A DNA stretch of 64,000 nucleotides from Polychytrium aggregatum (taxonomy: Eukaryota > Chytridiomycota > Chytridiomycetes > Polychytriales): contig NW_026516318.1 in the NCBI RefSeq assembly GCF_025602895.1, positions 1-64,000 of the forward strand, written 5' to 3'. Of the stretch, positions 1 to 64,000 are shown one piece after another. Position 1 is the first letter of the stretch. Each line of letters starts with the position of its first letter. The translations under genes were made by a program, and so were the position numbers. Below the pieces are notes generated by a model, which was not told the origin of the DNA, did not search any database, and was given only the letters and a program-made list of their open reading frames with translations.

Positions 1-1597
1 CGTCGTCAAGCACGGCAAGGACGAGCTCCAGCTCAAGTGTCCCCAGGCCCTCGAGGACGGACCCTGCCCCGGCCAGATGTCGGCCTTCCAGTTCTGGGCC
101 CACATGAGCCGCACCACCAAGGAGTCCCGCAAGCTGTTTGTGGATGCGTTCTCGGACAAGTTCAAGGAGAACTTCCACACCAAGTGCGGCCTCAAGACCA
201 TGGACAAGCAGCGCGCCGTCCCCCGTGGTGCCTCTGAAGGCGCCCCTCGAGCAGCCCCTGCTTCCACTGCTGACCCCGTCGATCCAGCTCGTCGAGCTGT
301 TGATGCTGTTGGCACTGCGTCCCCTGTCCCCAAGGCCAGGCCCGTCCTTCCGCCCCGACCCGTCGTCAAGGCCAAGACCCCTCCTCCGTCCCAGGCTCCC
401 GTCCCTGCGATGAAACCCGAGGAGGCCCTCGCTATCCTCAAGCGAGAGGCTGACCGGGTGCAGTCCATCCTGTTCGAGGCACTCGTGGCCGACAACATGG
501 ATGCTGCCACCAAGGCCATGGTCCAGAAGATCGCCAAGTCCAATGTGGCAATCAGCCGTGCCACGGAGCAGCTCCGCAAGTCTGTTGCCAACAAGACTGC
601 CACCCCCAAGACCCAGTCCCCCGGTTCCAAGACCCAGTCCTCCGGCTCCCTCCCTGGCTCTGCCCCTGTTTCCGCCCCGTCTCCCTCGTACAAGGCCGCT
701 CTCTTGAAGAACGTTCGGGAGGCCGAGAGCCGTGTCGGCCGCATGTCCGAGGCCAGCCAGCTCGACGAATGGAAGAGGATGCTGACCACCGGCCGAATGC
801 CAGGCTCCTCCAAGCCGATCCAGCCCAACCAGCACCGCCAGCCAGTCCTTGTCCCCGGGACGGTCGCCAACTCTGAGCTCCGGAACGACAAGTTCAGGGA
901 GGCCGTCACCAACATGGACTGGCTGTACGTCGAGGGCATCCGCTGTGGCGACCTCGGCAGTGTCCGCCGCAACCTCAAGCGATGCGGCATCGACACCAGG
1001 GAGTTGGCCGAGATCAACTTCCCTGAGGCCACGGTCATGGAGGTCCTTGTCCGCGACAAATCCAACAAGGCCGACCTTGGTGCCCGTCTGGAGTCGCTGT
1101 CGTCCACACATGGCAGGGTCAGGGTCGTACCGGCCTACGACGTCATCCATGGTCTCAAGCACCATGGACTGGCCCTGTCCCGATCCGATGCCATCAAGAA
1201 CTTTATGGCAAAGTCCCTCCGCCAGGCAGCCAAGGCCAAGACCGCCCCTGTCCGCCGCTGCATCCAGATGCGCATCCCCGAGGAGTACCGCGACGAGTAC
1301 GACTCGCTCCTCAAGAAGGCCCTATCCGGCAAGGAGGTCAAGCGGGCGGACATCACCGCCGTCCCCAAGGTCCCTGGTTCTGCCGCTGCCGCTGCCTCGT
1401 CGTCTGCCTCTGCCGCTGCCGCTACCGCTGCCCCTGCCGTTGTCGTTGCTGTCGCTGCTGCTGCTGCCCCCGCCGCTGGTGCCTCGTCAAAGCCCAGCAA
1501 GCCTCACCCCGCCTACAGAGTCCCGCTGTCCGTCATGGACACTGACTCTGAAGGAGAGGGCCCCCGGGCCAGCAGCAGCGCTGCACGACTCCAATGA
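1..1597 (+). CDS. Family-1 ORF1 protein, copy A (5'-partial)
   Basis: This is the C-terminal two thirds of the ORF1 (gag-like, RNA-binding) protein of the telomeric LINE. The frame is open from base 2 to a TGA at 1595-1597, and the true start lies outside the window. Visible parts are a cysteine-bearing segment around AFQFWAHM, a proline-rich linker, and a conserved block near 920-1330 (EGIRCGDLG, then HGLKHHGLA, then VRRCIQMRIP) shared with family 2. An Ala/Ser-rich low-complexity run lies at about 1378-1490. There are no CCHC knuckles. The stop overlaps the ORF2 start as ATGA. The matching protein in copy B is 761 aa. The function is inferred from position and architecture. Confidence 0.88.
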   Translation, partial: VVKHGKDELQLKCPQALEDGPCPGQMSAFQFWAHMSRTTKESRKLFVDAFSDKFKENFHTKCGLKTMDKQRAVPRGASEGAPRAAPASTADPVDPARRAVDAVGTASPVPKARPVLPPRPVVKAKTPPPSQAPVPAMKPEEALAILKREADRVQSILFEALVADNMDAATKAMVQKIAKSNVAISRATEQLRKSVANKTATPKTQSPGSKTQSSGSLPGSAPVSAPSPSYKAALLKNVREAESRVGRMSEASQLDEWKRMLTTGRMPGSSKPIQPNQHRQPVLVPGTVANSELRNDKFREAVTNMDWLYVEGIRCGDLGSVRRNLKRCGIDTRELAEINFPEATVMEVLVRDKSNKADLGARLESLSSTHGRVRVVPAYDVIHGLKHHGLALSRSDAIKNFMAKSLRQAAKAKTAPVRRCIQMRIPEEYRDEYDSLLKKALSGKEVKRADITAVPKVPGSAAAAASSSASAAAATAAPAVVVAVAAAAAPAAGASSKPSKPHPAYRVPLSVMDTDSEGEGPRASSSAARLQ

Positions 1598-3933
1598 ATC
1601 CACACCCCTCGCAGGGAGGCGGCAGGGCCCAGACATCCCTGACCGTCGCTTCCTTCAATGTCTGTGGCATCAACGTCAACGACGTTGAACTCAAGAACCT
1701 CATCGACACCAACGACATCGACTTTGTCGGTGTCCAAGAAACCCTCGCCGACCTCGAACCCCGCAGCCCTCTCTGTGGCTATGCCGTCAAGGTCCCTGGT
1801 CCCCGTTGCCGCGCCGGTAGAGGCATCGCCATCCTCTACAACCCGGCCAGGATCGACCCGCACGACTTCACCAACATTGAAGTCAGCGACAAGGGCGACG
1901 CCATGTGGGTGACATACAAACACGTCATCCACATCGGCAACTTCTACCTGTCCCCGAGCCTCAAGCTGGACGACTACCGCGAGGCCCTCCAGTCGATCCA
2001 CACCAAGGCCGCCCTCCCCGACGCCCAGGTCATTGTGGTGGGTGACTTCAATGCCCACCTCAGTGCCCTGAGCGGACTGCCCACGCCGCTCCGTGGCAGG
2101 GAGAAGATCCTCGAGGACACTGTCTCCCGCGCCGGTCTCCGCGTTGTGCCTCCAGCTGTGATCCCGACCCACACCCGGCAGCGGGGTCCCAGCTGGACAA
2201 CGATCGACTACATCTTTGTGTCGCATCGCCAGGCCAACAACGACCCGCTGCTGCAGGTCGACACTGCCGGTGCCTTCCGTGGCCAGTCCGACCACTTCCC
2301 CATCTGGGCGACTCTGCGGGTACAGCCAAAGTACTACCCAAAGGTCGACCAATGGCAGTGGAAGATCGCCCAGCTCGAGGATCCTGCCGTCCGCGCCCAG
2401 TACCTCTTGGCGCTGCTGGACGAGCGCGAACGCGGTCTGCAGCGCATCCAGGCTGCACTCCGGCCAATCTCAAGGGGATCGGTCATTCCGATCTCGGAGA
2501 GTGCGGCCCAGGACTGCATCGACCGCGCCTGGTCCATCATGATCGCCCTGATCACCACCGCTGCCGACTCCACCATCGGCAAGGCTTCCATCAAGACCGT
2601 CTGGAAGGACCCGGCCCTGATCCCCGAGATGCGGCAGCTTCGCGAGAGGCGCCGCGATCTCATCTACCAGCTCAAGTTGCCCGGGCTCTCCCTCCGCGTC
2701 GCCGAGGACAAGCGCGCCGAACTCCGCGCTGTCCGCAAACAAGAAAAGAACCTCATCGTCCAGTCCCGCCGAGCAGCCGAGACCCTGGCCATGAACAAGC
2801 TGCACTCCCTCAACGCTTCCGAGGTCGCCAAGTCCCTGGCCGCCATGAAGAAGCGCAAGGAGCTCGACGACGCCTTCCACTTTGACAACTCGGACGAGGC
2901 CCTCGAGCGACTTGTGGTCCACTACGGCAAGGTCTCCTCGCACTCCCAGGACACCCCCGGTGCCGCCTTTGACCGGACCGTCGGCCCAAGACCCCTGGAC
3001 ACTGTTCCGCGCCTGCTCCCCGAGGACCGCTCCATTCCCCGATTGTCGTCGGACGAGGTGGCCGATGCCATCGTCAAGTCCCCCAAGCGCAAGTCTTCCG
3101 GCCCGGACAAGATCAAGGCCGAGATGCTGCACCCTGTCGCTCCCGTGGTCGCTCCCTGGCTCCGGGCCATCCTGCTGGCCGCCCTCAAGGCCTCCGTCGT
3201 CCCGACCGAGTGGAACACTGTCCTGATCCACCCGGTCTACAAGAACAAGGGTTCGATCCTCGATCCGGCCATGTACCGGCCCATCGGGTTGACCCAGGTC
3301 CTCCGCAAGATCGCCGAGCGAGTCCTGCTGCCGTTCCTCACCCGCGAGATCGGCATCATGGACATTGCCCAGGGAGGCTTCCGCCCGGACCGAGGCACCC
3401 TCGACCAGGTGTACTCGCTCGACGCTCTTGTCCGCATGAACAAGATCCGCGACGACGAGTACAGCCTGGTCTTCCTCGACATCAAGGCCGCCTACGACAC
3501 TGTCTGGCGGGAGCGCCTCTGGGACAAGATCGCCACCCGAGGTGCTGGTCCGGTCGCCGTCGGGGTCCTCAGGGCCATGTTCGACCGCACTCTTGTCCGC
3601 GTCGCCAGCAAGGGCCGCACGTCGCAGCCTGTGTGGCTGCAGAAGGGTCTCATCCAAGGCTCGGTCCTGAGTCCCCTTCTGTTCAGTGCCCACATTGACG
3701 ACCTGCCTGGACTGCTCCGAGCCGAGGACGGACTTGTGCTTGCCTCGAGTCGCCACCACCGTCTCCGGGTCAACTCGCTCTGGTTTGCCGATGACGGTGT
3801 CCTCATCTGTCCGGCTGGCCGCACCCAGGCCATGCTGGATATCTGCGAACGCCACAGCATCGACAACCGGTACCGCTTCTCGCCTCCCAAGTGCGAGGTG
3901 CTGTACTCGGCCTGCAACGTCGACCAGCTCCAT

Positions 3934-4160
3934 TGTCATGAACCGAGTTTCCTTGCCTTGTATCTTGCCTAGTTATCTTGCCTTGTCCTTGAAATGAACT
4001 TTGTATTTTTAGTATCCTAAGCCTTGGATCTAGAATAAAACTTTGGCTTCACACTTGACACTCTGTGTCCCAGTCCAGTCCCCGCTCCTCTCCCTACGTT
4101 CGAGTCTTGCATTAGGACTCTTGCGCGCTTCCCTGCTTGCCCCGTTGTCCAGTCTTGACA
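3934..4160 (+). repeat. 5' LTR of the deleted Ty3-type element
   Basis: This 227-bp repeat starts TGTCATGAAC, ends GTCTTGACA and has an AATAAA near 4034. It has a direct copy at 6769-6995. Confidence 0.95.
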
Positions 4161-4232
4161 CTTGGCAAGACCTTCAACAACCCCCCACTTGCCCAGCTTT
4201 TGTCCCCGTTCCCTTCGCTATCTCTTTTACCA

Positions 4233-5471
4233 ATGGCTTCCCCTTCTGGCCTTTCCGAGCCCGAGCTCCAGGCCATCCGTGCGGTCATTATCCAGTCCGC
4301 CGAGAACGCCCGTTCTCTCCAGGACTTTTCCAAGTTCCTCCACGATCAGGATGATGCGCTCAACCGCATCACCGATCGTATGGACCAGGTCCTGGCTCGC
4401 CGTGAAGAGGATGTCCGCCAAGTTGTCGCCGCCAGTGTCCAGGAGGCCCTCCGCAGCTACCAGGCCCAGCTACCTCCTCCAGTTCCTGCTCCCGCTCCGA
4501 TCCGTCGCGCAGGTCGCCCCTACTTCGGCGTACCTGACGACGTCGATGATCCTGCCCAAGACCCCGAGGATCACTCTGCTGGTCGCAACTCTGCCACCAG
4601 GCAGATAGGTCCTCCCGACCGCTTCTCTGGTAAGGACCCGAGCCGCTGCAATGCCTTCCTCTCGCATTGCAGACTGGCCTTCGTGTCCAACCCTCCCCTC
4701 TTCCAGACTGAAAGGGATAAGGTGTTTTACGCCTTATCCTATCTCGATGGTACTGCTGCAGACTACATGCAGCCGTACATCGATCAGTTGGAGAGAGACC
4801 CCGAGTGCTCTCCCCCTGCCATCCGTGACTTTGCCGGTTTCTCCGAGTGGCTCCGTGCTGCCTTTGGCCAGGTCCAGCCCACCATCGCCGCTGCTCGCGA
4901 GATGGTCAGGCTTTACCAAGTCACCTCCGCCGCCGCCTATGCCGCCGAGTACCGCCGCCAAGCCGTCCACCTCGTCACTTGGTCCCAAGACCCTCTCATG
5001 TTCCACTTCGAGAGTGGACTCAAGCCCTCGGTTCAAGATGAACTCTCCCGCCGCTCCTTCGACAACCTCGAAGATCTCATGCAAGCGGCGATCGCCATCG
5101 ACAACCGCCAGGAGGACCAACGCTCCCGCCGTCCCAACCACCGCTCCGCTCCTGCTCCTGCTCCTGCTCGTCCGGCTCCTCTCCCTTTCCGTCCGGCTCC
5201 TCGTCCCTTCGCTCCTGCTCCTCCTCCTCGCCCCGCTCAAGCCTTCAACGTTCCCCAGCCCATGGACCTCAGCCAGGCTTCCGCTCGCAGGCTGACCGCC
5301 GAGGACAAGGCCGCCCTCCGTGCTGCTAATCGTTGCTTTTATTGCAAGCAGGAAGGGCACATTGCCCCTCGCTGCCCCAATAAGGCATCCTCCCGCTTGG
5401 CTGCCATCGATGCTTCTTTGGCTGTCGTTGATGTGAATAAACTTGACGACCAGGAAAACTTCTCTGCCTAG
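4233..5471 (+). CDS. gag: Gag protein of the deleted Ty3-type element
   Basis: This is a retrotransposon capsid/nucleocapsid protein of 412 aa from the ATG at 4233 (MASPSGLSEPE). An in-frame ATG at 4137 lies inside the LTR and is less likely. The central region has the usual Ty3-type gag fold signatures (FSGKDPSRCNAFL; the block around AAFGQVQPTIAA). A proline/alanine-rich stretch follows, then one zinc knuckle, RCFYCKQEGHIAPRCP (C-x2-C-x4-H-x4-C), near the C-terminus. The pol frame is -1 relative to gag and overlaps from 5447. The gag is intact, so this copy could still supply Gag. Confidence 0.9.
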   Translation: MASPSGLSEPELQAIRAVIIQSAENARSLQDFSKFLHDQDDALNRITDRMDQVLARREEDVRQVVAASVQEALRSYQAQLPPPVPAPAPIRRAGRPYFGVPDDVDDPAQDPEDHSAGRNSATRQIGPPDRFSGKDPSRCNAFLSHCRLAFVSNPPLFQTERDKVFYALSYLDGTAADYMQPYIDQLERDPECSPPAIRDFAGFSEWLRAAFGQVQPTIAAAREMVRLYQVTSAAAYAAEYRRQAVHLVTWSQDPLMFHFESGLKPSVQDELSRRSFDNLEDLMQAAIAIDNRQEDQRSRRPNHRSAPAPAPARPAPLPFRPAPRPFAPAPPPRPAQAFNVPQPMDLSQASARRLTAEDKAALRAANRCFYCKQEGHIAPRCPNKASSRLAAIDASLAVVDVNKLDDQENFSA

Positions 5472-6757
5472 AAAAGGTCGGAGGAGCTTTCCTAGGCGTC
5501 AATCATGTCATAAATCTTCCTCCTGTAAATGTCTCCACGGTAAATCACTCTTCTGCCTTTTGCCATCTTGCCCCCGTCACCATTGCCACCGTTTCCACCG
5601 CTCTTGCTTCTTCGTCTTCGCCTCCCGAGCCTGACATCCAACGTCAGCCCTCCCTCGCTGTGACTCTGCTGTGCGGTCCAGAGTCCATACGGGCAACCGC
5701 CATGATCGATACCGGCGCGGTTACTTCGTTTATGGACACTGGATTCGCCGCAACCCACGCTCTCCCCACCTTTGAAACTTCTTTCGTCATCACTCTTGCC
5801 GATGGTTCTTCGATGGAGTCTAGTCTTGGAGTTTGTGTTTCTATGATCACAGGCATCAGCCACTATGAACAAATCTCGTTCGCGCTGATTCCCTTGGCTT
5901 CATACCCGATCATCTTGGGTATGGATTGGATCAAGAAACACAAACCCTACTTTGACTGGCACCATGACTCTATTTTCTTGCCTTGCACCTCTATCCACAG
6001 TTTGGCCTCCCCGTTCTCTCCCGAGCCACAGTCCTCTAGGTCCAGCCCTGCCGAGTCCCCTGCTGAGGTCCCCGCCGAGCCTGCCGTGTCCCTGCCCGAG
6101 TCCAAGATTGTTCCTGCCAAGTCCCCAGCCGAGTCCCCAGCCGAGCCCGAGATCCTCCCTGCCTTGCCTCCTGCCGTGCCCAAGCCCAGTCCTGCCTTGC
6201 CTCCTGCCGTCCCAAAGACCAAGACCAAGACCCAGTCCCTGCCCAGCGTCAGCCTGATCGGCAGCATCCCCTTCCAGCACGCCGTCCAGAAGGAAGGCCT
6301 GGAAGTGTTCCTCTTGGATGCTGCCCGAGTCCTGTCCCTCTGCTCCGTCGACGCTGGAGCCAAGCCCAAGGCCGAGCCCTCTGTCCCCTCCAAGTACTCG
6401 TCCTTTGCCAAGGTGTTTTCCAAGTCCGAGGCCGACAAGCTCCCCCAGCACCGCCCTTACGACCACACGATCCCGTTGGTCGAAGGTGCGTCTCCGTCGT
6501 TTGGGCCCGTCTACAACCTCTCCAAGCCGGAGATGGACGCCCTCCACACCTACATCCAAGAGAACCTCTCCAAGGGTTTCATCCGCCGTTCCGAGTCCCC
6601 TGCCAGTGCCCCAGTTCGCCGAGTTCGTTTAAGGTGTCTGCATACCAGTCTGGAGGTTGCCGGTTCGAAACCGATGCTGACACTGAATTTCGGAAAAGCC
6701 CGAGCTGGGGTGCCGTTCATGTTCCAGTCCTATCGAGCCATTATGGCTGACCTATAA
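5447..6757 (+). pseudogene. pol: Truncated pol: protease plus start of reverse transcriptase
   Basis: The frame opens inside the gag end, -1 relative to gag. It encodes an aspartic protease (AMIDTGAVTSF near 5700, later IILGMDWI), a long Pro/Ala/Ser linker, and the first RT residues (YDHTIPLVEGA, NLSKPEMDAL, GFIRRSESPASAPV). At about 6612, where RT should continue with its LFVKKK-type motif, the sequence switches to unrelated DNA that ends at a stop just before the polypurine tract. The rest of RT, RNase H and integrase are missing (the chromovirus pol at 15126 is 1310 aa for comparison). The protein is presumed nonfunctional as a polymerase. Confidence 0.88.
6616..6690 (+). other. tRNA-like segment at the pol deletion junction
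   Basis: The stretch GCCGAGTTCGTTTAAGG resembles a tRNA D-arm/A-box. About 35 bp on, GGTTCGAAACC matches the pol III B-box/T-loop consensus. A CAT lies where an anticodon might be. The anticodon stem and acceptor stem do not pair well, so this is not called as a tRNA gene. It sits exactly where RT-coding sequence is lost and could be a tRNA-primed or template-switch scar. Confidence 0.4.
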
Positions 6758-6768
6758 GGGGGAGATAG

Positions 6769-6995
6769 TGTCATGAACCGAGTTTCCTTGCCTTGTATCT
6801 TGCCTAGTTATCTTGCCTTGTCCTTGAAATGAACTTTGTATTTTTAGTATCCTAAGCCTTGGATCTAGAATAAAACTTTGGCTTCACACTTGACACTCTG
6901 TGTCCCAGTCCAGTCCCCGCTCCTCTCCCTACGTTCGAGTCTTGCATTAGGACTCTTGCGCGCTTCCCTGCTTGCCCCGTTGTCCAGTCTTGACA
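6769..6995 (+). repeat. 3' LTR of the deleted Ty3-type element
   Basis: This is a direct copy of the LTR at 3934-4160, 227 bp, with no difference seen by eye. It is preceded by the polypurine tract and followed by the tccat duplication. Confidence 0.95.
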
Positions 6996-8392
6996 TCCAT
7001 CCCGCCAAGCTGTACGGCACCGAGCTGCCCAAGGTCCTCCAGTTCCGCTACCTCGGTGTCATGGTCGACATTGACGGATTCCGCCCGGACCTCCAGTTCG
7101 ACAAGCTCCTCCGCAAGGTCCACATGGTCACCGACACCGTGGTTGGACTCGGCATCACCCTCGGCAAGGTCTCGGCCAAGACCATCACCCAGGTCTACAA
7201 GACCTTTGTGCGGCCGACCCTCGAATACGGGATGGCCATGGACATCCCCGACCCAGCTCTGCGCGACCGCCTCGACGACGCCCAGATGACGGCCCTCCGC
7301 ACCATGTTCCGCGTCGGCCCCGGCACTCCCGTCGGTGCCATGCACCTCAACTGCGGCCTTCCCAAGATGTCGGTCCGTGTCAAGATGCTGGCCCTGCAGA
7401 ACTGGGCCCGCTGGGACGACCAAGTCTCTGACGGCGACAAGATGCTGTCGATGATCCTGCGCAACAAGATCATTGCGCCCTACCACCCCGACCAGTTCCT
7501 CGGCCAAGGAGTCCGAGCCGATCCGCACTGGGCCATGGTGGTCCGCCGACAAGAGGCCGACCACTCCCTCACGGCCACGGAGATCTACCGAGGCAAGACC
7601 CGACACCAGCCGCCGCCGCCCGGACCGCCCCGACCCCAGCCCGTCCCGATCAAGACCCTCATCTTCGAGGACCACATGAAGAACGGCTTCGACCGCTCCA
7701 AGCAGCTCACCGCCGCCTGCACCCCGTCGACCAAGATGTCGGGACTCTGGGAGGCTCGCGGGTACCAAGGATCCATGATCATGCTCATGTTCATGGTCCG
7801 ATGGCGACTCGGTGCTCTCCCAGGCCACTTCAGATTTGGCTACCGCAAGTGCAAGAACCTGGCTCGACACGGATCCGGGATCGACTTGACCAGGACCCAC
7901 GCACAGCAGTGTGTGGATCCGCATCAAGTCCTGGTCCGCAAGGTCGCAGCCCTCAAGACGGCCCACCCGACTTGGGTGGAAAGTGGTATAGCCGGAGTGG
8001 GACCAGTGGACAAGCTGCTGGACCTGCTCAGTTTCGATCGCACTCCCCCTCGCAGTCGCACCCCTCCCGCACTTGGATCACTTGCTGCTCATGTACCCGC
8101 TCCCCGCACTGCCTTCCGAGCATTCGCACTTGGTGCACACCCAGCACCACCACCCACTCCCACACCCAGTGTAGTCCCACCCTTGCAGTCTCTCCCTGCA
8201 CCCTCATCACAGCGTAGTATAGTGTCAGCACTTGTCATTCCTCCACCCCGACCCCCCCTCGATCCTGCTGTTCCCTTGTGGGAACTGCTCGAAAATGTGT
8301 TCACCCGCTTGGTCTCAGACCTTGTGGGCAGCTGAGGCAGCACTAGGCTGCAACAGGAGTAAATAGGCTTGCCTGTGTACTCAACGTGCCGG

Positions 8393-8422
8393 GGTACCAA
8401 CCTGTTGGACCTGATGGCTTGT
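8393..8422 (+). promoter_or_regulatory. Family-1 3' UTR hairpin followed by TGATGGCTTGT
   Basis: GGT-a-CCAA / loop CCTG / TTGG-ACC can fold as a hairpin with one bulge (8393-8411), directly followed by TGATGGCTTGT (8412-8422), about 28 nt before the poly(A). The same structure recurs at 8597-8626 and 20459-20488. Family 2 has a hairpin of different sequence in the same place, followed by the same 11-mer. By analogy with stringent-type LINEs it may be the 3' end recognised by the reverse transcriptase; this is inference. Confidence 0.5.
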
Positions 8423-8466
8423 CTTCTTGAATAAAGTTGACTATAGTAACAAAAAAAAAAAAAAAA

Positions 8467-8667
8467 TCCTGCTGTTCCCTTGTGGGAACTGCTCGAAAAT
8501 GTGTTCACCCGCTTGGTCTCAGACCTTGTGGGCAGCTGAGGCAGCACTAGGCTGCAACAGGAGTAAATAGGCTTGCCTGTGTACTCAACGTGCCGGGGTA
8601 CCAACCTGTTGGACCTGATGGCTTGTCTTCTTGAATAAAGTTGACTATAGTAACAAAAAAAAAAAAA
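8467..8667 (+). mobile_element. 5'-truncated family-1 3' end (188 bp plus poly(A))
   Basis: 8467-8654 matches copy A 8263-8450: the last ORF2 codons and the whole 3' UTR. A 13-A tail follows at 8655-8667. Its truncated 5' edge is joined directly to the poly(A) of copy A, and its own tail runs into (CCTAA)5. It is a dead-on-arrival copy that was later capped by copy A. Confidence 0.95.
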
Positions 8668-8700
8668 CCTAACCTAACCTAACCTAACCTAACCCTGACA
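8668..8700 (+). repeat. Interstitial telomere-like (CCTAA)5 ending in CCCTGACA
   Basis: Five perfect CCTAA units occupy 8668-8692, then CCCTGACA (8693-8700), lying between a LINE poly(A) and the 5' end of copy B. On the complementary strand this reads TGTCAGGG followed by (TTAGG)5. A telomeric origin is inferred from repeat type and context; the organism's telomere repeat is not known from this window. Confidence 0.8.
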
Positions 8701-8710
8701 CATCGAGTTC

Positions 8711-8847
8711 TCTGCTCCTGCCGCACCTATCCTGCTCCTGCTGCACCTGTCCTGCTCTTGCTGCACCTGTCCTGCTCTTGCTGCACCTGTCCTGCTCTTG
8801 CTGCACCTGTCCTGCTCCTGCTGCACCTGTATTGCTCTTGCTGCACC
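8711..8847 (+). repeat. 20-bp tandem repeats in the family-1 5' leader
   Basis: Seven imperfect units of a 20-bp motif (consensus CCTGCTCTTGCTGCACCTGT) start at about 8711, 8731, 8751, 8771, 8791, 8811 and 8831; the last is partial. They lie between the telomeric block and the ORF1 ATG at 8956. Tandem units at a LINE 5' end often carry the internal promoter; that role here is inferred. Confidence 0.9.
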
Positions 8848-8955
8848 GTGTGGCCTGCACCACACTGCTTTCACCTCTGTGTTTGTTCCAGCTCTGCCCC
8901 TCCAGTTCCCCGCCCTCGCTCCCACACTCCCTGTCCCCTTCCCCACTGCTGAGCG

Positions 8956-11241
8956 ATGTCCAAGGACAGACCCCAGCAGTCCCTTCTCCCGGCCTCGACC
9001 ATCGCTGTCGGCAGCTTGATCTTCAAGCGCAAGGAGCGACCCGTGGCCACCCCTTCCTCCCCCGCCAAGCGTCGCCTGTCCTTGCCCGACGCAATGACCA
9101 TGCTCCCCAGGCCGGAGCATGACGAGCGTCTCCCCGAGTCCGAGTTCCCGTCCGTGTCCGTGCCCGAGTCCAGGCTCCCGGCCCCGCCCGAGTTCAGGTT
9201 CCCGGCCGAACCCGACTTTTCGTTCCCGCCCTTGGACCGCGCTGCCGCCCGTGCCGCCGTCGACATTGATGAACTGGAGGACATCAATGTCGAAGAAGAC
9301 CTCAGCCCGGACCAAGAGCCTGACGCTGAGCCCTCGTCCTCCTGTGCCGACCAAGACCACCCTGCCGAGTCCCTGGCTCCCGTGTCCTCCTCCGCCGCTC
9401 CCCACCAAGACCACTGTGCCATGGACATTGTTGTCCAGCCCAGTGCCGACGTCGTCTCGGTTCCTTGGCGCGACGAGTTCTGGCGCAAGTGGCACGCCTC
9501 GTCCGACGTCGATGATCAGAAGGCTGCAACCCAGATCATCGACGTCACCAAGATGAACAACCAGCTGTGGATGGCCGTGACCGCCAAGCTGCAGTGCACT
9601 GTCCTGTGCCGCAAGTGCAAGCTCGCCTCGGCCGATCCCTGGATCGTCGTCAAGCACGGCAAGGACGAGCTCCAGCTCAAGTGTCCCCAGGCCCTCGAGG
9701 ACGGACCCTGCCCCGGCCAGATGTCGGCCTTCCAGTTCTGGGCCCACATGAGCCGCACCACCAAGGAGTCCCGCAAGCTGTTTGTGGATGCGTTCTCGGA
9801 CAAGTTCAAGGAGAACTTCCACACCAAGTGCGGCCTCAAGACCATGGACAAGCAGCGCGCCGTCCCCCGTGGTGCCTCTGAAGGCGCCCCTCGAGCAGCC
9901 CCTGCTTCCACTGCTGACCCCGTCGATCCAGCTCGTCGAGCTGTTGATGCTGTTGGCACTGCGTCCCCTGTCCCCAAGGCCAGGCCCGTCCTTCCGCCCC
10001 GACCCGTCGTCAAGGCCAAGACCCCTCCTCCGTCCCAGGCTCCCGTCCCTGCGATGAAACCCGAGGAGGCCCTCGCTATCCTCAAGCGAGAGGCTGACCG
10101 GGTGCAGTCCATCCTGTTCGAGGCACTCGTGGCCGACAACATGGATGCTGCCACCAAGGCCATGGTCCAGAAGATCGCCAAGTCCAATGTGGCAATCAGC
10201 CGTGCCACGGAGCAGCTCCGCAAGTCTGTTGCCAACAAGACTGCCACCCCCAAGACCCAGTCCCCCGGTTCCAAGACCCAGTCCTCCGGCTCCCTCCCTG
10301 GCTCTGCCCCTGTTTCCGCCCCGTCTCCCTCGTACAAGGCCGCTCTCTTGAAGAACGTTCGGGAGGCCGAGAGCCGTGTCGGCCGCATGTCCGAGGCCAG
10401 CCAGCTCGACGAATGGAAGAGGATGCTGACCACCGGCCGAATGCCAGGCTCCTCCAAGCCGATCCAGCCCAACCAGCACCGCCAGCCAGTCCTTGTCCCC
10501 GGGACGGTCGCCAACTCTGAGCTCCGGAACGACAAGTTCAGGGAGGCCGTCACCAACATGGACTGGCTGTACGTCGAGGGCATCCGCTGTGGCGACCTCG
10601 GCAGTGTCCGCCGCAACCTCAAGCGATGCGGCATCGACACCAGGGAGTTGGCCGAGATCAACTTCCCTGAGGCCACGGTCATGGAGGTCCTTGTCCGCGA
10701 CAAATCCAACAAGGCCGACCTTGGTGCCCGTCTGGAGTCGCTGTCGTCCACACATGGCAGGGTCAGGGTCGTACCGGCCTACGACGTCATCCATGGTCTC
10801 AAGCACCATGGACTGGCCCTGTCCCGATCCGATGCCATCAAGAACTTTATGGCAAAGTCCCTCCGCCAGGCAGCCAAGGCCAAGACCGCCCCTGTCCGCC
10901 GCTGCATCCAGATGCGCATCCCCGAGGAGTACCGCGACGAGTACGACTCGCTCCTCAAGAAGGCCCTATCCGGCAAGGAGGTCAAGCGGGCGGACATCAC
11001 CGCCGTCCCCAAGGTCCCTGGTTCTGCCGCTGCCGCTGCCTCGTCGTCTGCCTCTGCCGCTGCCGCTACCGCTGCCCCTGCCGTTGTCGTTGCTGTCGCT
11101 GCTGCTGCTGCCCCCGCCGCTGGTGCCTCGTCAAAGCCCAGCAAGCCTCACCCCGCCTACAGAGTCCCGCTGTCCGTCATGGACACTGACTCTGAAGGAG
11201 AGGGCCCCCGGGCCAGCAGCAGCGCTGCACGACTCCAATGA
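8956..11241 (+). CDS. Family-1 ORF1 protein, copy B (complete, 761 aa)
   Basis: This is the putative RNA-binding/nucleoprotein of the telomeric LINE. It starts at the first ATG (MSKDRPQQSL) after the tandem-repeat leader. The N-terminal 185 residues are Pro/acidic-rich and probably disordered. Around residue 215 is a Cys cluster (CRKC...LKCP...GPC) that looks like a zinc ribbon rather than the usual CCHC knuckles, next to the conserved AFQFWAHM. The C-terminal third holds a block shared with family 2 (EGIRCGDLG, VRRCIQMRIP), possibly an RRM-like fold. An Ala-rich run precedes the C-terminus. The stop overlaps the ORF2 start by ATGA, suggesting coupled translation. The frame is intact. Confidence 0.9.
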   Translation: MSKDRPQQSLLPASTIAVGSLIFKRKERPVATPSSPAKRRLSLPDAMTMLPRPEHDERLPESEFPSVSVPESRLPAPPEFRFPAEPDFSFPPLDRAAARAAVDIDELEDINVEEDLSPDQEPDAEPSSSCADQDHPAESLAPVSSSAAPHQDHCAMDIVVQPSADVVSVPWRDEFWRKWHASSDVDDQKAATQIIDVTKMNNQLWMAVTAKLQCTVLCRKCKLASADPWIVVKHGKDELQLKCPQALEDGPCPGQMSAFQFWAHMSRTTKESRKLFVDAFSDKFKENFHTKCGLKTMDKQRAVPRGASEGAPRAAPASTADPVDPARRAVDAVGTASPVPKARPVLPPRPVVKAKTPPPSQAPVPAMKPEEALAILKREADRVQSILFEALVADNMDAATKAMVQKIAKSNVAISRATEQLRKSVANKTATPKTQSPGSKTQSSGSLPGSAPVSAPSPSYKAALLKNVREAESRVGRMSEASQLDEWKRMLTTGRMPGSSKPIQPNQHRQPVLVPGTVANSELRNDKFREAVTNMDWLYVEGIRCGDLGSVRRNLKRCGIDTRELAEINFPEATVMEVLVRDKSNKADLGARLESLSSTHGRVRVVPAYDVIHGLKHHGLALSRSDAIKNFMAKSLRQAAKAKTAPVRRCIQMRIPEEYRDEYDSLLKKALSGKEVKRADITAVPKVPGSAAAAASSSASAAAATAAPAVVVAVAAAAAPAAGASSKPSKPHPAYRVPLSVMDTDSEGEGPRASSSAARLQ

Positions 11242-13909
11242 ATCCACACCCCTCGCAGGGAGGCGGCAGGGCCCAGACATCCCTGACCGTCGCTTCCTTC
11301 AATGTCTGTGGCATCAACGTCAACGACGTTGAACTCAAGAACCTCATCGACACCAACGACATCGACTTTGTCGGTGTCCAAGAAACCCTCGCCGACCTCG
11401 AACCCCGCAGCCCTCTCTGTGGCTATGCCGTCAAGGTCCCTGGTCCCCGTTGCCGCGCCGGTAGAGGCATCGCCATCCTCTACAACCCGGCCAGGATCGA
11501 CCCGCACGACTTCACCAACATTGAAGTCAGCGACAAGGGCGACGCCATGTGGGTGACATACAAACACGTCATCCACATCGGCAACTTCTACCTGTCCCCG
11601 AGCCTCAAGCTGGACGACTACCGCGAGGCCCTCCAGTCGATCCACACCAAGGCCGCCCTCCCCGACGCCCAGGTCATTGTGGTGGGTGACTTCAATGCCC
11701 ACCTCAGTGCCCTGAGCGGACTGCCCACGCCGCTCCGTGGCAGGGAGAAGATCCTCGAGGACACTGTCTCCCGCGCCGGTCTCCGCGTTGTGCCTCCAGC
11801 TGTGATCCCGACCCACACCCGGCAGCGGGGTCCCAGCTGGACAACGATCGACTACATCTTTGTGTCGCATCGCCAGGCCAACAACGACCCGCTGCTGCAG
11901 GTCGACACTGCCGGTGCCTTCCGTGGCCAGTCCGACCACTTCCCCATCTGGGCGACTCTGCGGGTACAGCCAAAGTACTACCCAAAGGTCGACCAATGGC
12001 AGTGGAAGATCGCCCAGCTCGAGGATCCTGCCGTCCGCGCCCAGTACCTCTTGGCGCTGCTGGACGAGCGCGAACGCGGTCTGCAGCGCATCCAGGCTGC
12101 ACTCCGGCCAATCTCAAGGGGATCGGTCATTCCGATCTCGGAGAGTGCGGCCCAGGACTGCATCGACCGCGCCTGGTCCATCATGATCGCCCTGATCACC
12201 ACCGCTGCCGACTCCACCATCGGCAAGGCTTCCATCAAGACCGTCTGGAAGGACCCGGCCCTGATCCCCGAGATGCGGCAGCTTCGCGAGAGGCGCCGCG
12301 ATCTCATCTACCAGCTCAAGTTGCCCGGGCTCTCCCTCCGCGTCGCCGAGGACAAGCGCGCCGAACTCCGCGCTGTCCGCAAACAAGAAAAGAACCTCAT
12401 CGTCCAGTCCCGCCGAGCAGCCGAGACCCTGGCCATGAACAAGCTGCACTCCCTCAACGCTTCCGAGGTCGCCAAGTCCCTGGCCGCCATGAAGAAGCGC
12501 AAGGAGCTCGACGACGCCTTCCACTTTGACAACTCGGACGAGGCCCTCGAGCGACTTGTGGTCCACTACGGCAAGGTCTCCTCGCACTCCCAGGACACCC
12601 CCGGTGCCGCCTTTGACCGGACCGTCGGCCCAAGACCCCTGGACACTGTTCCGCGCCTGCTCCCCGAGGACCGCTCCATTCCCCGATTGTCGTCGGACGA
12701 GGTGGCCGATGCCATCGTCAAGTCCCCCAAGCGCAAGTCTTCCGGCCCGGACAAGATCAAGGCCGAGATGCTGCACCCTGTCGCTCCCGTGGTCGCTCCC
12801 TGGCTCCGGGCCATCCTGCTGGCCGCCCTCAAGGCCTCCGTCGTCCCGACCGAGTGGAACACTGTCCTGATCCACCCGGTCTACAAGAACAAGGGTTCGA
12901 TCCTCGATCCGGCCATGTACCGGCCCATCGGGTTGACCCAGGTCCTCCGCAAGATCGCCGAGCGAGTCCTGCTGCCGTTCCTCACCCGCGAGATCGGCAT
13001 CATGGACATTGCCCAGGGAGGCTTCCGCCCGGACCGAGGCACCCTCGACCAGGTGTACTCGCTCGACGCTCTTGTCCGCATGAACAAGATCCGCGACGAC
13101 GAGTACAGCCTGGTCTTCCTCGACATCAAGGCCGCCTACGACACTGTCTGGCGGGAGCGCCTCTGGGACAAGATCGCCACCCGAGGTGCTGGTCCGGTCG
13201 CCGTCGGGGTCCTCAGGGCCATGTTCGACCGCACTCTTGTCCGCGTCGCCAGCAAGGGCCGCACGTCGCAGCCTGTGTGGCTGCAGAAGGGTCTCATCCA
13301 AGGCTCGGTCCTGAGTCCCCTTCTGTTCAGTGCCCACATTGACGACCTGCCTGGACTGCTCCGAGCCGAGGACGGACTTGTGCTTGCCTCGAGTCGCCAC
13401 CACCGTCTCCGGGTCAACTCGCTCTGGTTTGCCGATGACGGTGTCCTCATCTGTCCGGCTGGCCGCACCCAGGCCATGCTGGATATCTGCGAACGCCACA
13501 GCATCGACAACCGGTACCGCTTCTCGCCTCCCAAGTGCGAGGTGCTGTACTCGGCCTGCAACGTCGACCAGCTCCATCCCGCCAAGCTGTACGGCACCGA
13601 GCTGCCCAAGGTCCTCCAGTTCCGCTACCTCGGTGTCATGGTCGACATTGACGGATTCCGCCCGGACCTCCAGTTCGACAAGCTCCTCCGCAAGGTCCAC
13701 ATGGTCACCGACACCGTGGTTGGACTCGGCATCACCCTCGGCAAGGTCTCGGCCAAGACCATCACCCAGGTCTACAAGACCTTTGTGCGGCCGACCCTCG
13801 AATACGGGATGGCCATGGACATCCCCGACCCAGCTCTGCGCGACCGCCTCGACGACGCCCAGATGACGGCCCTCCGCACCATGTTCCGCGTCGGCCCCGG
13901 CACTCCCGT

Positions 13910-14218
13910 TGTAGGAGATGGTATCTCCGACGCTGTGCTGCGCGTACTGCGCGTACTGCGCGGCGCAGTGGGTCGTGACCTGTGCTGCGCTTTGCGTTTT
14001 CACGCACCGCAGGCAGGCCACCGCAGGGTATACCTGCGGGTTGCCCCCGTTCCCCCCGTTTGTCTGGAGTTCGGTTTTATCGTGAATAAACGTAAGTGCT
14101 CCCCGAGCTCACCCGTCCGCTAGAGTAGCCTAGCACCGCCCTGTTCTGCCCCGTCCTGTCTTGTCTTGTACCCCCTCCCTCCCCGTCTTGCCCCAACGTC
14201 CCAGTAGTGGACGTTACA
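13910..14218 (+). repeat. 5' LTR of the chromovirus
   Basis: This 309-bp LTR begins TGTAGGAGATGG and ends GACGTTACA. It contains AATAAA near 14093. The direct copy is at 19068-19376. Confidence 0.95.
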
Positions 14219-14340
14219 TGGTAGCATCGGAAATCCTCGTCTTGTTTTCGTCCTGTTTGTCCTCTTTCTAGATCCTCAAGCTGGATCCCGCCTCTCTTGC
14301 CGACCGACTCTCCTCTCTGTCCCTGGAGCCTGCCCCTGCC

Positions 14341-15162
14341 ATGAGCAACCCCCGCCCACTTCCGGAAGCCTTCCTCAAGACCTTCCGTGCCCCAGTGTTT
14401 ACTGGGAAGAGCCGCTCCTCCTCGGTGGAGGACTGGCTGCAGCAACTCGAGGACTACCTCGATGCTGCCCAAGTCGCCCCCACCCACCACATCGTCGCCG
14501 CCAAGCTCTGCTTAAAGGACCAGGCGTACCGTTGGTACCGCCGCCAAGGGTTCGACGAGCAGAGCGAAGGTGTGTTTGACGACTTCAAGGACCGCCTCCG
14601 TCGCCGCTTCGGCAGCCCCAATGCTGAACTCATTGCCCGTGACAAGCTATACTCTCTCGTGCAGCGTGGTTCTGTGACCCGCTACATCGAGGAGTTTGAA
14701 GACCTCTCCTCCCAGATTGAGGAGCTGGGCTCTGCTGATGCGATGTACCTCTTCCAGAAGGGCCTCAAGCCCAAGATCAGAGAGTACATCGCCAGCAACC
14801 CTGATGCCCGCAAGTCCCTGGACGTGATGATGGACGTTGCCGAGAACCTCGACAACGTCCAGTACCATGGCCGCCAGTTCTACCCGCAGCTGGCAGGCGG
14901 CCATCGGTCTCATCACGTCCCAGCCCGTCCGCCTCGCCCGGCCCCGCCCGCAAGACCCATGCCTGAGCCCATGGACGTTGACGTCAACGCCATGGAGGCT
15001 CGTGGCCCTCCCCGCTCCCGGTTCCAGCAAGCTGCCACTGTCTCCCCCAAGGACAGACAGAAGCAGGAGGACCTCCGCCATGGTTCCTGCTTCTTCTGTC
15101 ACCGACCGGGACACCAGGCCAAGGAGTGCCCCATGAAGTCGGGAAACGGCCGACCCTACTAG
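14341..15162 (+). CDS. gag: Gag protein of the chromovirus
   Basis: This is a 273-aa capsid/nucleocapsid protein starting [11 protein letters not shown], 122 bp after the left LTR. The capsid region shows the typical Ty3 gag pattern ([16 protein letters not shown], later [19 protein letters not shown]). One zinc knuckle, [14 protein letters not shown] (C-x2-C-x4-H-x4-C), lies close to the C-terminus. Pol is in the -1 frame, and the last codons carry a G_GGA_AAC slippery site in the correct phase, so Gag is the zero-frame product and Gag-Pol the frameshift product. Confidence 0.93.
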
Positions 15163-18100
15163 GTGGCTCTGGAGCCCTAGTAGGAGACCAACGCCGTGGA
15201 TTGCTCAATGCAGTCCACGCGTCTCCAGAGGAAGTTCACCTCGCCCCCTCCCCCGAAGGAGAAACAAACCAAGTGTTGTGCGTCGTGCGAGAGGTGCATG
15301 GTGGCGCAAGCCGCCTGCCTCTCCACGAACGTGAAGAGAAAACCAAAATTGAAAACCAAAACAAAAAAGAAAATCAAGAACCCTTGAGGGACAGGACCGC
15401 CTGTGCCCTCACCCCTGTCAAGTCGTGTGTGTCGGATGCTTCCGACATGTGTCCGCAAGCCGTGGACGTCGTGTGCAATGGCGTGCTGACGCCGCAGGCC
15501 CCCGCAATGGCCGAACCCTATCCAAAATGTCCGAGTGGCCGTGATGAAGCCAACCAAGACCAAGTGTCGCCCGTTCCCCCAAGTCAAGTCATGGTGCAGG
15601 AGGCTGTGCAGGAGGACCATGAAGAGTCCCTGCTGTACCTCCCTGCCACCGTCCAAGGTCACACCGTCCGAATGATGGTGGACTCTGGAGCAAGCTGCAA
15701 CTTTGTCAGCAGACGCTTGCTCCAGGAGCTCAACATACATGCAACCAAGAAGAAGTCGCCGATGAGTGTGGCGCTTGCAGACGATCGTGTGCAGCAGTGC
15801 ACACACCAAGTGGTCCTGCGAGTGGCCCTCCATCCCAAGTACCATCCTGTCCTGTTGTTCCAAGTGATCGACACCAAGTTCGATGCCATCCTCGGCATGA
15901 GCTGGCTTGCTCGTGCCGAGCCGACTCCAGTCGTCGACTGGAAAGGCCGCACTGTCCGTGTTGGCCCTGACATTGTCCTGCAGGGCATGGCCTCACCCAA
16001 CATGCCACCTCTCCTCTCAGCCATGCAATTCAAGAGGCTGATCAAGAAGGACACGTCGTTCCTCTGTGTCGTGCGTGAGGTCGACGACACCGACCAAGCC
16101 GGTCCCGGTCCCCCGCCTGTGGTGACCAAGCTGCTCGACGAGTACAAGGACGTATTCCCCGACCAGTTGCCACAATGCCTGCCACCCCAACGCACCGTCG
16201 ATCATCGCATCGACATCGAACCAGGCTCGTCGCCTCCGTCAAGACCGACGTACCAACTGTCGCTGACGGAGATGGACGAACTCAAGCGCCAGTTGGATGA
16301 CCTCCTCGCCCATGGGTTCATCCGCCCGAGCCAGTCACCGTATGGTGCACCAGTGCTCTTTGTCAAGAAGAAAGAAGGTGATCTCAGGATGTGCGTCGAC
16401 TATCGCGCACTAAACAAACAGACCATCAAGAACACCTACCCGTTGCCCAGGATCGACGAGTTGATGGATCGTCTGAGTGGAGCAAAGGTCTTTAGCAAGA
16501 TAGACCTCCGCTCAGGCTACCATCAGATCCGCATCCACGAGGATGATGTCCACAAGACCGCCTTCAGGACTCGCTACGGACTGTACGAGTTCCTAGTGCT
16601 GCCGTTCGGATTGACGAACGCACCTGCCACGTTCATGCAGCTGATGAACGATGTGTTCCGCCAAGAGCTCGACAACTCTGTCATCGTGTACCTGGATGAT
16701 ATCCTTGTGTACAGCAAGGATGAAGCGACCCATGAAGGTCATGTCGCCCGCGTGCTGGCCAAGCTACGCGAGCACAAGTTGTATGCCAAACTGTCCAAGT
16801 GTGAGTTCTTCAAGAATCAAGTCCCGTTCCTGGGACACGTTGTCTCAGGAAGAGGAATCGAAGTCGACCCCGCCAAGGTCAAGTCTGTGGTCGAGTGGCC
16901 GCCGCTCGCATGCGTCTCTGACGTGCAGTCGTTTCTCGGTCTCGTCAACTACTACCGCCGATTCATCCCCGATCTGGCGCGCACTGCCGGTCCACTCACA
17001 GACCTACTCCGCAAAGAGTGCCCCTTCGTGTGGGACCACCCACAACGCCAAGCGTTCGAGACCCTCAAGCACGCCTTGACGAACGCTCCTGTCCTCGCTG
17101 TGTTCGACCCGAACACGGATGTCTCCGTGCACACCGACGCCTCCGACTTTGCGGTGGGAGCTGTTTTGATGCAGGAGGGAAGGCCCGTTGCCTTCGAGTC
17201 GCGCAAACTGTCCCAACACGAGATCAACTATCCCGTGCACGAGAAGGAGCAGCTTGCGATCATCTACGCGCTGCAGAAGTTCCGAGTGTACCTCCACGGT
17301 ACCGCCAAGCCCTTCAAGATTGTGACGGACCACCAGTCACTGCGTTACCTCGACACCAAGAAGAACCTGAGCCGACGCCAAGCGCGATGGATGGAGTTCC
17401 TCGCCGAGTACAACTACGAGGTTGTATACCAGAAAGGCAAACTCAATGTGGTGCCTGACGCACTGTCCCGACGCCCCGACTACCAATTGGCGTCACTGTA
17501 CGAGTCGACTGTCAGTGTCGACAACACGATGCTGGATGTTGTCCGAGACAACATCGCCAACGACAAACAGTTCGGAGAACTGTTCCGAAAGGTGTCTAAG
17601 CTCCCCAAGGACGACGAATCATCCGAGTACACAGTGCGTGATGGCCTGCTCCTCCTGAAGAAGGACAGCCGTGTCTGTGTGCCGGACATTCCGTCGTTGA
17701 AGACCAAGTTGCTCCAAGAGGTCCACGACTCGCCCCTCGCTGGACACTTTGGAGTCGAGAAGACATACGACCGACTGGCCAAAGTCGCATACTGGCCTGG
17801 AATGAAGCGCACCGTCGAGAAGTACATCGAGTCCTGCCATACCTGCAAGATGGTCAAGTCACGCACGACCCGAGAGCAAGGATTGCTGCAACCCCTGCCT
17901 GTTCCCGACCGCCCCTGGACCAGCATGTCCATGGATCTCATCACGCATCTACCGACGACCAAGTTGGACCACGATGCAATCGCTGTCTTTGTCGACAGGT
18001 TCAGCAAGATGGCACACTTTGTGCCGTGCCAGACGACATGCTCCGCGCCTGACCTTGCACTGCTGTTCTTCAAGCATGTGTTCAAGCACCACGGCCTCCC

Positions 18101-19058
18101 AAAGTCCATCGTCAGTGATCGAGACCCCCGATTCACCTCCTTGTTTTGGACAAGTCTGTTCGACCATCTCGGCACCAAGCTGAACATGTCAACCTCGCAC
18201 CACCAACAAACGGATGGACAGTCCGAGCGGACGATCCGCACCCTCGAGCAATACCTGAGGACATACGCCTCGACCAGCCAAGACGACTGGGACATACAGC
18301 TGAGTCATGCAGAGTTTGCATACAACACCGCCAAGTCGAGCACAACTGGCTTGAGCCCCTTTGAGGCGCTCTACGGATTCCAGCCTGATGTTCCCACCTC
18401 CTTGACACTGACCGAGTCCACGGCTGGATTGCCTCCCAAACCAAGTGCCTTTGTCAAAGATCATCAAGTCCGACACAAGATGATCGCCGACGCGCTCACG
18501 GATGCGCAACAAGTGATGGCGAAGTACTACGACCGCCGACACCAGGATGTCTCCTTTGAAGTTGGAGACCTTGTCTACCTGGACGCCGACAACATCAAGG
18601 TCCCCGAAGCCCAGTCAAAGAAGTTGTTGCCCAAGTACCGAGGACCGTTCAAGATAGCGGCCCGACCCAGTCCCCTCAACTACCTGTTGGACTTGCCACC
18701 TGGAAGCAAGCTCCATCCTGTCTTCCATGTGTCCAAGCTGCGTCGCCACACGACCCGCAGTCCAGCACAGTTCCCCGACGCCGACGAAGGTGTCCCGGAC
18801 GACGCACCACTGGAAGACGACCTCGGACAATACTATACTCAAGAATATGAAGTCGAAAGGATCGTGAGGCACAAGAAAGTGGCTGATGGGTCACTTCGGT
18901 TTTATGTCAAGTGGGTTGGTTACCCACACTCGGGCAACACATGGCAAACACTGGAGGACTTGTCCCATGCACCCGAGGAGCTGAGTAAATACGGTAAACA
19001 CCTCGAGGAGCCCCAAATAAAGAGCACACGCAGGGCTCCTCGCAGGAAGCCTTCTTAA
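15126..19058 (+). CDS. pol: Pol polyprotein of the chromovirus (PR-RT-RNaseH-IN-chromodomain)
   Basis: The 1310-codon frame is probably entered by -1 frameshifting at 15147 rather than at its first ATG (15126). Domains, with approximate residues: aspartic protease MMVDSGAS (186); RT with [11 protein letters not shown] (522); RNase H starting [12 protein letters not shown] (670); integrase zinc finger H...H...CHTC (870-905); integrase catalytic core with D in MDLITHLP (937), D in VSDRDPRF (997) and E in GQSERTIR (about 1033); and a C-terminal chromodomain, [11 protein letters not shown]...FYVKWVGY (1241-1280). Every catalytic motif is present, so the element looks competent. The chromodomain implies targeting to histone-marked chromatin, a family property. 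Confidence 0.95.
15141..15183 (+). promoter_or_regulatory. -1 ribosomal frameshift signal between gag and pol
   Basis: The heptamer G_GGA_AAC (15141-15147) is in exact X_XXY_YYZ phase with the gag frame. After an 8-nt spacer, CTACTAG (15156-15162) pairs with CTAGTAG (15177-15183). An inner GGCT/AGCC stem with a CTGG loop stacks above a 2-nt bulge. The gag stop TAG lies in the 5' arm of the stem. Confidence 0.85.
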
Positions 19059-19067
19059 GTGTGGGAG

Positions 19068-19376
19068 TGTAGGAGATGGTATCTCCGACGCTGTGCTGCG
19101 CGTACTGCGCGTACTGCGCGGCGCAGTGGGTCGTGACCTGTGCTGCGCTTTGCGTTTTCACGCACCGCAGGCAGGCCACCGCAGGGTATACCTGCGGGTT
19201 GCCCCCGTTCCCCCCGTTTGTCTGGAGTTCGGTTTTATCGTGAATAAACGTAAGTGCTCCCCGAGCTCACCCGTCCGCTAGAGTAGCCTAGCACCGCCCT
19301 GTTCTGCCCCGTCCTGTCTTGTCTTGTACCCCCTCCCTCCCCGTCTTGCCCCAACGTCCCAGTAGTGGACGTTACA
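19068..19376 (+). repeat. 3' LTR of the chromovirus
   Basis: This direct copy of the left LTR (309 bp) is preceded by a short purine-rich tract after the pol stop. Confidence 0.95.
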
Positions 19377-20531
19377 CCGCGTCGGCCCGGCACTCCGTCG
19401 GTGCCATGCACCTCAACTGCGGCCTTCCCAAGATGTCGGTCCGTGTCAAGATGCTGGCCCTGCAGAACTGGGCCCGCTGGGACGACCAAGTCTCTGACGG
19501 CGACAAGATGCTGTCGATGATCCTGCGCAACAAGATCATTGCGCCCTACCACCCCGACCAGTTCCTCGGCCAAGGAGTCCGAGCCGATCCGCACTGGGCC
19601 ATGGTGGTCCGCCGACAAGAGGCCGACCACTCCCTCACGGCCACGGAGATCTACCGAGGCAAGACCCGACACCAGCCGCCGCCGCCCGGACCGCCCCGAC
19701 CCCAGCCCGTCCCGATCAAGACCCTCATCTTCGAGGACCACATGAAGAACGGCTTCGACCGCTCCAAGCAGCTCACCGCCGCCTGCACCCCGTCGACCAA
19801 GATGTCGGGACTCTGGGAGGCTCGCGGGTACCAAGGATCCATGATCATGCTCATGTTCATGGTCCGATGGCGACTCGGTGCTCTCCCAGGCCACTTCAGA
19901 TTTGGCTACCGCAAGTGCAAGAACCTGGCTCGACACGGATCCGGGATCGACTTGACCAGGACCCACGCACAGCAGTGTGTGGATCCGCATCAAGTCCTGG
20001 TCCGCAAGGTCGCAGCCCTCAAGACGGCCCACCCGACTTGGGTGGAAAGTGGTATAGCCGGAGTGGGACCAGTGGACAAGCTGCTGGACCTGCTCAGTTT
20101 CGATCGCACTCCCCCTCGCAGTCGCACCCCTCCCGCACTTGGATCACTTGCTGCTCATGTACCCGCTCCCCGCACTGCCTTCCGAGCATTCGCACTTGGT
20201 GCACACCCAGCACCACCACCCACTCCCACACCCAGTGTAGTCCCACCCTTGCAGTCTCTCCCTGCACCCTCATCACAGCGTAGTATAGTGTCAGCACTTG
20301 TCATTCCTCCACCCCGACCCCCCCTCGATCCTGCTGTTCCCTTGTGGGAACTGCTCGAAAATGTGTTCACCCGCTTGGTCTCAGACCTTGTGGGCAGCTG
20401 AGGCAGCACTAGGCTGCAACAGGAGTAAATAGGCTTGCCTGTGTACTCAACGTGCCGGGGTACCAACCTGTTGGACCTGATGGCTTGTCTTCTTGAATAA
20501 AGTTGACTATAGTAACAAAAAAAAAAAAAAA

Positions 20532-20594
20532 CCTAACCTAACCTAACCTAACCTAACCTAACCTAACCTAACCTAACCTAACCTAACCCTGACA
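20532..20594 (+). repeat. Interstitial telomere-like (CCTAA)11 ending in CCCTGACA
   Basis: Eleven perfect CCTAA units occupy 20532-20586, directly after the copy B poly(A), then CCCTGACA at 20587-20594. The same terminal octamer ends the block at 8668-8700, although the sequences that follow differ. Confidence 0.82.
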
Positions 20595-20930
20595 ACACCG
20601 TCCTTCGCCTAGTAAACCAGTCGTTACCCGCTCACTCCAGTCCGTCCGCTCTCGTCCAGTCCCCAGTCCTGTTACAGAGATCCCGGAGAGGAGCTCCCAT
20701 GGCCAGAGAGAAAGGGTCCCCGAGCGGGACCTGGAGACATGCGAGTCCCTGTGGGACCTCTTGGAGGAAGTGTTCACCCGCATGGCTCGCCGTGTGGGCT
20801 GGAGAGTCGGCGAGAGCCGCAACAGGGGCGTGTGAGCCTGCTTGTACGCCCACTGCCGGGTACCGCATGGTACTGATGGCTTGTTGAATATTCCTGAATA
20901 TACAACTATTGTAAACAAAAAAAAAAAAAA
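20595..20930 (+). mobile_element. Short family-2 derivative: 82-bp leader joined to the 240-bp 3' end
   Basis: 20677-20916 matches the family-2 3' end at 27008-27247, followed by a 14-A tail (20917-20930). Upstream, 20595-20676 has no match elsewhere in the window and could be the family-2 5' leader, giving a 5'-leader-plus-3'-end element with the coding region deleted. The tail joins directly to the truncated ORF1 of the next family-2 copy. Confidence 0.8.
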
Positions 20931-20951
20931 CAGACCATTGATGTTGGAGGC

Positions 20952-22880
20952 ATGAATAGCCTGCTTTGGAGCACGGTTACAAGCAAGCTCCAGGGCACAG
21001 TCGAGTGCAGAAAGTGCAAGAAGACCTCGAACACCCCATGGAAGACTGTCAAGCATGGCAAAGACGAAGTCCACCTGAGATGCCCACGAAAGGAGGGCAC
21101 GACTCCGTGCCAAGGACAAATGACGGCCTTTCAGTTCTGGGCGCACATGCGCCACGCGACCAGGGAGTTCAGACAATCATTCGTGAAGTCCTACACTGAC
21201 CGGTTCAAAGACCGGTTTCACACCAAGTGTGGTTTTGAAGTGGATGGCTATGACAGAGAGACCGAAAGTCCAATGGCGTCCCAAGCAGTTGAATCCACCA
21301 TGGAGATTGTCAAGGCCACGCCAACCACACCCAGAACCACTTCCCAGGCAGTGGGAACCGCTACCGGAATCATACGAGCGACCCGCCACAACAGAGACGT
21401 CGACCAGGGGACTGAGCCAACAAGCACCAGACCCCAAGTCGATGAGAGGGGCCCCATGGCAAAGGAGCATCCAGCCGTCCCACAGGTAGTGGCAAGCACT
21501 AAAGCTGCTGTTGCTAGAAAGAGCACTGAGGTCAGCCTGGCCGAGGCACTCGAAGCAGCCAAGACGAGCGCCGACCTGATTCAGCAACTCATCTTCGAGA
21601 CGCTGATTGAGGATTGGATGGATGCAAGAACCAAAGCACTCATCCACAAGATTGCCAAAGCAAACGAAGCCGTGCGCAAGGCCCGAGACCAAGCCCAGAT
21701 GATCTCAAAGCAGATGGATGCAACCCAGGCCCGAGGCACCAAGCACCAAGCCCAAATTGGGCAGACCCATCCGAACCAGGCCCACATTGCGCAGGACCAA
21801 GGCAAGCCAGTCACGTACAAGGCCGCCTTGATGAAGAACATCGCTACCACAGAGCGAATCATCGGTCGTATGGACGAGACCCAGCAAATCCAAGAATGGA
21901 AGAGGGTCCTCACGACAGGTAGAATGCCTGGCACGTCCAAGACAATCCAGCCAAGAACCACCAACAACCCTGTGGTGGTCCCAGGAAACATCCCCAACGA
22001 CGAGCTCAAGAACGAAAAGTTCAAGGAGACCGTGACCAACATGGAGTGGATGTACATTGAGGGGATACGATGTGGTGATCTGGGTCGCATCCGCCGCAAC
22101 CTGAAAATGTGCGGACTCGACACAAGGGAGTTTGCTGAACTCAACTTCCCCGAGGCTTCGGTGATGGAGGTCCTCCTTCAAGACAAAACAAAGAAAAACC
22201 GGATTGCAGCCGAGTTTGAGGCGTTATCCTCAGAACACGGCAAGGTCAGGGTCATTCAAGCCTATGATGTGATCAACGGTTTCAAGCACCACGGACTCAG
22301 TCTCCCAAAGACCGAGGTAATCAAGACCTTCATCGTCAAGTCGGTCCGACAAGCGGCAAAGGCAAAGTCGACCCCTGTGCGTCGATGCATTCAAATGAGG
22401 GTGCCCGAACAATACCGGCAAGAGTACGACGAACTTCTCGTCAGAGCCATGTCGGGCAAGGAAATCAAGAAAGATGATGTCAAGGCGGTGCCCCAGGCCA
22501 TGCCCCGGACAGTGTCCCAGGCAGTGTCTCAGACTCCTACAGAAGGGAGGCCCCCAAACCTGACCGCAGAACGACGAGGCGGTAACAGCTCGAACTTGCT
22601 CAGTGAACCAGTTGAAAGTGGCAGTCGGACCCTTGCCAATGGACGAGCTGGCCGGAAAGCAAGTGCAGCCGTCCAGGCACCGAGTGGCGCAGCACCGCGC
22701 ATGGCCATGACCGGACGACACGCGTCATCCGGGCCAACCATGACGACTGATCGGGTCATGAGTACACAACAGACCGAGAGCCAAAGACCCAACCTCGAGC
22801 ACGAGGTGATGGATATGGACTCGTCGAGCGATGGGGAGGGGCAGACGCCCAGCAGAAATGCACTCCCCATCCGATTATGA
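20952..22880 (+). CDS. Family-2 ORF1 protein (N-terminally truncated)
   Basis: The frame is open from the truncation point at 20931; the first Met is at 20952, which aligns well inside the family-1 protein (the NNQLWMAV region), so this is not the native start. It retains the Cys cluster CRKCKKTS...LRCP...TPCQGQM, the AFQFWAHM block, a Gln/Thr-rich linker, and the conserved EGIRCGDLGRIRRNLK and VRRCIQMRVPEQYR segments. It ends in an acidic tail (MDMDSSSDGEG). The stop overlaps the ORF2 start as ATGA, as in family 1. It lacks the roughly 200-residue N-terminus. Confidence 0.85.
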   Translation: MNSLLWSTVTSKLQGTVECRKCKKTSNTPWKTVKHGKDEVHLRCPRKEGTTPCQGQMTAFQFWAHMRHATREFRQSFVKSYTDRFKDRFHTKCGFEVDGYDRETESPMASQAVESTMEIVKATPTTPRTTSQAVGTATGIIRATRHNRDVDQGTEPTSTRPQVDERGPMAKEHPAVPQVVASTKAAVARKSTEVSLAEALEAAKTSADLIQQLIFETLIEDWMDARTKALIHKIAKANEAVRKARDQAQMISKQMDATQARGTKHQAQIGQTHPNQAHIAQDQGKPVTYKAALMKNIATTERIIGRMDETQQIQEWKRVLTTGRMPGTSKTIQPRTTNNPVVVPGNIPNDELKNEKFKETVTNMEWMYIEGIRCGDLGRIRRNLKMCGLDTREFAELNFPEASVMEVLLQDKTKKNRIAAEFEALSSEHGKVRVIQAYDVINGFKHHGLSLPKTEVIKTFIVKSVRQAAKAKSTPVRRCIQMRVPEQYRQEYDELLVRAMSGKEIKKDDVKAVPQAMPRTVSQAVSQTPTEGRPPNLTAERRGGNSSNLLSEPVESGSRTLANGRAGRKASAAVQAPSGAAPRMAMTGRHASSGPTMTTDRVMSTQQTESQRPNLEHEVMDMDSSSDGEGQTPSRNALPIRL

Positions 22881-25800
22881 ATCCAGCCCAGACAACAGGA
22901 GACGGCAGAGTTCAGACATCTCTGACCGTTGCATCCTTCAATGTCTGTGGCTTGGCCAACAACCATACTGCTGTGAAGGACCTCATAACGAACATGAAGA
23001 TTGATTTTATCGGTCTTCAAGAAACTTTACTCAAAACAAAAGATCGAAATCCCCTCAGAGACTACACCATCACTAACCCAGGAACGCAGGGAGAAGCTGG
23101 GAGAGGAATGGCGTTCCTCTATAACCCAGCGACAGTCGACCCACGAGACATATCCAACGTGGAGGTCCGCAACGACGGAGCCACCATGTGGTTCAAGTAC
23201 AAGGACAACATCCACATAGGGAACTTTTACTTAAGCCCCAGCATGAAGATCGAAGCATTCAGGGCCGCCATCAAGTCCATACAGCAGAAGGCGTCGGACC
23301 CCGACACCCAGGTGATCGTTGTCGGGGACTTCAACACCAGACTGGCTGCACTCCAGGGGAGACCGTCGGCCCCCAGGAACAAGGAGAAAGCACTCCTGGA
23401 CACCCTGAGCCGAGCCCGGATGCGAGTCGTTGCCCCAGAAATCATCCCGACCCACACCCGGGAACGAGGCGAGAGTGCTTCAACCATCGATTACATCTTC
23501 GTTTCAAAGACCTTGGCCAGCAGCGACCCTCGGCTCCAAGTCGACGCTGCTGGAGCCTACCGAGGAAGGTCCGACCACAAGGCCATCTGGGCGACCCTGA
23601 GGATAGAGGTCACACACTATCCCAGGGTCGACCAATGGCGGTGGAAGATTGGCAGGCTCAAGGACCGCGAGGTCAAGGCCCAATACGTCCAGCTGTTTAA
23701 TGACCGCCAAGTGGAGGGAACATTGACAATCACGACGGCCCTCAAACCAATCCTGGGAGAGCCTCAACATCAGATCTCGGAGCGCGGAGCACAGTTCGCC
23801 ATGAACAAAGCCTGGGAAGCACTCACCACCATGGTGAACAACATTGCGGAACGAACCGTGGGAAAGTCGGAGATTCGACGCGTCACCCATGACATGTTAC
23901 ACAAGCCAGAGATCCGCCGATTGGCCAACATCCGACGCCAGCTGTGCCGACGACTGAAGAGGAAGGACATTGGAGACGAAGAAGCCAATGAGTGTAGAAG
24001 AGAGCTCAGTATGGCTCGGGCAAAAGAAGTGGCAGCACTCCGAACAGCAAGGAAGTCCCTCCATGACAAATTCCTCAGCAAGCTCCATAGACTCAACAGC
24101 TCAGAGTCAACAAAAGCCCTAGCCGCCGAGCAGAAACGCAGAGAGCTCGCGGATGCGTACCAGTTGGATAGTTCGGACGAGGCACTGGAACGACTAGTGG
24201 CCCACTACGGCTCGGTCTCGGCCCATAGCCGAGATACAGGAGAGCAGTACGACCGGACAACCAGACCGGCAGGGCCAGAGGGAACCCCCCGGCCTCTCAC
24301 TGAGGACCAGTACCTTCCACAATTCGACATCCAGGACATCATCGCGGCCATCCGGGCGTCCCCCAAGATGAAGGCCTGTGGGTCAGACAGAATCAAAAGC
24401 GAGTTGCTGCACCCAGTGGCACCGGTGCTTGCCGAGTGGCTCCAGATCATCATGAAGGCGGCGGTCAAAGCTTCGGTTGTCCCCGTGTCGTGGAACGAAG
24501 TGTTGATCCACCCCGTGTACAAAAACAAAGGATCAATACTTGACCCGGCAATGTACAGGCCAATCGGATTGACACAAGTGCTCCGCAAGATAGCGGAGCG
24601 CATCCTCCTCCCGTACCTCACAAAGGAAATTGGGACGATGGACATTGTCCAGGGAGGATTCCGACCAGGACGAGGCACGCTCGACCAGGTCTACTCCCTG
24701 GACAGCCTGATTCGGATGAAGAGGCTCCAAGGCTTGGAGTACTCCTTGGTGTTCCTGGACATCAAGGCGGCGTACGACACCGTCTGGAGGGAACGCCTGT
24801 GGGAAAAAATCAAAGATAGAGGAGCAAGCTCGACCGCACTCGGGATCCTCAAGGCGCTGTTTGATAGGACAATGGTGAGAGTCGCCAGCAAGGGACGTCG
24901 GTCAGAACCTGTGTGGCTCCAAAAAGGGCTCATACAGGGATCTGTACTGAGTCCCTTGCTGTTCAGCGCTTTCATCGATGACTTACCAGAGCTCCTGAGA
25001 CGGGGCACAACCAGCGCCGACGAAGACCTAGAGCTCTCAACCAGCACGGTGTCGACAATCAAGGTCAACTCGTTATGGTTCGCCGACGATGGAGTACTTG
25101 TCGCAAGTCCAGCTTCGACACAGAAGCTCCTGGATATATGCGAACGACACAGCACCGAAAACAGGTACAAGTTCGCACCAAGCAAATGCGAGATCATCCT
25201 CTCGACCAACTACCCCGCCGCGACAACCAAGGCCACTCTCTACGGAGAAGAGCTGCCGACGGCGAAAGAGTTCAAATACCTTGGAACGATCATCGACGCC
25301 AACGGGTTCCGAGTCGATCGACAAGTCGACCACCTGGTCGAGAAAGCCAACATGGCCGTGAAGAGCATCGTCAAGCTTGGAATCAGGCTCGGAGGAGCGT
25401 CTGCAAGGACCATCGTGAGAACTTACCGAGCCTTCATCAGGCCAAGGCTCGAATACGGCCTGGCACTGGACCTCCTACCCGAGGCACAGCAAGAACGAAT
25501 CGACAAGGTCCAGACAAATGCACTGAGGGCAATGTTCAGAGTCGGCCCTGGGACATCGGCCGGAGCCATGCATCTGAGCTGTGGACTGCCAAAACTGTCC
25601 ATGAGAATCAAGATCCTGACCTTCCAAACCTGGACGAGATGGGAAGACGCGTCCTCCGATCACACCAAGCTCATAGCACTGATCATGAGAAACACAATCA
25701 GACACCCCCACCACCCCAACCAATTCCTTGGCTACCAAGTGATGGAAGACCCGTATTGGGTCAAACTAATGCGCAGACTAGACTCGGACCAAAGCCTAAC

Positions 25801-27166
25801 CGCAACCGAGGCCTTCCTGGGGAAGGAAGGAGCGCAACGGAAACCGACCAGCCCAGTCCCACGATCAACACCAGAACAGATCGAGATCGTCACGGGACTC
25901 ATCATGGTCCCACTATCCACCTCGCAACGACGCAGACGGCTGCTCGGGAACGGGCTCTCCGGGATCACGAGTAGTGAGGAAGGATCCCACAACCGAACAA
26001 ACCGACAGAATACCACCACGATGAATGAGGACGCTGTCACCACACCCATCAAGGAGCTCATGCTCACTGAGCATATGAGAACAGCGTTTCGAGGGAATCA
26101 ACAGCTGACGGCGGCATGCACACCGTCAACCCAGATGTCAGGTCTCTGGATGGCGGAAGGGTACCAAGGATCCAAACCCATCCTCGAGCTCATGGTTCGG
26201 TGGAGACTCGGAGCCTTCCCGGGCCATCACACAGGCCGGCTTCAAATATGCCGACAATGTTCGACAAACGGAGCCACCGTGGAGTTCAACCGCACCCACG
26301 CACAGCGGTGCATCGACCCAAGAGGGATCCTCCCGAGGAAGGTGCGCCAACTTCAACGATCACACCCAGCATGGGTGGAGCCTCAGACCATCGGAGTGGG
26401 ACCAGTCGACAAGCTGCTGGACCTGATCACCTTTGAGCAACAGAAGGCAAGACAGAAGAACCACGAGGACACTGACGGTGGAGCGGATTGCAGGCCACCA
26501 CCAATCGTGTCCGACACCACGTCGGATGGGGAGACCAGCATTGACGAAGCAGTCTCGGATGACGACGGGGAGTCGCTCTGGTACCCACATCGAGAGGTGC
26601 TGGCACGACTGGAGCGACTCCGGCTGACCGACGACGACTCAACAGACCTGAGCTCCGAAATGAGCTCGGTGCCAGACTGGGAATTGAATCTGGAGAGAGA
26701 TCTGGACTTTTCCTTCCTCACCAACATCGACGACGACCTGCCCAGCCACGGATGGGATTGGCAGAGCGACCAGAGTGTCGACTTGCTCTCGAACACAACA
26801 CCAAGCATCGATCTGATCGACGATGCCGATCTGAGCCCGGACCTGGTCTCGGACGACGACCTCGGACTCGGAGACACACCGTTCCCAACGACCAGCAGGA
26901 GAGGCAGCCCTCCCCCCACACGGAGCAATGACAGAGTGACTGGAGTGCTGAGAGGCATGAGGCCACGACAGCGAACCCAACGAACAAAGCCGTGGATGGG
27001 CTTTGAGGAGATCCCGGAGAGGAGCTCCCATGGCCAGAGAGAAAGGGTCCCCGAGCGGGACCTGGAGACATGCGAGTCCCTGTGGGACCTCTTGGAGGAA
27101 GTGTTCACCCGCATGGCTCGCCGTGTGGGCTGGAGAGTCGGCGAGAGCCGCAACAGGGGCGTGTGA
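22877..27166 (+). CDS. Family-2 ORF2 protein: APE endonuclease-reverse transcriptase (1429 aa)
   Basis: This is the intact enzyme frame of the family-2 LINE. The endonuclease spans residues 1-240 (FNVCGLANN, GLQETLL, VVGDFNTRL, SDHKAIWA). The RT holds YRPIGLTQVLRKIAERI, QGGFRPGRGTLDQVYS, FLDIKAAYDTVWRERL, GLIQGSVLSPLLFSAF and FADDGVLV. After the thumb comes the YLGTIID block, then a Cys/His domain (ICRQC...THAQRC). A long acidic extension (about residues 1150-1380) is absent from family 1. The protein ends in LWDLLEEVFTRMARRVGWR, matching the family-1 C-terminal motif. No stop or frameshift interrupts it. Expression is doubtful because the 5' end is missing. Confidence 0.92.
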   Translation: MNPAQTTGDGRVQTSLTVASFNVCGLANNHTAVKDLITNMKIDFIGLQETLLKTKDRNPLRDYTITNPGTQGEAGRGMAFLYNPATVDPRDISNVEVRNDGATMWFKYKDNIHIGNFYLSPSMKIEAFRAAIKSIQQKASDPDTQVIVVGDFNTRLAALQGRPSAPRNKEKALLDTLSRARMRVVAPEIIPTHTRERGESASTIDYIFVSKTLASSDPRLQVDAAGAYRGRSDHKAIWATLRIEVTHYPRVDQWRWKIGRLKDREVKAQYVQLFNDRQVEGTLTITTALKPILGEPQHQISERGAQFAMNKAWEALTTMVNNIAERTVGKSEIRRVTHDMLHKPEIRRLANIRRQLCRRLKRKDIGDEEANECRRELSMARAKEVAALRTARKSLHDKFLSKLHRLNSSESTKALAAEQKRRELADAYQLDSSDEALERLVAHYGSVSAHSRDTGEQYDRTTRPAGPEGTPRPLTEDQYLPQFDIQDIIAAIRASPKMKACGSDRIKSELLHPVAPVLAEWLQIIMKAAVKASVVPVSWNEVLIHPVYKNKGSILDPAMYRPIGLTQVLRKIAERILLPYLTKEIGTMDIVQGGFRPGRGTLDQVYSLDSLIRMKRLQGLEYSLVFLDIKAAYDTVWRERLWEKIKDRGASSTALGILKALFDRTMVRVASKGRRSEPVWLQKGLIQGSVLSPLLFSAFIDDLPELLRRGTTSADEDLELSTSTVSTIKVNSLWFADDGVLVASPASTQKLLDICERHSTENRYKFAPSKCEIILSTNYPAATTKATLYGEELPTAKEFKYLGTIIDANGFRVDRQVDHLVEKANMAVKSIVKLGIRLGGASARTIVRTYRAFIRPRLEYGLALDLLPEAQQERIDKVQTNALRAMFRVGPGTSAGAMHLSCGLPKLSMRIKILTFQTWTRWEDASSDHTKLIALIMRNTIRHPHHPNQFLGYQVMEDPYWVKLMRRLDSDQSLTATEAFLGKEGAQRKPTSPVPRSTPEQIEIVTGLIMVPLSTSQRRRRLLGNGLSGITSSEEGSHNRTNRQNTTTMNEDAVTTPIKELMLTEHMRTAFRGNQQLTAACTPSTQMSGLWMAEGYQGSKPILELMVRWRLGAFPGHHTGRLQICRQCSTNGATVEFNRTHAQRCIDPRGILPRKVRQLQRSHPAWVEPQTIGVGPVDKLLDLITFEQQKARQKNHEDTDGGADCRPPPIVSDTTSDGETSIDEAVSDDDGESLWYPHREVLARLERLRLTDDDSTDLSSEMSSVPDWELNLERDLDFSFLTNIDDDLPSHGWDWQSDQSVDLLSNTTPSIDLIDDADLSPDLVSDDDLGLGDTPFPTTSRRGSPPPTRSNDRVTGVLRGMRPRQRTQRTKPWMGFEEIPERSSHGQRERVPERDLETCESLWDLLEEVFTRMARRVGWRVGESRNRGV

Positions 27167-27190
27167 GCCTGCTTGTACGCCCACTGCCGG

Positions 27191-27215
27191 GTACCGCATG
27201 GTACTGATGGCTTGT
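27191..27215 (+). promoter_or_regulatory. Family-2 3' UTR hairpin followed by TGATGGCTTGT
   Basis: GTACC (27191-27195), loop GCAT, GGTAC (27200-27204), then TGATGGCTTGT (27205-27215). The same site occurs in the short copy at 20860-20884. The stem sequence differs from family 1, but the position and the following 11-mer are shared. Confidence 0.5.
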
Positions 27216-27570
27216 TGAATATTCCTGAATATACAACTATTGTAAACAAAAAAAAAAAAAAAAGCAAACCACCAGCCTTACTCGTCTCTGAGAGCTTCCA
27301 TTTCTGACCCCTGGTATTGCTGGCTGGCTCTGGCATTAGGTGTTGGCTTTGCCAACCAGGACATTTTACAATCATCATTGCAGCTCTCTATCCCTTGGGG
27401 ACCTGTTTGTGGAGGGACGGCGATGTCAAGTTTTGCCGAACTCATCCATCCAGTGACAGTTTGGAATCTGCAGCTCCGACTTCCATGTCCAGACTTGTGC
27501 TGGCGTATGCCTGTGGCATTACTTCCTCAGGCTCCTACTGTCGTGCGTGGCGTATCCGAGGGATTGGCGT

Positions 27571-28050
27571 CTACGACAGACATTCAGTTGCGATGTCATC
27601 CAACACCGCCACAACATCCAGCCAGATCGCTGGTCTGTTGTTGAGGATTCGTTCGCGTTTGGCTCGCCATTTGCTCAGTTTTTCCTGGTCGATGGTGGCT
27701 GGTCTTGCGGGCACTCGAGCCAGCTTGGGGAGTGCGTCGATTGCAAGGTCGATGTAGGTGATGCCTTCGGGGATCGATGTGGGGTGAACATATTTCTCGA
27801 GTCGGTCCTTGGCTCGGGCACATTCTGCTGCATGTTTTCTGTTGACATACACCTTGGGGCCGTTGGGTACGGGCTTTCTGCACGCTCCGTCAGGTTTGGG
27901 AGGGAAGCCTCCGACCCGCCAGAGAAACATTCTTCGGGCTTGAGCGACTGATATCGCTGGTATCCTTGCGGTCAGTCCCGCAGCGTGCGTGGGAGCGTGG
28001 GATGCATGGAATCCTGGGTCATTATGAGGTTGGGCCCACTGATGAAACAT
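27571..28050 (-). pseudogene. LINE ORF2 C-terminal domain remnant
   Basis: This 159-codon open frame aligns with the post-RT Cys/His domain of the two LINE families nearby: RMFLWRVGGFPP...CRK...RKHAAECARA corresponds to RWRLGALPG...KCKN...RTHAQQC in family 1. No RT or endonuclease is seen upstream, because the Val tRNA gene lies about 60 bp from the ATG. It is most simply a decayed, opposite-strand fragment of a third related LINE. It has stayed open for 480 bp, so a small domesticated protein cannot be excluded. The match is by eye. Confidence 0.5.
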
Positions 28051-28111
28051 TCGATGATCGAAAAGGGGTGCGCCGTTTCATAGAGTGAGCCGGTGTAATC
28101 GGAAGTCACAG

Positions 28112-28185
28112 GGTTTCGTGGTGTAGTTGGTTATCACGTGAGTCTAACACACTCAAGGTCTCTGGTTCGATCCCGGACGAAACCA
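28112..28185 (+). tRNA. tRNA-Val (AAC)
   Basis: The gene is 74 nt. The acceptor GGTTTCG pairs with CGAAACC. The anticodon stem TGAGT/ACTCA encloses loop CTAACAC, giving anticodon AAC. The T loop is TTCGATC. There is no intron, and CCA is not encoded. Confidence 0.93.
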
Positions 28186-28192
28186 TTCTCTC

Positions 28193-28266
28193 GCTCCGCT
28201 AGCTCAGTTGGTTAGAGCGTGGTGCTAATAACGCCAAGGTCACAGGTTCGATCCCTGTGCGGAGCA
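28193..28266 (+). tRNA. tRNA-Ile (AAT)
   Basis: The gene is 74 nt, eight bases after the Val tRNA. The acceptor GCTCCGC pairs with GCGGAGC. The D-arm is AGCTCAGTTGGTTAGAGC. The anticodon loop CTAATAA gives AAT. The T-arm is ACAGG/TTCGATC/CCTGT. Confidence 0.94.
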
Positions 28267-29060
28267 TTTTTTGCTTCCCTTCTCGGTTTACACCCCACTT
28301 TTGGTTCTCTCTCATCCCCTCTTTACCCTCATCGCTGTCTTGATGCTCTCCAATACCGTTGCAATATCCAGCTGCATGTGCTTTGCATCCGTGGATGAGG
28401 TCATCGTGCACTTTTGCTTTGTCATTTTCCGTGAACACCTACTGGTGAGCTTTGGCGAATGCCGTCGAGAATAGGGAAGCGAAGGATGCAGGTGGTCGTC
28501 ATGGGCCATTCTAGTTCTGGAGTCTGGGCGAAAGCATTTGATGATCAGTCGAGTCATGGGTTGTCGATCTGGGAAGGCGATACAAGATGTATTGTCGTTT
28601 TCCAACATTCCAGTATGATGCTCAGTCCCGTGTCTGGTCCATGTTCCCTCTGTTGTGGAGGTCTCCTTGAGAATTGGCGATGGGACTCATCTCCATAAAC
28701 GGTCATTTGTGTAGCGCTGAAAGAGGCGGTGCTGTTGGTCTGCCATCAGTTGTATGGCTTGGTGGTGAAGCTTCGAGGCACATCCCGTTGGAGCTGGGAT
28801 GGCTTGCGCACTTTCTCAGTCCCTCTCATGCTCTCAGCCACTCCGGGGTGCTCGGCGTCTGACTTGGGATGGAAACCGAACTCCTATTGGTGCAATGCGA
28901 ACAATTTTGTTACCGATAATCGTTTTCGCTATGCTTTCTTGATGATGCTTACGAGTCGCAGATGTGAACGATGATCGCATCACAATGTTACATCGTGAAG
29001 AGTACAATCCGCGGAAGAAGCATCATAGCGGCAAAGAAAATAATTTGATTCAACAAGTGA
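28267..29060. other. No gene recognised between tRNA pairs
   Basis: I see no convincing coding signal. Open frames are short, lack family motifs and are broken on both strands. Confidence 0.5.
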
Positions 29061-29132
29061 TCCGCATTGGTCCAGTGGCTAGGATTTCTCGCTCTCACCG
29101 AGACGGCCGGGGTTCGATTCCCCGATGCGGAA
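29061..29132 (+). tRNA. tRNA-Glu (CTC)
   Basis: The gene is 72 nt. The acceptor TCCGCAT pairs with ATGCGGA. The stem TCTCG/CGAGA encloses loop CTCTCAC, anticodon CTC. The T-arm is CGGGG/TTCGATT/CCCCG. Confidence 0.94.
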
Positions 29133-29136
29133 TATC

Positions 29137-29208
29137 GGTTCCATAGTGTAGCGGTTAGCACTCAGGATTCTGACTCCTGCAACCCGAGTTCAAATCTCGG
29201 TGGGACCT
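29137..29208 (+). tRNA. tRNA-Gln (CTG)
   Basis: The gene is 72 nt, four bases after the Glu tRNA. The acceptor GGTTCCA pairs with TGGGACC (one G-T pair). The stem CAGGA/TCCTG encloses loop TTCTGAC, anticodon CTG. The T-arm is CCGAG/TTCAAAT/CTCGG. Confidence 0.93.
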
Positions 29209-30359
29209 CTATTTTCGTTTTGCCCGTTTCCAATGGCTGTCAAACCGAACTTCCATCGTGCAAATATCCGGCCCCGTGCTGCCTTTTCCACCAATACGTA
29301 ATCCATTCTTCGTTCGCAAGACATTTGCCGTCTGCGTGGTGCTCTCCGTTCTCTTCGTTTTGTGGATCCATGATTCGCTTGATGCTCTTATACTATCGCT
29401 CCCTTCATTCCAGTGATTGGAATCAACTCCAGACTTTGACAACGGCGTCGGCTTTGATCCATTGGTATCCAATGAATAGGGGGGTTTGATTCTCCTGCTG
29501 ATGCTCTGGACAGATCGGCGGCAGTTGCTGTTTCATTCACGAACCAGGCACCGCATCGATCGAGTCGCAGGGTGTTTCTTGGGGTCTACCAAGTGACAAC
29601 CATTTTGACTCTTTCGTTCTTCTCGGCTTCATCATTTCGCCCCTCACTGTTCCTCCAAGAAGCTTCTCGTTGTCCGTGAGCTCCTCAAGTCTGCTCCTGA
29701 CACAACGAGGATATCGTACTGTTTCTGTTGATGAAATCAGTAGCCAGTCTCTCAGTCCAGCCATCGTATGGTAAGAGTTCAGGCCATCGGCACACCACGC
29801 ACTGACGCCAATACTAAAACTACACAGCACACTGCCCATATCAAAGAGCCATCAAATCAAGGGGCAGCGAAGCTCCGGGTGGTCGATAGGTGATGTTTCA
29901 TTATCATGTTGGATCGGTGAGATACTTGCGACTCTCTGAGCTCTGATGGCGCATCCATCATCATGGGCCTGCGTGGCCTCTGTTCTCACAAGCCAGGAAC
30001 AGCTCCACGGGCCAGTAAGTGCTCACCCTTCAACAAATGTTTTGTCCTTCGCTCTGTTCGCCATCACACTTCTGGATGCTATCGCCTGCATCTCGATATC
30101 GATATTGCAGACTCAAGAGCCTTGATCCTTGCATCCCTCTGTAGGCCGCTCGTCCAGACTGTGTTTGAGCCGGTGTGGCCGTGGTCTCGAAGAACAGTCT
30201 CTATGAATACTCTCAATGAATACTCTCGATGAATAGTCTCGACTCGTAGACTGCCGTGATCAGTGAGCTGCCATGGTGGCTCGGCTCTGGCTATCATCGG
30301 ATGCATCCGGACCATGGCCATATATTGCCCTTCCAGCCAAGAGTCAGCGAACCTGATTG
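29209..30359. other. Gene-poor interval
   Basis: No recognisable gene. There are scattered short frames on both strands without motifs. A tATGAATACTCTC-type short repeat occurs near 30205-30232. The interval probably contains the 3' flank of the gene at 30360. Confidence 0.45.
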
Positions 30360-31322
30360 CTAAGCAGTCTCAATGCTGTCGCCAGTGCCACCAGATCGGC
30401 ACACGCTCGCCCGGGCAGTCGACAGGATGGGCCGGCCGCCGACACCTCCCATCGTGAGTGTTGGAGTTTGGCTTTGAGCCGACACGGAGCTTCGGCCCGA
30501 CACACCCCCTGACGATTCGATCAGATTGGTGACGTAGCTGTCGATGGCACAGAAGAGGTACATGTCCACGGCCCAGATGAAAATGCAGATCACCGTCCCA
30601 ATGAGGCCCGTGGGATCGTGCTCTGAGTAGACAATGCAGACGATGGCAACCACGATTTCAGCCGCAATCGCAGCAACCAGCGTCAAGCCTTCGCGCTCCA
30701 GAGCTTTGATTTTCTCTGCGGACATGTTGGTGGCACCCGAGGGCTGTCCCTTGCTGGTTGTCTGTCTTCCAATCGTGCGGATGGAGAATCTGAGAGAGTA
30801 GAGTCGATAAATCATCAAGAGGTGCAGGCACACCAGATTGGCCTCCAGAGCCAGACCGAAGCCGACGCTGTTGGTCCAGAGCTGGGCGAGCGATATGACA
30901 CCAAAGGTACTCAGGATGAAGCACACATCGTTGGCAATGTAGGCGATCGGCATGATGCCAAGCAGGAAGAGCCAGTTGCTTGTCGGTTCGTTGGTGGTGT
31001 TCATGGCCCTCAGGCGCAAGAGGAAAGCCCATCCTGTGGCAGCGGAGCCGACGCCATCGCCAAGTGCATAGAGGAAGTTGACGAGTTGATAGCACACAGG
31101 GTTGGAGTAGCAGGGGTCGTAGAGCATCAAGAGATAGCCTGTGCAGCACAGGGCGACGCAGATTATCGCCAGAGCCATCATGGTGTGGATCTGTGGGCCC
31201 CGTCGCACGTTGATGGCCCCCTTCCAATTGACCGACTTGAGTGTGCGAGTGGAGAAACAGATAGTCACGATGCAGACAAAGAAGGTAAAGATCTGAGCGT
31301 CTTGAAGGGTCTGGGAATCCAT
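30360..31322 (-). CDS. Seven-transmembrane protein of unknown family
   Basis: I do not recognise the family. The 320-aa frame from MDSQTLQDAQ has about seven hydrophobic segments, including FTFFVCIVTICF, MMALAIICVALCCTGYLLML, GWAFLLRL, WLFLLGIMPIAYIAND, FGLALEANLVCLHLLMIY, LVAAIAAEIVVAIVCIVY and GTVICIFIWAVDMYLFC. A basic loop with Ser/Gly lies between TM5 and TM6, and a Ser/Gly-rich cytoplasmic tail follows. The open frame extends 89 codons upstream to 31589 without hydrophobic or signal character, so the later Met is preferred; a spliced upstream exon is possible. It lies next to two class C receptor genes, so a signalling role is a guess from context only. Confidence 0.65.
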   Translation of the reverse strand: MDSQTLQDAQIFTFFVCIVTICFSTRTLKSVNWKGAINVRRGPQIHTMMALAIICVALCCTGYLLMLYDPCYSNPVCYQLVNFLYALGDGVGSAATGWAFLLRLRAMNTTNEPTSNWLFLLGIMPIAYIANDVCFILSTFGVISLAQLWTNSVGFGLALEANLVCLHLLMIYRLYSLRFSIRTIGRQTTSKGQPSGATNMSAEKIKALEREGLTLVAAIAAEIVVAIVCIVYSEHDPTGLIGTVICIFIWAVDMYLFCAIDSYVTNLIESSGGVSGRSSVSAQSQTPTLTMGGVGGRPILSTARASVCRSGGTGDSIETA

Positions 31323-31925
31323 AGCTGGCCGGTTGGTGTCTTGAAACCACTGAGCAAGTTCGAGGCACAGATTGCTCCAGATGCGAGACTCAGTGCAGGA
31401 TAGGATGGAAATCGCAGTGCGACTGAAGCAAGATATCGTGCGAACGGCATCGGCAGATGGGTAGAATGACCGATGTTGTGTACGAGTTCCCTCGTTCCGG
31501 AGCGAGTCTGCGGATGCACATCCACAGTCCACAAGACCTGAGCAACAACATATGAAATCACGGCGCACCGTCAGACAACAGTTGTCCAATCATTTCGTTG
31601 TGGGATCACTCTGCGGACTGTCCATCGAATTGCGGTTCGCCGTCCACTACTCGGCGTGATGCTTCCGTTTCCGATTCAGTTTGGAGCCAGGATATTCGAT
31701 CTCTGCACCAATTCGAATGCATCGGACCCACGGCTGCAAAGATGCTCAGCCCTCGCAGCGAGTGCAGAAAGTGAAGCGGCGGATCGATCGGATTATATTC
31801 AGAATCGATGCTGCGAAGGTCCACCACAGGCCAGCCGATTGGTACGCTTCCATCAGCGAGACAGCGGCAAGCCTGACATCACAAGAGCGGCTTCTTGAAT
31901 CCGACATGATGCTTACACCAATGTC

Positions 31926-34900
31926 TCATTTGTTTTTAAGCTCACGAGTGTGCACTATCTCGACAATATAGGCCATTCTGGAGTCTGTGATTTTGAAGAG
32001 TTCGTCGGGGTGCTCTGCCTGGGAAGTGTTGGCGGTGTCCTCGCCTTGGGATCTGCTGCTCAGAAGCCCATCTGCCGAGACAGTCACATACGGAATCTCA
32101 AAGATATGGGTAGCCGCCTTTGACTGGTCGACGGAAACCTGGTCACGCCGAGCGATCGACATGATCGATGATTTAGTGAGCATGTATTCCCTGGTTGTGG
32201 ATAGTGGCGCCAAAGATGACACTTACCACTTTGCTTGGGGAGAAGATGAATATGCGTTTGTCCACCACATGGAGGTCAAATATGCCAACATCGCTCTTGC
32301 CACTCTCAAGGTCTCGGCTGTGTCGCGACAGTCTCACTGTCGAGAAGAGCGTTGTTGGAATTGCCGAGTCGGTTCGCGATTTGACCGCCGATCCTATTTC
32401 CATGTTGGTCACCCTGCTGCTCTGCGTAGCGGTTGAAGCGCCTTTGCTCATATTCTTTCGAATCTCGGCGATCGCGCCTGTTGAATCGTGACCGAACGTG
32501 ACAGTCATGTAGACGGGAACCACCAAGGGAACGAGCGCTATGCCAAGCAGAAAGTGGAAGGCCAAGCGCATCCCCGCTGACACAAAGACATTCGTGAACA
32601 CCGCAAAGAGCAGGTAGATCATCGTGACGAGGCTGGAGGAATCGACGGAGCATATGGTTAGTCCCGAGCCAAGCCAGATTCTGTGCCGGTCGTGCAGTGG
32701 CATAGTGGTCCAGCGACGATCTTCTGTCTCTGCCAACGGCCTACCTCGAGCTTGCCATGATCCACTTGACCTCATAGCTGTCAGCAGGATGTGATGTGAG
32801 TCTGTGGTCAATCTACTGTCCCAGACTGGTACATTCAATGCAGTTCAATACCAATTGTCATATCTTGTGCATCGTCTTCCTTCAGAAATCGATATGTCCG
32901 TCGTTCCCACTCAACCGAGTGATACACTGCCATACTCAGTGCCTACCTGTAGCAGATCGAGTTTCGCAGCTCGACGGCATACACTGCCGAAACCAGAAAT
33001 ACTCCAGAGTTGAATCCTATCTGAAGACCGCTGACGATGCTGTTGATGCTGGGGTCGGCTGCCATACACAATGCATAGACGCTGAGCCCATCTGCGCTTG
33101 TTGCCACATTGACTGGTGACAGGACTGAGAGTATATCAAGGAGCAGGGTGATGATCTTGGTTGGGCATGAGAGGCACAGTTCGTCGAGTCAGTGTGGATT
33201 CGATCAAAGTTGTTGCGGCTCATCCGCATCATCGACAACGGCACTCACAGTGTTGATCGCCAAGATGGCTGCTACAATCGTGAGCAGGAGATTGTTCGGC
33301 AGAACCGACTGCGATATCTTGGTGCTTCTGCGTATCATCAAGAAACCTGCACCCGCGAATCAGACGGGTGCGTGAGCGGTCATTGTGTGGTATCAGAAAG
33401 ACAAACGACGTCGCTGCGACTCTTGACAACACTGTGTTATCATGCAAAACAGGTGCACTGGGAAGCGCAGTCACTTACGAAGCATCTTGGATGCAATGCA
33501 GCTATGGGAGTGGAGCCCAGCGCTGTTAGCGGCGGCTTGGTTTGGCCAACAGCTTCGTTCACGACCGAGTGGCCCGACTGCACATGCACGGCACTCCAGA
33601 TACACACCCTCCAATGAGCGAAACCTTGATGTTCTCCATGCCGTACTTGAACAGCCGACACAAGGCCTGAGAGGGAACTCCGAGCTCCGAGACAACCGAT
33701 AGCATGCACAAGATAATGGCAAGGTGCACTGAGGGAGCGCATATCCGTGGCGGGGAATTGTGCGATAGCGGTGTATGTGAGAGGCGATGATAGTCCGTGG
33801 TGCGCAGCGATAGTTTCCAACACGAGTCACGGCGTCGAGGCCACGAGTTACAACGGGTCGTGGATGTACGATAATGTGCGACAGGTTGATTTAATGGGAA
33901 TCATCAAACAGGGCAGCACGCTCACCTGATATCACATAGAGTGAGTTGAAGAGTCGCAGTTTTTGGTGTTTGCGTGCTGCCAGGATTGTGAGGTAGAGCG
34001 CCGAAACGGTAGCCAAGGCGATGAGGGCCAAGCTGGCCCCAAACACCCCCCTGGAACTCAGCAGTGTCGGGTTCATGAAGACCAGCGGAGGGAAGTCCAC
34101 CGGAATGTTCAGGAGCGGCGAAGTCACGTTCCAGACGGCCGTTCCAAAGCTGGTCGTGTTTTCAAACAACACAGAGCTTTTGGAAGCATTGGTTGCATCG
34201 ATGTAAATTTCGGCTTCGAGCCACCCCGTTAAGCTGTTGTTCATCTGGGGTCATTTGAAAATGTTACTCGAATACTGCTGACCGGAGGTTGTCGCTGTGA
34301 GGTTTATGATCCCACAGAACTTACCACAGAATAAATATCATATACACTGTTGAAGAACCATCAAAACAGTGAGTTCCAGACATCGAGGAAGTTGCAACCA
34401 CTTGAACACCACCATGCTTACCCGTAGAGTCGATTTCCTTGCGCTTCATGGGTGGATTTGTTTGAGGCCAAATGTATCAGTGCTGCACAAAGCAATCAGT
34501 GTGGTGGAGTGCATCTGGCTGGGCGAACTGCGGTGAACCTACAATCATATTCGAGAGGGCCAGTTGCGCCATTATACGTGTAGTTCAAAAAGAAGGATGG
34601 CTCGAGGAACGAAGTGTCGACAGCGTTTGAGAGGATGGTGTCGAGACTTATGCCCGATTTCAACAGCTGAGAGACAGGTTGCTCATCTGTTAGCGAGCAA
34701 GGCGCGTACCCTGGGTATTCACCAAGCAAAATGCATTTTCCACTGCCAAGTTGGTTCACATTGCTATGCAGGGGTTTGGATGCTCGCATCATATGGTCGG
34801 TGCATAGGAGCCTGCACGCAGCAACGACTTATGGCTGCACAACAGTGCGTACGTGATCGAATCCGAGCACAAGGGACAATGCACAGTCGTATGTTTCTCT

Positions 34901-37839
34901 GTTTGCAATTTTGTGTTTGCTTGTTAGATCAAGTATCGCGCTGGTGTTTCTTGCGCTCCTCGGGTCAATGCATCGCCATCAATAACTTACACTCCCACTG
35001 GGAGCATCAGCGGTTCGGATGCGTAGACATAAGTCATTGTGTCGTTGTAGTCAATCCATTGAGGTGTTGCTGGATAGTTAGAGGATGGACCGTATCTGGT
35101 TTGAACAAGCGTTTGCGGTTGTTATTAACCAGTGTCCCCTGTAGCAGAGAGGAGGTATCAAGATGGCTAGAGATCGCCAGTAATGACTTACACCATGTAT
35201 GTTCTACCGAATGGGTTGGGATCACAGGAGCAGCGCCGTGCAATAGAGGTTCCCATTGAGTGTGAACAAGCTAGTCCAAGACGCCAGCTTCGCAGACGAG
35301 TATCCAGCAAGCACTCGCGTCTATACAACTTACTCGCCCTCGCCACTGTATGTATGCAATGTGTAGCCAAGATTCAGTACATTAGCGACACGGCAATCCA
35401 ATCCATCGGGTCGCGGTCTGTCGGTGATGCACTTCATCGACCCATATGAGTTGCTGCAGCACACGGACCGCCATACAACATACTAGTTTCGTATGTATGA
35501 TCCATTGATCGGTCCATCTTGGAAAGGCACAAGCTGATTTTCAAACACATTTTGATATCCATATTCCTCTAAGACTTGAACCACATCATATCCCATAACG
35601 CCTTGCATCGTAATCCAGACGTACTCAGGACCCGTGATCTGAAATAGCCTATAGATTGACGATATGTTCGATGAGATCGGGGATCACAAGGCGAGTCATA
35701 TGTTTGCTCTCAATGTTTGGCTTTAACCATTGTCAGGATCAAGAAAACAAGCAAGCGCTCGATTTCCAGAGACAAATGCACGCATTGATGACTGTCAGCA
35801 CCAAAGACTCGGGCCGAGTGCGCCAGCTGTGGTGCTATAGCATCACCCCACCTACTTTTTAGCCTGGGGGCCACGCATCCATGTGCCGTTTCCAGCGGCG
35901 GTGGAGGAAGCGCGAGAGTGAAGGATTGGGCCATGAGCAATCGCCTCGCATCGCAGTAGCAGAGATGAACCATCGGATCCATGCAGACCGAATTACATCC
36001 CTCATTTCCCTCAGAGACCGAGTGCATTCGGTCGAGAGCACTGAGCCTCCTCCATATCAGAAATCATACAATACTTACCCAGAGATATGCCAGCGATGAC
36101 TGAAACACGGCGGAAAAGCACAGTATAATCCGTGCGTTTGTGGCAGAAATAGCTGCCAGGGGAGTCACCCAATCGGATCCGAGGGGAAACTTTCCCGAGG
36201 CGAATTCGACCACGCCGCCGAGTATCTCGATTCCCAATGCACTGGCTTCGTCTAGAAATCCTGGAAGGGCATTATAGCCAAACTGATCATGAGTTCGATC
36301 CTGAAGGCAACGCACACATTATGGCGTGTCAATGACCGATGAAGTGGCGATGCGAATACGGCATCAAGTATTGCGATAGATTGCGAGAGTATTAAAACAA
36401 GAGATTGCAACGGGATCTTACCGAGACCAGGACAGCAACGCGCTTCCATCCCATGGCATGAACCCAGATAGCAAACGCTATTTTGAAAGTATCGACGTTA
36501 GTATGCCTTGTGGGGATCTTTTGCAGCGTGATCGACTGTCGAACAACACATGAAGCAGATATGTTCCGTTGCACTGATACCTCGCCCTTGCATTGTCGAT
36601 GCCGTCAGAGTCCGGAAAAACGTCGGGTACATGGTGCGATCGGAAAGCTAGCTCAAACATGACCTTGTTAGCTCCACAATGTTCCAGAAATGTCTATCGT
36701 TTATGACCAGTTCTCACCCGCGGGTCATTGGAGGTCGGTGAGCAGATCTAGTCAGGCAAACAGCAGGGTAAGAATGTGGGATGCGGAGTGGATAAACCTG
36801 TTAATATCTATTGGTACAGGATCGCCGACCATGATGTGGTACTACCATGTCACGGAGATGTGGCCGCGAAGCCCAGTAACCATCAAAACCACTGATCCAA
36901 GCAACAGATCATACCGGAACATGTTGGGTTGCGGCCCAGAGTGACTCCATGAGAATTGCATCTGCTGCCAGGACTGCATCGCCAATGAGGCCATTGTTCC
37001 CATCACGGACGGCTTCGATTGCCGCCGACAACTAAGCAAACAGAGTCGGTCAGTTCCTTCTTGTTCACAATCGCCACATTCTGTTCGTATGCGCAATCGG
37101 CCAGATCTCGCTCGTACTTACACCGACTGCAGATGAACCCATGCGGAAGCTGTTATATCCAGTAATGTTGAGATACTGCGATGGCATTGTAGACCGAGCA
37201 AGAGATGTCAGCGGAGGACAGTGTGTTTACTTGCGCATCCCGACTCAGTCGTGAGTCTGTCGCTGTTGCTCCGGCACCACAGGCAACTGGATCATGGCTG
37301 TCCACGAAATGACAACTCCCAGGGACATCGACTTACAATATTCGGAAGAATATCGTTCCTATATCCAGAAGATATGGCTGTTTGTCAGCTAGAGCCATGT
37401 TCTAGATAGCAATCGGGACCAAACTACAGGGTGATGCACCTACCGGCGGTTAATGTTGATCTGGAGAGCTTCGAGCCCGCTGATCCTGGAATCAAAGCAA
37501 ACGCGATCGCACGCGCTGTTAAACCAGCTGATTCGCACCGACGAGGCACTTCAACCTCTGCAGTGGCCCTGCTGGGACAATGGCTAGAGGACGGTTCCGT
37601 TACATTTCCATCGCTTCGACGCTTGTGTAATAGTAATAAAAAGGGTTTGTTGCATAAACAGCGGGGTTGTTGAAGGCTGCGATTGTACCACTCCAGTATA
37701 GCAACCCAATATTGAGAGTTCTGGTGAACGAGGCATTCTTGTTGGGATGGACGGCAATATCGATGGCGTCCAGACGCGGCAGATGGGCCAACAGGAGGAG
37801 CAAGAGCGCGAGCCCTGCTGAGAACGGCTGAGTAGCCAT
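31926..37839 (-). CDS. Class C GPCR, GABA-B-receptor-like (multi-exon)
   Basis: This is a spliced gene with many short exons. Exon 1 (37839-about 37604) encodes a signal peptide (MATQPFSAGLALLLLLLAHL). It splices into ISGLEALQININRR (exon 37485-37444), then NDILPNI, the classic start of a Venus-flytrap ligand-binding domain. Further flytrap pieces are GNNGLIGDAVLAADAIL (near 36950), IAFAIWVHAMGWKRVAVLV (36450) and FLNYTYNGATGPLEYD (34570). The pre-TM PPLVFMNPTLLSS and TM1 lie at 34000-34200, and later TMs include LPNNLLLTIVAAILAI, GFNSGVFLVSAVYAVELRN, MIYLLFAVFTNVFV and FHFLLGIALVPLVVPVYMTV (32500-32640). A beta-rich cytoplasmic tail (HVVDKRIFIFSPSKV...HIFEIPYVTVSADG) ends at 31926. Some middle exons were not resolved. 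Confidence 0.82.
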
Positions 37840-38577
37840 GATGCCGCGATGGGAGAAGATGGCCGCGGAAGGCAAGTCGGGGCGTCGGGGGAACGGACGT
37901 TTTCTTTCCGTCCGCACGGACAAACCCGATCCAGTCTGGTCCCGAACGTGGGCTCTACAAAGTGATCCATGATTCAATATGTGACTCAAATCGGGGGTGC
38001 TTCCAAATGAATATCCACAACGAGACGCTGAACCGTTTCAATCGACAGCCTGCGGGCCGCCTTCGACTCCACAGCATCCTGCACACGATGATCAAGTTGA
38101 GCGTCACATTAATATTGGGATTCATATGATCATTTGGTTGTTGATCACAAACGGGCGACCGGTCTACCCGTGCAGTTACCGAAGTGATTGCTAGCCGAGA
38201 CTGGGCTTATGAGGCGAGACTGACCTTATGAGGCGAGTGCTGGCGTTTCCTTAATCTCACCACCTTACACTCACATACCAGGCTCAGCATTTTCTTCTCA
38301 ACCGAGTTGATTTGGCCTCGTTCTCGTCCTGAAAGGAACGCTTTATTCTCCGATTGGTCAAACATCCTCATTGACGTCATCTCCTGCGTCAGTGCTGAAT
38401 CGGTCACCTCACTGACCACTTTCTCAACCTAATTTGCCAATCATCTCGGAGAGCTTGACTGCGTCCACGTCTCGATAAAGGTGTTGCCGAGACCCTTTCT
38501 TCTCACCCCCGGCACCTCTTCTTTCCATCTTCTCCTCCACCCTCCGAGACCCCATCCAACTTATACAGCGCTCGAAT
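37840..38577. promoter_or_regulatory. Shared intergenic region of the divergent receptor genes
   Basis: These 738 bp separate the start codons of two head-to-head class C receptor genes. The block ACTGGGCTTATGAGGCGAG / GACTGACCTTATGAGGCGAG is repeated near 38200-38238. No TATA element stands out. Co-regulation is possible but not shown. Confidence 0.45.
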
Positions 38578-41500
38578 ATGGGCCTCTCTTTGATCTTGCT
38601 GCTGATATTGGCGGCGTTGGCGCCCCGTTCTCAATGCAGTGTGACGCAGTGGAAAATTGGAATCGTGATCTCTGACAATATCAGTGAGTACACAGTCCTC
38701 GATAGCCCATCATGAGAAGAAACCAACAATCGTACGTGGAATCGAGCGCCAACTCTCCTCCTTGCTATGCAATTCCATATATAGTTCCGGGTATGGGCCG
38801 ATCTGCCATCAACATCACGGAAATGGCCATTCAAGATGTCAATAGCCAAGGTATCCTTCCAGGAATCACGCTTTCAGCTGTCCAATTCAACAGCTTGACA
38901 AACCAGGTAAGCCAAGGCCCAAAGTAGGCCTATTTCCATTGATTTACTGCTTCATCCAACCGACCACAATTGCTGCGCGAGTGCCGATATCCTGGATGTG
39001 GTACTTCAGCCATCGATGTAAATAGCACGGACCAGTTGATACATTATGTTGAATGTTTTTCTTGGGACACTGTAACAGTATCTGGCTGTTCAGAACGGCA
39101 TCAACCTCGCCAACACATCCGGGGTGGTTGCAGTCATCGGTACGTCCGCAGTGCTGCTGTGAGCTCCATGAGCTCCACTAAAACGTTGCTCTAACCCAGA
39201 GTCTGATTTTCAGGGGAATTGTTTTCTTCGGTAACGGCACCTTTGGCCCTGACAACAAAGGCCTACAACGTAAGTGTGCGGGTCAGGATAAATCGGTTAC
39301 GCTTCGCAAAGGAATCTAAACTGATTAGCTGTGCTCCATGCGAAACTCACTGAGCACATCCCGAAATCAATACCACAGCTGCCTCAATGCTCTGGTTCGG
39401 CCACGTAAGCGGATAGAGCAAGAGTCGCTGGGTAGCATGTGTACCTCTGAAAGGTTCATTAACCAGGATTCGTCGAACAGATCGCCTGTCTTGAGCGACA
39501 AGAGCACGTACACAACGTTCCTCAGGTTAGACATAACTGCATATAATTGCCACAGGATTCAGGGCTCTCCGTTTCGTGGACGAATACGTCATCGCGAAAT
39601 GTCAGAGAATACATACCCAGAATCTTTAGCTTACACTGGACTTGCCGCCGCTGTCTCAGAACACTTCCACCAGATAATTTTCAAGGACCAGCAATCGCAA
39701 ATTTTGTGTATGCAAACAATTGGAGAAACGTGATCGTGATCTACTCGGTAAGTCATTCGCAGACATTGATCTCTCTTGTTCATAGCCGATTGCATTTACT
39801 GGCCCATATACAGCGTATAAAGGGCCGGTCAACAACTAACCATCATTTTACCTTTTGCTTCTTTGAATTTCCAAGAGCGACACATATGGAACAAGTTTGA
39901 TGCAGGCATTTCAAGCCCAAGCGCAGACACTTGGGGTATGCCATGCACATCTACATCCTGGATTTAAATGCTCTGATCGACCTGGTTGTTGATGATTCAC
40001 TAGCGCAGATCTGTTAAGAATCCAATCTTCTACCATCGATTAGATCAATATCCAGCTCTCCCAGCCATACAATTCTCCGTAAGTCAGTTTGAATCGAGCA
40101 GAGATATATGCGGGCTATACTCGATATTCAGTACCGTTGCATCAAGCTTGCGGTGTAGGGATGGCGTCTCGAGACTCAATCTGCGGAGCTAATCCTGCTG
40201 TTGATTGTGGCCACTGATCACAGCGCGTCAGCTCCAGCTGTTTTTTCGGATACTGCAAACCGAATCCAGAGCAGCGGCTGTCGAATCATAATTTTTCTCG
40301 GATACGACACCGACACACTGCTTTACTTGCAACTTGCGAGGTGAGTGTCATGTCATACCCGCAGCGCCGAGCAAATCAAATTGATATTCATCGTGTTCGA
40401 GCTCATTTTTTTGCGAAAATGATTGAAATGACTCATCTATTCACGATCCAAATGCCTACCATGATATAATTTGCCGCAAAATCGACAGCTCCATGGGAAT
40501 GGTTGGACCAAGTTACGTCTACATTGGCTCTGATGGAATGTCAACAATCGTCTCGGACGCTCAGCCGTCTGATCTCGCCAATCTCCCTGGATTTATCTAT
40601 CTCGGTGCCCTTGAGAACGGTGGAAATTCAATCACGCAGAGTGTCATTAGCAGGTGTGCAGACCGATGCCCTGTGAGCGCAAATGATCGGGAGTCGCTTG
40701 CACCGTGTCTCAAATCTTTGCGCACCCCATGACTAACAAGATATGTGTCGATTCATAAGGTTCCAAGCGGCATATGGACAAACCCCTGGAGCAGATTCGC
40801 TCTTCTTTTATGACTGGTACGCAGGATATCACATTTCTGCCACACCTTCCATTTGTTGCAGTGTCACTGATAAGATTCAACTCTTCCATCTCGGAACCCG
40901 ATGCGTCTGAATTACTCAACACCATCGATGAGCAGCGTGTTCGCAATAGCCCATGGACTACAGCAGGTAGAAACTATCACAGTGCATACCAGTTTACATA
41001 TGTTTCTGTGCTCGTGTCAACCGATGACGCGGCGACTTTCCAAAGTTGTTTGGCTGACTTGAGTCTCATCCCTCAAATCAAATGGGATTGAGCGAACCAA
41101 CTGATTCGATGGCTTTCCTTTAGCTCATCAGTAGGAATGTCAATACTGTCCAGGATATTTACAACAGGAGGGCCAATCTTAGTTTCGCCAATATTCTGAC
41201 AACCTTCACTGGCGCAACTGGTCAAGTGGCTTTCAGCTCAAATGGCGACAGGCTGGCTCCCTATGCCGTTACAAACTTACAAAGTGCTCCGGGCGGTGGT
41301 ATCAGCGCTGTCCAAACCAGCATCATCCAAACTGATGGAACTGTCACGGTGCTTTCCCCGACCCTGTTCTTCTCGGGATCATCGACTCCTCCACAAGACA
41401 GCATTGGTCGGTTGAGCACCACCTTGCGGCTCAGTACAAGCTACTTTCGATGCTGCTGTTGCGTCGGATATTAACTCGTGCTCTTAACTCGGATGCTCTC

Positions 41501-43988
41501 CAGCTATTCCACAGATGGTCATGTCCTACTCAAGCACGAGCCCGATGGTCCTCGTTATTGTTTATTCGATTGGTATGCGCCTATACATTTTACACCGTGG
41601 CGCTCGTGGAGTTTGGGCTGCGCTAAAACGAATCTGTCTTCGGATCAGGGCTCTGCTTGTGCATCGCATCAGCAGCGATCCTCTGGGTCAACAGAGCTGC
41701 TCCAATTGTGCAGAAAATGTCTCTACCATTTTTGCTTCTCATCAACGTATGTCACACAGTCAATGCGAGTGAGACTACTTGTTCATGGTCTCTATATCGT
41801 GCACTACGTTGCTTCATTGGATCTGGGCTAATTCAAGGTCACTGCCGATGTCTAGATCGGGCTCATGCTCTCGTGGATGTCTGTCTATGCGTACTCCGGA
41901 AACACAACGGCCGCAACTTGCCGATTCCAATCATGGGTCATGTGGATAGCATTTTCAATGGTTTGCATCACAGCAGCTTCACATACCCGTCTTGACCCCC
42001 GCCCAGTGGCGACTAGCTAGACCAAGCACTCCGGCAGTGTTTGCGAATACGAGCCGCTCGAATTGCATTTGACGAAGCAGGGCGGATAATGCTGGCTATT
42101 TCCCAATCACTCCCTGCAGTCCAAAAGGACAGAGCATCGACGGTATCTGATGGTTCTCGATCACTGATGCCCCTCGTTATCCAGGTCTTTGCTAATCTGT
42201 TTGTTAAAGTCTACCGCATTCACAAGATCTTTGGTAAATCGTCGGATCTGGTCGTCCTATTGACTGTTGTGAGAGCGAGAATGTACTATTCGGCTTATGC
42301 AGTCATCTCCAAGAATTCGAATGCTAAAGGCGCGATTCGCTGTCCTCTGCCCGATCCAACTTTGATCAGGAAACACCAAGATGCAAAAGCTCAACTTGAG
42401 CAACTGGATCCTTATGAGCGGCAGCTTTGGTTTGATCTTGGTCAATGTCATCATCATCATCGCTTGGAACGTGGTCGATCCCCTGAGCCCCGTCCGCGTG
42501 ACAACCAGATCGTACTGGTACTTGGACTGCCAATCGGCAAGTTCGGTCAACCAGTCCGGGTTCTCGAATGCCTTGTTGGTATACAATGGGTGCGTTCTAG
42601 TGTTTGAAACACTTTGCCTGAGGCAAAGATATCACCCCAGTTCCTGGGGGAGCGCTCTTTCCAAACCGCTTCGACGTCATTTAACCCTGTTCGCGGTCAT
42701 GATGGCAGCATTCTGCTGCTGGGAGTTACCTACTTGGCCTACAAGACACGCAACGTCGCTGCCCAGTTCCGCGAGAGCAACTGGATCGCATATTGCGGGC
42801 TGTTTATTATACTCTGTGGCTCGGTTGTCATCATTCTCCTGATGTCTAGCAACGATTATGTTGGAACGGTTGGTATTGCCTGCCCTGCCCTGCCCTGCCC
42901 TGCCCTGCCCTGCCCTGCCCTGCCCTGCCCTGCCCTGCCCTGCCCTGCCCTGCCCTGCCCTGCCCTGCCCTGCCCTGCCCTGCCCTGCCCTGCCCTGCCC
43001 TGCCCTGCCCTGCCCTGCCCTGCCCTGCCCTGCCCTGCCCTGCCCTGCCCTGCCCTGCCCTGCCCTGCCCTGCCCTGCCCTGCCCTGCCCTGCCCTGCTG
43101 GTGGCTGCACACATATAAACGGATCGCCGAAGCTCCGTAATGGGTATGCTTCGTCTGAAGACCCCCCGGGACCAACTTGGTGATACTGACAGGTGCCTAT
43201 ATTCAGTACTCGGTCCGTATGTGGGTTATAGCGCTGGGCAACTTTGTTACCTACTGTAAGTGAAGCCGGGCTTGATTCCATGCAACCACATCGCGTTCAG
43301 ATGAGCTCGAAAGGCGCTCTGGTCTGAGTATTGTTCAAAGACTCGTCACAAACAAAAACTGATTCGTCAACTTCAGACTGTCTGATCGGAAGAGTGATCG
43401 TGACGATCCTATCGGATCTAGTCGAAGTGGGTTCCAAAACTAGTAAGCACACAAGTTCGGCGACTGCCTCGGCCACAGCAACCAGTCAAACACGGGGACA
43501 TACCAAAGCCGTACAGAAAAGCGCGGATCACAAGAGGACATTTGCGATCAAAATCAAAGCCGCCGCTCTGTTTGCCAAGTGGGAGAGTGCAAGAATCAAG
43601 GTTTTCGACAACGAGTCCATCATTTGCATCTACCACAAGAAGAAAACTAGCGACGAGTCGCACGTGAAGGTAAGTTGAGAGCTATGAGCCGATGCACTCT
43701 TAGTGGGCGATAACATGGCGTAGGCTGTAATAAACCACCGGCTGATTGCATTGTGCTTCCCTCTCCATTCAGTCGGGCATTTGCTGCTACTTCCACGATT
43801 GCTTGGTTTCAAGCCCACGCGGCAACAAAATGTTCAAGCTGACAGTGGGAAGTGAGACGTTTTCCATCACGATGGCTTCTGAAAACGAGATGGACGAGTT
43901 TATTCTGGCTGTCACGGATGATGGCAATCAAAGCGGCTTCTCAACCGCAAGCCCCACCAAAGCCAGCCACGCCGTGCTTCACCACTAA
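38578..43988 (+). CDS. Class C GPCR, GABA-B-receptor-like, with C-terminal PH-like tail (multi-exon)
   Basis: Exon 1 encodes a signal peptide (MGLSLILLLILAALAPRSQC) and flytrap strand WKIGIVISDN, with donor GTGAGT. Later exons give MGRSAINITEMAIQDVN, NGINLANTSGVVAVIG, ELFSSVTAPLALTTKAYN, FVYANNWRNVIVIYS and SDTYGTSLMQAFQAQAQTLG. The seven-TM part shows CRFQSWVMWIAF (TM3), FVKVYRIHKIFGKSS, IIIIAWNVVDPLSPV (the GABA-B-type W-x-x-x-DP motif), LAYKTRNVAAQFRESNWIAY (TM6) and YSVRMWVIALGNFVTY (TM7). The tail carries a basic Ser/Thr-rich linker and a beta-strand-rich region (IKVFDNESIICIYHKKK; KMFKLTVGSETFSITM) ending at 43988. The long (TGCCC)n lies in the intron before TM7. The ligand is unknown. 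Confidence 0.88.
42881..43097 (+). repeat. (TGCCC)n microsatellite, about 43 units
   Basis: This is a perfect TGCCC array of roughly 217 bp with no interruption seen. It lies in an intron of the receptor gene: a donor follows GATTATGTTGGAACG, and the acceptor CTGACAG precedes the TM7 exon at about 43193. It reads open in several frames as CPALP-type repeats, which is a composition effect. Confidence 0.96.
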
Positions 43989-44734
43989 GCGTGTATCCGC
44001 AAGCGGAGGCCCCCGAGGAGGTTGACGACACACGAGTTGAGCTGACGACACGTTGGAAACTATTCGGAAGATTCACTCGGCCGATTCACGTTATTTCCAT
44101 TTCCATTTTATTCACTCCTTAGCGACTTGATGTGCTGATTTAGAGGTTACTTGATTTCTCCTTAATCCAACCTTTTGGACTTTAATCTGCTCGCAACTTT
44201 TGCATAATGGATCGGGAGGCCCTTGGTTTTAGAGACTCGGCACACATTATTATCCTTCAACAATACACATTGTTTTTGAATTGTCTCGGATCCGTGACAA
44301 GATCCTCCCATTTGTCCCCCCACGAACGATGATCAGCTCGTACATCACGAACGAGTCACCAACGACATTGACTGGTGATAGATGAACTGTATCCATCGCG
44401 CCACAGCGACTCGATCGCCCAACGAGATGATGTCCCAATGCCATTCCATCCGTGAGGATTGCTCACTCATGACAACACTCTTGGCTCCGCCATAAGTTCT
44501 GGGCGGCACCGTTGGCGCTTGGAAAAGTTGTATTCCGCTCCAGAAAGAGCGACTGACAAAGCAACAACGGGGTGTGTACCATTTCATTCTGGTGGCCACA
44601 ATGAATACGCTAAAGGAAATGCACGTAAACGATTCGTCGGCAAGTGTGCGTCCGGATCACATAAATCACAGCAACAAGTCATGCGGGATCGAGCAGAGGG
44701 GTTCTATATAGAGGGATGGCGTCGCTGCACCGGC
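43989..44734. other. Convergent intergenic region
   Basis: These 746 bp lie between the 3' ends of the receptor (+) and importin (-) genes. AT-rich runs near 44095-44180 suggest 3' UTR/terminator sequence. No ORF is worth calling. Confidence 0.5.
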
Positions 44735-47700
44735 TTACACAAATCCCTTTTGCTGCAAAAACTGTCGCTGAGCGTCGGTCAGGCTTTGCCAGAGAGCGCC
44801 CTTGGTGGCATCGTCGCACTGGGTAAGGATAACACGGATCGAGTTGGACATGCGGGGCTCGAGCTCAGCCGAGAGGATTCCGGCCATCAGGACCTGGGCG
44901 AACATCGGAACGAGCTTGGGCAGGTTGGCGTGTCCCTCGCCAAGGATGGCGGGATGGTTCCTAGAGGCAATGGATGCGACAGGAGAGCGTCAGTCCAAGG
45001 AGCCTTCATACTTTGAGTGCAAAACAACCACGGTCTCATGAATTGCCACGTACCCCTCAAGGAGATCCAGGAGATAAGTGTATGTATGTGGGGCCTCGTC
45101 CTCATCATGGACAATGGGCAGCGCCTGGAACCAGTGGGCGAGAGCGGTGTTGACATCAAAGTGTTGTCCATGGAAGTGGCAAATCTTGCCAATGGCGGAG
45201 ATGGCGTTCTCGGTGGCAACAACGTTCGCTTCCGAGCGAGCATCGGAGGCGTTGACGATCCCAAAGAGGGCGTTCAGGGCCTGGCAGCAGGTTTGAGCAA
45301 AGCTCTCGCCGCCAAACTGGGCCATAACGCCGACACCGTAGGCGGCGGCCTGACGGACGTCCGAGGACTTGTCGCCGAGAGCGTTAGACAAGGCCGAAAG
45401 GAAATGGGTATGATAGACCCACGAGGCCGGACCCGTGAACTCAATCAGGTCGTCGTAGACGCAGATGGCCCACTGGCGAGCGCTCGAATCGCTGTTGACC
45501 TGCAGATTGGGCGAGCCGAGATGGGAAGGCGGGCGCTTGTCAGTAGCTGATCCTGCTGGCGGAATCGCCAGGTGGTGGGGTAAGTGGAGCGAGCGCTCAA
45601 ATGTGCCTCGGCTGAGCATACACTCACCAAAAAGTTGTTCACGATCGGGATGATGATTTCAAAGTAGGGCAGGAAGGCCTGGCCGTGCTGCTTGAAGATT
45701 TCGTGGATGGCGCGAGAGAGCTCGCTCAGCAAAATGTCATCATCTTCTTCGTTCTCGAGGAGGGTTTCTTCGTCCTCTTCATCGTGATCAGCATCCTTAC
45801 GGCGCTCTGAAAGGCAGCATTGTGACAGCATGGATTGATAGAGTGGACAGAGTAACTCAAGACTCAGCTGGCGCATGTGTCGCTCAGTGGAGCGCATGTA
45901 TGCACAAAGTTGCAGAGGGCGGCGATAAAAGCAACTACGGGACTTACCAGCACGCTCCTTGTTACGCTCGAAATACTGCAGGAGCTGGTACTGGGCACCG
46001 TTGATGAACAATGCGAGCTGATCGGCAGTCATGCTCATGGGACCGACGGCCTCGAGCGACTGATGAGGCCCGCCAGGAAGGAGTGGATGAGAGAAGCTAT
46101 TAGAAAGAGCCCTGAGCACATTCAAAAGCGACAGGCGACGGACTCTGCGTGCTGGAAGGTCGCCATCGTACCTCGTAGAACGACGCATAGAGGTTCGCCA
46201 GGAAGACGGGGTCAGCTTCGTCTTTCATGGTTTCGAGGGTCTTGGCGAGGACCTTGTGCCAAAGCGCCAAGATCTGGTCCTGGGGATAGTTGGCTTTCTT
46301 CCATGAGAGGATCAGCTGGGTGATGCAGGCGGCGGCAGCCTCACGGACACCATCGTGGAAGTAGAAGGTCACCAGAGGGAGGACAATCTCCATGACCTGC
46401 GGCACGTAGGTGTGGAAGCCAGCACCGAGCTCGGCAGCGTACGAGACAAGCATTTCGACCGAGGTACACTTGTCGTCAAGAACACTGGTTTTGATTCCAA
46501 CACGCTGGCCCTCCATCTGGAGGAACTCCCAGCCCTCTTCATCGCCAAATTTCTCCTCGATATCATCTTCGACTAAACCAAACACGCCAATGCAAGGGTT
46601 GTGGCTATAGGTTAGAGGCAAGACAGCAACTCGGGCTCGATCTCTAAAACCATCTGCGATTTCAGAGATGCCGGGAACGATGGAATTTGGGCTACGGCGA
46701 CATGGCAGCTCCTACCATCAAGAACAGCAAAGTCGGGCTTGAGCTTGGCGCCCTCCAGAACCGGAGGCATGACAATATCCAAGAAGGGCAGGAAGTCTTG
46801 GCCAAGAACTTTGCAGACACGGGCCCAAGCCGGAGGGAGATAACCGGCCTGGGGGTCGTCGGAATCGGTGATGGATTGCTGAGTGACTCGCAGGATCTCG
46901 ATAAACTCGCTAGCATGGGGCAGGAACACATCCTTGCCGACAGCAAGCGCTGGCAGAATAAATGACATCAAGCAAGTTGGTGAGGATCAAGTGGGAGGAA
47001 CACAGCCTCGCGGACAGCGTGGGCATTCGTGCCAGAGTTCCGCTTGCGCGTTCTGGAGACAAATTGCAGAATACGGCGTCGCTAGAGTCGGAGACCCGCT
47101 ACGTACCAACCAGACTGGCACACTCCATGGCCTTGCCACGGAGCAGGCGGAACTCCTTGGTGGTAGCGTGCTTCATGACGTTCAAAAGCAGGGGCATGAT
47201 GCTGTTGTAGTAGGCAGCAAACTTGTCCTTGGCGCTCTCGGCCACGGTGGCCATCGAGGTGATGGCCTGTTCCTGAACATATGTCTTGCCCTTGTCCAGG
47301 AGGGTCAGAAGGCGCGGGAAAAGGTGGTCCAGGTAAGGCGCCATAACGTCCTTCTCGGCCTCCTCCGAGAAATTGACGAGGGCCGCAGCAGCGTGGGCCT
47401 GGACACGGGGATACTGAGCATCGTCCATGCATGTGGCGAGGCTCTCGAGGACGACGTGATGGTAGTCGCTCTGGATGAGGGGCTGTGGACAGATCGATTG
47501 AGTTAGACATTGTCGCAACACCAGAATATCGGCATCACTGTGCAATGCTCAGCAGCACTAATGGTATGCATGTCCATCAGGCCCTACGAGTAGGCTCACG
47601 ACCAACAACAAAGGGCTGGAGTACTCACTGCAAAGTCGGTCGACAGTTGACCAATGGTGTTCAGAGCGGCGTATCGCACCCGGGGATGGGGATCGCGCGT

Positions 47701-49906
47701 ATAGGGAACAACGAGGCTAGCACAGAGGTACACATCTGGTTAGAGAAGAGCACGGCAAATCTCATCACTCCAAGGCGACATCTGCATTGGGCCTGGTCGC
47801 TATGCGAACTCGGCAAGCAATTCAGAAGAAGTTTTTCACGGCGGCCATATTGGAACGCAGATCCACATTTGTGCGCAGCGTTCCTCCATCCCGAGATGTA
47901 TGGATTCATCAGAGCGATAGCCAGCGACGCCAGCTGGTGATCACTGCCGCAAGGTGAGCCAACTTACTCAACAACACGCTTCAGGTCGGCTTCCATCTGC
48001 TTCTTGCAGCCTTCTCCAATGGCCGAGATGGCCATGAGGGCAGCATGACGGCGCTGCCACTCCTGGGCACCCAGCATGGCAGACAGGACATTGAAGGTCA
48101 CAGGAAGCACGGACGCTCCACCTGTGATTGCATTGGCCGGGGTTTCGATCACAGAATGCGACCGATGGTGGTCAGGGGGCAAAGCGGAGCAACCAGCGGG
48201 CAGATGAGCACGGGGTGACTACTTTCAACGATCAAGGCCAGCAGACACCGTCAAGACGATGGGGCTGCAATAAGTGAGAGGGCCTGCGTACTAACCAAGG
48301 TTTCGAGCCAGTCTGTCCATAGTCTGCTCGCCAACGACATAGTCTTCTTCGTTGTCGTCGTCCTCGAGAACGTCGGTGGTGTACCAGGAGGGCTCATCCT
48401 CAAGGTCCGCCATCCACTCCAGCATGATGGGAATCAGAGTACTGGCATACTCAGGGAACTTGCGAACCATGGCGGGGGCGTATTCGCCAATGGTGATGAG
48501 AATCTCGAGGGCGGTATGGCGGGTGGCTGGCGAGCATGCGTGCATCAGTATGGGGCGAGCTACCGTCGTTCGGAAACCCAAGCAGTCCAGCGCCAAACTA
48601 TCCCACATGACGCCATGGAGGGACATGGAACCGGGACTTACAAGCCTCGATGCTCTTGTTCTTCAGAATGCCGACAAGTAGCTGAACAAGTTGGGGCATA
48701 ACGGAGCGGAAGGTCTTTGGATAGCTCTCCGCAAGTTCGATCAGGCAGCTGAAACAGTCCATGGCTTGGACCTCATCCTGGTTGAGGATCTCGGGAATGG
48801 TCTGAGTGATGGTTGAAAAAGTCATCAGTGCATGCCGTTGCACATGCGCATTGTCACCAGGCCTGATGGACCAACTTTGACCCATGAAGCCCAATCATTG
48901 AGCTGGATCCCAAGAACGACTCATATGCGGCGCTGCCTGACGTGAAAACACTGACCGACAAAAGCTGGGGGATCAGGGGCTGAACAGCGCTGCGTCCGGC
49001 CTTGTTGGCAGAGACCATGTAGCTGACAATGGCCTTCAAGGCAGAGGCACGGATCTGAGGACAGGCCGAAACAGGACGGTAATAGATAGAGGCATGGACA
49101 ACTGGGTAAATGCCAGCTCAGAGCAAACCAAGCGACAAGCACAATGCATGCAGAGTGGCGTTGCAGTCGGTATGCCGCTATCGGGGCCAAGCCACAGAAA
49201 ACACGTACGTTCAGAACACCGTCCTGGAGAGATGCAGCAAAAACGTGAGCAACACCGCTGGGGTCCTGTTCAGTAATAAGAGACGGGACCGAGCTGATGA
49301 TGCGAAGGGCGCTGTCCCGGTGGTCGGCCGAGGGAGACTTGGTGCATTCGAAAACGGCGCCAAGCAGCTCAGGCCACGATTCTGTTGTCACGGCGAACAC
49401 AGTAGGGTTAGCATTGAGCTTCACAGCTGCAAATGCGCAAATCGGCAAGGGTAACGGGCGCAGGGCATAGACATGGCACGAGGCGGGGCGGGCGCACCTT
49501 GCATTGTGAAGAGGTGCTTGGCAAGCTCGCTGATGGTATCGCAGATCTTGTTGCGGACAACGGCGACGGACTCTGAGGAGAGAGACTGGAGAAGGAGGGT
49601 CTTGCATCCGGCCTGGATGGAGGGCGAAAGAACAGCCCAGACGGACAAGTCGGCATCGGCAGCCACTTGGGTGCTGTCGTCGATCTTGCGGTTTCGGAGA
49701 GCGATGCGTCGGAAAAGGACGGCGGTATAGGCACGCAGCTGCTGGTCGGGATGCTGGACCGACAACTGGGCCAGAGTGGTGATGACAAAGTCGGGGTTGT
49801 GGTTGACGAGAGTGTTGAGCTCATCTTCAGCGTGAGAACGCACGGTGTTGTCTGCAGTCTGCAGGTGCTGCAGGACGTTGATGAGGTGTTCGGGAGTATG
49901 AGACAT
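44735..49906 (-). CDS. Importin-beta family karyopherin, Kap121/IPO5 type (multi-exon)
   Basis: This is a nuclear import receptor: it binds cargo and RanGTP through HEAT repeats and carries histones, ribosomal proteins and others into the nucleus (family knowledge). The start is [20 protein letters not shown] at 49906. The next blocks match the IPO5 order: [65 protein letters not shown]; the acidic loop after [90 protein letters not shown]; and [19 protein letters not shown]. The last exon ends QFLQQKGFV at 44735. Roughly a dozen short introns interrupt it, for example 44961-45018. No disabling change was seen. Confidence 0.93.
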
Positions 49907-50374
49907 GGCAGGCGAAGCGAAAGGTGGGGTGGGAAGCCAAAAGCAAAGCGGTGGGCAAAGAGGTTGCCAGGAAAAAGGTGCGAGGTGCCGGAGAAGAGCT
50001 AGTGAGGACCAGAGGCAAGACGGTCAGGGTGGGCCGAGTCCAGAGATCGCTATTCCTGGAGTGGACGATGCGCTCCGGGACAGGAAGCAAAAAGCCGCCC
50101 TGGAGACACCCAGCTTGGTTTTGGCCGGTCAGGACGCCAGCCAAAGGCGCAAAAAAAAAGTATGTTGCACACACACACGCGCGCCAATCAGCGCCCGCCG
50201 AGACCACTCTGCCCCAAAACGGCCGTTGTGCGACCGGCCCCCGCCAAACCACCGCACGCGATTCATGACGCAGCATCAGGATTATCAGCATCTGCATCAG
50301 GATTATCGGCATCTGCATCAGCCGCGAGACAGTTGGTTCGACAAATGCGTACATTTCTGCTCCCACGGCCGTGG
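49907..50374. other. Intergenic region upstream of the importin gene
   Basis: These 468 bp lie between the importin start and the stop of the next minus-strand gene. On the plus strand they contain an A9 run near 50150 and a short imperfect repeat, CATCAGGATTATCAGCATCTG, near 50272-50318 (two to three units). The importin promoter is presumably here. Confidence 0.5.
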
Positions 50375-53300
50375 CTACGGCAGCGGCGGGAGGTTCGTGC
50401 CTGTGGTGGGTTTGTGGCCAGTCACCATTCCATTGGGTCCCTTCAGCTGGTCTTTCGAACCCATGCGCTGCGAGCCCATCCAGTTGTTTCTCATGGTGCC
50501 GTTTCTCGGTAGCAAGTACAGCGAGCCGTGCTCTGGTGCCTTCAGTCTCTGCGAGCTTCCTATCGATGCGCTTTGTGCAGCGCCGAGCGGGCTCATGGAG
50601 ATTTGGCTTCCCACCGACCGCGGGTCGATTTGGCGGTTGGAGCTGGAGTTGGAGTTGGAGCTGCCGTTGCTGTTGGTTTGGTGTAGCTGCGCCAACGAGC
50701 TTGCCCTCGATGGCTGGGCAGATTTGGACTGGCGCCGAGCCATGGAGGCGCTCAGTGCCAAGGGCTTGCCGAACGATGCAAGAGCTGCGGTCATTGGACG
50801 GACATCGCCCAGCAGATTCCCTGTGCTTTTCTTTGCACTGCCATGTGCATCTCTGACCAGGAGATGGTTCTGAGAACCGAGGTTGCTTTGAGAGAGATAT
50901 CTGCTTCCGAGGGACGTCTTGGAGCCAAACAGCAAATCTTGGGAGCGCCGGTGACTACTCGGGTCGTGAGATCTGCCGGACTTGCGTGTATAGTCCTTGA
51001 CGCTGACTTCGCCACCAGTATACTCGGATCCGTTTGGGGAATCAAAGTCCCAGCCGTGCGAATACCCGTTGGATATGCTGTCCGCAGCAGCAGCGGCCCC
51101 TCTTCCGAAACTCCATGTGTCCGAAAGGTCATCGGGGCGAAACCGGTTGCGATGGGTCGTTGCCGAGACTGTGATTCCCACAGCCGGAACCATGTCAAGC
51201 TCCTCGTTCTCGAGACTCGAGTCGACGTCCCAGTCCTGGACTCTCATACGCAAGGCATTGTTTCGATGATGTGCAAACAAGACATCGACCGTCGGCGGAG
51301 GCATTTCAAAGCCAGGAGCATCCGCTGGGAAAAATGGGCCTGCGAGATGATCGTAGTAGCTTGAGTCCCGAAAGAGGCCCGGACGTCTCTCTGGAGATTC
51401 GTTGGCTCTATGTAGCCAGTCACGGATCAAGGAGAGCTTTTGCGAATACTTTTGTCGATGCTGTGTGTTCAGTTCGTCATGCAGTTTCTAAAAAGTCCAG
51501 CGTTGTCGGTGAGACCAAGTCCATCATGTCTCTGCTCGAGCCCCACCAATCGAGCCTCACCAATCGAGCCCCACCACTTGAGCCCCACCGACTGATTTCA
51601 CAGATCGACTGGCAAATCGCCAAGCATGGTTCCACAGTGCAAGGTGCCGCCAATGGATTGCGCCGTTTGTTAAGTAGGTACTTACCCGCAAATGAGGTAC
51701 GCCAGTGGCTGCAGCACCAGATCTTTTCATCAACCCGAGGCTCACCATGGTTTTCTGCAGATTCTCTCGGCTGTTGATTCCAAAGTGCATGAGGCTGGTG
51801 AGGGCTGCCTTGCTGTTAACAGTGATCATGTGCACCCGGTAAACAGTTAGTATCCACATGGAAGCTGCATTCAGTGTCCAAATATTGGAATGCATCATCG
51901 CTGACAGCTGCAGTATGTGACAGGAAGAGGGAACACACGCAACCACCGGGCGCAGTCCATAGACACCAGTGCAGTGTTTGCGGGCTCATGAAGCATGCCG
52001 TCAACATAGCCGCCTGCAACTGCGATCAAGGGCATTCAGGGCCACCAACGATGCCAGCTCAACATACCGAACGGCATCGTTTTTGTCGTCCAGCCGACAT
52101 ATGAGGGCAAATATGATCTCGGGATGATATATCTCATATCCAACGAGATTACTCGTGATTTGGGCGCGGACTTGCCAGCTGTCGTCCCAAAGGCACTCTA
52201 TCTGAGGCTTGACCAAGAGACCCATAGGATCGAGGAAGTCATCTTTGAAAGTTCTGTAGAGAAAGAGGATGGCCTTGGAGGACTCGCACTTTTCGGACCA
52301 GTAGCCGCCCCGCAACACATCCAGGAGGACCGCTATGATGTTGGTGAGAGTCAAGGGCTTTCCCTGGAGGAAGAGATGAACGCATGCAAGTCAGTTTCAT
52401 ACGCCTCGTGTCGATCGCTACTCCAACTGCCAATCCCGGCGGCTCGTTGCTTCCAATGTATCGAGGGCGACGTCAACTATTCCGTGTCAGCCTCGAGCCG
52501 CGACCGACTACACACACCTTCAGTCCAGGAAACCAAAAAAGTTTCGTGATCTTGGTCAAGACCTCATCATCGGCATCGTCCCTTTGGCGAATGAGATTCC
52601 AGCAGTACTGCTCGGACTCCTGAGATGATGTGTAAATGGCCGGAATGATCACTCCCGGATCGTAGCTCTCGCCCAAGTCGGGCATGATATCAGCCACAAT
52701 TTTCGGCTCTGGCTTTAGATACTCGACATCAGGGATGTCGAACATATCTGGCTCAGGTTCCGCTTCTTTGGGCTTTTTATAGTGTTCCTTTTCAAACTTG
52801 AGTGACTCGACACTAAGCCCGCTGGGCTCGGGCTGTTTGACCGTGTGGCGAACGATGGGTTTGCTGACTCGCTCCGGAGGGGGTTTGAACTTTGGAGCCG
52901 GCTTCGGAGCAGTCATTTTGTATTGGATCTTCTTTTCTGCAACCTTGGGCTGGGGAACATGTGGTGGAGCAAACACTCGCTTGGATTCAAATGTTGGTGG
53001 CGGTCGTTGCATCCGCCTCTGGATGCTGGATATCTTTGGGAGTGACACTTGCACCTCGATAGGCTGCGGCTCCTGAATTGGCTCCAGGGACTCGGTGGTC
53101 GGCTGGGTTACTTCCTCGACAGTGGCCTGGATCGGAAGTGACTGGTCGACCATGACCGGTGGTGGGGCTTCGACGGGAGCGAGATCGGGAATAGCCTCTG
53201 GCAATACAGCCTCCTCTGGGGCCAGTCTATCCTCCGGGGGCTGCATGGGCTCCGGCATTTCAATGTTCATCTCCTCAACTTCATCCAGCACATCAAAGTA

Positions 53301-54548
53301 TGCACTTCCGGGCTCTCGAAACGATGTATCGTCAACCAAGAGCACAGACTTCTTTATGATTGGCTTTCCTCGGGCGCGATTTTTGGGAACGGCATATTTG
53401 GGTGCAGAGAACGCCTCCTTGGGCTCAGCACGTTTCTCCTCGTGTCTTCGATCGGGCTTGGATTTTGGTTTTATGACCGTGGTCACGGTGGAGTTCGGAA
53501 GGGCGACACCGCTGTGCTGCAGCTTCTTGCGAATCTCTCGGGCCTTGGCCTCGGCCTGTTCCTTGGTGGCAACCGGCCGCATTCGGAGATTGGGAGGAGC
53601 AAGCTCGGCTTGGACCTTTTTGATGCGCTCCTCCAGCTTCTTGGCCCGCTCCTTCTTTTTCGTAGCTTTTGAATATCGGTACGGCGTCACAAGCAGTGGT
53701 TTAGCGGGTGAGAGAGTGGCATGAAAACGCACGCAGGTCCATGGTTTCGTGAGAAGGGGCGGTAGGGGTCAGAGTCGGATCGATTGATGCTGGTTGCAAA
53801 GGCGATGAAGGCACACCCATATTCCACAATAGCATCCAAAGATCGCTTCAGACGCAAGTACAAATACAAGTAGAGTCATTTATCGCACATATAGCCCATC
53901 GGTGCGCCACTCACCACATTGGATGATTAGGGTTCGATCCGGGACCTCTTCCTCCTGGGCCAGGGCTTCCTTCTGGAATGCAGAGCAACGCTGTTAGCGC
54001 ACACTTCTCCTTGGTCGTGCTTATGCTCAGATATGATCCAGGCGATGGGCGACTACCTCCGAGAGAGTTGGCGAAGTGGGTCGGATCAGATCGACATTGA
54101 CTTCCTCGAGCGAGGCGGCTGCAAGATATTTGTCAAACTTGAATTCGCTCGAACCCATCTCAGTATCCAATTGCCCTGAAGGCTGCTCGTCACCGTTGAC
54201 TTCAAACTGCCTGGCTGCCTTCAAGAGCTTCTTCTCTCTTTCCATCTGGAGGCGGATTTGCCTTCTCTGTGGCATAGTCCGATAGAATGCAGCGTACGTC
54301 GCAAATGTTTGAGTCGAAGGAAGGAATCCAAGTTCACTGTAGACTCTCAGTCAGCGAGCTAAAGTTCGCAACATGCGCTGTCCACTGTGTGAATGTACAC
54401 TCAAGCATATCGAACGAGTGCGGTCTGCGCGAGATCGAATCGGTGACCAACCTTTAAACCTAGTGCGCGTCTCTCGGCCAAGGTCGGACCTCGCAGAACG
54501 GCGATCGCTTCCTTCCTCTTGACAGCAGCCTCTTGTGCCTGTGCATCT
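50375..54548 (-). CDS. Coiled-coil / HEAT-like / Ser-rich protein; possibly the C-terminal half of the WD40 gene upstream
   Basis: Exons in order: DAQAQEAAVKRKEAIAVLRG (from 54548); MPQRRQIRLQMEREKKLLKA followed by FDKYLAAASLEEVNVD (54280-54060); a large Lys/Glu/Pro-rich exon (about 53700-52530) with KKKERAKKLEERIKKVQAEL and many PEP-type repeats, ending in EVLTKITKLFWFPGLK; HEAT-like segments (WQVRAQITSNLVGYEIYHPEI, ALICRLDDKNDAVR) at 52350-52080; a small exon with KTMVSLGLM; and a final Ser/Asn-rich exon from LIRDWLHRANESPERR to a stop at 50375. The first exon has no Met in frame, so it probably continues from the WD40 gene through an intron at about 54826-54549. The overall layout recalls WDR87/WDR97-type ciliary proteins. 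This assignment is tentative. Confidence 0.6.
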
Positions 54549-54773
54549 CTGTTTGATACAGAAGCAGCGGAGAGTGGAAGCGCACAAAGTTTGTGGGAGG
54601 TTGTGAGATGATTGTGAGCGCAGGGAGAGATGATTGTGAGTGCAGGGCGGGTGTTTATATCTCTCGTGTGGAGACATTAGTGACACCATATCGTGCCATC
54701 GATCTGTGCATGGCAGATGCGCACAGAAGCCGCTATCGAGACGCCAAAGTACTGATTCACTGTCGGCCCTGAA

Positions 54774-57700
54774 CTAGATTCGCATGACGAAAGTTCTGGG
54801 CAAACGAACGCGGGATACAGACTTCACCACATGCCATGCCATCGAGTCTTTCTCCAGGCGCTGCTGGTCGTAGCAATATTCCCAAAAGTCAAGGTTGACA
54901 TCGAATGCCGTTGGCGCTTCTGTCGGATCGTCCTGGAATACCCTTTGCCCAACATCCCGCAGGAGCGCCAATGGCAGGTCTAGATCCGTACAAGGGTCCG
55001 TCGATATTAGCAGCAACCAGCGTCCGAGCCCCACTGCCCATACCCTGACCTGATATTCGTGTATCATATGCTTACGGGCCAAGGCTATCAAGGTACAGCT
55101 ACAGAAGCAGCAGAAACGAATCGAGTGTGTCACCGACATTCTTGTATAGCCACCACTGCTATCTGGTCTCGGAGGCCGACCAAGAGGTCTCCTCGATCGT
55201 TGCAAAACAGGATTGACAAGATGGTTTCGTTGAATTGAATCTCCCTGAGACAGTCACCGCAACAAAGTATGACAATGTTGCACCATAGAATCGACTGTCA
55301 AGATGGCTGAGAGGACGGATTCCGCCTCGAAACAAGCAGATGTACCCAATCGGCAGCACTCGCCGCATGAGGTCTCCAATTCACCTCAATAGCGCGCCTC
55401 CTTGATCCCATATTCTGATCGTGCCGTTGATGCTGGAGGAGGCCCATATACTGTACGACGCCAGATGGACGATACAGGTGATTGTGGCCGTATTTTCTTC
55501 ATCGGTGCGACGGGGTGTGACCATACCTGTAGTCAACGCCGGTCGAGCGAGTGCAGTGGCAATTATGAAGATTCGAGTCAGTATGGACGCAGCAATACCA
55601 ACCCTGTCCATTGCCGTTGCAGGTGCGGCCAAAATTGATTTATGGTGCAGATGATGTTGTTGCGCTCACAGAAAGCTTCCGCGCCGATGCCATATGCTGC
55701 CAGAATCTCATACTCGTCTCGTTATAGGAGTACAGAAATATCGATCCATTGAAGCCGAGGGCGACTATGGCTTGATCGCAATCCCAGCCGGTCACAGGAA
55801 GAGGGCTGTCGAAGCCTTCGATGGACAGGACGCTGACACATTCAAGGACAAAGCTTGGAAGCGGATCCGTCGACGGAACGAGGGGCTCGACCGGCGTTGC
55901 TATTCTCCACACCTTGATCAGAGCATCTGGGCGGGTGTATTCACTCATCAGAAACCAAGTGTCCGGTGAAGCGGTCGCGGGCTCTGCGGAGGCACCAGGA
56001 GACATCCATCACCTTGTCCGCCAGATATGAGGAGGAATCTGAGATCGTCATAAACGAGTGTGCTGATTTCGGCCGTGTGCGCCTATCCGAGAGGCGTGAG
56101 TGCTTATCCTATGAACTTGGCCAACAGAATCATGGCTTTGCCGCTGGAAACTGGACCCCTTACCTGGCATATAAGCTCCTGCTTTCCAAACACTGTGTTG
56201 ATATTCAGGATTTGGCCATTTGTGCTTCCTCCGATAAGAAAGAGGGTTTCTTTGAAGCCAGAGATCCTGCCGTCGCCAAGTACAAGTCGTCCGGTGTGCC
56301 TTGGATCGATACAAATGCAGGCGATGCAGTTGAGCCTCTCCTGAGTCCCTGTGTATCAACTAGGGTGATAAATATCCGATGCGATCAAGCGACCCAATGA
56401 ATAGCATTGCCGTTGGTACATTCAACATACCGTAGTGCTCCCAGATTCCCACGATTTTGCATGGGTTGACACTTGTGTCATATACCACAACTTCACCTTC
56501 GCTCGTTAGGCAAAACGCAGTGTCTGCAAAGCAGAGACGACGAGAGAATGGCGGATTTATCAACGGGTAGACTCGAAGCGTGCTTCTTCAAAGCCTTCAA
56601 GATCAATCGAGTCGCCAAATTTGCTAATGGCTGTGTCCTGATCGAAACGCACCTCGCTGATAGCAATACACCATATCCAGTGTGTGGACATCCTTGTGTG
56701 TCGGAAACCCTGTGACAAGTGCCGCTCCAGTCACCGGTGATAGAATCTTCAGAGTCGAGTCGGCAGCGACAGTGATGATTCTTGCCGGCTGGGATGGCTC
56801 CGAGGCCCGACGCATCAAGATGGGTTGGGAGCTTGCGAGCGCATATGCGACAGCTGGGTTAGTTTGCCAAGACGTATGCAACCCTTGACGGCACAATATG
56901 CTGCCTTCCACGAAGAGCCATCTGAGCCGAGAGTCAAGTCTAGCCAGCATCATTTCCCGAAAGCGTGGATGATTCGTACCCCATCGAATAGAATGTCTGA
57001 TAGTAACGATTGATGTTCCATATTGACACTGTGCTCTTGGAAAAATGAAAGAAGGTGTCCTTCTTGATCATTCTCATTCCAAGGCAAGGCTGCTGTGTAT
57101 CGATTCTATGTTTTTGGCCGTGTCAGCCACCAAGTACAACACACCCACCGCCTGAAAGCGTCAGCCCGTAGTCGATGGATACCTGTATATGCATGTGCCG
57201 AGCTCAAAATTCCACATCCTGATCGAGCCATCCAGGGAGCAGCTCATCACAGCCGGCACGGTCTTTGGGGTTGCACGGCACACACTCTCGACCAGCAGCA
57301 GACCGGTCACAGCCTTGAAATGCTCGTGGAACTCGTAGACGAGGAACTTTTGGCAGTTCCAGACTTTGATCTTTCCGTCCTTTCCGCCTGTGATTATGTA
57401 ACTTAGGGGCTCGTAGTATTGTATCGACGTTATCGACATCTCGTGGATATTGAAGAGCTTGTCAAGCCGCCTTCCCGTGCTATATTTATAGACCTCACAA
57501 GCGCATATGGTGTTTCATTCGTCAGCTCTACAGTCGAATGGCGTGATACTTACTCATTACAGCGGTGGCACTGGCGGCGAGAGGAGAGCAGCGTCCGAAC
57601 TTCGAACTGCGAACTGACTATAGCCGTGAACCTGCGCTTTAGGCACTACTTGCATGAACACTAGCTTACATAGAGGGTTGACTCGCACGAGAAGAGGAGC

Positions 57701-59194
57701 AGATCCAGACTTGTCTGATAGTGCAAGCAAACAACCCATTCATCGTCGGCCAGATCGCTGATGGATGTCCTTTCGCTCAGCGTGAAAATCTCTCGGTTGT
57801 TGACGCTGCAGAGCGGTAGAGGCGTCAGCCAGAAGAAGCTCGATGACAGCGAGCGCACACAACAACAGCGCTATTCACTCAATGATCTGCCTTTCGTCAA
57901 GCAAAAGCAGCAGCCGAACCTTTCTCTCTGTAACTTCCACGTCTTGAAGGGCGGCATTGATTTGTGGTTGATCAGTTGCCGCTACAAACCACGACTACTG
58001 CATGGCGAGGCAGGATGGCCGCCACATCAAACCCCCGCGAGCGACACGCTGTTTCAGAGACAGGCCAGCGAAGCGTACCTTGATTCTTCCCACCTGTCCC
58101 ACGACAAGGTGGTCGAACTCATTGATGTACTCCATGCTGACACACCACCAGTTCGCAAGAAAGTGCCTGGTATTAGCATTGTGTCGAGCGTAACTGCTGG
58201 GCGGGTGATGACGAGCGGCACAAGCCGCAGTGGCACAGGGCCAGCCGGGATCTTACCAAAGCACCGGCTTCGAGCTGGATACAGATGATATTTCATCCAA
58301 ATGACTGTCCAGAACCTGATGTGCCCCCACGACAACGGTCAGCACCAGTCGCAGGCAAGCTTCATCGTTTCGAGATGCAGTAGCATTTGGCCTGGTTCGA
58401 GTTCCTTGCAAGGTATATGGATGGGCGACACTCAGGGCCCCTGCTCTCATTTGCATGCTTACCCTGAGAGTCAGCTGCGACGTGGCAATGATGTACACTC
58501 GCCATTTTTCAACATATACCCATTTCGATATGCCATTCAGGCTCTGGCTCTGCCCGCCGTTGCCAGGCTGCCGAGTATCCCGCGATTTCGTTTCGACCTT
58601 GTGCTCAACGTCGGTTCTGACCTTGCGAACGCGCGAGCCTCCGCGCCAGATATGGACGTGGTGCGAATCCAGGGTCACCAGCATCTCCGATGTTATCGAT
58701 GCTGGCACAAACAGAACCGATTTGAGCGTCGGTCGCGAATGCGGCAGTGTGCGAAGGAGCTGGATGCCATGAGGGATGGTGATGGGCAAGACGGCGAGCT
58801 GTGTCGTTGTGGGTTGGCCCTCGATGTTGATTATGGTGGTTTTGGCCACGATGATGGCATCGATCTTGGCCTGCACATCCCTCCAGGGTTGTATGATTGT
58901 CATATCGCTTGGTCGCGGGAGGGAAGTGACCTTGGAGGATACATTTGAGGCGATCTTGCTCTGCTTGCGTGGCCGAACGGCATCTGCCGTCTCGGCTTCA
59001 TCTCCAGAGCCTTCCTCGACTGCATCTGGATCGTTTTCGGAGAGCGGCGAATCGCCTCCGTTGGGCTGGCCCACCAAAAGCTCTGCGTTCGGCGAATAGG
59101 GAAACTCAGAGGCCATGTCGTCGTCGAAAGAGCCATCTGGGCTCTGGCGCCGAATAGAGCTGCTTGACGAGGCCGGTCGCGACAGCGTCACCAT
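54774..59194 (-). CDS. WD40-repeat protein, WDR87/WDR97-like (multi-exon)
   Basis: The start is MVTLSRPASSSSSIRRQ at 59194; the first about 80 residues are acidic/Ser-rich. WD40-like blades follow: LVTLDSHHVHIWRG (exon 1), YIITGGKDGKIKVWN and VMSCSLDGSIRMWNFE (57440-57160), RIITVAADSTLKILSPVTG (56780), and later IWASSSINGTIRIWDQ near 55440. The segment WDVNLD-like FWEYCYDQQRLEKDS precedes a stop at 54774 that may be real or may fall after an unused splice donor (GTGAAG at about 54825). A tandem WD40 array followed by a charged/HEAT region is the WDR87/WDR97 layout, known in animals from cilia; orthology needs a search. It is divergent with the SH3 gene at 60074. Confidence 0.68.
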
Positions 59195-60073
59195 GTCGCT
59201 TGACTGCTCCGAAAGGTCGACAGCGAAATGCGAGTAGCTTCACCGGCAGTGCGATTGTTGGAGGGGTGCAACGGCATCGCAGGCTCAGCTGCAGATGTGG
59301 GCCGATAGCCAAAGCTCGAGCCGGCCATCTTGCAGACTGTGCGTTGATTGGATTGGCTGGCCACGCCTGCCTGAAAAAATTACCCGACTGGCTGTGCCGA
59401 CCACGAAGGGCGTCGGTGTTGAGCAAAGTCCAGCAATATCGCCTGGTCGCAGGAAGAAATACCCTCACGGGCGGTGACTGACAGATACACCAGATCCATG
59501 TCTTGGGCAGCGCCGACAGGGAATCGGTGCATGGCGTTCTTGGAGGGCTGGATACCCATGGGTCTTTCGAGAGCCGAAGCGATCCTTTGATTGCATGTGG
59601 CCCATCAGACACAGGTCTCTCTTGGACGCATAGTGCATTACTCCATCCCAAGTGCGTTATTACACCCAAGTGCATTACTCCATCCCAAGTGCATTACTCC
59701 ATCCCAAGTGCATTCTTCGCACCGCTTCTCCACTGCGGCCTCACCCCATTCCAGCCCGTCCCATCCGGCTGTTTCTGTCCCCGTGGCTTCACCCACATTC
59801 TGCAGCCCACGTTTCTCGCCGTTGTCCCTCCCCCACCGCCCATTCGGTGCCAGGGAGTTCCACCAGCAGTCTCCACCGAGTCCCGCCGGCCATTGCCGTT
59901 GTGCCTTTGGCTTGCTTGCCCACGGCTGCCTCTTTCCTCTCCGTCTTGCTGCTTCGCCCCTGCCGGCTCCTTTCGGTGGCCTGTCCTTTCTGTCCCAGGC
60001 CGTCCGCACCCCTTTCTCTCGCTCCGGCCGCCGTCTCCTCTTCGACCCATCCTTCTCGAGCTCTCCGGCCGCC
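59195..60073. promoter_or_regulatory. Divergent promoter region between the WD40 and SH3 genes
   Basis: This 879-bp head-to-head interval contains the 19-bp tandem repeat at 59633-59707 and pyrimidine-rich DNA (59710-60070) just upstream of the SH3 gene ATG. Open frames across it are compositional. Confidence 0.5.
59633..59707 (+). repeat. 19-bp tandem repeat, four units
   Basis: Units of GTGCATTACTCCATCCCAA occupy 59633-59651, 59670-59688 and 59689-59707, with a diverged 18-bp unit (GTGCGTTATTACACCCAA) at 59652-59669. Confidence 0.92.
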
Positions 60074-62200
60074 ATGTCGGCCCAATCACAATTCGTTATC
60101 TATCATGACCCAGACCACGAATCCCCTCTGTGCTTGAATGCGTCGTCCTCGCTGTCATCCTCGGTGTCACTCGTCGAGACCTTCCAGAAGATCGGCGACT
60201 GGATCTCCCCGCTCGGCGTCTGTTTTTGCCCAAAGCCAGCCGAGTGTCAGCGGCTCACTTTGGACACCCCTGGTCGCATCGCTCGCCAGGTCTGCGGAGC
60301 CGATTCGAGCTGCCGGACATGCACCTCCGAGACCCTCCCTCTGTCAACCCCTTCGTGCTCTTCGTCCTTCAGCGGCCCAGTGAACGCCAGCTCGATTTCG
60401 ACGGCCGGCTTCGGGTCTGCCTTTGGGACTCGGTACTTTATCTTCCGCACCAAAGGGTCCCGCAGTCCTGGCTGCAGCCCAAACTTGACTGCCCAAGCAG
60501 AGCGATCCCCGGTCTTCCCCACCTGCTCCAGGGTGCTGGATGGACTCTATGCCATCACCCTCCGCAGCCCGACGGGCCTGGTTACCTTTGTCTGCTCCAG
60601 CCCCAACTGCAGCGACTGCATTCCCGGAGCCGCCTACACTCTGTGGGCTGGATGCGGCACCGTCAGTCCGGGCCCAGGCTCAAGCACCGGCTCTCAGCGT
60701 GGGGCCTTGCCTTGGATATTGAGCGATCCTGCCCTGGAGCTCCCGACGGGGTTCCCAAACCAGACATTGGCCTCGTTCACCCCCGCAACGACCCGCACGG
60801 TCACCCACGTCTTGGTTTCGCCTGGCGGCCCTGTTGCTGATGGAGGGGGAGGGCTCTCTGGACTTGCCTATGGGCTGATAGCCGGCGGCCTTGGTATGTA
60901 CATCCACCTCCCAGTCCGTCCTCTGCTCCGGCCTGACTCGGTGCTACTTTGCAAGCATAACAGCCTAGGTCCACGTCCTCATCTGTCACCCAGCTGCCGA
61001 CTTGCCCTGACCGCCAAATGGTCCCGGACCTATCATGGCTCGATCTATCAGGCGATGCTGACCCAGTTTCCTCCCTGCTCTTGCATCGCAGTGCTGCTCG
61101 CGGCGGTTGTTCTCTACCTTTGTCTACAGCGATTCCAACGTCGGCATCGACAGACACAACGCTCCTCTCCCTCTGCCTATCCACTGGCGGTGCCGCCCCG
61201 GCCGTGGTCGTTGCCTTCCCAGAGCCGGTCATCACGGCCCGCAGAGTCGCAAGCACATCAGCCGCAAGGGTCAGACCCGCGCCTCGGACCCTGGCCAGCA
61301 TCCAGATCGCCCAGCTTCGTCCCCAGAAGCCCTGCGCCTCATCGGGTTCCGTCAAAGTTCTCGGTCGTCAGCAGCACCAACGGGCACACCTATCCGTCCA
61401 ACAGTGACAGGGGGTCGCCGAGGCAGCAGTCGTCCAGTCCTCTGTCCCAACAGGGCACCTTTGGCCGCCAAGCGCGCCGGGTTCCTTCCGATCTGGCTGG
61501 CCCATCGCCTCATGACGAGCCTGCGGAAAGTCGACACGACGCAAGTGTGCCCGTCGATGACTCTGCCTCCGAGATCAATTTGCCTCTTAGTCCGTTCACC
61601 GATTCATCTGCTGTCGACGACTCGTCTTCGGTCTACAGCCACGGCCAATTTCCGCCATCGCCAGCGCAGCTCGAGGCCTCTACATACCACCCTAACGACC
61701 ATAGCCACCAGCGCAAGGCCTCTGGACACTATGTCATCGATCCCGTGCATGTATTGCGGCCAGCCACACCACAGCGACTCGGACGCCATTCGCTCTCCGG
61801 CCTTCCTTCGCCTCAAACGGACCGGTTCATGATGAAGTCTGTGGCGATCGTACATTTCAACGGCCGGAATCCTGACGAAATCGATACCATGCCGGGCGAT
61901 ATTCTAGAGATACTTGCTGTTCGTACAGACGGCCTCGTCAAGGTAGGTGTCTGCCACCCCGATGCTCTGCATTCTGATCTGATTGCACATTCAGCCGGGC
62001 CACCGCTGATGGTCATGCAAGGACCCTTTGCCGACTCGGGCGGCGGAAGGGCATGCTGGTTGTGCCGACGCTGCTGTAATGTTCATCATCACCCCCCATC
62101 TGCTGCCCCGTAGGCTCGGAATCAGAGGACAGCCATGATCGGGTTGATTCCAATGAAGGCGGTCGCACCCATCGAGACCGAACCTAGTCCCACCACATAG
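60074..62200 (+). CDS. Single-pass membrane protein with C-terminal SH3 domain
   Basis: Three exons (60074-60893, 61092-61942, 62114-62200) give 585 aa in frame. The start MSAQSQFVIY follows a pyrimidine-rich leader. The N-terminal about 260 residues are Cys/Ser/Thr-rich (several CxxC-type pairs) and likely extracellular, though no clear signal peptide is seen. Intron 1 splits the only TM helix (LIAGGL/VLLAAVVLYLCL), which is followed by the basic QRFQRRHRQ stop-transfer. The cytoplasmic part is a long Ser/Pro-rich linker. The C-terminal SH3 domain runs AIVHFNGRNPDEIDTMPGD...GLVK, then across intron 2, ARNQRTAMIGLIPMKAV. The layout resembles fungal Fus1-type or cell-surface sensor proteins; the function is unknown. 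Intron 1 is 198 nt and open, so it can be mistaken for coding. Confidence 0.82.
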
Positions 62201-63464
62201 AGGGCAATACGTAGAGCCCAGCCTTTGTCGCCCAGCCCATCATGCCCGAGCGCCAAGTAATCCACCCCCCCCCCATATCTTGGCACTGCTTGTGGATTTC
62301 AGATCCGCTTCAGTGTCCAAGCCAAACAGCAGACCCCCGGTCTTGCCGGAGCACTCAGCCCACCACCACCACCGTGCACACACGACACTCTCACATCTGT
62401 ATCAGTTTCAGTTTCAGTTTCAATTGTCGCATCTGCTTGCCGCTCCACTCATCCCTCATACCGTCAAGTGCTCTCCCCGCCTTCACCAACAAAAACAGCG
62501 CCTCATCATATCCATGCCCACCGATAGCCTTATTGCGCAGTTTGCTCTTTGGGCCATCTGTCAGTTCCATAGAATACAACCATTTCAACTTGTGAATGGA
62601 CCAACAAAAATGCACATCCAGGAGCATTCGGCAGTTTGGAGTGATGGGTATCAGCGATTATGCCCGTTCGGCTATGCCTGCTTCTCGAAAACGGAGAGCG
62701 CGGCAGGGTGCTGGTCGAATCACTCTCCCTTTCGTCTCGTATTCGGCCCTTGGATGACAAGAACGACAAGCAACCACGAACCAACGCAGCCGATTCGTGA
62801 GTCCCAGCGATGAGATTTCCTCCCACATTCAGATCTCGACCGGACATGTTCAACGTGTGCTTCCAGTCTCCTCCACCCGCTCGTTCCTTTGGAGGCGCTG
62901 TAAAGAAACTACATGTACATTTATTCACATCGGTATCCGTAGCAGCGCTGCCCGCCGGTGTACGATGCCCAAAGCGCTACATAGCAGCCCAGCAATTCAT
63001 CAGCAGCGGCTCTACCGAAATGGCACCTTGCGGGAGCAGTAAAACGCCTGCGCTGACGTCAAACACGAACAAGCTGCAGATTTCGATGATTTTCTTCGGC
63101 AATCTCCACTCTGATGAAGCACCGGCCAGTCCACGCACACGCAGCATGAACGGAAGGATGCGAGGGGAGGAAAGCAGGTCGGAACCATCGATTGCGTCGA
63201 GCATGAGCAAATGCCACCACCCATATAGACAATGGGATACCGGTTTTGCATGATCCAGATTGAGGAAGCCCCGTTACGAATATTTCAAAGTCATTTTGCC
63301 CATGTGTCAATTTGAGCAATAGCGATGCATGTTGCATTCGGAGGGATGATTCAGTATCAGTGGCTCTATCACATCTCTTTGCTGGTGCCCAGCAAGCAAC
63401 CTTCGGGAGGCGCTTCAGAGTCCTCAGGCATCGACACGACGAGGAACTCTCGGAGGTAACTTAC
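62201..63464. other. Region without a resolved gene
   Basis: It holds 3' flanking DNA of the SH3 gene, a C-run near 62266, and a short GTTTCA repeat at about 62404-62422. A minus-strand frame at 63210-62977 (LSSPRILPFMLRVRG, then LFVFDVSAGVLLLPQG) could be a downstream exon of the MDH1B-like gene, but I could not connect it by splice sites. Confidence 0.4.
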
Positions 63465-64000
63465 AGTAACGAGTCAGGTAGATTGAGTTGGATCCGGTAT
63501 GCATGCCAGATCTGTGGCGAGAGGTGTCGGTGGCGGGTGAGCATGGTTCGGTTCTCCGGTTATCAGCGTCGCTCAGGCGCACGCAAGCTTCGTTGGTGGC
63601 AAGATCGACAGGTTTACCAGCTTCACAAAATCCGAAGTATCGCCTGTTTGGAGAAAGCCGAGTTGCCGGCATGGGGGGGGGTGAATGCGTGAGACGAGAG
63701 CCTCGATTGTCACATCAGCAGGTCAAGAGTTGCCCGTCCGTCACGATGGCGGCCTTAACCAAGTGATTGTTTGGCTCGCACCTATTAATTGCCCTGATCT
63801 TCGCCATATCATCTGATCGAGCTGATCCGGCGTCTTCATCTTCCGGTCAAAGGACATCCGGTGGTCCCATCCGTTCTGTATGTACACTGTCCGCTGATAA
63901 TCTGGCCATTCTGGTGGCGGTAGCATGATGATATCGACGCGAAAGTTGGGGAGGTTGTGGGCGAGGTGGCATCCAAGGGCTTCAGCCTGAATTGGGCAAC
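63465..64000 (-). CDS. MDH1B-like protein, 5' part outside the window
   Basis: The strand runs in from beyond the right edge. Exon 64000-63782 encodes CPIQAEALGCHLAHNLPNFR, then MLPPPEWPDYQRTVYIQNGW and IWRRSGQLI. It splices in phase to 63643-63618 (GDTSDFVKL) and then to 63511-63465 (IWHAYRIQLNLPDS). This order resembles the N-terminal domain of putative malate dehydrogenase 1B (CP..A, NLP.FR, P..W, IWREL, GG.N.F), a gene associated with ciliated cells in animals. The first codons of the domain and any MDH-fold region are not visible; downstream exons were not resolved. The identification is from memory of the family pattern. Confidence 0.55.

Follow-up and report, generated by a model that had tools for sequence, protein, structure and literature searches.

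The left end of the DNA that we analysed, a stretch of 64,000 nucleotides of Polychytrium aggregatum (the window), is built of stacked LINEs of two families, A and B, which we consider to be probably telomeric LINEs, reverse-transcribed from T-ended eroded tips and then capped by telomerase. At the level of sequence, the location and orientation of the elements, their direct stacking, a T rule at their joints, telomere caps fused to A and a TERT gene were all established. The host belongs to Chytridiomycota, in agreement with the early-diverging fungus suspected in a previous reading of the DNA letters (the sequence-only reading).

Base 1 of the window is the first base of contig C20 in a genome of 64.7 Mb. 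Bases 1–27.3 kb contain five LINE 3' ends of families A and B, arranged head-to-tail in one orientation with poly(A) inward (tract ends at 8466, 8667, 20531, 20930 and 27263; Table 1), and the CCTAA strand in the internal blocks runs left to right, as the sequence-only reading had described. The alternation of elements with (CCTAA)n blocks that it reported did not hold, since CCTAA was found at only two of the five joints, A1b/A2 (5 repeats) and A2/B1 (11 repeats), the joints A1/A1b, B1/B2 and B2/unique DNA being direct. Its five elements stood as five 3' ends, but B1 comprises 254 bp of B and about 84 bp of LTR, B2 is 5'-truncated and two LTR elements are inserted, and the observation was therefore confirmed in part. 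No telomere was seen at base 1 of the window, the contig start falling within A1. A1 is interrupted by LTR element 1 and is 100% identical to A2 over 1–3933/9645–13577 and 6996–7332/13573–13909. A1b directly abuts the A1 tail at a site where intact A reads CTCGA/TCCTGC (slash, joint), and B2 likewise abuts the B1 tail at a site where a longer B copy reads GCAGCA/CAGACC. The two LTR retrotransposons, both of Ty3 type, make up about 8.5 kb of the 27.3-kb interval; in element 1 a Ty3-type capsid and protease were matched, and RT and integrase, looked for by domain match, were not found. The 84–88 bp after the 11-repeat block were considered as a 5' end of B and ruled out, the sequence being LTR; the same 84-bp LTR end also occurs in a different context at another locus (L053).

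Table 1. Features of the array at the left end of the window (positions in the window; A counts refer to the poly(A) tail).
Feature	Position	Strand	Remarks
LINE A1	1..8466	+	5' side lost to contig start (about base 951 of A); 16 A
LTR element 1, within A1	3934..6995	+	Two identical 227-bp LTRs; 5-bp duplication TCCAT
LINE A1b	8467..8667	+	Final 201 bp of A; 13 A
Internal telomere block	8668..8698	+	5x CCTAA + CCCTGA
LINE A2	8699..20531 (8699–13909 + 19377–20531)	+	Both ends kept; split by LTR element 2; 15 A
A2 ORF1	8956..11241	+	761 aa counted from ATG
A2 ORF2, N-terminal portion until LTR insertion	11238..13909	+	APE endonuclease, reverse transcriptase
LTR element 2, within A2	13910..19376	+	Identical 309-bp LTRs; Ty3-type pol, chromodomain
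Internal telomere block	20532..20592	+	11x CCTAA + CCCTGA
LTR 3' end	20593..20676	+	Final 84 bp, terminating TTACA; telomere block caps left side
LINE B1	20677..20930	+	3' end of B only; 14 A
LINE B2	20931..27263	+	5' truncation within ORF1; 16 A
B2 ORF2	22877..27166	+	Start is first ATG; APE endonuclease, reverse transcriptase
Start of DNA proximal to array	27264..27290	.	Joint without CCTAA

A and B are 66–71% identical in DNA, and both have two ORFs, a 3' poly(A), no LTRs and frequent 5' truncation. Their ORF2 contains an APE-like endonuclease (PF03372/PF14529) and RT (PF00078) in the same ORF, above the Pfam cut-off, which bears out the earlier assignment to two-ORF APE-type LINEs; a Pfam search with A2 ORF1 gave no match. 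An uninterrupted A copy lies on C170, the full A ORF2 of 1224 aa was found at L173, and one A copy carries both ORF1 and ORF2 intact. The solved structures nearest to B ORF2 were, ranked by score, human-type L1 ORF2 (85 bits) and then R2 (46 bits), and RT homologue searches returned mainly distant, unnamed proteins (identity 21–34%). Truncation points of A were distributed non-uniformly, 14 of 32 falling inside the last 1000 bp (KS p 0.005). G-quadruplex strand asymmetry is described for other telomeric retroelements (PMC10088271); counts of two-G motifs (antisense vs sense) were 69:6 for A, 17:14 for B and 42:3 for the Ty3 element, and the asymmetry was dropped as a hallmark of A/B because B is nearly balanced and the Ty3 element is skewed too.

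Across the genome, 123 of 203 A 3' ends and 30 of 30 B 3' ends could be placed, leaving 80 A 3' ends outside the mapped set, and contigs tend to break at repeats. Among mapped A/B 3' ends, 79 of 83 pointed inward on contigs of at least 100 kb; on those of at least 280 kb, all 27 contig ends bearing A/B were uniformly inward, and 51 of 56 mapped 3' ends were no more than 40 kb from a contig end, against an expectation of 6.6. An A copy at C112:710 kb and a B copy at C377:140 kb (about 145 kb to either end) were internal, as were, in a third family (C), 3 of the 8 copies mapped to long contigs, C46:456 kb and C397:829 kb among them. The expectation that copies lie only at contig ends thus holds for most, with these few internal copies of A, B and C as exceptions; the opposite pattern, many internal copies without CCTAA, was sought for A and B and was not what we found. 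The possibility of an assembly join was addressed by indirect means.

Exact CCTAA 100-mers occur 98 times in the genome, on five contigs and never more than about 0.3 kb from a tip (reversed control, 0), and (CCTAA)n is therefore the telomere repeat of the genome. At least 20 consecutive perfect CCTAA were present in five contigs, each time at a tip. In four of the five capped tips the repeats pass directly into an A copy, which is full-length on C239 but truncated on C39, C40 and C323; the fifth cap, on C112, adjoins other DNA, the nearest A 3' end being 9.1 kb inward. Caps have 51–76 perfect CCTAA units, and internal blocks are short, mostly about 5 repeats. Joints of poly(A)+CCTAACCTAA numbered 38 genome-wide vs 1 in the reversed control, and chance is therefore excluded. 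Blocks preceding full-length A almost all have five repeats, the terminal A copy on C239 has eight ahead of CCCTGA, and truncated A copies have 4.4–5.6; a fixed five-repeat leader in A RNA and one founder joint copied between ends are equally likely origins. TERT is present, with a Telomerase_RBD (RNA-binding domain) at C408:433538-434141 in three exons, and we infer that telomerase makes the caps.

Of 158 poly(A) tails read, 123 join non-telomeric DNA, often older A or B, and 35 are followed by CCTAACC; the predicted placement of copies beside (TTAGG)n thus applies to these 35, most joints being without CCTAA. The tails form 99 distinct joint classes. At exact in-element joints, base −1 of the joint in intact copies was A in 36 of 37 cases (null 0.363, p 3.5e-15), corresponding to T on the complementary strand (the T rule). 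The rule was tested where intact context existed: A stood at −1 in 48 of 52 joint classes with any such context, joints inside a Ty3 element (C46, C386) included, 43 of the 95 non-telomeric joint classes having no such context. Two exceptions were found in family C (C35:964053 and C78:20580). Base +1 was C in 21 of 36 joints vs a background of 0.40, resembling telomeric AA/CC; among ten flanking positions tested, the single departure beyond T at p<0.01 was a depletion of A at −4. Some tails abut Ty3 sequence or what looks like host coding DNA. Of the 59 tail-to-tail intervals placed, 48 were filled exactly by a single element, full or truncated, and its tail of 11–20 bases; these are not independent, because several are amplified copies. 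The sequence-only reading had put the chromosome end to the left and proposed that each poly(A) was joined to the then-current end; the inward orientation, the caps running into A, the tails joined directly to older elements and the T rule support this interpretation.

In the mechanism that we propose, A or B RNA would be reverse-transcribed with the 3' end of the tip-ward strand as the primer, and a single terminal T would be enough for pairing with poly(A). This T may sit in a short TTAGG tract, an eroded older LINE, an LTR element or host DNA. The product would become the new chromosome end, to which telomerase would add (TTAGG)n, often beginning with the variant TCAGGG. Repeated erosion and addition would pile up elements, some full and others 5'-truncated, and recombination between ends would copy and amplify segments. 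Erosion presumably precedes addition, as opposed to nicking by the element's own enzyme, and LINE addition may help to keep the ends long. Counted against this model are the family C exceptions to the T rule, the internal A, B and C copies, the C112 cap without adjoining A, and the APE endonuclease, kept by the elements yet superfluous for free-end priming.

The retained APE domain would have a function if the endonuclease nicked the tip-ward strand after T in the subtelomere, RT started there, and the distal fragment were lost so that the end was replaced. The T rule is also compatible with a nick 3' of T, and the modest enrichment of C at +1 would also fit. Such a route, however, needs loss of the distal fragment after almost every insertion, and the joints show no clear consensus apart from T; we regard it as unlikely. 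LINE enzymes are capable of template jumping, and an RT that moved midway along one RNA to the poly(A) of another via a single A, within one event, would account for the A at −1 at joints within A, B and C. The T rule was also seen within a Ty3 element, some tails are attached to Ty3 sequence or to DNA that seems to be host coding, and many copies are separated by telomere blocks, all of which make this explanation highly improbable.

Ordinary LINE-into-LINE nesting in subtelomeric heterochromatin, with no end chemistry, would draw on the gathering of transposons in subtelomeres described for many fungi (PMC12857005), and a nested insertion would likewise leave an interval of one truncated element proximally. 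Nesting predicts the 5' part of the older element distal to the newer copy, however, and this was absent on C39 and C40 read inward from the cap. When leftover 5' parts were sought in the fetched loci (at least 500 bases), none of 10 segment ends inside an element met an A or B copy (6 were short A/B cross-matches or repeat hits, 2 led into LTR element 2 and 2 into other DNA). The single orientation at 27 of 27 ends would also be left unexplained, and nesting is very hard to credit. Recombination between ends would fit the recurrence of the A1/A1b joint on C170 and C256, the C207 array, in which two truncated units alternate, and the 5178-bp spacing common to C182 and C374. That it spread most of the stacks, with little current retrotransposition and near-identity of copies possibly due to homogenisation, is nevertheless most improbable, as 99 distinct joint classes demand many separate joining events and intact ORFs persist.

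The stacks resemble those of known telomeric elements of the HeT-A, Zepp and MoTeR kind. HeT-A, TART and TAHRE of Drosophila form similar one-direction head-to-tail LINE arrays at ends, and TART and TAHRE, which carry an APE endonuclease, are believed to add themselves to the end with no nick being made (PMC5537684). Drosophila lacks telomerase, whereas P. aggregatum has TERT and TTAGG caps. Zepp of Chlorella vulgaris has tails that point toward the centromere. It is described as a telomere-accumulated LINE with nested clusters in a telomerase-type host, and is said to occur at the ends of new minichromosomes (PMC3446292, PMC10088271); its host, however, is a green alga, and the Zepp clusters of Coccomyxa are mostly internal, one per chromosome (PMC3446292). 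MoTeR of Pyricularia and FoTeR of Fusarium are likewise telomeric fungal LINEs with short internal telomere blocks, 5'-truncated copies and end-to-end amplification (PMC12857005, PMC8381367, PMC7367193), but their endonuclease is restriction-like and they fall with the CRE/SLACS elements, in contrast to the APE endonuclease, two ORFs and poly(A) of A and B; moreover, FoTeR 3' ends precede telomere repeats, whereas A/B joints are mostly direct element-on-element. TRAS and SART of Bombyx and Tribolium are APE LINEs whose hosts combine telomerase with (TTAGG)n telomeres (PMC5537684), but their insertion into the repeats is endonuclease-directed, whereas most A/B joints lie outside repeats. GilM and GilT of Giardia share the head-to-tail arrays, the subtelomere-telomere boundary and 5' truncation attributed to terminal erosion (PMC5537684), but have a CRE-type RT and a protist host (PMC10088271). 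Athena and other endonuclease-deficient Penelope-like elements are also end-oriented and 5'-truncated, and their 3' end carries a short telomeric tract (PMC5537684), but Athena lacks an endonuclease and A/B have APE.

Searches of the open-access journal literature turned up no description of telomeric LINEs from any chytrid, Polychytrium included, and within that scope the APE LINE version in a fungus would be new. The findings suggest that telomeric LINEs of fungi are not all of the kind seen in MoTeR and FoTeR, with a restriction-like endonuclease. How retrotransposons can take over from telomerase has long been debated, mostly on the evidence of flies that are already without it; P. aggregatum, a zoosporic fungus whose genome is public, has a telomerase gene and combines LINE stacks with telomerase-type caps at its chromosome ends, offering a natural case for studying two end-rebuilding routes side by side. 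The T rule, which concerns a single base, makes a precise and testable prediction about LINE priming at a chromosome end, and the stacks are a record of the order of addition. It is possible, and we put it forward tentatively, that a telomerase-bearing fungus routinely extends its ends with APE LINEs priming on nearly any T-ended tip, the LINEs buffering erosion and telomerase re-capping. If true, this would be the first APE LINE case in a fungus within the literature searched, and an extant intermediate between ends that depend on telomerase alone and the retrotransposon ends of Drosophila.

The window is positions 1–64,000 of contig C20 in the 64,678,306-base, 418-contig genome of Polychytrium aggregatum, a chytrid of the order Polychytriales, and its base 1 is the first base of that contig. 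In its first 27.3 kb, the tails of all five LINE 3' ends (A1, A1b, A2, B1 and B2) point right, bearing out the sequence-only reading of two families in one orientation. The alternation with CCTAA blocks claimed there held at two joints, where a LINE 3' tail meets the next DNA inward (A1b/A2 with 5 CCTAA and A2/B1 with 11, both closed by CCCTGA), and failed at the other three, which have no telomere block. A1 and A2 are identical over 3933 bp and over 337 bp, and 99.8% identical over 1157 bp with two gaps as the sole differences; each holds one Ty3-type LTR element, and in either element the two LTRs are identical to each other.

Features of the window
Feature	Window position	Description
A1		5' side cut off by contig start
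A1b		201 bp
A2		5' and 3' ends both present
B1		254 bp
B2		6.3 kb, 5'-truncated within ORF1
LTR element 1 (in A1)	3934-6995	Ty3-type capsid and protease matches; LTRs identical
Minisatellite in A 5' region	8712-8847	20-bp unit, 6.8 copies
Duplication flanking LTR element 2 (in A2)	13886-13909 and 19377-19400	24 bases; right copy two bases short
LTR element 2 (in A2)	13910-19376	Ty3-type
(CCTGC)n array	42879-43098	perfect, 44 copies
Host importin gene	~44.7-50.0 kb	~importin subunit beta-3; spliced roughly by eye

LTR element 1 gave no reverse transcriptase or integrase match and looks non-autonomous and recently moved. The duplication at LTR element 2 greatly exceeds that of LTR element 1 (5 bases), possibly through sequencing slips or unusual integration. 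The (CCTGC)n array differs from the telomere repeat. The importin is 95% identical to P. aggregatum importin subunit beta-3, the next matches being at 50%.

In ORF2 of both A and B, Pfam identified APE endonuclease and reverse transcriptase domains, with no family match in ORF1 of either. Both ORFs (ORF1 of 761 aa and ORF2 of 1224 aa, with a four-base overlap) are present in an A copy on C170 that no insertion interrupts, so family A may still be active. Of the 45 matches reported for the 202-bp A 3' end, from a scoring of 40 among 204 candidates, 42 were 100% identical. A third family, C (~65–72% like A, ~67–73% like B), is found in the same arrays. As with the minisatellite of the A 5' region, FoTeRs are reported to have variable tandem repeats upstream (PMC12857005).

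A search allowing two mismatches located 203 A 3' ends (109 forward, 94 reverse); B 3' ends numbered 30. Of these, 123 and all 30, respectively, entered the position analysis. Contigs of 100 kb or more carry 83 of the mapped ends: 79 have the tail inward (p = 4e-19, although members of one array are not independent), and 77 are no more than 40 kb from a contig end, against 24.1 expected. For the 56 ends on contigs of 280 kb or more, the counts are 53 inward and 51 within 40 kb, with 6.6 expected for the latter. The terminal placement proposed for other copies applied to most, with few internal, and all 27 element-bearing ends of these contigs were uniformly inward. Nearness to a contig end is weak evidence because contigs often break at repeats; such breakage leaves the common orientation unexplained. 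On contigs of 100 kb or more, the exceptions were the outward-pointing C28:132337 near an end, and C112:710318, C135:641314, C377:140191, C16:80741, C212:269513 and C374:61774, more than 40 kb from one. For the internal A copy at C112:710 kb, the joint leads into CCTAACCAGG, a Ty3 element lies ~0.4 kb upstream, and inspection by eye showed no target duplication. Eight full or partial family C copies (at least 99% identity, contigs of known length of at least 100 kb) comprised five near an end and inward (C279, C135, C40, C35, C224) and three internal (C46, C397, C377). The B-on-C stack in the interior of the 286-kb C377 could be an internalised end or a misjoin; MoTeR relics are described as internalised ends in part of PMC8381367.

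Uninterrupted stretches of 20 or more perfect CCTAA were seen on five contigs, each at the tip with the C-rich strand leaving it (left: C39, C112, C239; right: C40, C323). The C239 cap leads into a full-length A at its 5' end, those of C39, C40 and C323 lead into 5'-truncated A, and that of C112 meets other DNA, its first mapped A 3' end lying at 9.1 kb. These caps have 51–76 perfect units, far longer than the internal blocks (~1.4 to 11.4 repeats, mostly near five), and may themselves have lost length in the assembly. At the boundary between an element and a cap or internal block, CCCTG(A) is often the first repeat (A 5' ends, C40, C20, C112, C323, C212); other boundaries open with plain CCTAACC (C39, C38, C204, C182), and CCCTGA also occurs within 4 of 5 caps. 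From this we infer that telomerase began its synthesis on a foreign terminus. The genome encodes TERT: three exons spanning C408:433538-434141 hold its RNA-binding domain (best E value 6e-14), which none of the 14 control genomes gave.

The 158 A/B 3' joints read fell, by their first 20 bases, into 99 distinct classes, of which 4 (35 copies) begin CCTAACC, 39 fall within A or B and 56 elsewhere. Among 59 neighbouring pairs with a placeable intervening element, 48 intervals had the length of a single element, full or truncated, with its tail of 11–20 bases (several being copies of one amplified unit, on C207 and C79), so that tails are fused directly onto the next element's truncated 5' side, without any DNA between. 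Ten intervals were longer by 5.2–14.2 kb, and a further one by 33 kb; in four of the ten the excess was 5.2–5.5 kb, close to the length of the Ty3 insertion in A2. Nested insertion of a newer LINE into an older one, instead of end addition, would give the same one-element interval on the proximal side, but following the C39 and C40 stacks inward from the cap reveals no 5' remnant of an element, and none of 10 segments ending inside an element in the fetched loci runs into an A/B copy.

At exactly matched joints, the preceding base in the intact copy was A in 36 of 37 (p = 3.5e-15; probability 0.363 for a randomly placed joint in an intact copy, with As absorbed into the tail), one A alone being shared in 29. 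With any intact context elsewhere at 90% identity or more, it was A in 48 of 52, a count outside which 43 of the 95 non-telomeric classes fall for want of such context. It follows from this T rule that the joint is set where the tail of the newer RNA primes on a 3'-terminal T of the tip-ward strand, and not by the point at which synthesis of the older copy ended. The two direct element joints of the window, A1/A1b (CTCGA/TCCTG) and B1/B2 (GCAGCA/CAGACC), follow the rule, as do Ty3-element joints (C46, C386). Among the failures, C38:17370 is an alignment tie scored as such, C28:132376 is off by one base, and C35:964053 and C78:20580 (family C) look genuine.

End addition probably proceeds from an eroded end that primes LINE RNA, followed by telomerase capping. 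A chromosome end would erode into repeats or an older element and prime the RNA, the product becoming the new end; telomerase would cap it, and later exchange between ends would spread segments. Self-nicking, rather than erosion, may yield the primed end. In keeping with exchange between ends, the A1/A1b joint is also present on C170 and C256. C207 (L017–L024), a 32-kb contig, carries a long run of two alternating truncated A units (spacings of 2810 and 2955), suggestive of repeated copying from a single end; similar repeating truncated arrays are described for Pyricularia (PMC7367193). Units of 5178 bp lie head to tail, two on C182 (L013, L014; an A 3' end, ~four CCTAA repeats and other DNA) and four on C374. 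At C112:1450545-1453746 (L051), the DNA next to an A tail holds a 433-aa open frame that by eye looks similar to Sel1-type repeats and may be a host gene truncated when the chromosome end was lost.

Telomeric LINEs are known, from passages of PMC10088271 and PMC12857005, in flies, moths, beetles, Giardia, Chlorella, an anole and two ascomycete groups, and the chytrid stacks are a variant of these. The fungal cases found in the literature are of CRE type, with a different endonuclease from the APE type here. What is new is that, in a chytrid, LINEs of APE type form stacks on chromosome ends, with telomere repeats absent between most of them and telomerase still encoded.
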